Made by a program: the position numbers and the translations under genes. Positions 1-64,000 of a DNA stretch of 64,000 nt are shown in pieces. Location of the stretch: assembly GCA_947568835.1 (NCBI GenBank), contig OX387610.1:17035050-17099049 (forward strand), given 5' to 3'. Numbering within the stretch: the stretch's first letter is position 1; every line of letters begins with the position of its first letter. The DNA is from Protonemura montana (Eukaryota; Arthropoda; Insecta; Plecoptera; Nemouridae). The notes beneath the pieces were generated by a model. The model worked only from the letters and a program-made list of their open reading frames with translations. It was not told the origin of the DNA and did not search any database.

Positions 1-409
1 AGACACTCTGCCTCGCTAGCCAGGCGCTCCAGACACGCTGCCTCGCTACCCAGACGCTCCAGACTATCTGCCACGCTAGCCAGTGGCTCCAGATTATCTG
101 CCACGCTAGCCAGAGGCTCCAGACACTCTGCCACGCTAGCAAGACGCTCCAGACACTCTGCATCGCTAACCAGGCGCTCCAGACACTCTGCCTCGCTACC
201 CAGACGCTCCAGACTATCTGCCACGCTAGCCAGACGCTCCAGACTATCCGCCACGCTAGCCATAGGCTCCAGACACTCAGCCACGCTCGCCAGACGCTCC
301 AGACACCCTGTCTCGCTTGCCAGACGCTCCAAACACTCTGTCTTAGAAGCAAGACGCTCCAGACACCCTGTTTGGCATGCCTGACGCTCCAGATACTCTG
401 CTTTGCTTG
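1..409 (+). repeat. Tail of an incomplete higher-order unit
   Basis: Monomers at 1-300 are ordinary types, including CCACGCTAGC with CAGTGGCTCC or CAGAGGCTCC. From about 300 the tail of marker block C appears (TTAGAAGC monomers, then TTTGGCATGCC at 370-380). It then joins directly to the start of the 3,118-bp unit near 410. The left part of this unit lies outside the window. Confidence 0.8.
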
Positions 410-1145
410 CCAGACGCTCCAGACACTCTACCACGCTAGCTAGACGCTCCAGACACACTGCATCGCTAGCCAGACGCTCCAGACACTCCGCCTCGCTAGC
501 CAGGCGCTCCAGACACTCTGCCTCGCTACCCAGACGCTCCAGGCACTCTGCCTCGCCAGCAAGTTACTTTAGACAATCTGTTTCGCTAGCTAGACGGTCC
601 AGACACTCAGCCATGCTAGCCAGACGCTCCAGGTACTCTGCCTTGCTACCCAGACGCTCCAGACACTCTGCCTCGCTACCCAGACGCTCAAGAGACTCTG
701 CCTCGCTAGCCAGGCGCTTTAGACACTCTGCCTCGCTAGCTAGACGCTCCAGACACTCTACCATGCTAGCCAGACGCTATAGACTATCCGCCACGCTAGC
801 CATAGGCTCCAGACACTCTGCCACGCTAGCAAGACGCTCCAGACACTCAGCTACGCTCGCCGGACGCTCCAGACACTCTGCCTCGCTATTCAGACGCTCC
901 AGTTACTCTACCATGCTAGCTAGACTCTCCAGACACTCTGCCTCGCTAGTTAGGCGCTCCAGACACTCTGCCTCGCTACCCAGACGCCCCAGACACTCTG
1001 CTACGCTAGCTAGACGCTCCAGACACTCTGTCTTGCTACCCAGACGCTCCAGACACTCTGCTTCGCTAGCTAGACGCTCCAGACACTCTGTCTTGCTACC
1101 CAGACGCTCCAGACTCTCTGTCTTGCTAGCTAGTCGCTCTAGACA

Positions 1146-1424
1146 CTAAGCCTCGGTAAAAAGACACTCCAGACACTTTTTCCCGCTTGCCAGACTCTCC
1201 AGACAGTCTGCCTTAGAAGCAAGACGCTCCAGACATTCTGCCTCACTTGCTAGACGCTCTAAACACTCTGTCTTAGAAGCAAGACGCTCCAGACACCCTG
1301 TCTCGCTTGCCAGACGCTCCAAACACTCTGTCTTAGAAGCAAGACGCTCCAGACACCCTGTTTGGCATGCCTGACGCTCCAGATACTCTGCTTTGCTTGC
1401 CAGACGCTCCAGACACTCTACCAC
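1146..1424 (+). repeat. Marker block C: TTAGAAGC/TTTGGCATGCC monomers (first of 19)
   Basis: About nine monomers opening with TAAGCCTCGGTAAAAAGAC, followed by alternating TTAGAAGCAAGACG and CTCGCTTGCCAGACG types, then TTTGGCATGCCTGACG. Starts: 1146, 4264, about 7350 (opening missing), 19140, 21268, 23216, 26741, 29349, 31147, 32435, 35974, 37891, 50339, 52467, 54415, 57940, 60548, 62346 and 63634. Only its tail is seen at 300-409. Block C is the most constant landmark and was used here to set unit borders. Confidence 0.88.
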
Positions 1425-1800
1425 GCTAGCCAGAAGCTACAGACACTCTACTTTGCTAGGAAGACGCTTTAGACACTCTACCTCGGTAATAAAACGCTCC
1501 AGAAACTCTGCCTCGCTTGCAAGACGCTCCAGACTATCTGCCTTCCTAGCCAGACTCTTCAAAAGCTCTGCCATGCTAGCAATTCGCTCCAGACACTTTG
1601 CCTCACTAGCAAGAAGCTCCAGGCACTCTGCTTTGCTTGCCAGACGCTCCAGACACTCATCCATGCTAGCCAGACGCTCCAGACACGCTGCCTCGCTAAA
1701 AAGACGCTTCAGACACTCTGCCTCGCTAACAAGACGCTCTAGACACTCTGCTTTGCTAGCAAGACGTTTCAGACACTCTTCCTCGCTAGCTAGACGCCCC

Positions 1801-1980
1801 AGACACTCTGCCTTGGTAGTAAGATGCTCCAGACTATCTGCCACGCTAGCTAGACGCTCCAGACACTCTGCCTTGGTAGTAAGATGCTCCAGACTATCTG
1901 CCACGCTAGCTAGACGCCCCAGACACTCTGCCTTGGTAGTTAGATGCTCCAGACTATCTGCCACGCTAGCTAGACGCTCC
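1801..1980 (+). repeat. 60-bp dimer repeat, three copies
   Basis: Three tandem 60-bp dimers, each made of a CCTTGGTAGT-AAGATGCTCC monomer and an AGACTATCTGCCACG monomer. The number varies between higher-order units: three at 1801, 4919, about 7977, 29761, 36631 and about 38310; two at 19798, about 21926, 23874, 27400 and about 33093; one at 31561. This is local copy-number variation with a 60-bp step. Confidence 0.87.
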
Positions 1981-2400
1981 AGACACTCTGCCTCGCTACC
2001 CAGACGCTCCAGAAACTCTGCCTCGCTAGATTGGCGTCAGGCACTTTGCCTTGCTAGACAGACGCTCCATACACTCTCGTTTTATTGCAAATCGCTTTTG
2101 ACACTCTGCCTCGCTAGCTAGACGCTCCAGACACTCTACTATGCTAGCCAGACGCTATAGACTATCCGCCACGCAAGCCATAGGCTCAAGAAACTCTGCC
2201 TCGCTAGCAAGACGCTCCAGACACTCTGCCACGCTAGTCAGACGCTCCAGACACTCTGCCTCGCTAGCAAGACGCTCCAGAATTTCTGCTTAACTATCCA
2301 GACGCTCCAGACACTCTGCCATGCTAGCCAGACGCTGCAGACACTCTGCCTCACTAGCAAAAAGCTCCAGACACTCTGCATCGCTACCCAGGCGCTCCAG

Positions 2401-2440
2401 ACGCTTTTCTTTAATATTTTAATGCTTTAAACACTCTGCT
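2401..2440 (+). repeat. Marker block A: AT-rich diverged monomer (first of 13)
   Basis: A monomer whose middle has become TTAATATTTTAATGCTTTAA while its edges still fit the array. TTAATATTTT starts at 2411, 5529, 8586, 11196, 15276, 24361 (15 bp lost), 27826 and 33580, and in the second 31-kb copy at 39785, 42395, 46475, 55560 and 59025. Except for the 15-bp loss it keeps the 30-bp length. The first two copies read CGCTTTTCTTTAA and later ones CGCTTTGCTTTAA. It is a useful landmark; no function is evident. Confidence 0.85.
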
Positions 2441-3527
2441 ACGCTAGCCAGTGGCTCCAGACACTCTGCCACGCTAGCTTGACGCTCCAGGCACTCTGCC
2501 TCGCTATTTAGACGCTCCAGAAACTCTGCCTCGCTAGCCAGGCACTCCAGACACTCTGGCTCGCTACCAGGACGCTTCAGACACTCTGCCTTCCTAGCCA
2601 GCCGCTCCAGTCACTCTGCCATGCTAGCCAGAGATTTCAGACACTCTGCTACGCTAGCTAGACGCTCCAGACACTCTGCCACGCTAGCTAGAAGCTCCAG
2701 ACACTCTGCCTTGCTACTTAGACCCTCCAGACACTCTGCCTCGCTAGCCAGGCGCTCCAGACACTCTGCCTCGCTACCCAGACGCTCCAGACTATCTGCC
2801 ACGCTAGCCAGTGGCTCCAGAATATTTGCCACGCTAGCCAGAGGCTCCAGACACTCTGCCACGCTAGCTAGACGCTTCAGACACTCTGCATCGCTAACCA
2901 GGCGCTCCAGACACTCTGCCTCGCTATCCAGACGCTCCAGACACTCTGCCTCGCTACCCAGACGCTCCAGACACTCTGCCTCCCTAGCCAGCCGCTCCAG
3001 ACACTCTGCCATGCTAGCCAGAGATTTCAGACACTCTGCTACGCTAGCTAGACGCTCCAGACACTCTGCCAAGCTAGCTAGACGCTCCAGACACTCTGCC
3101 TTGCTACCCAGACCCTCCAGACACTCTGCCCCGCTAGCCAGGCGCTCCAGACACTCTGCCTCGCTACCCAGACGCTCCAGAAACTCTGCCACGCTAGCCA
3201 GACGATCCAGACACTTTGCCTCGCTACCCAGACGCTCCGGAGATTCTGCCTCGCTAGCCAGACGCTCAAGACACTCTGCCTCGCTAGCTAGACGCTCTAG
3301 ACACTCTCGCATGCTAACCAGACGCCCTAGACTATCTGCCACGCTAGCCATAGGCTCCAGACACTCTGCCACGCTAGCAAGAAGCTCCAGTTACTCTACC
3401 ATGCTAGCTAGACGCTCCAGACACACTGCCTCGCCAGCCAGGCGCTCCAGACACTCTGGCTCGCTACCCAGACGCTCCAGACACTCTGCCTCGCTAGCTA
3501 GGCGCTCCAGACACTCTGCCTCGCTAC

Positions 3528-6500
3528 CCAGACGCTCCAGACACTCTACCACGCTAGCTAGACGCTCCAGACACACTGCATCGCTAGCCAGACGCTCCAG
3601 ACACTCCGCCTCGCTAGCCAGGCGCTCCAGACACTCTGCCTCGCTACCCAGACGCTCCAGGCACTCTGCCTCGCCAGCAAGTTACTTTAGACAATCTGTT
3701 TCGCTAGCTAGACGGTCCAGACACTCAGCCATGCTAGCCAGACGCTCCAGGTACTCTGCCTTGCTACCCAGACGCTCCAGACACTCTGCCTCGCTACCCA
3801 GACGCTCAAGAGACTCTGCCTCGCTAGCCAGGCGCTTTAGACACTCTGCCTCGCTAGCTAGACGCTCCAGACACTCTACCATGCTAGCCAGACGCTATAG
3901 ACTATCCGCCACGCTAGCCATAGGCTCCAGACACTCTGCCACGCTAGCAAGACGCTCCAGACACTCAGCTACGCTCGCCGGACGCTCCAGACACTCTGCC
4001 TCGCTATTCAGACGCTCCAGTTACTCTACCATGCTAGCTAGACTCTCCAGACACTCTGCCTCGCTAGTTAGGCGCTCCAGACACTCTGCCTCGCTACCCA
4101 GACGCCCCAGACACTCTGCTACGCTAGCTAGACGCTCCAGACACTCTGTCTTGCTACCCAGACGCTCCAGACACTCTGCTTCGCTAGCTAGACGCTCCAG
4201 ACACTCTGTCTTGCTACCCAGACGCTCCAGACTCTCTGTCTTGCTAGCTAGTCGCTCTAGACACTAAGCCTCGGTAAAAAGACACTCCAGACACTTTTTC
4301 CCGCTTGCCAGACTCTCCAGACAGTCTGCCTTAGAAGCAAGACGCTCCAGACATTCTGCCTCACTTGCTAGACGCTCTAAACACTCTGTCTTAGAAGCAA
4401 GACGCTCCAGACACCCTGTCTCGCTTGCCAGACGCTCCAAACACTCTGTCTTAGAAGCTAGACGCTCCAGACACCCTGTTTGGCATGCCTGACGCTCCAG
4501 ATACTCTGCTTTGCTTGCCAGACGCTCCAGACACTCTACCACGCTAGCCAGAAGCTACAGACACTCTACTTTGCTAGGAAGACGCTTTAGACACTCTACC
4601 TCGGTAATAAAACGCTCCAGAAACTCTGCCTCGCTTGCAAGACGCTCCAGACTATCTGCCTTCCTAGCCAGACTCTTCAAAAGCTCTGCCATGCTAGCAA
4701 TTCGCTCCAGACACTTTGCCTCACTAGCAAGAAGCTCCAGGCACTCTGCTTTGCTTGCCAGACGCTCCAGACACTCATCCATGCTAGCCAGACGCTCCAG
4801 ACACGCTGCCTCGCTAAAAAGACGCTTCAGACACTCTGCCTCGCTAACAAGACGCTCTAGACACTCTGCTTTGCTAGCAAGACGTTTCAGACACTCTTCC
4901 TCGCTAGCTAGACGCCCCAGACACTCTGCCTTGGTAGTAAGATGCTCCAGACTATCTGCCACGCTAGCTAGACGCTCCAGACACTCTGCCTTGGTAGTAA
5001 GATGCTCCAGACTATCTGCCACGCTAGCTAGACGCCCCAGACACTCTGCCTTGGTAGTTAGATGCTCCAGACTATCTGCCACGCTAGCTAGACGCTCCAG
5101 ACACTCTGCCTCGCTACCCAGACGCTCCAGAAACTCTGCCTCGCTAGATTGGCGTCAGGCACTTTGCCTTGCTAGACAGACGCTCCATACACTCTCGTTT
5201 TATTGCAAATCGCTTTTGACACTCTGCCTCGCTAGCTAGACGCTCCAGACACTCTACTATGCTAGCCAGACGCTATAGACTATCCGCCACGCAAGCCATA
5301 GGCTCAAGAAACTCTGCCTCGCTAGCAAGACGCTCCAGACACTCTGCCACGCTAGTCAGACGCTCCAGACACTCTGCCTCGCTAGCAAGACGCTCCAGAA
5401 TTTCTGCTTAACTATCCAGACGCTCCAGACACTCTGCCATGCTAGCCAGACGCTGCAGACACTCTGCCTCACTAGCAAAAAGCTCCAGACACTCTGCATC
5501 GCTACCCAGGCGCTCCAGACGCTTTTCTTTAATATTTTAATGCTTTAAACACTCTGCTACGCTAGCCAGTGGCTCCAGACACTCTGCCACGCTAGCTTGA
5601 CGCTCCAGGCACTCTGCCTCGCTATTTAGACGCTCCAGAAACTCTGCCTCGCTAGCCAGGCACTCCAGACACTCTGGCTCGCTACCAGGACGCTTCAGAC
5701 ACTCTGCCTTCCTAGCCAGCCGCTCCAGTCACTCTGCCATGCTAGCCAGAGATTTCAGACACTCTGCTACGCTAGCTAGACGCTCCAGACACTCTGCCAC
5801 GCTAGCTAGAAGCTCCAGACACTCTGCCTTGCTACTTAGACCCTCCAGACACTCTGCCTCGCTAGCCAGGCGCTCCAGACACTCTGCCTCGCTACCCAGA
5901 CGCTCCAGACTATCTGCCACGCTAGCCAGTGGCTCCAGAATATTTGCCACGCTAGCCAGAGGCTCCAGACACTCTGCCACGCTAGCTAGACGCTTCAGAC
6001 ACTCTGCATCGCTAACCAGGCGCTCCAGACACTCTGCCTCGCTATCCAGACGCTCCAGACACTCTGCCTCGCTACCCAGACGCTCCAGACACTCTGCCTC
6101 CCTAGCCAGCCGCTCCAGACACTCTGCCATGCTAGCCAGAGATTTCAGACACTCTGCTACGCTAGCTAGACGCTCCAGACACTCTGCCAAGCTAGCTAGA
6201 CGCTCCAGACACTCTGCCTTGCTACCCAGACCCTCCAGACACTCTGCCCCGCTAGCCAGGCGCTCCAGACACTCTGCCTCGCTACCCAGACGCTCCAGAA
6301 ACTCTGCCACGCTAGCCAGACGATCCAGACACTTTGCCTCGCTACCCAGACGCTCCGGAGATTCTGCCTCGCTAGCCAGACGCTCAAGACACTCTGCCTC
6401 GCTAGCTAGACGCTCTAGACACTCTGCCATGCTAACCAGACGCCCTAGACTATCTGCCACGCTAGCCATAGGCTCCAGACACTCTGCCACGCTAGCAAGA

Positions 6501-6645
6501 AGCTCCAGTTACTCTACCATGCTAGCTAGACGCTCCAGACACACTGCCTCGCCAGCCAGGCGCTCCAGACACTCTGGCTCGCTACCCAGACGCTCCAGAC
6601 ACTCTGCCTCGCTAGCTAGGCGCTCCAGACACTCTGCCTCGCTAC
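3528..6645 (+). repeat. 3,118-bp higher-order repeat, copy 2
   Basis: Nearly identical to the preceding unit. By eye I found only an A at 1341 against T at 4459 and a CG at 3308-3309 against GC at 6426-6427; I did not compare every base. Marker block C is at 4264-4542, the three 60-bp dimers at 4919-5098, block B at 5147-5218 and block A at about 5519-5558. The high identity implies a recent duplication. Confidence 0.92.
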
Positions 6646-6878
6646 CCAGACGCTCCAGACACTCTACCACGCTAGCTAGACGCTCCAGACACACTGCATC
6701 GCTAGCCAGACGCTCCAGACACTCCGCCTCGCTAGCCAGGCGCTCCAGACACTCTGCCTCGCTACCCAGACGCTCCAGGCACTCTGCCTCGCCAGCAAGT
6801 TACTTTAGACAATCTGTTTCGCTAGCTAGACGGTCCAGACACTCAGCCATGCTAGCCAGACGCTCCAGGTACTCTGCC
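6646..6878 (+). repeat. Start of a third 3,118-bp unit, truncated
   Basis: The 3,118-bp periodicity continues here, including the unusual monomers with TACTTTAGACAATCTG and GACGGTCC. It stops at 6878/6879, where the first two copies read CCTTGCTACCC but this one switches to CCATGCTAGCT. The switch falls inside a monomer and keeps the 30-bp register, as expected of exchange between two similar monomers. Confidence 0.85.
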
Positions 6879-8472
6879 ATGCTAGCTAGACGCTCCAGAC
6901 ACTCTGCCTCGCTAGCCAGGCGCTCCAGACACTCTGCCTCGCTACCCAGACGCTCCAGACTCTCTGTCTTGCTACCCAGGCGCTCCAGAAACTCTGCCTC
7001 GCTACCCAGACGCTCCAGACACTCTGCTACGCTAGCTAGACGCTCCAGACACTCTGCTTCGCTAGCTAGACGCTCCAGACACTCTGCCTTGCTACCCAGA
7101 CCCTCCAGACACTCTGCCTCGCTAGCCAGGCGCTCCAGACACGCTGCCTCGCTACCCAGACGCTCCAGACTATCTGCCACGCTAGCCAGTGGCTCCAGAT
7201 TATCTGCCACGCTAGCCAGAGGCTCCAGACACTCTGCCACGCTAGCAAGACGCTCCAGACACTCTGCCTCGCTAGCCAGGCGCTCCAGACACTCTGCCTT
7301 GCTACCCAAAATCTCCAGACACTCTGCCTCGCTAGCCAGCCGCTCCAGACACTTTTCCCCGCTTGCCAGACTCTCCAGACAGTCTGCCTTAGAAGCAAGA
7401 CGCTCCAGACATTCTGCCTCACTTGCTAGACGCTCTAAACACTCTGTCTTAGAAGCAAGACGCTCCAGACACCCTGTCTCGCTTGCCAGACGCTCCAAAC
7501 ACTCTGTCTTAGAAGCAAGACGCTCCAGACACCCTGTTTGGCATGCCTGACGCTCCAGATACTCTGCTTTGCTTGCCAGACGCTCCAGACACTCTACCAC
7601 GCTAGCCAGAAGCTACAGACACTCTACTTTGCTAGGAAGACGCTTTAGACACTCTACCTCGGTAATAAAACGCTCCAGAAACTCTGCCTCGCTTGCAAGA
7701 CGCTCCAGACTATCTGCCTTCCTAGCCAGACTCTTCAGAAGCTCTGCCATGCTAGCAATTCGCTCCAGACACTTTGCCTCACTAGCAAGAAGCTCCAGGC
7801 ACTCTGCTTTGCTTGCCAGACGCTCCAGACACTCATCCATGCTAGCCAGACGCTCCAGACACGCTGCCTCGCTAAAAAGACGCTTCAGACACTCTGCCTC
7901 GCTAACAAGACGCTCTAGACACTCTGCTTTGCTAGCAAGACGTTTCAGACACTCTTCCTCGCTAGCTAGACGCCCCAGACACTCTGCCTATTAGTAAGAT
8001 GCTCCAGACTATCTGCCACGCTAGCTAGACGCTCCAGACACTCTGCCTTGGTAGTTAGATGCTCCAGACTATCTGCCACGCTAGCTAGACGCCCCAGACA
8101 CTCTGCCTTGGTAGTTAGATGCTCCAGACTATCTGCCACGCTAGCTAGACGCTCCAGACACTCTGCCTCGCTACCCAGACGCTCCAGAAACTCTGCCTCG
8201 CTAGATTGGCGTCAGACACTTTGCCTTGCTAGACAGACGCTCCATACACTCTCGTTTTATTGCAAATCGCTTTTGACACTCTGCCTCGCTAGCTAGACGC
8301 TCCAGACACTCTACTATGCTAGCCAGACGCTATAGACTATCCGCCACGCAAGCCATAGGCTCAAGAAACTCTGCCTCGCTAGCAAGACGCTCCAGACACT
8401 CTGCCACGCTAGTCAGACGCTCCAGACACTCTGCCTCGCTAGCAAGACGCTCCAGAATTTCTGCTTAAATAT
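6879..8472 (+). repeat. Mosaic array block
   Basis: The first part (6879 to about 7350) matches the monomer order found after 9931. It then joins an incomplete marker block C near 7350 that lacks the usual opening TAAGCCTCGG monomer. From about 7350 to 8470 it follows the 3,118-bp unit again at an offset of 3,058. One base is lost near 7989 (GCCTATTAGTAAG where others read GCCTTGGTAGTAAG), so the offset becomes 3,057. Block B is at 8204-8275. This is a recombinant between two higher-order types. Confidence 0.8.
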
Positions 8473-11082
8473 CCAGACGCTCCAGACACTCTGCCATGCT
8501 AGCCAGACGCTGCAGACACTCTGCCTCACTAGCAAAAAGCTCCAGACACTCTGCATCGCTACCCAGGCGCTCCAGACGCTTTGCTTTAATATTTTAATGC
8601 TTTAAACACTCTGCTACGCTAGCCAGTGGCTCCAGACACTCTGCCACGCTAGCTTGACGCTCCAGGCACTCTGCCTCGCTATTTAGACGCTCCAGAAACT
8701 CTGCCTCGCTAGCCAGGCACTCCAGACACTCTGGCTCGCTACCAGGACGCTTCAGACACTCTGCCTTCCTAGCCAGCCGCTCCAGTCACTCTGCCATGCT
8801 AGCCAGAGATTTCAGACACTCTGCTACGCTAGCTAGACGCTCCAGACACTCTGCCACGCTAGCTAGAAGCTCCAGACTTTCTGCCTTGCTACTTAGACCC
8901 TCCAGACACTCTGCCTCGCTAGCCAGGCGCTCCAGACACTCTGCCTCGCTACCCAGACGCTCCAGACTATCTGCCACGCTAGCCAGTGGCTCCAGAATAT
9001 TTGCCACGCTAGCCAGAGGCTCCAGACACTCTGCCACGCTAGCTAGACGCTTCAGACACTCTGCATCGCTAACCAGGCGCTCCAGACACTCTGCCTCGCT
9101 ATCCAGACGATCCAGACACTTTGCCTCGCTACCCAGACGCTCCGGAGATTCTGCCTCGCTAGCCAGACGCTCAAGACACTCTGCCTCGCTAGCTAGACGC
9201 TCTAGACACTCTGCCATGCTAACCAGACGCCCTAGACTATCTGCCACGCTAGCCATAGGCTCCAGACACTCTGCCACGCTAGCAAGAAGCTCCAGTTACT
9301 CTACCATGCTAGCTAGACGCTCCAGACACACTGCCTCGACAGCCAAGCGCTCCAGACACTCTGGCTCGCTACCCAGACGCTCCAGACACTCTGCCTCGCT
9401 AGCTAGGCGCTCCAGACACTCTGCTTCGCTACCCAGACGCTCCAGGCACTCTGCCTCGCCAGCAAGTTACTTTAGACACTCTGTTTCGCTAGCTAGACGG
9501 TCCAGACACTCAGCCATGCTAGCCAGACGCTCCAGGTACTCTGCCTTGCTACCCAGACGCTCCAGACACACTGCCTCGCTTGCCAGGCGCTCAAAACACT
9601 CTGCCACGCTAGCAAGACGCTCCAGACACTCTGCCACGCTAGCCAGACGCTCCAGACACTCTGCCACGCTAGCAAGACGCTCCAGACACTCTGCCTCGCT
9701 ACCCAGACGCTCAAGAGACTCTGCCTCGCTAGCCAGGCGCTTTAGACACTCTGCCTCGCTAGCTAGACGCTCCAGACACTCTACCATGCTAGCCAGACGC
9801 TATAGACTATCCGCCACGCTAGCCATAGGCTCCAGACACTCTGCCACGCTAGCAAGACGCTCCAGACACTCAGCCACGCTCGCCAGACGCTCCAGACACT
9901 CTGCCTCGCTATTCAGACGCTCCAGTTACTCTACCATGCTAGCTAGACGCTCCAGACACTCTGCCTCGCTAGCCAGGCGCTCCAGACACTCTGCCTCGCT
10001 ACCCAGACGCTCCAGACTCTCTGTCTTGCTACCCAGGCGCTCCAGAAACTCTGCCTCGCTACCCAGACGCTCCAGACACTCTGCTACGCTAGCTAGACGC
10101 TCCAGACACTCTGCTTCGCTAGCTAGACGCTCCAGACACTCTGCCTTGCTACCCAGACCCTCCAGACACTCTGCCTCGCTAGCCAGGCGCTCCAGACACG
10201 CTGCCTCGCTACCCAGACGCTCCAGACTATCTGCCACGCTAGCCAGTGGCTCCAGATTATCTGCCACGCTAGCCTGAGGCTCCAGACACTCTGCCACGCT
10301 AGCAAGACGCTCCAGACACTCTGCCTCGCTAGCCAGGCGCTCCAGACACTCTGCCTTGCTACCCAAAATCTCCAGACACTCTGCCTCGCTAGCCAGCCGC
10401 TCCAGACACTCTGCCATGCTAGCCAGAGATTTCAGACACTCTGCTACGCTAGCTAGACGCTCTAGACACTCTGCCACGCTATCTTGACGCTCCAGACACT
10501 CTGCCTTGCTACTAAGACCCTCCAGACACTCTGCCTCGCTAGCCAGGCGCTCCAGACACTCTGCCTCGCTACCCAGACGCTCTAGACACTCTGCCTCGCT
10601 AGCCAGCCGCTCCAGACACTCTGCCATGCCAGCCAGACGTTTCAGACTTACTGCCACGCTAGCCAGAGGTTTCAGACACTCTGCTACGCTAGCTAGACTC
10701 TCCAGACTCTCTGCCTCGCTAGCTAGATGCTCCAGACACTCTGCCTAGCTACCCACACCCTCCAGACACTCTACCTCGCTAGCCAGGCGCTCCAGACACG
10801 CTGCCTCGCTACCCAGACGCTCCAGACTATCTGCCACGCTAGCCAGTGGCTCCAGATTATCTGCCACGCTAGCCAGAGGCTCCAGACACTCTGCTACGCT
10901 AGCTAGACGCTCCAGACACTCTGCCACGCTAGCCAGCCGCTCCAGATACTCTGCCATGCTAGCCAGACGTTTCAGACTTACTGCCACGCTAGCAAGACGC
11001 TCCAGACACTCTGCCACGCTAGTCAGACGCTCCAGACACTCTGCCTCGCTAGCAAGACGCTCCAGAATTTCTGCTTAACTAT
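8473..11082 (+). repeat. Higher-order block, 2,610 bp (87 monomers)
   Basis: The same opening monomers (ATCCAGACGC, then GCCATGC, then block A) recur at 11083 and 15163, which defines this block. Block A lies at about 8577-8615. It includes monomers with AGATTTCAG, AATATTTGCC and TACTTTAGACACTCTG. In this block and its 39672 copy, one ordinary monomer reads CTTTCTGCC (8877). No length deviation from 30 bp was found inside it. Confidence 0.8.
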
Positions 11083-11956
11083 CCAGACGCTCCAGACACT
11101 CTGCCATGCTAGCCAGACGCTGCAGACACTCTGCCTCACTAGCAAAAAGCTCCAGACACTCTGCATCGCTACCCAGGCGCTCCAGACGCTTTGCTTTAAT
11201 ATTTTAATGCTTTAAACACTCTGTTTCGCTAGCCAGTGGCTCCAGACACTCTGCCACGCTAGCTTGACGCTCCAGGCACTCTGCCTCGCTATTTAGACGC
11301 TCCAGAAACTCTGCCTCGCTAGCCAGGCACTCCAGACACTCTGGCTCGCTACCAGGACGCTTCAGACACTCTGCCTTCCTAGCCAGCCGCTCCAGTCACT
11401 CTGCCATGCTAGCCAGAGATTTCAGACACTCTGCTACGCTAGCTTGACGCTCCAGACACTCTGCCACGCTAGCTAGAAGCTCCAGACACTCTGCCTTGCT
11501 ACTTAGACCCTCCGGACACTCTGCCTCGCTAGCCAGGCGCTCCAGACACTCTGCCTCGCTACCCAGACGCTCCAGACTATCTGCCACGCTAGCCAGTGGC
11601 TCCAGAATATTTGCCACGCTAGCCAGAGGCTCCAGACACTCTGCCACGCTAGCTAGACGCTTCAGACACTCTGCATCGCTAACCAGGCGCTCCAGACACT
11701 CTGCCTCGCTATCCAGACGCTCCAGACACTCTGCCTCGCTACCCAGACGCTCCAGACACTCTGCCTCCCTAGCCAGCCGCTCCAGACACTCTGCCATGCT
11801 AGCCAGAGATTTCAGACACTCTGCTACGCTAGCTAGACGCTCCAGACACTCTGCCACGCTAGCTAGACGCTCCAGACACTCTGCCTTGCTACCCAGACCC
11901 TCCAGACACTCTGCCCCGCTAGCCAGGCGCTCCAGACACTCTGCCTCGCTACCCAG

Positions 11957-13126
11957 ACGCTCCAGAAACTCTGCCACGCTAGCCAGACGATCCAGACACT
12001 TTGCCTCGCTACCCAGACGCTCCGGAGATTCTGCCTCGCTAGCCAGACGCTCAAGACACTCTGCCTCGCTAGCTAGACGCTCTAGACACTCTGCCATGCT
12101 AACCAGAAGCCCTAGACTATCTGCCACGCTAGCCATAGGCTCCAGACACTCTGCCACGCTAGCAAGAAGCTCCAGTTACTCTACCATGCTAGCTAGACGC
12201 TCCAGACACACTGCCTCGCCAGCCAGGCGCTCCAGACACTCTGGCTCGCTACCCAGACGCTCCAGACACTCTGCCTCGCTAGCTAGGCGCTCCAGACACT
12301 CTGCCTCGCTACCCAGACGCTCCAGGCACTCTGCCTCGCCAGCAAGTTACTTTAGACACTCTGTTTCGCTAGCTAGACGGTCCAGACACTCAGCCATGCT
12401 AGCCAGACGCTCCAGGTACTCTGCCTTGCTACCCAGACGCTCCAGACACACTGCCTCGCTTGCCAGGCGCTCAAAACACTCTGCCACGCTAGCAAGACGC
12501 TCCAGACACTCTGCCACGCTAGCCAGACGCTCCAGACACTCTGCCACGCTAGCAAGACGCTCCAGACACTCTGCCTCGCTACCCAGACGCTCAAGAGACT
12601 CTGCCTCGCTAGCCAGGCGCTTTAGACACTCTGCCTCGCTAGCTAGACGCTTTAGACACTCTGCCTCGCTAGCTAGACGCTCCAGACACTCTACCATGCT
12701 AGCCAGACGCTATAGACTATCCGCCACGCTAGCCATAGGCTCCAGACACTCTGCCACGCTAGCAAGACGCTCCAGACACTCAGCCACGCTCGCCAGACGC
12801 TCCAGACACTCTGCCTCGCTATTCAGACGCTCCAGTTACTCTACCATGCTAGCTAGACGCTCCAGACACTCTGCCTCGCTAGCCAGGCGCTCCAGACACT
12901 CTGCCTCGCTACCCAGACGCTCCAGACTCTCTGTCTTGCTACCCAGGCGCTCCAGAAACTCTGCCTCGCTACCCAGACGCTCCAGACACTCTGCTACGCT
13001 AGCTAGACGCTCCAGACACTCTGCTTCGCTAGCTAGACGCTCCAGACACTCTGCCTTGCTACCCAGACCCTCCAGACACTCTGCCTCGCTAGCCAGGCGC
13101 TCCAGACACGCTGCCTCGCTACCCAG
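11957..13126 (+). repeat. 1,170-bp tandem duplication, copy 1
   Basis: This 39-monomer segment is repeated immediately downstream at an offset of exactly 1,170 bp. It includes the monomers with GACGATCC, CTCCGGAGATT, TTACTTTAG and CTCAAAACACTCTG in the same order. The edges are placed by where the two copies stop agreeing and are uncertain by about one monomer. The copies differ slightly, for example in CAGAAGCCC (12105-12113) against CAGACGCCC one offset later. Confidence 0.85.
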
Positions 13127-14296
13127 ACGCTCCAGAAACTCTGCCACGCTAGCCAGACGATCCAGACACTTTGCCTCGCTACCCAGACGCTCCGGAGATT
13201 CTGCCTCGCTAGCCAGACGCTCAAGACACTCTGCCTCGCTAGCTAGACGCTCTAGACACTCTGCCATGCTAACCAGACGCCCTAGACTATCTGCCACGCT
13301 AGCCATAGGCTCCAGACACTCTGCCACGCTAGCAAGAAGCTCCAGTTACTCTACCATGCTAGCTAGACGCTCCAGACACACTGCCTCGCCAGCCAGGCGC
13401 TCCAGACACTCTGGCTCGCTACCCAGACGCTCCAGACACTCTGCCTCGCTAGCTAGGCGCTCCAGACACTCTGCCTCGCTACCCAGACGCTCCAGGCACT
13501 CTGCCTCGCCAGCAAGTTACTTTAGACACTCTGTTTCGCTAGCTAGACGGTCCAGACACTCAGCCATGCTAGCCAGACGCTCCAGGTACTCTGCCTTGCT
13601 ACCCAGACGCTCCAGACACACTGCCTCGCTTGCCAGGCGCTCAAAACACTCTGCCACGCTAGCAAGACGCTCCAGACACTCTGCCACGCTAGCCAGACGC
13701 TCCAGACACTCTGCCACGCTAGCAAGACGCTCCAGACACTCTGCCTCGCTACCCAGACGCTCAAGAGACTCTGCCTCGCTAGCCAGGCGCTTTAGACACT
13801 CTGCCTCGCTAGCTAGACGCTTTAGACACTCTGCCTCGCTGGCTAGACGCTCCAGACACTCTACCATGCTAGCCAGACGCTATAGACTATCCGCCACGCT
13901 AGCCATAGGCTCCAGACACTCTGCCACGCTAGCAAGACGCTCCAGACACTCAGCCACGCTCGCCAGACGCTCCAGACACTCTGCCTCGCTATTCAGACGC
14001 TCCAGTTACTCTACCATGCTAGCTAGACGCTCCAGACACTCTGCCTCGCTAGCCAGGCGCTCCAGACACTCTGCCTCGCTACCCAGACGCTCCAGACTCT
14101 CTGTCTTGCTACCCAGGCGCTCCAGAAACTCTGCCTCGCTACCCAGACGCTCCAGACACTCTGCTACGCTAGCTAGACGCTCCAGACACTCTGCTTCGCT
14201 AGCTAGACGCTCCAGACACTCTGCCTTGCTACCCAGACCCTCCAGACACTCTGCCTCGCTAGCCAGGCGCTCCAGACACGCTGCCTCGCTACCCAG
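13127..14296 (+). repeat. 1,170-bp tandem duplication, copy 2
   Basis: Second copy of the 39-monomer segment. It ends where the array changes from the CTCCAGAAACTC type to the CTCCAGACTATC type. The pair is present again at about 43156-44325 and 44326-45495 in the second 31-kb copy, so this duplication is older than the 31-kb one. Confidence 0.85.
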
Positions 14297-15162
14297 ACGC
14301 TCCAGACTATCTGCCACGCTAGCCAGTGGCTCCAGATTATCTGCCACGCTAGCCAGAGGCTCCAGACACTCTGCCACGCTAGCAAGACGCTCCAGACACT
14401 CTGCCTCGCTAGCCAGGCGCTCCAGACACTCTGCCTTGCTACCCAAAATCTCCAGACACTCTGCCTCGCTAGCCAGCCGCTCCAGACACTCTGCCATGCT
14501 AGCCAGAGATTTCAGACACTCTGCTACGCTAGCTAGACGCTCCAGACACTCTGCCACGCTATCTTGACGCTCCAGACACTCTGCCTTGCTACTAAGACCC
14601 TCCAGACACTCTGCCTCGCTAGCCAGGCGCTCCAGACACTCTGCCTCGCAACCCAGACGCTCTAGACACTCTGCCTCGCTAGCCAGCCGCTCCAGACACT
14701 CTGCCATGCCAGCCAGACGTTTCAGACTAACTGCCACGCTAGCCAGAGGTTTCAGACACTCTGCTACGCTAGCTAGACTCTCCAGACTCTCTGCCTCGCT
14801 AGCTAGATGCTCCAGACACTCTGCCTAGCTACCCACACCCTCCAGACACTCTACCTCGCTAGTCAGGCGCTCCAGACACGCTGCCTCGCTACCCAGACGC
14901 TCCAGACTATCTGCCACGCTAGCCAGTGGCTCCAGATTATCTGCCACGCTAGCCAGAGGCTCCAGACACTCTGCTACGCTAGCTAGACGCTCCAGACACT
15001 CTGCCACGCTAGCCAGCCGCTCCAGATACTCTGCCATGCTAGCCAGACGTTTCAGACTTACTGCCACGCTAGCAAGACGCTCCAGACACTCTGCCACGCT
15101 AGTCAGACGCTCCAGACACTCTGCCTCGCTAGCAAGACGCTCCAGAATTTCTGCTTAACTAT

Positions 15163-17536
15163 CCAGACGCTCCACACACTCTGCCATGCTAGCCAGACGC
15201 TGCAGACACTCTGCCTCACTAGCAAAAAGCTCCAGACACTCTGCATCGCTACCCAGGCGCTCCAGACGCTTTGCTTTAATATTTTAATGCTTTAAACACT
15301 CTGTTTCGCTAGCCAGTGGCTCCAGACACTCTGCCACGCTAGCTTGACGCTCCAGGCACTCTGCCTCGCTATTTAGACGCTCCAGAAACTCTGCCTCGCT
15401 AGCTAGGCACTCCAGACACTCTGGCTCGCTACCAGGACGCTCCAGACACTCTGCCTTCCTAGCCAGCCGCTCCAGACACTCTGCCATGCTAGCCAGAGAT
15501 TTCAGACACTCTGCTACGCTAGATAGACGCTCCAGACACTCTGCCACGCTAGCTAAAAGCTCCAGACACTCTGCCTTGCTACTTAGACCCTCCAGACACT
15601 CTGCCTCGCTAGCCAGGCGCTCCAGACACTCTGCCTCGCTACCCAGACGCTCTAGACACTCTGCCTCGCTAGCCAGCCGCTCCAGACACTCTGCCATGAT
15701 AGCCAGACGTTTCAGACTTACTGCCACGCTAGCCAGAGGTTTCAGACACTCTGCTACGCTAGCTAGACTCTCCAGACTCTCTGCCTCGCTAGCTAGATGC
15801 TCCAGACACTCTGCCTTGCTACCCAGACCCTCCAGACACTCTACCTCGCTAGCCAGGCGCTCCAGACACGCTGCCTCGCTACCCAGACGCTCCAGACTAT
15901 CTGCCACGCTAGCCAGTGGCTCCAGATTATCTGCCACGCTAGCCAGAGGCTCCAGACACTCTGCTACGCTAGCTAGACGCTCCAGACACTCTGCCACGCT
16001 AGCCAGCCGCTCCAGACACTCTGCCTTGCTACCCAGACCCTCCAGACACTCTGCCATGCTAGCCAGAGATTTCAGACACTCTGCTACGCTAGCTAGACGC
16101 TCCAGACACTCTGCCACGCTAGCTAGAAGCTCCAGACACTCTGCCTTGCTACTTAGACCCTCCAGACACTCTGCCTCGCTAGCTAGGCGCTCCAGACACT
16201 CTGCCTCGCTACCCAGACGCTCCAGACTATCTGCCACGCTAGCCTGTGGCTCCAGAATATTTGCCACGCTAGCCAGAGGCTCCAGACACTCTGCCACGCT
16301 AGCAAGACGCTCCAGACACTCTGCATCGCTAACCAGGCGCTCCAGACACTCTGCCTCGCTATCCAGTCGCTCCAGACACTCTGCCTCGCTACCCAGACGC
16401 TCCAGACACTCTGCCTCCCTAGCCAGCCGCTCCAGACACTCTGCCATGCTAGCCAGAGATTTCAGACACTCTGCTACGCTAGCTAGACGCTCCAGACACT
16501 CTGCCACGCTAGCTAGACGCTCCAGACACTCTGCCTTGCTACCCAGACCCTCCAGACACTCTGCCCCGCTAGCCAGGCGCTCCAGACACTCTGCCTCGCT
16601 ACCCAGACGCTCCAGAAACTCTGCCACGCTAGCCAGACGATCCAGACACTTTGCCTCGCTACCCAGACGCTCCGGAGACTCTGCCTCGCTACCCAGACGC
16701 TCCAGAAACTCTGCCACGCTAGCCAGACGATCCAGACACTTTGCCTCGCTACCCAGACGCTCCGGAGACTCTGCCTCGCTAGCCAGACGCTCTAGACACT
16801 CTGCCATGCTAACTAGACGCCCTAGACTATCTGCCACGCTAGCCATAGGCTCCAGACACTCTGCCACGCTAGCAAGACGCTCCAGTTACTCTACCATGCT
16901 AGCTAGACGCTCCAGACACACTGCCTCGCCAGCCAGGCGCTCCAGACACTCTGGCTCGCTACCCAGATGCTCCAGACACTCTGCCTCGCTAGCTAGGCGC
17001 TCCAGACACTCTGCCTCGCTACCCAGACGCTCCAGGCACTCTGCCTCGCCAGCAAGTTACTTTAGACACTCTGTTTCGCTAGCTAGACGGTCCAGACACT
17101 CAGCCATGCTAGCCAGACGCTCCAGGTACTCTGCCTTGCTACCCAGACGCTCCAGACACACTGCCTCGCTTGCCAGGCGCTCAAAACACTCTGCCACGCT
17201 AGCAAGACGCTCCAGACACTCTGCCACGCTAGCCAGACGCTCCAGACACTCTGCCACGCTAGCAAGACGCTCCAGACACTCTGCCTCGCTACCCAGACGC
17301 TCAAGAGACTCTGCCTCGCAAGCCAGGCGCTTTAGACACTCTGCCTCGCTAGCTAGACGCTCCAGACACTCTACCATGCTAGCCAGACGCTATAGACTAT
17401 CCGCCACGCTAGTCATAGGCTCCAGACACTCTGCCACGCTAGCAAGACGCTCCAGACACTCAGCCACGCTCGCCAGACGCTCCAGACACTCTGCCTCGCT
17501 ATTCAGACGCTCCAGTTACTCTACCATGCTAGCTAG
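15163..17536 (+). repeat. Higher-order block left of the insertion
   Basis: It opens with the same monomers as 8473 and 11083, but with CTCCACACACTC at 15170-15181 in place of CTCCAGACACTC. Block A is at about 15267-15305. It is cut at 17536 by the AT-rich insertion. A 90-bp duplication lies inside it (16591-16770). Both strands have long open stretches here (plus 15486-17597, minus 16867-15284), again built only of the repeat decapeptides. Confidence 0.8.
16591..16770 (+). repeat. 90-bp (3-monomer) perfect tandem duplication
   Basis: Positions 16591-16680 and 16681-16770 are identical. Each holds three monomers marked by CTCCAGAAACTC, GACGATCC and CTCCGGAGACTC. Other parts of the array carry this triplet once (for example 11941-12030, with GGAGATTC). 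It is present at 47790-47969 in the second 31-kb copy. Confidence 0.93.
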
Positions 17537-17777
17537 TTTTACACTTATTAATATTATTATGATCACTGCTTTTATTATTTGTTACCATTATAATTGACAT
17601 GCATTATTATTATTATTATTTTTTCCTTTTCTATTTCCATAAGAAGTTATTATTCATTTTTTTTTTTTTTTTCATATTTTTATATCTTATAATATAGTAT
17701 AGTCTGTACATTCCTCTGTATTACAACAGAGTAGGAATTCCTAGACTTAAATAATAAATAAATAAATAAATAAATAG
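17537..17777 (+). mobile_element. 241-bp AT-rich insertion, likely 3' end of a non-LTR retroposon (LINE or SINE), copy 1
   Basis: This is the only stretch type not built from the 30-bp monomer. It interrupts a monomer between CTAGCTAG and ACGCTCC. The same monomers run uninterrupted at 9946/9947, 12856/12857 and 14026/14027, which gives the exact edges. It contains an ATT run (17603-17620), 16 T residues (17657-17672), a hairpin with stem CTCTGT/ACAGAG (17714-17731), the 12-bp palindrome TAGGAATTCCTA (17732-17743) and a tail of AAAT repeats to the end. A short stem followed by a microsatellite tail is usual at the 3' ends of CR1/L2- or RTE-like LINEs and the SINEs that use them. The shared flank is only TAG, so there is at most a 3-bp target duplication. 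No coding part remains; the family is inferred. Confidence 0.6.
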
Positions 17778-19139
17778 ACGCTCCAGACACTCTGCCTCGC
17801 TAGCCAGGCGCTCCAGACACTCTGCCTCGCTACCCAGACGCTCCAGACTCTCTGTCTTGCTACCCAGGCGCTCCAGACACTCTGCCTCGCTACCCAGACG
17901 CTCCAGACACTCTGCTACGCTAGCTAGACGCTCCAGACACTCTGTCTTGCTATCCAGACGCTCCAGACCCTCTGCTTTGCTAGCCAGGCGCTCCAGACAC
18001 TCTGATTCGCTACACAGACGCTCCAGTCACTTTGCCTCGCTACTTAGACACACCAGACACTCTGCTTCGCTAGCTAGACGCTCCAGACACTCTGCCTTGC
18101 TACTCAGACCCTCCAGACACTCTGCCTCGCTAGCCAGGCGCTCCAGACACGCTGCCTCGCTACCCAGACGCTCCAGACTATCTGCCACGCTAGCCAGTGG
18201 CTCCAGATTATCTGCCACGCTAGCCAGAGGCTCCAGACACTCTGCAACGCTAGCAAGACGCTCCAGACACTCTGCCTCGCTAGCCAGGCGCTCCAGACAC
18301 TCTGCCTTGCTACCCAAAGTCTCCAGACACTCTGCCTCGCTAGCCAGCCGCTCCAGACACTCTGCCATGCTAGCCAGAGATTTCAGACACTCTGCTACGC
18401 TAGCTAGACGCTCCAGACACTCTGCCACGCTATCTTGACGCTCCAGACACTCTGCCTTGCTACTAAGACCCTCCAGACACTCTGCCTCGCTAGCCAGGCG
18501 CTCCAGACACTCTGCCTCGCTACCCAGACGCTCTAGACACTCTGCCTCGCTAGCCAGCCGCTCCAGACACTCTGCCATGACAGCCAGACGTTTCAGACTT
18601 ACTGCCACGCTAGCCAGAGGTTTCAGACACTCTGCTACGCTAGCTAGACTCTCCAGACTCTCTGCCTCGCTAGCTAGATGCTCCAGACACTCTGCCTTGC
18701 TACCCAGACCCTCCAGACACTCTACCTCGCTAGCCAGGCGCTCCAGACACGCTGCCTCGCTACCCAGACGCTCCAGACTATCTGCCACGCTAGCCAGTGG
18801 CTCCAGATTATCTGCCACGCTAGCCAGAGGCTCCAGACACTCTGCTACGCTAGCTAGACGCTCCAGACACTCTGCCACGCTAGCCAGCCGCTCCAGACAC
18901 TCTGCCATGCTAGCCCGACGTTTCAGACTTACTGCCACGCGAGCCAGAGGTTTCAGACACTCTGCTACGCTAGCTAGACTCTCCAGACTCTCTGCCTCGC
19001 TAGCTAGACGCTCCAGACACTCTGCCTTGCTACCCAGACCCTCCAGACACTCTGCCTCGCTAGCCAGGCGCTCCAGACACGCTGCCTCGCTACCCAGACG
19101 CTCCAGTTTCTCTGTCTTGCTAGCTAGTCGCTCTAGACA
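17778..19139 (+). repeat. Array segment right of the insertion
   Basis: Ordinary monomers resume one base out of the earlier 30-bp register because the insert is 241 bp long. The first monomers continue those cut at 17536. Later ones include the GATTCGCTAC, ACTTAGACACACC and ACCCAAAGTCTCC types. The segment ends where the first full marker block C of the downstream series begins. Confidence 0.8.
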
Positions 19140-19962
19140 CTAAGCCTCGGTAAAAAGACACTCCAGACACTTTTCCCCGCTTGCCAGACTCTCCAGACAG
19201 TCTGCCTTAGAAGCAAGACGCTCCAGACATTCTGCCTCACTTGCTAGACGCTCTAAACACTCTGTCTTAGAAGCAAGACGCTCCAGACACCCTGTCTCGC
19301 TTGCCAGACGCTCCAAACACTCTGTCTTAGAAGCAAGACGCTCCAGACACCCTGTTTGGCATGCCTGACGCTCCAGATACTCTGCTTTGCTTGCCAGACG
19401 CTCCAGACACTCTACCACGCTAGCCAGAAGCTACAGACACTCTACTTTGCTAGGAAGACGCTTTAGACACTCTACCTCGGTAATAAAACGCTCCAGAAAC
19501 TCTGCCTCGCTTGCAAGACGCTCCAGACTATCTGCCTTCCTAGCCAGACTCTTCAGAAGCTCTGCCATGCTAGCAATTCGCTCCAGACACTTTGCCTCAC
19601 TAGCAAGAAGCTCCAGGCACTCTGCTTTGCTTGCCAGACGCTCCAGACACTCATCCATGCTAGCCAGACGCTCCAGACACGCTGCCTCGCTAAAAAGACG
19701 CTTCAGACACTCTGCCTCGCTAAAAAGACGCTCTAGACACTCTGCTTTGCTAGCAAGACGTTTCAGACACTCTTCCTCGCTAGCTAGACGCCCCAGACAC
19801 TCTGCCTTGGAAGTAAGATGATCCAGACTATCTGCCACGCTAGCTAGACGCTCCAGACACTCTGCATTGGTAGTTAGATGCTCCAGACTATCTGCCACGC
19901 TAGCTAGACGCTCCAGACACTCTGCCTCGCTACCCAGACGCTCCAGAAACTCTGCCTCGCTA

Positions 19963-20061
19963 GATTGGCGTCAGATACTTTGCCTTGCTAGACAGACGCT
20001 CCATACACTCTCGTTTTATTGCAAATCGCTTCAGACACTTTGCCTCGGTAATAACACGCAC
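19963..20061 (+). repeat. Marker block B: diverged monomers with a 2-bp deficit (one of 18)
   Basis: Block B starts with GATTGGCGTCAG, whose monomer is 28 bp long, continues through CATACACTCTCG into TTTTATTGCAAATCGCTT, and usually ends with CTCGGTAATAACACGC. Starts: 2029, 5147, 8204, 19963, 22091, 24039, 27564, 29992, 31640, 33258, 36857, 38534, 51162, 53290, 55238, 58763, 61191 and 62839. The first three lack the GGTAATAACACGC part. It always follows the 60-bp dimers and a CTCCAGAAACTC monomer, so the whole neighbourhood has been copied as a block. Confidence 0.88.
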
Positions 20062-20280
20062 AAGAAACTCTGCCTCGCTAGCAAGACGCTCCAGACACGC
20101 TGCCTCGCTACCCAGACGCTCCAGACTATCTGCCACGCTAGCCAGTGGCTCCAGATTATCTGCCACGCTAGCCAGAGGCTCCAGACACTCTGCCACGCTA
20201 GCAAGACGCTCCAGGCACTCTGCCTCGCTAGCCAGGCGCTCCAGACACTCTGCCTTGCTACCCAAAATCTCCAGACACTC

Positions 20281-20640
20281 TGCCTCGCTAGCCAGCCGCT
20301 CCAGACACTCTGCCATGCTAGCCAGAGATTTCAGACACTCTGCTACGCTAGCTAGACGCTCCAGACACTCTGCCACGCTATCTTGACGCTCCAGACACTC
20401 TGCCTTGCTACTAAGACCCTCCAGACACTCTGCCTCGCTAGCCAGGCGCTCCAGACACTCTGCCTCGCTAGCCAGCCGCTCCAGACACTCTGCCATGCTA
20501 GCCAGAGATTTCAGACACTCTGCTACGCTAGCTAGACGCTCCAGACACTCTGCCACGCTATCTTGACGCTCCAGACACTCTGCCTTGCTACTAAGACCCT
20601 CCAGACACTCTGCCTCGCTAGCCAGGCGCTCCAGACACTC
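20281..20640 (+). repeat. 180-bp (6-monomer) perfect tandem duplication
   Basis: Positions 20281-20460 and 20461-20640 agree at every base I compared. Each contains the AGATTTCAG, TATCTTGACG and TACTAAGACCC monomers. The neighbouring unit has this block once (22409-22588). It is repeated at 51480-51839 in the second 31-kb copy. Confidence 0.92.
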
Positions 20641-21267
20641 TGCCTCGCTACCCAGACGCTCTAGACACTCTGCCTCGCTAGCCAGCCGCTCCAGACACTC
20701 TGCCATGACAGCCAGACGTTTCAGACTTACTGCCACGCTAGCCAGAGGTTTCAGACACTCTGCTACGCTAGCTAGACTCTCCAGACTCTCTGCCTCGCTA
20801 GCTAGATGCTCCAGACACTCTGCCTTGCTACCCAGACCCTCCAGACACTCTACCTCGCTAGCCAGGCGCTCCAGACACGCTGCCTCGCTACCCAGACGCT
20901 CCAGACTATCTGCCACGCTAGCCAGTGGCTCCAGATTATCTGCCACGCTAGCCAGAGGCTCCAGACACTCTGCTACGCTAGCTAGACGCTCCAGACACTC
21001 TGCCACGCTAGCCAGCCGCTCCAGACACTCTGCCATGCTAGCCCGACGTTTCAGACTTACTGCCACGCGAGCCAGAGGTTTCAGACACTCTGCTACGCTA
21101 GCTAGACTCTCCAGACTCTCTGCCTCGCTAGCTAGACGCTCCAGACACTCTGCCTTGCTACCCAGACCCTCCAGACACTCTGCCTCGCTAGCCAGGCGCT
21201 CCAGACACGCTGCCTCGCTACCCAGACGCTCCAGTTTCTCTGTCTTGCTAGCTAGTCGCTCTAGACA

Positions 21268-23215
21268 CTAAGCCTCGGTAAAAAGACACTCCAGACACTT
21301 TTCCCCGCTTGCCAGACTCTCCAGACAGTCTGCCTTAGAAGCAAGACGCTCCAGACATTCTGCCTCACTTGCTAGACGCTCTAAACACTCTGTCTTAGAA
21401 GCAAGACGCTCCAGACACCCTGTCTCGCTTGCCAGACGCTCCAAACACTCTGTCTTAGAAGCAAGACGCTCCAGACACCCTGTTTGGCATGCCTGACGCT
21501 CCAGATACTCTGCTTTGCTTGCCAGACGCTCCAGACACTCTACCACGCTAGCCAGAAGCTACAGACACTCTACTTTGCTAGGAAGACGCTTTAGACACTC
21601 TACCTCGGTAATAAAACGCTCCAGAAACTCTGCCTCGCTTGCAAGACGCTCCAGACTATCTGCCTTCCTAGCCAGACTCTTCAGAAGCTCTGCCATGCTA
21701 GCAATTCGCTCCAGACACTTTGCCTCACTAGCAAGAAGCTCCAGGCACTCTGCTTTGCTTGCCAGACGCTCCAGACACTCATCCATGCTAGCCAGACGCT
21801 CCAGACACGCTGCCTCGCTAAAAAGACGCTTCAGACACTCTGCCTCGCTAAAAAGACGCTCTAGACACTCTGCTTTGCTAGCAAGACGTTTCAGACACTC
21901 TTCCTCGCTAGCTAGACGCCCCAGACACTCTGCCTTGGAAGTAAGATGATCCAGACTATCTGCCACGCTAGCTAGACGCTCCAGACACTCTGCATTGGTA
22001 GTTAGATGCTCCAGACTATCTGCCACGCTAGCTAGACGCTCCAGACACTCTGCCTCGCTACCCAGACGCTCCAGAAACTCTGCCTCGCTAGATTGGCGTC
22101 AGATACTTTGCCTTGCTAGACAGACGCTCCATACACTCTCGTTTTATTGCAAATCGCTTCAGACACTTTGCCTCGGTAATAACACGCACAAGAAACTCTG
22201 CCTCGCTAGCAAGACGCTCCAGACACGCTGCCTCGCTACCCAGACGCTCCAGACTATCTGCCACGCTAGCCAGTGGCTCCAGATTATCTGCCACGCTAGC
22301 CAGAGGCTCCAGACACTCTGCCACGCTAGCAAGACGCTCCAGACACTCTGCCTCGCTAGCCAGGCGCTCCAGACACTCTGCCTTGCTACCCAAAATCTCC
22401 AGACACTCTGCCTCGCTAGCCAGCCGCTCCAGACACTCTGCCATGCTAGCCAGAGATTTCAGACACTCTGCTACGCTAGCTAGACGCTCCAGACACTCTG
22501 CCACGCTATCTTGACGCTCCAGACACTCTGCCTTGCTACTAAGACCCTCCAGACACTCTGCCTCGCTAGCCAGGCGCTCCAGACACTCTGCCTCGCTACC
22601 CAGACGCTCTAGACACTCTGCCTCGCTAGCCAGCCGCTCCAGACACTCTGCCATGACAGCCAGACGTTTCAGACTTACTGCCACGCTAGCCAGAGGTTTC
22701 AGACACTCTGCTACGCTAGCTAGACTCTCCAGACTCTCTGCCTCGCTAGCTAGATGCTCCAGACACTCTGCCTTGCTACCCAGACCCTCCAGACACTCTA
22801 CCTCGCTAGCCAGGCGCTCCAGACACGCTGCCTCGCTACCCAGACGCTCCAGACTATCTGCCACGCTAGCCAGTGGCTCCAGATTATCTGCCACGCTAGC
22901 CAGAGGCTCCAGACACTCTGCTACGCTAGCTAGACGCTCCAGACACTCTGCCACGCTAGCCAGCCGCTCCAGACACTCTGCCATGCTAGCCCGACGTTTC
23001 AGACTTACTGCCACGCGAGCCAGAGGTTTCAGACACTCTGCTACGCTAGCTAGACTCTCCAGACTCTCTGCCTCGCTAGCTAGACGCTCCAGACACTCTG
23101 CCTTGCTACCCAGACCCTCCAGACACTCTGCCTCGCTAGCCAGGCGCTCCAGACACGCTGCCTCGCTACCCAGACGCTCCAGACTCTCTGTCTTGCTAGC
23201 TAGTCGCTCTAGACA
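21268..23215 (+). repeat. Higher-order unit, 1,948 bp
   Basis: Same order as the preceding unit without the 180-bp duplication: block C at 21268-21546, two 60-bp dimers, block B from 22091, then ordinary monomers ending in the TCTTGCTAGCTAGTCGCTC type. The length is 65 monomers minus the 2 bp missing from block B. Confidence 0.88.
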
Positions 23216-26200
23216 CTAAGCCTCGGTAAAAAGACACTCCAGACACTTTTCCCCGCTTGCCAGACTCTCCAGACAGTCTGCCTTAGAAGCAAGACGCTCC
23301 AGACATTCTGCCTCACTTGCTAGACGCTCTAAACACTCTGTCTTAGAAGCAAGACGCTCCAGAAACCCTGTCTCGCTTGCGAGACGCTCCAAACACTCTG
23401 TCTTAGAAGCAAGACGCTCCAGACACCCTGTTTGGCATGCCTGACGCTCCAGATACTCTGCTTTGCTTGCCAGACGCTCCAGACACTCTACCACGCTAGC
23501 CAGAAGCTACAGACACTCTACTTTGCTAGGAAGACGCTTTAGACACTCTACCTCGGTAATAAAACGCTCCAGAAACTCTGCCTCGCTTGCAAGACGCTCC
23601 AGACTATCTGCCTTCCTAGCCAGACTCTTCAGAAGCTCTGCCATGCTAGCAATTCGCTCCAGACACTTTGCCTCACTAGCAAGAAGCTCCAGGCACTCTG
23701 CTTTGCTTGCCAGACGCTCCAGACACTCATCCATGCTAGCCAGACGCTCCAGACACGCTGCCTCGCTAAAAAGACGCTTCAGACACTCTGCCTCGCTAAA
23801 AAGACGCTCTAGACACTCTGCTTTGCTAGCAAGACGTTTCAGACACTCTTCCTCGCTAGCTAGACGCCCCAGACACTCTGCCTTGGAAGTAAGATGATCC
23901 AGACTATCTGCCACGCTAGCTAGACGCTCCAGACACTCTGCATTGGTAGTTAGATGCTCCAGACTATCTGCCACGCTAGCTAGACGCTCCAGACACTCTG
24001 CCTCGCTACCCAGACGCTCCAGAAACTCTGCCTCGCTAGATTGGCGTCAGATACTTTGCCTTGCTAGACAGACGCTCTATACACTCTCGTTTTATTGCAA
24101 ATCGCTTCAGACACTTTGCCTCGGTAATAACACGCACAAGAAACTCTGCCTCGCTAGCAAGACGCTCCAGACACTCTGCCACGCTAGTCAGACGCTCCAG
24201 ACACTCTGCCTCGCTAGCAAGACGCTCCAGAATTTCTGCTTAACTATCCAGACGCTCCAGACACTCTGCCATGCTAGCCAGACGCTGCAGACACTCTGCC
24301 TCACTAGCAAAAAGCTCCAGACACTCTGCATCGCTACCCAGGCGCTCCAGACGCTTTGCTTTAATATTTTATGCTACGCTAGCCAGTGGCTCCAGACACT
24401 CTGCCACGCTAGCTTGACGCTCTAGGCACTCTGCCTCGCTATTTAGTAGCTCCAGAAACTCTGCCTCGCTAGCCAGGCACTCCAGACACTCTGGCTCGCT
24501 ACCAGGACGCTCCAGACACTCTGCCTTCCTAGCCAGCCGCTCCAGACACTCTGCCATGCTAGCCAGAGATTTCAGACACTCTGCTACGCTAGCTAGACGC
24601 TCCAGACACTCTGCCACGCTAGCTAGAAGCTCCAGACACTCTGCCTTGCTACTTAGACCCTTCAGACACTCTGCCTCGCTAGCCAGGCGCTCCAGACACT
24701 CTGCCTCGCTACCCAGACGCTCCAGACTATCTGCCACGCTAGCCAGTGGCTCCAGAATATTTGCCACGCTAGCCAGAGGCTCCAGACACTCTGCCACGCT
24801 AGCTGGACGCTCCAGACACTCTGCATCGCTAACCAGGCGCTCCAGACACTCTGCCTCGCTATCCAGACGCTCCAGACACTCTGCCTCGCTACCCAGACGC
24901 TCCAGACACTCTGCCTCCCTAGCCAGCCGCTCCAGACACTCTGCCATGCTAGCCAGAGATTTCAGACACTCTGCTACGCTAGCTAGACGCTCCAGACACT
25001 CTGCCACGCTAGCTAGACGCTCTAGACACTCTGCCTTGCTACCCAGACCCTCCAGACACTCTGCCCCGCTAGCTAGGCGCTCCAGACACTCTGCCTCGCT
25101 ACCCAGACGCTCCAGACACTCTGCCTCGCTAGCGAGGCATTCCAGACACTCTGGTTCGCTACTCAGACGCTCCAGACACTCTGCCACGCTAGCTAGACGC
25201 TCCAGACACTCTGCCACGCTAGACAGACGCTCCAGACACTCTGATTCGCTACCCAGACGTTCCAGACACTTTCCCTCGCTCCCCAGACGCTCCAGACACT
25301 CTGCTTTGCTAGCCAGCCGCTTTAGACACTCTGCCACGCTAGCCAAACGCTCCAGACACTTTGCTACGCTAGCCAGACGCTCCAGACACTCTGATTCGCT
25401 ACCCAGACGTTCCAGACACTTTGCCTTGCCACCCAGACGCTCCAGACACTCTGCCTCGCTAGCCAGGCGCTTCAGAAGCTCTGCCTCGCTAGCCAGGCGC
25501 TCCAGACACTCTGCCATGCTAGCCAGACGTTCCAGACACACTGCCTCGCTTGCCAGGCACTCAAAACACTCTGACTCGCTAGCCAGGCGCTCCATACCTT
25601 CTTCCTTGCTAGCCTTTCGTTCCAGACTTTCTGCCTCGCTAGCAAGACGCTCAAGACACAAACTGCCTCGCTTGCCAGGCGCTCCAGACACTCTGCCTCG
25701 CTACCCAGACGCTCCAGACACTTTGCCTCGCTATCCAGACGCTCCAGAGACTCTGCCTCGCTAGCCAGGCGCTTCAGACACTCTGCCTCGCTAGCTAGAC
25801 GCTCCAGACACTCTGCCATGCTAGCCAGACGCTATAGACTATATGCCACGCTAGCCAGTGGCTCCAGACTATCTGCCACGCTAGCCAGAGGCTCCAGACA
25901 CTCTGCCATGCTAGCCAGACGCTTCAGACTTTCTGCCACGCTAGCCAAACGCTCCAGACACTCTGCCACGCTAGCCAGACGCTCCAGACACTCTGATTCG
26001 CTACCTAGACGTTCCAGACACTTTGCCTTGCTACTGAGACGCTCCAGACTATCTGCCACGCTAGCCAGTGGCTCCAGATTATCTGCCACGTTAGCCAGAG
26101 GCTCCAGACACTCTGCCACGCTAGCAAGACGCTCCAGACACTCTGCCTCGCTAGCCAGGCGCTCCAGACACTCTGCCTTGCTACCCAAAATCTCCAGACA

Positions 26201-26740
26201 CTCTGCCTCGCTAGCCAGCCGCTCCAGACACTCTGCCATGCTAGCCAGAGATTTCAGACACTCTGCCTCGCTAGCCAGGCGCTCCAGACACTCTGCCTCG
26301 CTACCCAGACGCTCTAGACACTCTGCCTCGCTAGCCAGCCGCTCCAGACACTCTGCCATGACAGCCAGACGTTTCAGACTTACTGCCACGCTAGCCAGAG
26401 GTTTCAGACACTCTGCTACGCTAGCTAGACTCTCCAGACTCTCTGCCTTGCTAGCTAGATGCTCCAGACACTCTGCCTTGCTACCCAGACCCTCCAGACA
26501 CTCTACCTCGCTAGCCAGGCGCTCCAGACACGCTGCCTCGCTACCCAGACGCTCCAGACTATCTGCCACGCTAGCCAGTGGCTCCAGATTATCTGCCACG
26601 CTAGCCAGAGGCTCCAGACACTCTGCTACGCTAGCTAGACGCTCCAGACACTCTGCCTCGCTAGCCAGGCGCTCCAGACACGCTGCCTCGCTACCCAGAC
26701 GCTTTAGACTCTCTGTCTTGCTAGCTAGTCGCTCTAGACA
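23216..26740 (+). repeat. Higher-order unit, 3,525 bp
   Basis: Block C is at 23216-23494 (with AGAAACCCTG and TTGCGAGACG variants) and block B starts at 24039. Block A near 24361-24370 has lost 15 bp, so TTAATATTTT runs into ATGCTACGC. A 2-bp gain at about 25660 (AAGACACAAACTGCC) shifts the register again. The net deviation from a multiple of 30 is -15, the sum of these three changes. The CTCCATACCTTCTTCC and CTAGCCTTTCG monomers near 25600 are the most diverged ordinary monomers here. Confidence 0.86.
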
Positions 26741-29348
26741 CTAAGCCTCGGTAAAAAGACACTCCAGACACTTTTCCCCGCTTGCCAGACTCTCCAGACA
26801 GTCTGCCTTAGAAGCAAGACGCTCCAGACATTCTGCCTCACTTGCTTGACGCTCTAAACACTCTGTCTTAGAAGCAAGACGCTCCAGACACCCTGTCTCG
26901 CTTGCCAGACGCTCCAAACACTCTGTCTTAGAAGCAAGACGCTCCAGACACCCTGTTTGGCATGCCTGACGCTCCAGATACTCTGCTTTGCTTGCCAGAC
27001 GCTCCAGACACTCTACCACGCTAGCCAGAAGCTACAGACACTCTACTTTGCTAGGAAGACGCTTTAGACACTCTACCTCGGTAATAAAACGCTCCAGAAA
27101 CTCTGCCTCGCTTGCAAGACGCTCCAGACTATCTGCCTTCCTAGCCAGACTCTTCAGAAGCTCTGCCATGCTAGCAATTCGCTCCAGACACTTTGCCTCA
27201 CTAGCAAGAAGCTCCAGGCACTCTGCTTTGCTTGCCAGACGCTCCAGACACTCATCCATGCTAGCCAGACGCTCCAGACACGCTGCCTCGCTAAAAAGAC
27301 GCTTCAGACACTCTGCCTCGCTAACAAGACGCTCTAGACACTCTGCTTTGCTAGCAAGACGTTTCAGACACTCTTCCTCGCTAGCTAGACGCCCCAGACA
27401 CTCTGCCTTGGAAGTAAGATGCTCCAGACTATCTGCCACGCTAGCTAGACGCTCCAGACACTTTGCATTGGTAGTTAGATGCTCCAGACTATCTGCCACG
27501 CTAGCTAGACGCTCCAGACACTCTGCCTCGCTACCCAGACGCTCCAGAAACTCTGCCTCGCTAGATTGGCGTCAGACACTTTGCCTTGCTAGACAGACGC
27601 TCCATACACTCTCGTTTTATTGCAAATCGCTTCAGACACTTTGCCTCGGTAATAACACGCTCAAAAAACTCTGCCTCGCTAGCAAGACGCTCCAGACACT
27701 CTGCTTAACTATCCAGACGCTCCAGACACTCTGCCATGCTAGCCAGACGCTGCAGACACTCTGCCTCACTAGCAAAAAGCTCCAGACACTCTGCATCGCT
27801 ACCCAGGCGCTCCAGACGCTTTGCTTTAATATTTTAATGCTTTAAACACTCTGCTACGCTAGCCAGTGGCTCCAGACACTCTGCCACGCTAGCTTGACGC
27901 TCTAGGCACTCTGCCTCGTTATTTAGACGCTCCAGAAACTCTGCCTCGCTAGCCAGGCACCCTAGACACTCTGGCTCGCTACCAGGACGCTCCAGACACT
28001 CTGCCTTCCTAGCCAGCCGCTCCAGACACTCTGCCATGCTAGCCAGAGATTTCAGACACTCTGCTACGCTAGCTAGACGCTCCAGACACTCTGCCACGCT
28101 AGCTAGAAGCTCCAGACACTCTGCCTTGCTACTTAGACCCTTCAGACACTCTGCCTCGCTAGCCAGGCGCTCCAGACACTCTGCCTCGCTACCCAGACGC
28201 TCCAGACTATCTGCCACGCTAGCCAGTGGCTCCAGAATATTTGCCACGCTAGCCAGAGGCTCCAGACACTCTGCCACGCTAGCTAGACGCTCCAGACACT
28301 CTGCATCGCTAACCAGGCGCTCCAGACACTCTGCCTCGCTATCCAGACGCTCCAGACACTCTGCCTCGCTACCCAGACGCTCCAGACACTCTGCCTCCCT
28401 AGCCAGCCACTCCAGACACTCTGCCATGCTAGCCAGAGATTTCAGACACTCTGCTACGCTAGCTAGACGCTCCAGACACTCTGCCTTGCTACCCAGACCC
28501 TCCAGACACTCTACCCCGCTAGCCAGGCGCTCCAGACACTCTGCCTCGCTACCCAGACGCTCCAGACACTCTGCCTCGCTAGCCAGGCGCTCCAGACACT
28601 CTGCCTCGCTACCTAGACGCTTCAGACTATCTGCCACGCTAGCCAGTTGCTCCAGACACTCTGCCACGCTAGCTAGACGCTCCAGGCACTCTGCCTCGCT
28701 ACTAAGACGCTCCAGACACTCTGCCTCGCTAGCGAGGCATTCCAGCCACTCTGGTTCGCTACTCAGACGCTCCAGACACTCTGCCACGCTAGCTAGACGC
28801 TCCAGACACTCTGCCACGCTAGCCAGACGCTCCAGACACTCTGATTCGCTACCCAGACGTTCCAGACACTTTCCCCCGCTCCCCAGACGCTCCAGACACT
28901 CTGCCTCGCTAGCCAGCCGCTTTAGACACTCTGCCTCGCTAGCTAGACGCTCCAGACACTCTACCATGCTAGCCAGACGCTATAGACTATCCGCCACGCT
29001 AGCCATAGGCTCCAGACACTCTGCCACGCTAGCAAGACGCTCCAGACACTCAGCTACGCTCGCCGGACGCTCCAGACACTCTGCCTCGCTATTCAGACGC
29101 TCCAGTTACTCTACCATGCTAGCTAGACTCTCCAGACACTCTGCCTCGCTAGCCAGGCGCTCCAGACACTCTGCCTCGCTACCCAGACGCCCCAGACACT
29201 CTGCTACGCTAGCTAGACGCTCCAGACACTCTGTCTTGCTACCCAGACGCTCCAGACACTCTGCTACGCTAGCTAGACGCTCCAGACACTCTGTCTTGCT
29301 ACCCAGACGCTCCAGACTCTCTGTCTTGCTAGCTAGTCGCTCTAGACA
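26741..29348 (+). repeat. Higher-order unit, 2,608 bp
   Basis: Block C is at 26741-27019, two 60-bp dimers end near 27520, block B starts at 27564 and block A is at about 27817-27855. The tail (28920-29348) repeats the order seen at 740-1149 in the 3,118-bp unit, including the CTATAGACTATCC and GTTACTCTACC monomers. The length is 87 monomers minus the block B deficit. Confidence 0.86.
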
Positions 29349-31146
29349 CTAAGCCTCGGTAAAAAGACACTCCAGACACTTTTCCCCGCTTGCCAGACTC
29401 CTCAGACAGTCTGCCTTAGAAGCAAGATGCTCCAGACATTCTGCCTCACTTGCTAGACGCTCTAAACACTCTGTCTTAGAAGCAAGACGCTCCAGACACC
29501 CTGTCTCGCTTGCCAGACGCTCCAAACACTCTGTCTTAGAAGCAAGACGCTCCAGACACCCTGTTTGGCATGCCTGACGCTCCAGGCACTCTGCTTTGCT
29601 TGCCAGACGCTCCAGACACTCATCCATGCTAGCCAGACGCTCCAGACACGCTGCCTCGCTAAAAAGACGCTTCAGACACTCTGCCTCGCTAACAAGACGC
29701 TCTAGACACTCTGCTTTGCTAGCAAGACGTTTCAGACACTCTTCCTCGCTAGCTAGACGCCCCAGACACTCTGCCTTGGTAGTAAGATGCTCCAGACTAT
29801 CTGCCACGCTAGCTAGACGCTCCAGACACTCTGCATTGGTAGTTAGATGCTCCAGACTATCTGCCACGCTAGCTAGACGCTCCAGACACTCTGCCTTGGT
29901 AGTTAGATGCTCCAGACTATCTGACACGCTAGCTAGACGCTCCAGACACTCTGCCTCGCTACCCAGACGCTCCAGAAACTCTGCATCGCTAGATTGGCGT
30001 CAGACACTTTGCCTTGCTAGACAGACGCTCCATACACTCTCGTTTTATTGCAAATCGCTTCAGACACTTTGCCTCGGTAATATCACGCTCAAGAAACTCT
30101 GCCTCGCTAGCAAGACGCTCCAGACACTCTGCCACGCTAGTCAGACGCTCCAGACACTCTGCCTCGCTAGCAAGACGCTCCAGAATTTCTGCTTAACTAT
30201 CCAGACGCTCCAGACACTCTGCCATGCTAGCCAGACGCTGCAGACACTCTGATTCGCTACCCAGACGCTCCAGACACTCTGCTACGCTAGCTAGACGCTC
30301 CAGACACTCTGTCTTGCTACCCAGGCGCTCCAGACACTCTGCCTCGCTACCTAGACGCTCCAGACACTCTGTCTTGCTATCCAGACGCTCCAGACCCTCT
30401 GCTTTGCTAGCCAGGCGCTCCAGACACTCTGATTCGCTACCCAGACGCTCCAGACACTTTTCCCAGCTACTTAGACACACCAGACACTCTGCTTCGCTAG
30501 CTAGACGCTCCAGACACTCTGCCTTGCTACCCAGACCCTCCAGACACTCTGCCTTCCTAGCCGGGTTCTCCAGACACTCTGACATGCTAGCCAGAGATTT
30601 CAGACACTCTGCTACGCTAGCTAGACGCTCCAGACACTCTGCCACGCTAGCAAGACGCTCCAGACACTCTGCCTCGCTACCCAGACGCTCAAGAGACTCT
30701 GCCTCGCAAGCCAGGCGCTTTAGACACTCTGCCTCGCTAGCTAGACGCTCCAGACACTCTACCATGCTAGCCAGACGCTATAGACTATCCGCCACGCTAG
30801 CCATAGGCTCCAGACACTCTGCCACGCTAGCAAGACGCTCCAGACACTCAGCTACGCTCGCCGGACGCTCCAGACACTCTGCCTCGCTATTCAGACGCTC
30901 CAGTTACTCTACCATGCTAGCTAGACTCTCCAGACACTCTGCCTCGCTAGCCAGGCGCTCCAGACACTCTGCCTCGCTACCCAGACGCCCCAGACACTCT
31001 GCTACGCTAGCTAGACGCTCCAGACACTCTGTCTTGCTACCCAGACGCTCCAGACACTCTGCTACGCTAGCTAGACGCTCCAGACACTCTGTCTTGCTAC
31101 CCAGACGCTCCAGACTCTCTTTCTTGCTAGCTAGTCGCTCTAGACA
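29349..31146 (+). repeat. Higher-order unit, 1,798 bp, with the 240-bp deletion
   Basis: Block C begins at 29349, but eight monomers found in longer units (26976-27215) are missing. The CATGCCTGACGCTCC monomer joins directly to AGGCACTCTGCTTTGC near 29583. Three 60-bp dimers follow (29761-29940) and block B starts at 29992. Block A is absent. The length is 60 monomers minus 2 bp. Confidence 0.86.
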
Positions 31147-32434
31147 CTAAGCCTCGGTAAAAAGACACTCCAGACTTTTTTCCCCGCTTGCCAGACTCTC
31201 CAGACCGTCTGCCTTAGAAGCAAGACGCTCCAGACATTCTGCCTCACTTGCTAGACGCTCTAAACACTCAGTCTTAGAAGCAAGACGCTCCAGACACCCT
31301 GTCTCGCTTGCCAGACGCTCCAAACACTCTGTCTTAGAAGCAAGACGATCCAGACACCCTGTTTGGCATGCCTGACGCTCCAGGCACTCTGCTTTGCTTG
31401 CCAGACGCTCCAGACACTCATCCATGCTAGCCAGACGCTCCAGACACGCTGCCTCGCTAAAAAGACGCTTCAGACACTCTGCCTCGCTAACAAGACGTTC
31501 TAGACACTCTGCTTTGCTAGCAAGACGTTTCAGACACTCTTCCTCGCTAGCTAGACGCCCCAGACACTCTGCCTTGGTAGTAAGATGCTCCAGACTATCT
31601 GCCACGCTACCCAGACGCTCCAGAAACTCTGCCTCGCTAGATTGGCGTCAGACACTTTGCCTTGCTAGACAGACGCTCCATACACTCTCGTTTTATTGCA
31701 AATCGCTTCAGACACTTTGCCTCGGTAATATCACGCTCAAGAAACTCTGCCTCGCTAGCAAGACGCTCCAGACACTCTGCCACGCTAGTCAGACGCTCCA
31801 GACACTCTGCCTCGCTAGCAAGACGCTCCAGAATTTCTGCTTAACTATCCAGACGCTCCAGACACTCTGCCATGCTAGCCAGACGCTGCAGACACTCTGC
31901 CTCACTAGCAAAAAGCTCCAGACACTCTGTCTTGCTATCCAGACGCTCCAGACCCTCTGCTTCGCTAGCCAGGCGCTCCAGACACTCTGATTCGCTACCC
32001 AGACGCTCCAGACACTCTGCTACGCTAGCTAGACGCTCCAGACACTCTGTCTTGCTACCCAGACGCTCCAGACTATCTGCCACGCTAGCCAGTGGCTCCA
32101 GATTATCTGCCACGCTAGCCAGAGGCTCCAGACACTCTGCTACGCTAGCTAGACGCTCCAGACACTCTGCCACGCTAGCCAGCCGCTCCAGACACTCTGC
32201 CATGCTAGCCCGACGTTTCAGACTTACTGCCACGCGAGCCAGAGGTTTCAGACACTCTGCTACGCTAGCTAGACTCTCCAGACTCTCTGCCTCGCTAGCT
32301 AGACGCTCCAGACACTCTGCCTTGCTACCCAGACCCTCCAGACACTCTGCCTCGCTAGCCAGGCGCTCCAGACACGCTGCCTCGCTACCCAGACGCTCCA
32401 GACTCTCTGTCTTGCTAGCTAGTCGCTCTAGACA
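31147..32434 (+). repeat. Higher-order unit, 1,288 bp, shortest of the series
   Basis: It carries the same 240-bp deletion within block C as the preceding unit. Only one 60-bp dimer remains (31561-31620). Block B starts at 31640. Its block C has private changes such as CTTTTTTCCCC (31175-31185) and AGACCGTCTG. The length is 43 monomers minus 2 bp. Confidence 0.86.
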
Positions 32435-35400
32435 CTAAGCCTCGGTAAAAAGACACTCCAGACACTTTTTCCCGCTTGCCAGACTCTCCAGACAGTCTGC
32501 CTTAGAAGCAAGACGCTCCAGACATTCTGCCTCACTTGCTAGACGCTCTAAACACTCTGTCTTAGAAGCAAGACGCTCCAGACACCCTGTCTCGCTTGCC
32601 AGACGCTCCAAACACTCTGTCTTAGAAGCAAGACGCTCCAGACACCCTGTTTGGCATGCCTGACGCTCCAGATACACTGCTTTGCTTGCCAGACGCTCCA
32701 GACACTCTACCACGCTAGCCAGAAGCTACAGACACTCTACTTTGCTAGGAAGACGCTTTAGACACTCTACCTCGGTAATAAAACGCTCCAGAAACTCTGC
32801 CTCGCTTGCAAGACGCTCCAGACTATCTGCCTTCCTAGCCAGACTCTTCAGAAGCTCTGCCATGCTAGCAATTCGCTCCAGACACTTTGCCTCACTAGCA
32901 AGAAGCTCCAGGCACTCTGCTTTGCTTGCCAGACGCTCCAGACACTCATCCATGCTAGCCAGACGCTCCAGACACGCTGCCTCGCTAAAAAGACGCTTCA
33001 GACACTCTGCCTCGCTAAAAAGACGCTCTAGACACTCTGCTTTGCTAGCAAGACGTTTCAGACACTCTTCCTCGCTAGCTAGACGCCCCAGACACTCTGC
33101 CTTGGAAGTAAGATGATCCAGACTATCTGCCACGCTAGCTAGACGCTCCAGACACTCTGCATTGGTAGTTAGATGCTCCAGACTATCTGCCACGCTAGCT
33201 AGACGCTCCAGACACTCTGCCTCGCTACCCAGACGCTCCAGAAACTCTGCCTCGCTAGATTGGCGTCAGATACTTTGCCTTGCTAGACAGACGCTCCATA
33301 CACTCTCGTTTTATTGCAAATCGCTTCAGACACTTTGCCTCGGTAATAACACGCACAAGAAACTCTGCCTCGCTAGCAAGACGCTCCAGACACTCTGCCA
33401 CGCTAGTCAGACGCTCCAGACACTCTGCCTCGCTAGCAAGACGCTCCAGAATTTCTGCTTAACTATCCAGACGCTCCAGACACTCTGCCATGCTAGCCAG
33501 ACGCTGCAGACACTCTGCCTCACTAGCAAAAAGCTCCAGACACTCTGCATCGCTACCCAGGCGCTCCAGACGCTTTGCTTTAATATTTTAATGCTTTAAA
33601 CACTCTGCTACGCTAGCCAGTGGCTCCAGACTCTCTGCCACGCTAGCTTGACGCTCTAGGCACTCTGCCTCGCTATTTAGTAGCTCCAGAAACTCTGCCT
33701 CGCTAGCCAGGCACTCCAGACACTCTGGCTCGCTACCAGGACGCTCCAGACACTCTGCCTTCCTAGCCTGCCGCTTCAGACACTCTGCCATGCTAGCCAG
33801 AGATTTCAGACACTCTGCTACGCTAGCTAGACGCTCCAGACACTCTGCCACGCTAGCTAGAAGCTCCAGACACTCTGCCTTGCTACTTAGACCCTTCAGA
33901 CACTCTGCCTCGCTAGCCAGGCGCTCCAGACACTCTGCCTCGCTACCCAGACGCTCCAGACTATCTGCCACGCTAGCCAGTGGCTCCAGAATATTTGCCA
34001 CGCTAGCCAGAGGCTCCAGACACTCTGCCACGCTAGCTGGACGCTCCAGACACTCTGCATCGCTAACCAGGCGCTCCAGACACTCTGCCTCGCTATCCAG
34101 ACGCTCCAGACACTCTGCCTCGCTACCCAGACGCTCCAGACACTCTGCCTCCCTAGCCAGCCGCTCCAGACACTCTGCCATGCTAGCCAGAGATTTCAGA
34201 CACTCTGCTACGCTAGCTAGACGCTCCAGACACTCTGCCACGCTAGCTAGACGCTCTAGACACTCTGCCTTGCTACCCAGACCCTCCAGACACTCTGCCC
34301 CGCTAGCCAGGCGCTCCAGACACTCTGCCTCGCTACCCAGACGCTCCAGACACTCTGCCTCGCTAGCCAGGCGCTCCAGACACTCTGCCTCGCTATTAGA
34401 CGCTTCAGACTATCTGCCACGCTAGCCAGTTGCTCCAGACACTCTGCCACGCTAGCTAGACGCTCCAGGCACTCTGCCTCGCTACTAAGACGCTCCAGAC
34501 ACTCTGCCTCGCTAGCGAGGCATTCCAGACACTCTGGTTCGCTACTCAGACGCTCCAGACACTCTGCCACGCTAGCTAGACGCTCCAGACACTCTGCCAC
34601 GCTAGCCAGACGCTCCAGACACTCTGATTCGCTACCCAGACGTTCCAGACACTTTCCCTCGCTCCCCAGACGCTCCAGACACTCTGCTTTGCTAGCCAGC
34701 CGCTTTAGACACTCTGCCACGCTAGCCAAACGCTCCAGACACTTTGCTACGCTAGCCAGACGCTCCAGACACTCTGATTCGCTACCCAGACGTTCCAGAC
34801 ACTTTGCCTTGCCACCCAGACGCTCCAGACACTCTGCCTCGCTAGCCAGGCGCTTCAGAAGCTCTGCCTCGCTAGCCAGGCGCTCCAGACACTCTGCCAT
34901 GCTAGCCAGACGTTCCAGACACACTGCCTCGCTTGCCAGGCACTCAAAACACTCTGACTCGCTAGCCAGGCGCTCCATACCTTCTTCCTTGCTAGCCTTT
35001 CGTTCCAGACTTTCTGCCTCGCTAGCAAGACGCTCAAGACACAAACTGCCTCGCTTGCCAGGCGCTCCAGACACTCTGCCTCGCTACCCAGACGCCCCAG
35101 ACACTTTGCCTCGCTATCCAGACGCTCCAGAGACTCTGCCTCGCTAGCCAGGCGCTTCAGACACTCTGCCTCGCTAGCTAGACGCTCCAGACACTCTGCC
35201 ATGCTAGCCAGACGCTATAGACTATATGCCACGCTAGCCAGTGGCTCCAGACTATCTGCCACGCTAGCCAGAGGCTCCAGACACTCTGCCATGCTAGCCA
35301 GACGCTTCAGACTTTCTGCCACGCTAGCCAAACGCTCCAGACACTCTGCCACGCTAGCCAGACGCTCCAGACACTCTGATTCGCTACCTAGACGTTCCAG

Positions 35401-35973
35401 ACACTTTGCCTTGCTACTGAGACGCTCCAGACTATCTGCCACGCTAGCCAGTGGCTCCAGATTATCTGCCACGCTAGCCAGAGGCTCCAGACACTCTGCC
35501 ACGCTAGCAAGACGCTCCAGACACTCTGCCTCGCTAGCCAGGCGCTCCAGACACTCTGCCTTGCTACCCAAAATCTCCAGACACTCTGCCTCGCTAGCCA
35601 GCCGCTCCAGACACTCTGCCATGCTAGCCAGAGATTTCAGACACTCTGCCTCGCTAGCCAGGCGATCCAGACACTCTGCCTCGCTACCCAGACGCTCTAG
35701 ACACTCTGCCTCGCTAGCCAGACCCTCCAGACACTCTACCTCGCTAGCCAGGCGCTCCAGACACGCTGCCTCGCTACCCAGACGCTCCAGACTATCTGCC
35801 ACGCTAGCCAGTGGCTCCAGATTATCTGCCACGCTAGCCAGAGGCTCCAGACACTCTGCTACGCTAGCTAGACGCTCCAGACACTCTGCCTCGCTAGCCA
35901 GGCGCTCCAGACACGCTGCCTCGCTACCCAGACGCTCCAGACTCTCTGTCTTGCTAGCTAGTCGCTCTAGACA
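32435..35973 (+). repeat. Higher-order unit, 3,539 bp
   Basis: A close relative of the 23216 unit. It shares block B (33258), block A (about 33571-33609, here without the 15-bp loss) and the AAGACACAAACTGCC gain (about 35042). It also contains monomers found near 28600 (CAGTTGCTCC type) that the 23216 unit lacks, so it is a mosaic. A private 1-bp loss lies near 34395 (CGCTATTAGACG). The net deviation of -1 equals -2 +2 -1. Confidence 0.85.
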
Positions 35974-37890
35974 CTAAGCCTCGGTAAAAAGACACTCCAG
36001 ACACTTTTCCCCGCTTGCCAGACTCTCCAGACAGTCTGCCTTAGAAGCAAGACGCTCCAGACATTCTGCCTCACTTGCTAGACGCTCTAAACACTCTGTC
36101 TTAGAAGCAAGACGCTCCAGACACCCTGTCTCGCTTGCCAGACGCTCCAAACACTCTGTCTTAGAAGCAAGACGCTCCAGACACCCTGTTTGGCATGCCT
36201 GACGCTCCAGATACTCTGCTTTGCTTGCCAGACGCTCCAGACACTCTACCACGCTAGCCAGAAGCTACAGACCCCCTTCTTTGCTAGGAAGACGCTTTAG
36301 ACACTCTACCTCGGTAATAAAACGCTCCAGAAACTCTGCCTCGCTTGCAAGACGCTCCAGACTATCTGCCTTCCTAGCCAGACTCTTCAGAAGCTCTGCC
36401 ATGCTAGCAATTCGCTCCAGACACTTTGCCTCACTAGCAAGAAGCTCCAGGCACTCTGCTTTGCTTGCCAGACGCTCCAGACACTCATCCATGCTAGCCA
36501 GACGCTCCAGACACGCTGCTTCGCTAAAAAGACGCTTCAGACACTCTGCCTCGCTAACAAGACGCTCTAGACACTCTGCTTTGCTAGCAAGACGTTTCAG
36601 ACACTCTTCCTCGCTAGCTAGACGCCCCAGACACTCTGCCTTGGTAGTAAGATGCTCCAGACTATCTGCCACGCTAGCTAGACGCTCCAGACACTCTGCA
36701 TTGGTAGTTAGATGCTCCAGACTATCTGCCACGCTAGCTAGACGCTCCAGACACTCTGCCTTGGTAGTTAGATGCTCCAGACTATCTGACACGCTAGCTA
36801 GACGCTCCAGACACTCTGCCTCGCTACCCAGACGCTACAGAAACTCTGCATCGCTAGATTGGCGTCAGACACTTTGCCTTGCTAGACAGACGCTCCATAC
36901 ACTCTCGTTTTATTGCAAATCGCTTCAGACACTTTGCCTCGGTAATATCACGCTCAAGAAACTCTGCCTCGCTAGCAAGACGCTCCAGACACTCTGCCAC
37001 GCTAGTCAGACGCTCCAGACACTCTGCCTCGCTAGCTAGACGCTCCAGACACTCTGTCTTGCTACCCAGGCGCTCCAGACACTCTGCCTCGCTACCTAGA
37101 CGCTCCAGACACTCTGTCTTGCTATCCAGACGCTCCAGACCCTCTGCTTTGCTAGCCAGGCGCTCCAGACACTCTGATTCGCTACCCAGACGCTCCAGAC
37201 ACTTTGCCTAGCTACTTAGACACACCAGACACTCTGCTTCGCTAGCTAGACGCTCCAGACACTCTGCCTTGCTACCCAGACCCTCCAGACACTCTGCCTT
37301 CCTAGCCGGGTTCTCCAGACACTCTGACATGCTAGCCAGAGATTTCAGACACTCTGCTACGCTAGCTAGACGCTCCAGACACTCTGCCACGCTAGCAAGA
37401 CGCTCCAGACACTCTGCCTCGCTACCCAGACGCTCAAGAGACTCTGCCTCGCAAGCCAGGCGCTTTAGACACTCTGCCTCGCTAGCTAGACGCTTAGACA
37501 CTCTACCATGCTAGCCAGACGCTATAGACTATCCGCCACGCTAGCCATAGGCTCCAGACACTCTGCCACGCTAGCAAGACGCTCCAGACACTCAGCTACG
37601 CTCGCCGGTCGCTCCAGACACTCTGCCTCGCTATTCAGACGCTCCAGTTACTCTACCATAATAGCTAGACTCTCCAGACACTCTGCCTCGCTAGCCAGGC
37701 GCTCCAGACACTCTGCCTCGCTACCCAGACGCCCCAGACACTCTGCTACGCTAGCTAGACGCTCCAGACACTCTGTCTTGCTACCCAGACGCTCCAGACA
37801 CTCTGCTACGCTAGCTAGACGCTCCAGACACTCTGTCTTGCTACCCAGACGCTCCAGACTCTCTGTCTTGCTAGCTAGTCGCTCTAGACA
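35974..37890 (+). repeat. Higher-order unit, 1,917 bp
   Basis: Block C is at 35974-36252 and is full length. The next monomer is unusual (AGACCCCCTTC at 36269-36279 in place of AGACACTCTAC). Three 60-bp dimers lie near 36631-36810 and block B starts at 36857. A 1-bp loss occurs near 37495 (CGCTTAGACACTC). The length is 64 monomers minus 3 bp, explained by block B and this loss. Confidence 0.85.
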
Positions 37891-39671
37891 CTAAGCCTCG
37901 GTAAAAAGACACTCCAGACACTTTTCCCCGCTTGCCAGACTCTCCAGACAGTCTGCCTTAGAAGCAAGACGCTCCAGACATTCTGCCTCACTTGCTAGAC
38001 GCTCTAAACACTCAGTCTTAGAAGCAAGACGCTCCAGACACCCTGTCTCGCTTGCCAGACGCTCCAAACACTCTGTCTTAGAAGCAAGACGCTCCAGACA
38101 CCCTGTTTGGCATGCCTGACGCTCCAGGCACTCTGCTATGCTTGACAGACGCTCCAGACACTCATCCATGCTAGCCAGACGCTCCAGACACGCTGCCTCG
38201 CTAAAAAGACGCTTCAGACACTCTGCCTCGCTAACAAGACGCTCTAGACACTCTGCTTTGCTAGCAAGACGTTTCAGACACTCTTCCTCGCTAGCTAGAC
38301 GCCCCAGACACTCTGCCTTGGTAGTAAGATGCTCCAGACTATCTGCCACGCTAGCTAGACGCTCCAGACACTCTGCATTGGTAGTTAGATGCTCCAGACT
38401 ATCTGCCACGCTAGCTAGACGCTCCAGACACTCTGCCTTGGTAGTTAGATGCTCCAGACTTTTTGCCACGCTAGCTAGACGCTCCAGACACTCTGCCTCG
38501 CTACCCAGACGCTCCAGAAACTCTGCCTCGCTAGATTGGCGTCAGACACTTTGCCTTGCTAGACAGACGCTCCATACACTCTCGTTTTATTGCAAATCGC
38601 TTCAGACACTTTGCCTCGGTAATATCACGCTCAAGAAACTCTGCCTCGCTAGCAAGACGCTCCAGACACTCTGCCACGCTAGTCAGACGCTCCAGACACT
38701 CTGCCTCGCTAGCAAGACGCTCCAGAATTTCTGCTTAACTATCCAGACGCTCCAGACACTCTGCCATGCTAGCCAGACGCTGCAGACACTCTGCCATGCT
38801 AGCCAGAGATTTCAGACACTCTGCTACGCTAGCTAGACGCTCCAGACACTCTGCCACGCTAGCTAGAAGCTCCAGACACTCTGCCTTGCTACTTAGACCC
38901 TTCAGACACTCTGCCTCGCTAGCCAGGCGCTCCAGACACTCTGCCTCGCTACCCAGACGCTCCAGACTATCTGCCACGCTAGCCAGTGGCTCCAGAATAT
39001 TTGCCACGCTAGCCAGAGGCTCCAGACACTCTGCCACGCTAGCTGGACGCTCCAGACACTCTGCATCGCTAACCAGGCGCTCCAGACACTCTGCCTCGCT
39101 ATCCAGACGCTCCAGACACTCTGCCTCGCTACCCAGACGCTCCAGACACTCTGCCTCCCTAGCCAGCCGCTCCAGACACTCTGCCATGCTAGCCAGAGAT
39201 TTCAGACACTCTGCTACGCTAGCTAGACGCTCCAGACACTCTGCCACGCTAGCTAGACGCTCTAGACACTCTGCCTTGCTACCCAGACCCTCCAGACACT
39301 CTGCCCCGCTAGCCAGGCGCTCCAGACACTCTGCCTCGCTACCCAGACGCTCCAGACACTCTGCCTCGCTAGCCAGGCGCTCCAGACACTCTGCCTCGCT
39401 ATTAGACGCTTCAGACTATCTGCCACGCTAGCCAGTTGCTCCAGACACTCTGCCACGCTAGCTAGACGCTCCAGGCACTCTGCCTCGCTACTAAGACGCT
39501 CCAGACACTCTGCCTCGCTAGCGAGGCATTCCAGACACTCTGGTTCGCTACTCAGACGCTCCAGACACTCTGCCACGCTAGCTAGACGCTCCAGACACTC
39601 TGCCACGCTAGCCAGACGCTCCAGACACTCTGATTCGCTACCCAGACGTTCCAGACACTTTCCCTCGCTCC
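37891..39671 (+). repeat. Last higher-order unit of the 31-kb copy 1
   Basis: Block C begins at 37891 with the 240-bp deletion, followed by three 60-bp dimers and block B from 38534. From 38791 to 39693 the sequence matches 33785-34687 (offset 5,006), including the 1-bp loss CGCTATTAGACG (near 39401). It ends at the junction to the second 31-kb copy. Confidence 0.84.
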
Positions 39672-42281
39672 CCAGACGCTCCAGACACTCTGCCATGCTA
39701 GCCAGACGCTGCAGACACTCTGCCTCACTAGCAAAAAGCTCCAGACACTCTGCATCGCTACCCAGGCGCTCCAGACGCTTTGCTTTAATATTTTAATGCT
39801 TTAAACACTCTGCTACGCTAGCCAGTGGCTCCAGACACTCTGCCACGCTAGCTTGACGCTCCAGGCACTCTGCCTCGCTATTTAGACGCTCCAGAAACTC
39901 TGCCTCGCTAGCCAGGCACTCCAGACACTCTGGCTCGCTACCAGGACGCTTCAGACACTCTGCCTTCCTAGCCAGCCGCTCCAGTCACTCTGCCATGCTA
40001 GCCAGAGATTTCAGACACTCTGCTACGCTAGCTAGACGCTCCAGACACTCTGCCACGCTAGCTAGAAGCTCCAGACTTTCTGCCTTGCTACTTAGACCCT
40101 CCAGACACTCTGCCTCGCTAGCCAGGCGCTCCAGACACTCTGCCTCGCTACCCAGACGCTCCAGACTATCTGCCACGCTAGCCAGTGGCTCCAGAATATT
40201 TGCCACGCTAGCCAGAGGCTCCAGACACTCTGCCACGCTAGCTAGACGCTTCAGACACTCTGCATCGCTAACCAGGCGCTCCAGACACTCTGCCTCGCTA
40301 TCCAGACGATCCAGACACTTTGCCTCGCTACCCAGACGCTCCGGAGATTCTGCCTCGCTAGCCAGACGCTCAAGACACTCTGCCTCGCTAGCTAGACGCT
40401 CTAGACACTCTGCCATGCTAACCAGACGCCCTAGACTATCTGCCACGCTAGCCATAGGCTCCAGACACTCTGCCACGCTAGCAAGAAGCTCCAGTTACTC
40501 TACCATGCTAGCTAGACGCTCCAGACACACTGCCTCGACAGCCAAGCGCTCCAGACACTCTGGCTCGCTACCCAGACGCTCCAGACACTCTGCCTCGCTA
40601 GCTAGGCGCTCCAGACACTCTGCTTCGCTACCCAGACGCTCCAGGCACTCTGCCTCGCCAGCAAGTTACTTTAGACACTCTGTTTCGCTAGCTAGACGGT
40701 CCAGACACTCAGCCATGCTAGCCAGACGCTCCAGGTACTCTGCCTTGCTACCCAGACGCTCCAGACACACTGCCTCGCTTGCCAGGCGCTCAAAACACTC
40801 TGCCACGCTAGCAAGACGCTCCAGACACTCTGCCACGCTAGCCAGACGCTCCAGACACTCTGCCACGCTAGCAAGACGCTCCAGACACTCTGCCTCGCTA
40901 CCCAGACGCTCAAGAGACTCTGCCTCGCTAGCCAGGCGCTTTAGACACTCTGCCTCGCTAGCTAGACGCTCCAGACACTCTACCATGCTAGCCAGACGCT
41001 ATAGACTATCCGCCACGCTAGCCATAGGCTCCAGACACTCTGCCACGCTAGCAAGACGCTCCAGACACTCAGCCACGCTCGCCAGACGCTCCAGACACTC
41101 TGCCTCGCTATTCAGACGCTCCAGTTACTCTACCATGCTAGCTAGACGCTCCAGACACTCTGCCTCGCTAGCCAGGCGCTCCAGACACTCTGCCTCGCTA
41201 CCCAGACGCTCCAGACTCTCTGTCTTGCTACCCAGGCGCTCCAGAAACTCTGCCTCGCTACCCAGACGCTCCAGACACTCTGCTACGCTAGCTAGACGCT
41301 CCAGACACTCTGCTTCGCTAGCTAGACGCTCCAGACACTCTGCCTTGCTACCCAGACCCTCCAGACACTCTGCCTCGCTAGCCAGGCGCTCCAGACACGC
41401 TGCCTCGCTACCCAGACGCTCCAGACTATCTGCCACGCTAGCCAGTGGCTCCAGATTATCTGCCACGCTAGCCTGAGGCTCCAGACACTCTGCCACGCTA
41501 GCAAGACGCTCCAGACACTCTGCCTCGCTAGCCAGGCGCTCCAGACACTCTGCCTTGCTACCCAAAATCTCCAGACACTCTGCCTCGCTAGCCAGCCGCT
41601 CCAGACACTCTGCCATGCTAGCCAGAGATTTCAGACACTCTGCTACGCTAGCTAGACGCTCTAGACACTCTGCCACGCTATCTTGACGCTCCAGACACTC
41701 TGCCTTGCTACTAAGACCCTCCAGACACTCTGCCTCGCTAGCCAGGCGCTCCAGACACTCTGCCTCGCTACCCAGACGCTCTAGACACTCTGCCTCGCTA
41801 GCCAGCCGCTCCAGACACTCTGCCATGCCAGCCAGACGTTTCAGACTTACTGCCACGCTAGCCAGAGGTTTCAGACACTCTGCTACGCTAGCTAGACTCT
41901 CCAGACTCTCTGCCTCGCTAGCTAGATGCTCCAGACACTCTGCCTAGCTACCCACACCCTCCAGACACTCTACCTCGCTAGCCAGGCGCTCCAGACACGC
42001 TGCCTCGCTACCCAGACGCTCCAGACTATCTGCCACGCTAGCCAGTGGCTCCAGATTATCTGCCACGCTAGCCAGAGGCTCCAGACACTCTGCTACGCTA
42101 GCTAGACGCTCCAGACACTCTGCCACGCTAGCCAGCCGCTCCAGATACTCTGCCATGCTAGCCAGACGTTTCAGACTTACTGCCACGCTAGCAAGACGCT
42201 CCAGACACTCTGCCACGCTAGTCAGACGCTCCAGACACTCTGCCTCGCTAGCAAGACGCTCCAGAATTTCTGCTTAACTAT
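39672..42281 (+). repeat. Copy-2 counterpart of block 8473-11082
   Basis: Same monomer order at offset 31,199, with block A at about 39776-39814. It retains the CTTTCTGCC variant near 40076. I saw no difference from the first copy. Confidence 0.85.
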
Positions 42282-45200
42282 CCAGACGCTCCAGACACTC
42301 TGCCATGCTAGCCAGACGCTGCAGACACTCTGCCTCACTAGCAAAAAGCTCCAGACACTCTGCATCGCTACCCAGGCGCTCCAGACGCTTTGCTTTAATA
42401 TTTTAATGCTTTAAACACTCTGTTTCGCTAGCCAGTGGCTCCAGACACTCTGCCACGCTAGCTTGACGCTCCAGGCACTCTGCCTCGCTATTTAGACGCT
42501 CCAGAAACTCTGCCTCGCTAGCCAGGCACTCCAGACACTCTGGCTCGCTACCAGGACGCTTCAGACACTCTGCCTTCCTAGCCAGCCGCTCCAGTCACTC
42601 TGCCATGCTAGCCAGAGATTTCAGACACTCTGCTACGCTAGCTTGACGCTCCAGACACTCTGCCACGCTAGCTAGAAGCTCCAGACACTCTGCCTTGCTA
42701 CTTAGACCCTCCGGACACTCTGCCTCGCTAGCCAGGCGCTCCAGACACTCTGCCTCGCTACCCAGACGCTCCAGACTATCTGCCACGCTAGCCAGTGGCT
42801 CCAGAATATTTGCCACGCTAGCCAGAGGCTCCAGACACTCTGCCACGCTAGCTAGACGCTTCAGACACTCTGCATCGCTAACCAGGCGCTCCAGACACTC
42901 TGCCTCGCTATCCAGACGCTCCAGACACTCTGCCTCGCTACCCAGACGCTCCAGACACTCTGCCTCCCTAGCCAGCCGCTCCAGACACTCTGCCATGCTA
43001 GCCAGAGATTTCAGACACTCTGCTACGCTAGCTAGACGCTCCAGACACTCTGCCACGCTAGCTAGACGCTCCAGACACTCTGCCTTGCTACCCAGACCCT
43101 CCAGACACTCTGCCCCGCTAGCCAGGCGCTCCAGACACTCTGCCTCGCTACCCAGACGCTCCAGAAACTCTGCCACGCTAGCCAGACGATCCAGACACTT
43201 TGCCTCGCTACCCAGACGCTCCGGAGATTCTGCCTCGCTAGCCAGACGCTCAAGACACTCTGCCTCGCTAGCTAGACGCTCTAGACACTCTGCCATGCTA
43301 ACCAGAAGCCCTAGACTATCTGCCACGCTAGCCATAGGCTCCAGACACTCTGCCACGCTAGCAAGAAGCTCCAGTTACTCTACCATGCTAGCTAGACGCT
43401 CCAGACACACTGCCTCGCCAGCCAGGCGCTCCAGACACTCTGGCTCGCTACCCAGACGCTCCAGACACTCTGCCTCGCTAGCTAGGCGCTCCAGACACTC
43501 TGCCTCGCTACCCAGACGCTCCAGGCACTCTGCCTCGCCAGCAAGTTACTTTAGACACTCTGTTTCGCTAGCTAGACGGTCCAGACACTCAGCCATGCTA
43601 GCCAGACGCTCCAGGTACTCTGCCTTGCTACCCAGACGCTCCAGACACACTGCCTCGCTTGCCAGGCGCTCAAAACACTCTGCCACGCTAGCAAGACGCT
43701 CCAGACACTCTGCCACGCTAGCCAGACGCTCCAGACACTCTGCCACGCTAGCAAGACGCTCCAGACACTCTGCCTCGCTACCCAGACGCTCAAGAGACTC
43801 TGCCTCGCTAGCCAGGCGCTTTAGACACTCTGCCTCGCTAGCTAGACGCTTTAGACACTCTGCCTCGCTAGCTAGACGCTCCAGACACTCTACCATGCTA
43901 GCCAGACGCTATAGACTATCCGCCACGCTAGCCATAGGCTCCAGACACTCTGCCACGCTAGCAAGACGCTCCAGACACTCAGCCACGCTCGCCAGACGCT
44001 CCAGACACTCTGCCTCGCTATTCAGACGCTCCAGTTACTCTACCATGCTAGCTAGACGCTCCAGACACTCTGCCTCGCTAGCCAGGCGCTCCAGACACTC
44101 TGCCTCGCTACCCAGACGCTCCAGACTCTCTGTCTTGCTACCCAGGCGCTCCAGAAACTCTGCCTCGCTACCCAGACGCTCCAGACACTCTGCTACGCTA
44201 GCTAGACGCTCCAGACACTCTGCTTCGCTAGCTAGACGCTCCAGACACTCTGCCTTGCTACCCAGACCCTCCAGACACTCTGCCTCGCTAGCCAGGCGCT
44301 CCAGACACGCTGCCTCGCTACCCAGACGCTCCAGAAACTCTGCCACGCTAGCCAGACGATCCAGACACTTTGCCTCGCTACCCAGACGCTCCGGAGATTC
44401 TGCCTCGCTAGCCAGACGCTCAAGACACTCTGCCTCGCTAGCTAGACGCTCTAGACACTCTGCCATGCTAACCAGACGCCCTAGACTATCTGCCACGCTA
44501 GCCATAGGCTCCAGACACTCTGCCACGCTAGCAAGAAGCTCCAGTTACTCTACCATGCTAGCTAGACGCTCCAGACACACTGCCTCGCCAGCCAGGCGCT
44601 CCAGACACTCTGGCTCGCTACCCAGACGCTCCAGACACTCTGCCTCGCTAGCTAGGCGCTCCAGACACTCTGCCTCGCTACCCAGACGCTCCAGGCACTC
44701 TGCCTCGCCAGCAAGTTACTTTAGACACTCTGTTTCGCTAGCTAGACGGTCCAGACACTCAGCCATGCTAGCCAGACGCTCCAGGTACTCTGCCTTGCTA
44801 CCCAGACGCTCCAGACACACTGCCTCGCTTGCCAGGCGCTCAAAACACTCTGCCACGCTAGCAAGACGCTCCAGACACTCTGCCACGCTAGCCAGACGCT
44901 CCAGACACTCTGCCACGCTAGCAAGACGCTCCAGACACTCTGCCTCGCTACCCAGACGCTCAAGAGACTCTGCCTCGCTAGCCAGGCGCTTTAGACACTC
45001 TGCCTCGCTAGCTAGACGCTTTAGACACTCTGCCTCGCTGGCTAGACGCTCCAGACACTCTACCATGCTAGCCAGACGCTATAGACTATCCGCCACGCTA
45101 GCCATAGGCTCCAGACACTCTGCCACGCTAGCAAGACGCTCCAGACACTCAGCCACGCTCGCCAGACGCTCCAGACACTCTGCCTCGCTATTCAGACGCT

Positions 45201-46361
45201 CCAGTTACTCTACCATGCTAGCTAGACGCTCCAGACACTCTGCCTCGCTAGCCAGTCGCTCCAGACACTCTGCCTCGCTACCCAGACGCTCCAGACTCTC
45301 TGTCTTGCTACCCAGGCGCTCCAGAAACTCTGCCTCGCTACCCAGACGCTCCAGACACTCTGCTACGCTAGCTAGACGCTCCAGACACTCTGCTTCGCTA
45401 GCTAGACGCTCCAGACACTCTGCCTTGCTACCCAGACCCTCCAGACACTCTGCCTCGCTAGCCAGGCGCTCCAGACACGCTGCCTCGCTACCCAGACGCT
45501 CCAGACTATCTGCCACGCTAGCCAGTGGCTCCAGATTATCTGCCACGCTAGCCAGAGGCTCCAGACACTCTGCCACGCTAGCAAGACGCTCCAGACACTC
45601 TGCCTCGCTAGCCAGGCGCTCCAGACACTCTGCCTTGCTACCCAAAATCTCCAGACACTCTGCCTCGCTAGCCAGCCGCTCCAGACACTCTGCCATGCTA
45701 GCCAGAGATTTCAGACACTCTGCTACGCTAGCTAGACGCTCCAGACACTCTGCCACGCTATCTTGACGCTCCAGACACTCTGCCTTGCTACTAAGACCCT
45801 CCAGACACTCTGCCTCGCTAGCCAGGCGCTCCAGACACTCTGCCTCGCAACCCAGACGCTCTAGACACTCTGCCTCGCTAGCCAGCCGCTCCAGACACTC
45901 TGCCATGCCAGCCAGACGTTTCAGACTTACTGCCACGCTAGCCAGAGGTTTCAGACACTCTGCTACGCTAGCTAGACTCTCCAGACTCTCTGCCTCGCTA
46001 GCTAGATGCTCCAGACACTCTGCCTAGCTACCCACACCCTCCAGACACTCTACCTCGCTAGTCAGGCGCTCCAGACACGCTGCCTCGCTACCCAGACGCT
46101 CCAGACTATCTGCCACGCTAGCCAGTGGCTCCAGATTATCTGCCACGCTAGCCAGAGGCTCCAGACACTCTGCTACGCTAGCTAGACGCTCCAGACACTC
46201 TGCCACGCTAGCCAGCCGCTCCAGATACTCTGCCATGCTAGCCAGACGTTTCAGACTTACTGCCACGCTAGCAAGACGCTCCAGACACTCTGCCACGCTA
46301 GTCAGACGCTCCAGACACTCTGCCTCGCTAGCAAGACGCTCCAGAATTTCTGCTTAACTAT
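42282..46361 (+). repeat. Copy-2 counterpart of block 11083-15162
   Basis: It contains the 1,170-bp duplication (about 43156-45495) and block A near 42386-42424. The two substitutions I found between the 31-kb copies both lie here: T at 45256 (G at 14057) and T at 45928 (A at 14729). The 45928 state agrees with related monomers elsewhere, so the 14729 state is probably the derived one. At 45256 the first copy has the common GGCGCTCC. Confidence 0.86.
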
Positions 46362-48735
46362 CCAGACGCTCCACACACTCTGCCATGCTAGCCAGACGCT
46401 GCAGACACTCTGCCTCACTAGCAAAAAGCTCCAGACACTCTGCATCGCTACCCAGGCGCTCCAGACGCTTTGCTTTAATATTTTAATGCTTTAAACACTC
46501 TGTTTCGCTAGCCAGTGGCTCCAGACACTCTGCCACGCTAGCTTGACGCTCCAGGCACTCTGCCTCGCTATTTAGACGCTCCAGAAACTCTGCCTCGCTA
46601 GCTAGGCACTCCAGACACTCTGGCTCGCTACCAGGACGCTCCAGACACTCTGCCTTCCTAGCCAGCCGCTCCAGACACTCTGCCATGCTAGCCAGAGATT
46701 TCAGACACTCTGCTACGCTAGATAGACGCTCCAGACACTCTGCCACGCTAGCTAAAAGCTCCAGACACTCTGCCTTGCTACTTAGACCCTCCAGACACTC
46801 TGCCTCGCTAGCCAGGCGCTCCAGACACTCTGCCTCGCTACCCAGACGCTCTAGACACTCTGCCTCGCTAGCCAGCCGCTCCAGACACTCTGCCATGATA
46901 GCCAGACGTTTCAGACTTACTGCCACGCTAGCCAGAGGTTTCAGACACTCTGCTACGCTAGCTAGACTCTCCAGACTCTCTGCCTCGCTAGCTAGATGCT
47001 CCAGACACTCTGCCTTGCTACCCAGACCCTCCAGACACTCTACCTCGCTAGCCAGGCGCTCCAGACACGCTGCCTCGCTACCCAGACGCTCCAGACTATC
47101 TGCCACGCTAGCCAGTGGCTCCAGATTATCTGCCACGCTAGCCAGAGGCTCCAGACACTCTGCTACGCTAGCTAGACGCTCCAGACACTCTGCCACGCTA
47201 GCCAGCCGCTCCAGACACTCTGCCTTGCTACCCAGACCCTCCAGACACTCTGCCATGCTAGCCAGAGATTTCAGACACTCTGCTACGCTAGCTAGACGCT
47301 CCAGACACTCTGCCACGCTAGCTAGAAGCTCCAGACACTCTGCCTTGCTACTTAGACCCTCCAGACACTCTGCCTCGCTAGCTAGGCGCTCCAGACACTC
47401 TGCCTCGCTACCCAGACGCTCCAGACTATCTGCCACGCTAGCCTGTGGCTCCAGAATATTTGCCACGCTAGCCAGAGGCTCCAGACACTCTGCCACGCTA
47501 GCAAGACGCTCCAGACACTCTGCATCGCTAACCAGGCGCTCCAGACACTCTGCCTCGCTATCCAGTCGCTCCAGACACTCTGCCTCGCTACCCAGACGCT
47601 CCAGACACTCTGCCTCCCTAGCCAGCCGCTCCAGACACTCTGCCATGCTAGCCAGAGATTTCAGACACTCTGCTACGCTAGCTAGACGCTCCAGACACTC
47701 TGCCACGCTAGCTAGACGCTCCAGACACTCTGCCTTGCTACCCAGACCCTCCAGACACTCTGCCCCGCTAGCCAGGCGCTCCAGACACTCTGCCTCGCTA
47801 CCCAGACGCTCCAGAAACTCTGCCACGCTAGCCAGACGATCCAGACACTTTGCCTCGCTACCCAGACGCTCCGGAGACTCTGCCTCGCTACCCAGACGCT
47901 CCAGAAACTCTGCCACGCTAGCCAGACGATCCAGACACTTTGCCTCGCTACCCAGACGCTCCGGAGACTCTGCCTCGCTAGCCAGACGCTCTAGACACTC
48001 TGCCATGCTAACTAGACGCCCTAGACTATCTGCCACGCTAGCCATAGGCTCCAGACACTCTGCCACGCTAGCAAGACGCTCCAGTTACTCTACCATGCTA
48101 GCTAGACGCTCCAGACACACTGCCTCGCCAGCCAGGCGCTCCAGACACTCTGGCTCGCTACCCAGATGCTCCAGACACTCTGCCTCGCTAGCTAGGCGCT
48201 CCAGACACTCTGCCTCGCTACCCAGACGCTCCAGGCACTCTGCCTCGCCAGCAAGTTACTTTAGACACTCTGTTTCGCTAGCTAGACGGTCCAGACACTC
48301 AGCCATGCTAGCCAGACGCTCCAGGTACTCTGCCTTGCTACCCAGACGCTCCAGACACACTGCCTCGCTTGCCAGGCGCTCAAAACACTCTGCCACGCTA
48401 GCAAGACGCTCCAGACACTCTGCCACGCTAGCCAGACGCTCCAGACACTCTGCCACGCTAGCAAGACGCTCCAGACACTCTGCCTCGCTACCCAGACGCT
48501 CAAGAGACTCTGCCTCGCAAGCCAGGCGCTTTAGACACTCTGCCTCGCTAGCTAGACGCTCCAGACACTCTACCATGCTAGCCAGACGCTATAGACTATC
48601 CGCCACGCTAGTCATAGGCTCCAGACACTCTGCCACGCTAGCAAGACGCTCCAGACACTCAGCCACGCTCGCCAGACGCTCCAGACACTCTGCCTCGCTA
48701 TTCAGACGCTCCAGTTACTCTACCATGCTAGCTAG
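46362..48735 (+). repeat. Copy-2 counterpart of block 15163-17536
   Basis: It includes block A at about 46466-46504 and the 90-bp duplication (47790-47969), and ends at the second copy of the AT-rich insertion. No difference from the first copy was noticed. Confidence 0.85.
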
Positions 48736-48976
48736 TTTTACACTTATTAATATTATTATGATCACTGCTTTTATTATTTGTTACCATTATAATTGACATG
48801 CATTATTATTATTATTATTTTTTCCTTTTCTATTTCCATAAGAAGTTATTATTCATTTTTTTTTTTTTTTTCATATTTTTATATCTTATAATATAGTATA
48901 GTCTGTACATTCCTCTGTATTACAACAGAGTAGGAATTCCTAGACTTAAATAATAAATAAATAAATAAATAAATAG
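48736..48976 (+). mobile_element. 241-bp AT-rich insertion, likely 3' end of a non-LTR retroposon, copy 2
   Basis: It matches the insertion at 17537-17777 at the 31,199-bp offset, with the same flanks, T run, hairpin, palindrome and AAAT tail; I saw no difference. It therefore arose by duplication of the array and not by a second insertion. Even the T run and AAAT tail, which normally change length quickly, are equal in length. Confidence 0.6.
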
Positions 48977-50338
48977 ACGCTCCAGACACTCTGCCTCGCT
49001 AGCCAGGCGCTCCAGACACTCTGCCTCGCTACCCAGACGCTCCAGACTCTCTGTCTTGCTACCCAGGCGCTCCAGACACTCTGCCTCGCTACCCAGACGC
49101 TCCAGACACTCTGCTACGCTAGCTAGACGCTCCAGACACTCTGTCTTGCTATCCAGACGCTCCAGACCCTCTGCTTTGCTAGCCAGGCGCTCCAGACACT
49201 CTGATTCGCTACACAGACGCTCCAGTCACTTTGCCTCGCTACTTAGACACACCAGACACTCTGCTTCGCTAGCTAGACGCTCCAGACACTCTGCCTTGCT
49301 ACTCAGACCCTCCAGACACTCTGCCTCGCTAGCCAGGCGCTCCAGACACGCTGCCTCGCTACCCAGACGCTCCAGACTATCTGCCACGCTAGCCAGTGGC
49401 TCCAGATTATCTGCCACGCTAGCCAGAGGCTCCAGACACTCTGCAACGCTAGCAAGACGCTCCAGACACTCTGCCTCGCTAGCCAGGCGCTCCAGACACT
49501 CTGCCTTGCTACCCAAAGTCTCCAGACACTCTGCCTCGCTAGCCAGCCGCTCCAGACACTCTGCCATGCTAGCCAGAGATTTCAGACACTCTGCTACGCT
49601 AGCTAGACGCTCCAGACACTCTGCCACGCTATCTTGACGCTCCAGACACTCTGCCTTGCTACTAAGACCCTCCAGACACTCTGCCTCGCTAGCCAGGCGC
49701 TCCAGACACTCTGCCTCGCTACCCAGACGCTCTAGACACTCTGCCTCGCTAGCCAGCCGCTCCAGACACTCTGCCATGACAGCCAGACGTTTCAGACTTA
49801 CTGCCACGCTAGCCAGAGGTTTCAGACACTCTGCTACGCTAGCTAGACTCTCCAGACTCTCTGCCTCGCTAGCTAGATGCTCCAGACACTCTGCCTTGCT
49901 ACCCAGACCCTCCAGACACTCTACCTCGCTAGCCAGGCGCTCCAGACACGCTGCCTCGCTACCCAGACGCTCCAGACTATCTGCCACGCTAGCCAGTGGC
50001 TCCAGATTATCTGCCACGCTAGCCAGAGGCTCCAGACACTCTGCTACGCTAGCTAGACGCTCCAGACACTCTGCCACGCTAGCCAGCCGCTCCAGACACT
50101 CTGCCATGCTAGCCCGACGTTTCAGACTTACTGCCACGCGAGCCAGAGGTTTCAGACACTCTGCTACGCTAGCTAGACTCTCCAGACTCTCTGCCTCGCT
50201 AGCTAGACGCTCCAGACACTCTGCCTTGCTACCCAGACCCTCCAGACACTCTGCCTCGCTAGCCAGGCGCTCCAGACACGCTGCCTCGCTACCCAGACGC
50301 TCCAGTTTCTCTGTCTTGCTAGCTAGTCGCTCTAGACA
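48977..50338 (+). repeat. Copy-2 counterpart of segment 17778-19139
   Basis: Ordinary monomers to the right of the second insertion, ending at marker block C. The rarer monomers (ACTTAGACACACC, ACCCAAAGTCTCC) appear in the same places as in the first copy. Confidence 0.85.
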
Positions 50339-53300
50339 CTAAGCCTCGGTAAAAAGACACTCCAGACACTTTTCCCCGCTTGCCAGACTCTCCAGACAGT
50401 CTGCCTTAGAAGCAAGACGCTCCAGACATTCTGCCTCACTTGCTAGACGCTCTAAACACTCTGTCTTAGAAGCAAGACGCTCCAGACACCCTGTCTCGCT
50501 TGCCAGACGCTCCAAACACTCTGTCTTAGAAGCAAGACGCTCCAGACACCCTGTTTGGCATGCCTGACGCTCCAGATACTCTGCTTTGCTTGCCAGACGC
50601 TCCAGACACTCTACCACGCTAGCCAGAAGCTACAGACACTCTACTTTGCTAGGAAGACGCTTTAGACACTCTACCTCGGTAATAAAACGCTCCAGAAACT
50701 CTGCCTCGCTTGCAAGACGCTCCAGACTATCTGCCTTCCTAGCCAGACTCTTCAGAAGCTCTGCCATGCTAGCAATTCGCTCCAGACACTTTGCCTCACT
50801 AGCAAGAAGCTCCAGGCACTCTGCTTTGCTTGCCAGACGCTCCAGACACTCATCCATGCTAGCCAGACGCTCCAGACACGCTGCCTCGCTAAAAAGACGC
50901 TTCAGACACTCTGCCTCGCTAAAAAGACGCTCTAGACACTCTGCTTTGCTAGCAAGACGTTTCAGACACTCTTCCTCGCTAGCTAGACGCCCCAGACACT
51001 CTGCCTTGGAAGTAAGATGATCCAGACTATCTGCCACGCTAGCTAGACGCTCCAGACACTCTGCATTGGTAGTTAGATGCTCCAGACTATCTGCCACGCT
51101 AGCTAGACGCTCCAGACACTCTGCCTCGCTACCCAGACGCTCCAGAAACTCTGCCTCGCTAGATTGGCGTCAGATACTTTGCCTTGCTAGACAGACGCTC
51201 CATACACTCTCGTTTTATTGCAAATCGCTTCAGACACTTTGCCTCGGTAATAACACGCACAAGAAACTCTGCCTCGCTAGCAAGACGCTCCAGACACGCT
51301 GCCTCGCTACCCAGACGCTCCAGACTATCTGCCACGCTAGCCAGTGGCTCCAGATTATCTGCCACGCTAGCCAGAGGCTCCAGACACTCTGCCACGCTAG
51401 CAAGACGCTCCAGGCACTCTGCCTCGCTAGCCAGGCGCTCCAGACACTCTGCCTTGCTACCCAAAATCTCCAGACACTCTGCCTCGCTAGCCAGCCGCTC
51501 CAGACACTCTGCCATGCTAGCCAGAGATTTCAGACACTCTGCTACGCTAGCTAGACGCTCCAGACACTCTGCCACGCTATCTTGACGCTCCAGACACTCT
51601 GCCTTGCTACTAAGACCCTCCAGACACTCTGCCTCGCTAGCCAGGCGCTCCAGACACTCTGCCTCGCTAGCCAGCCGCTCCAGACACTCTGCCATGCTAG
51701 CCAGAGATTTCAGACACTCTGCTACGCTAGCTAGACGCTCCAGACACTCTGCCACGCTATCTTGACGCTCCAGACACTCTGCCTTGCTACTAAGACCCTC
51801 CAGACACTCTGCCTCGCTAGCCAGGCGCTCCAGACACTCTGCCTCGCTACCCAGACGCTCTAGACACTCTGCCTCGCTAGCCAGCCGCTCCAGACACTCT
51901 GCCATGACAGCCAGACGTTTCAGACTTACTGCCACGCTAGCCAGAGGTTTCAGACACTCTGCTACGCTAGCTAGACTCTCCAGACTCTCTGCCTCGCTAG
52001 CTAGATGCTCCAGACACTCTGCCTTGCTACCCAGACCCTCCAGACACTCTACCTCGCTAGCCAGGCGCTCCAGACACGCTGCCTCGCTACCCAGACGCTC
52101 CAGACTATCTGCCACGCTAGCCAGTGGCTCCAGATTATCTGCCACGCTAGCCAGAGGCTCCAGACACTCTGCTACGCTAGCTAGACGCTCCAGACACTCT
52201 GCCACGCTAGCCAGCCGCTCCAGACACTCTGCCATGCTAGCCCGACGTTTCAGACTTACTGCCACGCGAGCCAGAGGTTTCAGACACTCTGCTACGCTAG
52301 CTAGACTCTCCAGACTCTCTGCCTCGCTAGCTAGACGCTCCAGACACTCTGCCTTGCTACCCAGACCCTCCAGACACTCTGCCTCGCTAGCCAGGCGCTC
52401 CAGACACGCTGCCTCGCTACCCAGACGCTCCAGTTTCTCTGTCTTGCTAGCTAGTCGCTCTAGACACTAAGCCTCGGTAAAAAGACACTCCAGACACTTT
52501 TCCCCGCTTGCCAGACTCTCCAGACAGTCTGCCTTAGAAGCAAGACGCTCCAGACATTCTGCCTCACTTGCTAGACGCTCTAAACACTCTGTCTTAGAAG
52601 CAAGACGCTCCAGACACCCTGTCTCGCTTGCCAGACGCTCCAAACACTCTGTCTTAGAAGCAAGACGCTCCAGACACCCTGTTTGGCATGCCTGACGCTC
52701 CAGATACTCTGCTTTGCTTGCCAGACGCTCCAGACACTCTACCACGCTAGCCAGAAGCTACAGACACTCTACTTTGCTAGGAAGACGCTTTAGACACTCT
52801 ACCTCGGTAATAAAACGCTCCAGAAACTCTGCCTCGCTTGCAAGACGCTCCAGACTATCTGCCTTCCTAGCCAGACTCTTCAGAAGCTCTGCCATGCTAG
52901 CAATTCGCTCCAGACACTTTGCCTCACTAGCAAGAAGCTCCAGGCACTCTGCTTTGCTTGCCAGACGCTCCAGACACTCATCCATGCTAGCCAGACGCTC
53001 CAGACACGCTGCCTCGCTAAAAAGACGCTTCAGACACTCTGCCTCGCTAAAAAGACGCTCTAGACACTCTGCTTTGCTAGCAAGACGTTTCAGACACTCT
53101 TCCTCGCTAGCTAGACGCCCCAGACACTCTGCCTTGGAAGTAAGATGATCCAGACTATCTGCCACGCTAGCTAGACGCTCCAGACACTCTGCATTGGTAG
53201 TTAGATGCTCCAGACTATCTGCCACGCTAGCTAGACGCTCCAGACACTCTGCCTCGCTACCCAGACGCTCCAGAAACTCTGCCTCGCTAGATTGGCGTCA

Positions 53301-54414
53301 GATACTTTGCCTTGCTAGACAGACGCTCCATACACTCTCGTTTTATTGCAAATCGCTTCAGACACTTTGCCTCGGTAATAACACGCACAAGAAACTCTGC
53401 CTCGCTAGCAAGACGCTCCAGACACGCTGCCTCGCTACCCAGACGCTCCAGACTATCTGCCACGCTAGCCAGTGGCTCCAGATTATCTGCCACGCTAGCC
53501 AGAGGCTCCAGACACTCTGCCACGCTAGCAAGACGCTCCAGACACTCTGCCTCGCTAGCCAGGCGCTCCAGACACTCTGCCTTGCTACCCAAAATCTCCA
53601 GACACTCTGCCTCGCTAGCCAGCCGCTCCAGACACTCTGCCATGCTAGCCAGAGATTTCAGACACTCTGCTACGCTAGCTAGACGCTCCAGACACTCTGC
53701 CACGCTATCTTGACGCTCCAGACACTCTGCCTTGCTACTAAGACCCTCCAGACACTCTGCCTCGCTAGCCAGGCGCTCCAGACACTCTGCCTCGCTACCC
53801 AGACGCTCTAGACACTCTGCCTCGCTAGCCAGCCGCTCCAGACACTCTGCCATGACAGCCAGACGTTTCAGACTTACTGCCACGCTAGCCAGAGGTTTCA
53901 GACACTCTGCTACGCTAGCTAGACTCTCCAGACTCTCTGCCTCGCTAGCTAGATGCTCCAGACACTCTGCCTTGCTACCCAGACCCTCCAGACACTCTAC
54001 CTCGCTAGCCAGGCGCTCCAGACACGCTGCCTCGCTACCCAGACGCTCCAGACTATCTGCCACGCTAGCCAGTGGCTCCAGATTATCTGCCACGCTAGCC
54101 AGAGGCTCCAGACACTCTGCTACGCTAGCTAGACGCTCCAGACACTCTGCCACGCTAGCCAGCCGCTCCAGACACTCTGCCATGCTAGCCCGACGTTTCA
54201 GACTTACTGCCACGCGAGCCAGAGGTTTCAGACACTCTGCTACGCTAGCTAGACTCTCCAGACTCTCTGCCTCGCTAGCTAGACGCTCCAGACACTCTGC
54301 CTTGCTACCCAGACCCTCCAGACACTCTGCCTCGCTAGCCAGGCGCTCCAGACACGCTGCCTCGCTACCCAGACGCTCCAGACTCTCTGTCTTGCTAGCT
54401 AGTCGCTCTAGACA
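50339..54414 (+). repeat. Copy-2 counterparts of the 2,128-bp and 1,948-bp units
   Basis: The two units lie at 50339-52466 and 52467-54414. The first keeps the 180-bp duplication (51480-51839). Block C starts at 50339 and 52467; block B starts at 51162 and 53290. Confidence 0.85.
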
Positions 54415-57400
54415 CTAAGCCTCGGTAAAAAGACACTCCAGACACTTTTCCCCGCTTGCCAGACTCTCCAGACAGTCTGCCTTAGAAGCAAGACGCTCCA
54501 GACATTCTGCCTCACTTGCTAGACGCTCTAAACACTCTGTCTTAGAAGCAAGACGCTCCAGAAACCCTGTCTCGCTTGCGAGACGCTCCAAACACTCTGT
54601 CTTAGAAGCAAGACGCTCCAGACACCCTGTTTGGCATGCCTGACGCTCCAGATACTCTGCTTTGCTTGCCAGACGCTCCAGACACTCTACCACGCTAGCC
54701 AGAAGCTACAGACACTCTACTTTGCTAGGAAGACGCTTTAGACACTCTACCTCGGTAATAAAACGCTCCAGAAACTCTGCCTCGCTTGCAAGACGCTCCA
54801 GACTATCTGCCTTCCTAGCCAGACTCTTCAGAAGCTCTGCCATGCTAGCAATTCGCTCCAGACACTTTGCCTCACTAGCAAGAAGCTCCAGGCACTCTGC
54901 TTTGCTTGCCAGACGCTCCAGACACTCATCCATGCTAGCCAGACGCTCCAGACACGCTGCCTCGCTAAAAAGACGCTTCAGACACTCTGCCTCGCTAAAA
55001 AGACGCTCTAGACACTCTGCTTTGCTAGCAAGACGTTTCAGACACTCTTCCTCGCTAGCTAGACGCCCCAGACACTCTGCCTTGGAAGTAAGATGATCCA
55101 GACTATCTGCCACGCTAGCTAGACGCTCCAGACACTCTGCATTGGTAGTTAGATGCTCCAGACTATCTGCCACGCTAGCTAGACGCTCCAGACACTCTGC
55201 CTCGCTACCCAGACGCTCCAGAAACTCTGCCTCGCTAGATTGGCGTCAGATACTTTGCCTTGCTAGACAGACGCTCTATACACTCTCGTTTTATTGCAAA
55301 TCGCTTCAGACACTTTGCCTCGGTAATAACACGCACAAGAAACTCTGCCTCGCTAGCAAGACGCTCCAGACACTCTGCCACGCTAGTCAGACGCTCCAGA
55401 CACTCTGCCTCGCTAGCAAGACGCTCCAGAATTTCTGCTTAACTATCCAGACGCTCCAGACACTCTGCCATGCTAGCCAGACGCTGCAGACACTCTGCCT
55501 CACTAGCAAAAAGCTCCAGACACTCTGCATCGCTACCCAGGCGCTCCAGACGCTTTGCTTTAATATTTTATGCTACGCTAGCCAGTGGCTCCAGACACTC
55601 TGCCACGCTAGCTTGACGCTCTAGGCACTCTGCCTCGCTATTTAGTAGCTCCAGAAACTCTGCCTCGCTAGCCAGGCACTCCAGACACTCTGGCTCGCTA
55701 CCAGGACGCTCCAGACACTCTGCCTTCCTAGCCAGCCGCTCCAGACACTCTGCCATGCTAGCCAGAGATTTCAGACACTCTGCTACGCTAGCTAGACGCT
55801 CCAGACACTCTGCCACGCTAGCTAGAAGCTCCAGACACTCTGCCTTGCTACTTAGACCCTTCAGACACTCTGCCTCGCTAGCCAGGCGCTCCAGACACTC
55901 TGCCTCGCTACCCAGACGCTCCAGACTATCTGCCACGCTAGCCAGTGGCTCCAGAATATTTGCCACGCTAGCCAGAGGCTCCAGACACTCTGCCACGCTA
56001 GCTGGACGCTCCAGACACTCTGCATCGCTAACCAGGCGCTCCAGACACTCTGCCTCGCTATCCAGACGCTCCAGACACTCTGCCTCGCTACCCAGACGCT
56101 CCAGACACTCTGCCTCCCTAGCCAGCCGCTCCAGACACTCTGCCATGCTAGCCAGAGATTTCAGACACTCTGCTACGCTAGCTAGACGCTCCAGACACTC
56201 TGCCACGCTAGCTAGACGCTCTAGACACTCTGCCTTGCTACCCAGACCCTCCAGACACTCTGCCCCGCTAGCTAGGCGCTCCAGACACTCTGCCTCGCTA
56301 CCCAGACGCTCCAGACACTCTGCCTCGCTAGCGAGGCATTCCAGACACTCTGGTTCGCTACTCAGACGCTCCAGACACTCTGCCACGCTAGCTAGACGCT
56401 CCAGACACTCTGCCACGCTAGACAGACGCTCCAGACACTCTGATTCGCTACCCAGACGTTCCAGACACTTTCCCTCGCTCCCCAGACGCTCCAGACACTC
56501 TGCTTTGCTAGCCAGCCGCTTTAGACACTCTGCCACGCTAGCCAAACGCTCCAGACACTTTGCTACGCTAGCCAGACGCTCCAGACACTCTGATTCGCTA
56601 CCCAGACGTTCCAGACACTTTGCCTTGCCACCCAGACGCTCCAGACACTCTGCCTCGCTAGCCAGGCGCTTCAGAAGCTCTGCCTCGCTAGCCAGGCGCT
56701 CCAGACACTCTGCCATGCTAGCCAGACGTTCCAGACACACTGCCTCGCTTGCCAGGCACTCAAAACACTCTGACTCGCTAGCCAGGCGCTCCATACCTTC
56801 TTCCTTGCTAGCCTTTCGTTCCAGACTTTCTGCCTCGCTAGCAAGACGCTCAAGACACAAACTGCCTCGCTTGCCAGGCGCTCCAGACACTCTGCCTCGC
56901 TACCCAGACGCTCCAGACACTTTGCCTCGCTATCCAGACGCTCCAGAGACTCTGCCTCGCTAGCCAGGCGCTTCAGACACTCTGCCTCGCTAGCTAGACG
57001 CTCCAGACACTCTGCCATGCTAGCCAGACGCTATAGACTATATGCCACGCTAGCCAGTGGCTCCAGACTATCTGCCACGCTAGCCAGAGGCTCCAGACAC
57101 TCTGCCATGCTAGCCAGACGCTTCAGACTTTCTGCCACGCTAGCCAAACGCTCCAGACACTCTGCCACGCTAGCCAGACGCTCCAGACACTCTGATTCGC
57201 TACCTAGACGTTCCAGACACTTTGCCTTGCTACTGAGACGCTCCAGACTATCTGCCACGCTAGCCAGTGGCTCCAGATTATCTGCCACGTTAGCCAGAGG
57301 CTCCAGACACTCTGCCACGCTAGCAAGACGCTCCAGACACTCTGCCTCGCTAGCCAGGCGCTCCAGACACTCTGCCTTGCTACCCAAAATCTCCAGACAC

Positions 57401-57939
57401 TCTGCCTCGCTAGCCAGCCGCTCCAGACACTCTGCCATGCTAGCCAGAGATTTCAGACACTCTGCCTCGCTAGCCAGGCGCTCCAGACACTCTGCCTCGC
57501 TACCCAGACGCTCTAGACACTCTGCCTCGCTAGCCAGCCGCTCCAGACACTCTGCCATGACAGCCAGACGTTTCAGACTTACTGCCACGCTAGCCAGAGG
57601 TTTCAGACACTCTGCTACGCTAGCTAGACTCTCCAGACTCTCTGCCTTGCTAGCTAGATGCTCCAGACACTCTGCCTTGCTACCCAGACCCTCCAGACAC
57701 TCTACCTCGCTAGCCAGGCGCTCCAGACACGCTGCCTCGCTACCCAGACGCTCCAGACTATCTGCCACGCTAGCCAGTGGCTCCAGATTATCTGCCACGC
57801 TAGCCAGAGGCTCCAGACACTCTGCTACGCTAGCTAGACGCTCCAGACACTCTGCCTCGCTAGCCAGGCGCTCCAGACACGCTGCCTCGCTACCCAGACG
57901 CTTTAGACTCTCTGTCTTGCTAGCTAGTCGCTCTAGACA
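54415..57939 (+). repeat. Copy-2 counterpart of the 3,525-bp unit
   Basis: Block B starts at 55238. The 15-bp loss in block A (near 55569) and the 2-bp gain (near 56859) are both retained, so these indels predate the 31-kb duplication. Confidence 0.85.
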
Positions 57940-60547
57940 CTAAGCCTCGGTAAAAAGACACTCCAGACACTTTTCCCCGCTTGCCAGACTCTCCAGACAG
58001 TCTGCCTTAGAAGCAAGACGCTCCAGACATTCTGCCTCACTTGCTTGACGCTCTAAACACTCTGTCTTAGAAGCAAGACGCTCCAGACACCCTGTCTCGC
58101 TTGCCAGACGCTCCAAACACTCTGTCTTAGAAGCAAGACGCTCCAGACACCCTGTTTGGCATGCCTGACGCTCCAGATACTCTGCTTTGCTTGCCAGACG
58201 CTCCAGACACTCTACCACGCTAGCCAGAAGCTACAGACACTCTACTTTGCTAGGAAGACGCTTTAGACACTCTACCTCGGTAATAAAACGCTCCAGAAAC
58301 TCTGCCTCGCTTGCAAGACGCTCCAGACTATCTGCCTTCCTAGCCAGACTCTTCAGAAGCTCTGCCATGCTAGCAATTCGCTCCAGACACTTTGCCTCAC
58401 TAGCAAGAAGCTCCAGGCACTCTGCTTTGCTTGCCAGACGCTCCAGACACTCATCCATGCTAGCCAGACGCTCCAGACACGCTGCCTCGCTAAAAAGACG
58501 CTTCAGACACTCTGCCTCGCTAACAAGACGCTCTAGACACTCTGCTTTGCTAGCAAGACGTTTCAGACACTCTTCCTCGCTAGCTAGACGCCCCAGACAC
58601 TCTGCCTTGGAAGTAAGATGCTCCAGACTATCTGCCACGCTAGCTAGACGCTCCAGACACTTTGCATTGGTAGTTAGATGCTCCAGACTATCTGCCACGC
58701 TAGCTAGACGCTCCAGACACTCTGCCTCGCTACCCAGACGCTCCAGAAACTCTGCCTCGCTAGATTGGCGTCAGACACTTTGCCTTGCTAGACAGACGCT
58801 CCATACACTCTCGTTTTATTGCAAATCGCTTCAGACACTTTGCCTCGGTAATAACACGCTCAAAAAACTCTGCCTCGCTAGCAAGACGCTCCAGACACTC
58901 TGCTTAACTATCCAGACGCTCCAGACACTCTGCCATGCTAGCCAGACGCTGCAGACACTCTGCCTCACTAGCAAAAAGCTCCAGACACTCTGCATCGCTA
59001 CCCAGGCGCTCCAGACGCTTTGCTTTAATATTTTAATGCTTTAAACACTCTGCTACGCTAGCCAGTGGCTCCAGACACTCTGCCACGCTAGCTTGACGCT
59101 CTAGGCACTCTGCCTCGTTATTTAGACGCTCCAGAAACTCTGCCTCGCTAGCCAGGCACCCTAGACACTCTGGCTCGCTACCAGGACGCTCCAGACACTC
59201 TGCCTTCCTAGCCAGCCGCTCCAGACACTCTGCCATGCTAGCCAGAGATTTCAGACACTCTGCTACGCTAGCTAGACGCTCCAGACACTCTGCCACGCTA
59301 GCTAGAAGCTCCAGACACTCTGCCTTGCTACTTAGACCCTTCAGACACTCTGCCTCGCTAGCCAGGCGCTCCAGACACTCTGCCTCGCTACCCAGACGCT
59401 CCAGACTATCTGCCACGCTAGCCAGTGGCTCCAGAATATTTGCCACGCTAGCCAGAGGCTCCAGACACTCTGCCACGCTAGCTAGACGCTCCAGACACTC
59501 TGCATCGCTAACCAGGCGCTCCAGACACTCTGCCTCGCTATCCAGACGCTCCAGACACTCTGCCTCGCTACCCAGACGCTCCAGACACTCTGCCTCCCTA
59601 GCCAGCCACTCCAGACACTCTGCCATGCTAGCCAGAGATTTCAGACACTCTGCTACGCTAGCTAGACGCTCCAGACACTCTGCCTTGCTACCCAGACCCT
59701 CCAGACACTCTACCCCGCTAGCCAGGCGCTCCAGACACTCTGCCTCGCTACCCAGACGCTCCAGACACTCTGCCTCGCTAGCCAGGCGCTCCAGACACTC
59801 TGCCTCGCTACCTAGACGCTTCAGACTATCTGCCACGCTAGCCAGTTGCTCCAGACACTCTGCCACGCTAGCTAGACGCTCCAGGCACTCTGCCTCGCTA
59901 CTAAGACGCTCCAGACACTCTGCCTCGCTAGCGAGGCATTCCAGCCACTCTGGTTCGCTACTCAGACGCTCCAGACACTCTGCCACGCTAGCTAGACGCT
60001 CCAGACACTCTGCCACGCTAGCCAGACGCTCCAGACACTCTGATTCGCTACCCAGACGTTCCAGACACTTTCCCCCGCTCCCCAGACGCTCCAGACACTC
60101 TGCCTCGCTAGCCAGCCGCTTTAGACACTCTGCCTCGCTAGCTAGACGCTCCAGACACTCTACCATGCTAGCCAGACGCTATAGACTATCCGCCACGCTA
60201 GCCATAGGCTCCAGACACTCTGCCACGCTAGCAAGACGCTCCAGACACTCAGCTACGCTCGCCGGACGCTCCAGACACTCTGCCTCGCTATTCAGACGCT
60301 CCAGTTACTCTACCATGCTAGCTAGACTCTCCAGACACTCTGCCTCGCTAGCCAGGCGCTCCAGACACTCTGCCTCGCTACCCAGACGCCCCAGACACTC
60401 TGCTACGCTAGCTAGACGCTCCAGACACTCTGTCTTGCTACCCAGACGCTCCAGACACTCTGCTACGCTAGCTAGACGCTCCAGACACTCTGTCTTGCTA
60501 CCCAGACGCTCCAGACTCTCTGTCTTGCTAGCTAGTCGCTCTAGACA
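57940..60547 (+). repeat. Copy-2 counterpart of the 2,608-bp unit
   Basis: Block C is at 57940-58218, block B starts at 58763 and block A is near 59016-59054. The order is the same as at 26741-29348. Confidence 0.85.
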
Positions 60548-63500
60548 CTAAGCCTCGGTAAAAAGACACTCCAGACACTTTTCCCCGCTTGCCAGACTCC
60601 TCAGACAGTCTGCCTTAGAAGCAAGATGCTCCAGACATTCTGCCTCACTTGCTAGACGCTCTAAACACTCTGTCTTAGAAGCAAGACGCTCCAGACACCC
60701 TGTCTCGCTTGCCAGACGCTCCAAACACTCTGTCTTAGAAGCAAGACGCTCCAGACACCCTGTTTGGCATGCCTGACGCTCCAGGCACTCTGCTTTGCTT
60801 GCCAGACGCTCCAGACACTCATCCATGCTAGCCAGACGCTCCAGACACGCTGCCTCGCTAAAAAGACGCTTCAGACACTCTGCCTCGCTAACAAGACGCT
60901 CTAGACACTCTGCTTTGCTAGCAAGACGTTTCAGACACTCTTCCTCGCTAGCTAGACGCCCCAGACACTCTGCCTTGGTAGTAAGATGCTCCAGACTATC
61001 TGCCACGCTAGCTAGACGCTCCAGACACTCTGCATTGGTAGTTAGATGCTCCAGACTATCTGCCACGCTAGCTAGACGCTCCAGACACTCTGCCTTGGTA
61101 GTTAGATGCTCCAGACTATCTGACACGCTAGCTAGACGCTCCAGACACTCTGCCTCGCTACCCAGACGCTCCAGAAACTCTGCATCGCTAGATTGGCGTC
61201 AGACACTTTGCCTTGCTAGACAGACGCTCCATACACTCTCGTTTTATTGCAAATCGCTTCAGACACTTTGCCTCGGTAATATCACGCTCAAGAAACTCTG
61301 CCTCGCTAGCAAGACGCTCCAGACACTCTGCCACGCTAGTCAGACGCTCCAGACACTCTGCCTCGCTAGCAAGACGCTCCAGAATTTCTGCTTAACTATC
61401 CAGACGCTCCAGACACTCTGCCATGCTAGCCAGACGCTGCAGACACTCTGATTCGCTACCCAGACGCTCCAGACACTCTGCTACGCTAGCTAGACGCTCC
61501 AGACACTCTGTCTTGCTACCCAGGCGCTCCAGACACTCTGCCTCGCTACCTAGACGCTCCAGACACTCTGTCTTGCTATCCAGACGCTCCAGACCCTCTG
61601 CTTTGCTAGCCAGGCGCTCCAGACACTCTGATTCGCTACCCAGACGCTCCAGACACTTTTCCCAGCTACTTAGACACACCAGACACTCTGCTTCGCTAGC
61701 TAGACGCTCCAGACACTCTGCCTTGCTACCCAGACCCTCCAGACACTCTGCCTTCCTAGCCGGGTTCTCCAGACACTCTGACATGCTAGCCAGAGATTTC
61801 AGACACTCTGCTACGCTAGCTAGACGCTCCAGACACTCTGCCACGCTAGCAAGACGCTCCAGACACTCTGCCTCGCTACCCAGACGCTCAAGAGACTCTG
61901 CCTCGCAAGCCAGGCGCTTTAGACACTCTGCCTCGCTAGCTAGACGCTCCAGACACTCTACCATGCTAGCCAGACGCTATAGACTATCCGCCACGCTAGC
62001 CATAGGCTCCAGACACTCTGCCACGCTAGCAAGACGCTCCAGACACTCAGCTACGCTCGCCGGACGCTCCAGACACTCTGCCTCGCTATTCAGACGCTCC
62101 AGTTACTCTACCATGCTAGCTAGACTCTCCAGACACTCTGCCTCGCTAGCCAGGCGCTCCAGACACTCTGCCTCGCTACCCAGACGCCCCAGACACTCTG
62201 CTACGCTAGCTAGACGCTCCAGACACTCTGTCTTGCTACCCAGACGCTCCAGACACTCTGCTACGCTAGCTAGACGCTCCAGACACTCTGTCTTGCTACC
62301 CAGACGCTCCAGACTCTCTTTCTTGCTAGCTAGTCGCTCTAGACACTAAGCCTCGGTAAAAAGACACTCCAGACTTTTTTCCCCGCTTGCCAGACTCTCC
62401 AGACCGTCTGCCTTAGAAGCAAGACGCTCCAGACATTCTGCCTCACTTGCTAGACGCTCTAAACACTCAGTCTTAGAAGCAAGACGCTCCAGACACCCTG
62501 TCTCGCTTGCCAGACGCTCCAAACACTCTGTCTTAGAAGCAAGACGATCCAGACACCCTGTTTGGCATGCCTGACGCTCCAGGCACTCTGCTTTGCTTGC
62601 CAGACGCTCCAGACACTCATCCATGCTAGCCAGACGCTCCAGACACGCTGCCTCGCTAAAAAGACGCTTCAGACACTCTGCCTCGCTAACAAGACGTTCT
62701 AGACACTCTGCTTTGCTAGCAAGACGTTTCAGACACTCTTCCTCGCTAGCTAGACGCCCCAGACACTCTGCCTTGGTAGTAAGATGCTCCAGACTATCTG
62801 CCACGCTACCCAGACGCTCCAGAAACTCTGCCTCGCTAGATTGGCGTCAGACACTTTGCCTTGCTAGACAGACGCTCCATACACTCTCGTTTTATTGCAA
62901 ATCGCTTCAGACACTTTGCCTCGGTAATATCACGCTCAAGAAACTCTGCCTCGCTAGCAAGACGCTCCAGACACTCTGCCACGCTAGTCAGACGCTCCAG
63001 ACACTCTGCCTCGCTAGCAAGACGCTCCAGAATTTCTGCTTAACTATCCAGACGCTCCAGACACTCTGCCATGCTAGCCAGACGCTGCAGACACTCTGCC
63101 TCACTAGCAAAAAGCTCCAGACACTCTGTCTTGCTATCCAGACGCTCCAGACCCTCTGCTTCGCTAGCCAGGCGCTCCAGACACTCTGATTCGCTACCCA
63201 GACGCTCCAGACACTCTGCTACGCTAGCTAGACGCTCCAGACACTCTGTCTTGCTACCCAGACGCTCCAGACTATCTGCCACGCTAGCCAGTGGCTCCAG
63301 ATTATCTGCCACGCTAGCCAGAGGCTCCAGACACTCTGCTACGCTAGCTAGACGCTCCAGACACTCTGCCACGCTAGCCAGCCGCTCCAGACACTCTGCC
63401 ATGCTAGCCCGACGTTTCAGACTTACTGCCACGCGAGCCAGAGGTTTCAGACACTCTGCTACGCTAGCTAGACTCTCCAGACTCTCTGCCTCGCTAGCTA

Positions 63501-63633
63501 GACGCTCCAGACACTCTGCCTTGCTACCCAGACCCTCCAGACACTCTGCCTCGCTAGCCAGGCGCTCCAGACACGCTGCCTCGCTACCCAGACGCTCCAG
63601 ACTCTCTGTCTTGCTAGCTAGTCGCTCTAGACA
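60548..63633 (+). repeat. Copy-2 counterparts of the 1,798-bp and 1,288-bp units
   Basis: The units lie at 60548-62345 and 62346-63633. Both carry the 240-bp deletion inside block C. Block B starts at 61191 and 62839. The first has three 60-bp dimers and the second has one, as in the first copy. Confidence 0.85.
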
Positions 63634-64000
63634 CTAAGCCTCGGTAAAAAGACACTCCAGACACTTTTTCCCGCTTGCCAGACTCTCCAGACAGTCTGCC
63701 TTAGAAGCAAGACGCTCCAGACATTCTGCCTCACTTGCTAGACGCTCTAAACACTCTGTCTTAGAAGCAAGACGCTCCAGACACCCTGTCTCGCTTGCCA
63801 GACGCTCCAAACACTCTGTCTTAGAAGCAAGACGCTCCAGACACCCTGTTTGGCATGCCTGACGCTCCAGATACACTGCTTTGCTTGCCAGACGCTCCAG
63901 ACACTCTACCACGCTAGCCAGAAGCTACAGACACTCTACTTTGCTAGGAAGACGCTTTAGACACTCTACCTCGGTAATAAAACGCTCCAGAAACTCTGCC
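63634..64000 (+). repeat. Copy-2 start of the 3,539-bp unit, cut by the window end
   Basis: Block C (63634-63912) and the first GGTAATAAAACG monomers are present, matching 32435-32801. It shares the private CAGATACACTGC change (63868-63879 and 32669-32680) that separates this unit from other block C copies. Confidence 0.85.

What the first reader, a model, noticed from the sequence alone, without database searches (positions are those of the whole stretch)
8473..64000. 31,199-bp near-perfect tandem duplication within the array
From 39672 to the window end the sequence repeats 8473-32801 at a constant offset, with two substitutions found by eye in 24.3 kb and no length change, even in the T run and AAAT tail of the insert. 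Either a single event copied over 1,000 monomers very recently, or the assembly contains the same DNA twice. Other neighbouring higher-order units are clearly less similar, so this is exceptional within the array.
Basis: partly seen in the sequence, partly recalled or inferred. Interest (0 to 1): 0.7.

Follow-up and report, generated by a model that had tools for sequence, protein, structure and literature searches.

The report
Recent 31-kb duplication inside satellite DNA
In a long stretch of 30-letter repeats in an invertebrate genome, a block of about 1,040 repeats lies twice in a row almost letter for letter, most likely copied in one recent step by the ordinary process that makes such repeats grow and shrink; it is the largest of many such copies seen nearby, but of the same kind.

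Summary
Window 8473-39671 is repeated head to tail at 39672-70870 (the last 6.9 kb beyond the window): offset 31,199 bp, two substitutions, no length change. The match runs 22 bp further, then falls to background. The DNA is a 30-bp satellite in an invertebrate; all 259 kb read around the window is gap-free satellite. The junction keeps the monomer phase and is a hybrid of two parental monomers joined across 22 identical bp. The hybrid 48-mer occurs once in the assembly; the parental forms occur 35 and 9 times. One in-phase unequal exchange, or out-of-register break-induced replication, would leave this; a misjoin normally would not. Each copy carries one private base. The claim that neighbouring units are 'clearly less similar' fails: the same 259 kb holds 12 other two-copy tandem duplications (0.6-6 kb, up to 100% identical) with in-phase junctions and short overlaps. 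The 31-kb one is five times longer than the next and has fewer differences per base than 11 of these pooled, though not than each. Reads, depth and copy number could not be tested. A new, large member of a known kind.

The parts
8473..39671 (+). Copy 1 of the 31,199-bp unit (about 1,040 monomers of 30 bp)
   Evidence: 2 substitutions and no indel against copy 2 at constant offset
39672..64000 (+). Copy 2, part inside the window; it continues to window-equivalent 70870 (C13:17105919)
8473..8494 (+). 22-bp breakpoint homology at the parental X site (also the start of copy 1)
   Evidence: identical to 39672-39693 and to window-equivalent 70871-70892; the X 49-mer occurs 9 times in the assembly
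39672..39693 (+). 22-bp homology at the copy 1/copy 2 junction; hybrid monomer (left side Y type, right side X type), in phase
   Evidence: consensus position 19 from both sides; the junction 48-mer is found once in the assembly
14057..14057 (+). Variant site: G in copy 1, T in copy 2 at 45256; T looks derived and private
   Evidence: 25 best places shown of 8,904 rows: apart from the two copies, 23 of 23 have G
14729..14729 (+). Variant site: A in copy 1, T in copy 2 at 45928; A looks derived and private
   Evidence: 25 best places shown of 7,493 rows: apart from the two copies, 23 of 23 have T
17537..17775 (+). 239-bp AT-rich insert with a T run and a TAAA-rich tail, interrupting a monomer (copy 1)
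   Evidence: relatives on 11 numbered contigs
48736..48974 (+). The same insert in copy 2, identical
18321..22576 (+). Older nested tandem duplication (offset 2128) inside copy 1; its image inside copy 2 begins at 49520
11941..14280 (+). Older nested tandem duplication (offset 1170) inside copy 1; its image inside copy 2 begins at 43140
1..64000 (+). 30-bp satellite array (2,133 copies by TRF, consensus AGACACTCTGCCTCGCTAGCCAGACGCTCC)
   Evidence: the array fills the 259 kb read, and 9 of 9 sampled places from C13:16.80 Mb to the contig end at 17.828 Mb outside it are satellite

Best explanation
A real, recent, single-step tandem duplication of about 1,040 satellite monomers. A broken or stalled DNA end in a Y-type monomer (window-equivalent 70871 today) engaged, in monomer phase, an X-type monomer one unit upstream (8473) on a sister or homologous chromatid; the exchange or replication that followed laid down the 31.2-kb block a second time. 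Shown by sequence: exact head-to-tail duplication, phase-preserving hybrid junction, 22-bp identity at the exchange point, a junction found once, parental forms found many times, one private base per copy. Inferred: that the junction is physically real, the direction of events, and whether the act was reciprocal unequal crossing-over or one-sided break-induced replication, which the sequence does not separate.
For: Exact repeat with clean ends. Junction in phase from both sides. The two parental sites are 68-94% alike in 50-bp bins within 100 bp and share exactly 22 bp (81% and 77% per 100 bp), so the join lies in a short identity, not in a long repeat. Exact matches in the assembly: hybrid 48-mer 1, parental Y 48-mer 35, parental X 49-mer 9, on C5, C6 and C13; backward-read control patterns 0. 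The anatomy recurs: of 27 rows of tandem duplication I examined 20, dropping 7 that repeat an offset, and in 20 of 20 the junction is in phase. In 13 two-copy duplications including this one the exact overlap (median 13 bp) is longer than at 20,000 random in-phase pairs with similar flanks (median 6 bp; Mann-Whitney p=1.6e-4). Seven of the 20 rows were left out of that test: 690 shares the breakpoint of 2220; 4646, 3585, 2323, 1530 and 3750 are multi-copy or partial multiples; 3118 has a 233-bp overlap. One value of -2 was entered as 0.
Against: No reads, depth or second individual could be examined. Two differences in 31 kb are also within what consensus errors could give. They lie only 672 bp apart, which two random sites in 31 kb would do about 4% of the time. 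The reciprocal deletion junction has 0 exact matches, which does not decide: it would leave in the other chromatid. 24,964 bp of the unit are identical between the copies, so shorter reads could not show the number of copies. The phase and overlap tests rest on events that are not all independent.
Confidence: 0.85

Rival explanations
1. Assembly artefact: the same 31-kb DNA, or its two haplotype versions, was laid down twice by the assembler.
For: Identity is very high, the contig ends inside the array, and false duplications are a common assembly error, one type being about as long as a read (PMC8081667, passages). The two differences could be haplotype differences or errors.
Against: No N in the 259 kb. 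A misjoin at arbitrary ends would be in phase about 1 time in 30 (reasoning) and, given phase, share 22 or more bp about 1 time in 20 (5.1%). A repeat-induced misjoin needs a long shared stretch, but the parental sites share only 22 bp exactly. Smaller duplications nearby have the same anatomy.
Confidence: 0.12
2. The junction is real but the copy number or its setting is not as drawn: more than two copies are collapsed, or the junction comes from extrachromosomal circles of the unit or from one haplotype only. (Overlaps with the best explanation as to how the junction arose.)
For: A circle of the unit would carry the same junction (reasoning); 24,964 bp of identical sequence would hide further copies from shorter reads.
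Against: Each copy carries its own private base, which fits at least two versions; nothing in the sequence calls for circles.
Confidence: 0.2
3. Gene conversion of an older, diverged duplication made two old copies nearly identical.
For: Non-allelic conversion is reported in Arabidopsis centromere satellites (PMC12321929, passages).
Against: The tracts reported there are shorter than one monomer; here 31 kb would have to be converted without any indel, and the block has sharp ends at 22 bp of homology.
Confidence: 0.03

Closest known systems
In-frame satellite indels in Arabidopsis mutation-accumulation lines (as told in the review PMC12321929; passages seen)
   Same: Precise in-frame insertion of adjacent monomers.
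   Different: There 1-31 monomers and observed as new mutations; here about 1,040 monomers of 30 bp in one block, read from one assembly of an invertebrate.
Expansion of human centromeric arrays by break-induced replication (Showman et al. 2024, known to me here only as cited in PMC12321929)
   Same: Out-of-register annealing within a satellite can expand the array.
   Different: Shown there in cultured cells with knock-downs; here inferred from a junction only.
Saltatory amplification of human alpha-satellite HORs (PMC11062924; passages seen)
   Same: Recent near-identical expansion inside a satellite array.
   Different: [quoted passage not shown] here one extra adjacent copy with one junction.
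False duplications in genome assemblies (PMC8081667; passages seen)
   Same: Near-identical adjacent blocks.
   Different: Those arise near contig boundaries, in scaffolds with a gap between, or between diverged haplotypes; here there is no gap and the junction is in phase with a hybrid monomer.

Membership tests
In-register tandem duplication in a satellite array (unequal exchange or break-induced replication) | Two head-to-tail copies at constant offset with sharp ends | tested here: met
In-register tandem duplication in a satellite array (unequal exchange or break-induced replication) | Monomer phase kept across the junction | tested here: met
   consensus position 19 from both sides; 20 of 20 rows examined, of 27 listed, are in phase
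In-register tandem duplication in a satellite array (unequal exchange or break-induced replication) | Junction monomer is a hybrid of two parental monomers that exist elsewhere | tested here: met
   1 hybrid, 35 Y and 9 X exact matches in the assembly
In-register tandem duplication in a satellite array (unequal exchange or break-induced replication) | Reciprocal deletion product (separates crossing-over from one-sided copying) | tested here: inconclusive
   0 exact matches; it would segregate away
In-register tandem duplication in a satellite array (unequal exchange or break-induced replication) | Both copies present on single DNA molecules | not testable with these tools
   no reads available
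False duplication by assembly | Gap or arbitrary phase at the junction | tested here: not met
   no N; in phase with 22-bp homology
False duplication by assembly | Anomalous read depth over the copies | not testable with these tools
   no reads available

The most novel reading that the evidence does not exclude
This satellite grows mainly by short-homology, phase-locked template switching: blocks from 0.6 to 31 kb are copied next to themselves through 0-42 bp (mostly 10-27 bp) of perfect identity between stretches that are otherwise mostly 70-85% alike, less than ordinary homologous recombination is thought to need (recalled), and one such event can add over 1,000 monomers.
Probability: 0.3. 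Interest if true: 0.45.

Novelty: new member of a known kind. Interest (0 to 1): 0.3.

Why it matters
It is a clean snapshot of how satellite arrays grow: both parental sites, the hybrid junction and the block can all be read, and about a dozen smaller events with the same junction anatomy lie beside it. Such sets allow a direct count of duplication size, homology used and relative age in one array, and bear on the open question of crossing-over against break-induced replication. As a single event it is ordinary satellite turnover, remarkable for its size.

Tried and rejected
A 68.6-kb tandem duplication on contig C6, suggested by pairs of hits 68,634-68,635 bp apart: not borne out as an intact block. 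3 of 3 probe pairs placed inside it are only about 86% alike; the control pair placed outside is 94% alike, that is, more. The probes allow for shifts of about 200 bp only, so an older, rearranged duplication is not excluded. The two C6 places themselves are 99.8% alike over 3,401 bp.

Coding array: 30 bp is 10 codons and stop-free stretches reach 1,039 codons, but the mean share of the consensus base is close to equal at codon positions 1, 2 and 3 of the long frame (0.87, 0.88, 0.86, averaged by hand); a light test, and no sign of coding.

C6 as a plain haplotype duplicate of another contig: not supported at its start, since every listed match to its first 900 bases other than itself lies in bases 1-228 (40 of 354 candidates scored, list cut).

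Literature: six searches. (the second with pieces of the monomer as text) returned no paper; some searches returned 16, 5, 1 and 2. I saw passages of three papers and the rest only as listings. I did not look for this organism's own genome paper, as the organism is unknown to me. The organism was not identified beyond invertebrate: COX1 reads through with the invertebrate mitochondrial code, with TGA and AGA in use; that the AGA codons stand at usual serine places is recalled.

Full report
Observation. At offset 31,199 the window matches itself from 8473 to its end with two substitutions (14057/45256 and 14729/45928) and no length change. I fetched the flanks and read 259 kb without a gap. The match runs 31,221 bp, so copy 1 is 8473-39671, copy 2 is 39672-70870 in window numbering (6,870 bp of it beyond the window), and 22 further bp agree before the sequences part. 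The finding's coordinates and numbers are right.

Setting. The window is C13:17035050-17099049 of a 258.5-Mb genome in 34 contigs. TRF reads it as one 30-bp array of 2,133 copies. In every 2-kb bin printed for the 259 kb the 30-bp self-match is 0.72-0.83. 9 of 9 sampled places from 16.80 Mb to the contig end at 17.828 Mb outside this stretch are satellite too, and 3 of 3 from 16.65 Mb downwards are not. The last 5 kb of the contig hold none of the five telomere motifs tried. COX1 on the 15.9-kb contig C34 reads through with the invertebrate mitochondrial code; I did not identify the host further. Related arrays lie on C2, C5 and C6.

Junction. At 39672 the monomer phase is the same from both sides. 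The left side is that of the place after copy 2 (Y), the right side that of the start of copy 1 (X); between them lie 22 bp common to all three places. Outside these, X and Y are 68-94% alike in 50-bp bins within 100 bp and soon out of register. A pattern across the junction has 1 exact match in the assembly, the Y form 35, the X form 9; the opposite hybrid, which a reciprocal exchange would leave on the other chromatid, has 0. So the junction is a new hybrid of two common forms.

Two differences. Of the 25 best places shown for each site, 23 of 23 other than the two copies have G at the first and T at the second. Each copy thus seems to have one private change: a new mutation, a haplotype difference or a consensus error. 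They lie 672 bp apart, a mild cluster. 2 in 31,221 is 6.4e-5 (95% limits 0.8e-5 to 23e-5). With a recalled insect rate of about 3e-9 per site and generation this would be of the order of 10,000 generations; a rough figure, the host being unknown.

Is it exceptional? In the same 259 kb one search lists 27 rows of adjacent tandem duplication from offset 600 up; I examined 20 (dropping 7 that repeat an offset), and in all 20 the junction is in phase. In the 13 two-copy cases tested, this one included, the exact overlap is -2 to 42 bp, median 13, longer than at random in-phase pairs (median 6, p=1.6e-4). Some pairs are as similar as the 31-kb one within error: 5963 (1 difference in 5,976), 3746 (1 in 3,759), 1378 (0 in 1,394). 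Pooled, 11 others have 26 differences in 28,756 bp, or 16 in 26,827 without offset 1918; against either pool the 31-kb pair has fewer (p=5e-7 and 2e-4). Offset 600 (13 in 642) and the multi-copy rows were not pooled. One by one, 6 of the 11 are not distinguishable from it at 0.05. In length it stands out (z about 4.6 on a log scale against 17 other offsets; post hoc, some overlap, 4646 and 690 not entered). Duplications with offsets 1170 and 2128 lie inside both copies, so they preceded the 31-kb event. C5 and C6 were only sampled, so larger events there are not excluded.

Insert. The 239-bp AT-rich insert at 17537-17775 and 48736-48974 belongs to a dispersed element: 40 of 50 candidates were scored and all 40 match, on 11 numbered contigs. 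Five of these lie at or beside satellite hits: two on C13, two on C6 (68,634 bp apart) and one on C5, four identical and one a base longer. One C6 place is 99.94% identical to the window over 3,401 bp. So blocks of this array are shared between contigs, and on C5, C6 and C13 X forms come first, then the first insert, then Y forms; on C6 and C13 the second insert lies among Y forms.

Mechanism. A phase-locked exchange between X and Y through 22 bp of identity, either unequal crossing-over or break-induced replication. A recent review favours the latter for centromere satellites and reports in-frame indels of 1-31 monomers in Arabidopsis lines (PMC12321929, passages). The sequence shows the product, not the enzyme. 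An assembly artefact remains possible; false duplications are common (PMC8081667, passages), but an in-phase, gap-free hybrid junction on 22 bp is not what they should leave. Reads decide.

Noticed in passing
C5:20067075-20198192, C6:196577-430537, C13:17004768-17141681: Arrays on three contigs share the order X-type monomers, first insert, Y-type monomers, and some near-identical blocks, which suggests exchange of long blocks between chromosomes.
   Followed up: partly
C6:262405-266755 and C6:331039-335390: Two places on C6 68.6 kb apart share the insert and 3.4 kb at 99.8% identity, but probes between them are only about 86% alike at that offset; perhaps an older, rearranged large duplication.
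   Followed up: partly
C2:29217380-29249423: In the listed part of the exact monomer matches many recur at a spacing of about 1,059 bp, a tidier higher-order array than the one in the window.
   Followed up: no
window 17537-17775: 239-bp AT-rich element with T run and TAAA-rich tail; dispersed relatives at 95-99% identity outside the satellite, so perhaps a recently active or truncated short retroposon.
   Followed up: partly
C6:1-227 (L041): Part of a dispersed element with 313 matches counted, many in series about 189 bp apart.
   Followed up: no
C4:5760925-5762262: A COX1 copy scoring the same as the one on the 15,885-bp contig C34 lies in a 25.9-Mb contig: a recent nuclear copy or a misassembly.
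   Followed up: no
window 11448-14564: Stop-free stretch of 1,039 codons in the satellite, a by-product of a 30-bp (10-codon) period; no clear sign of coding constraint.
   Followed up: partly
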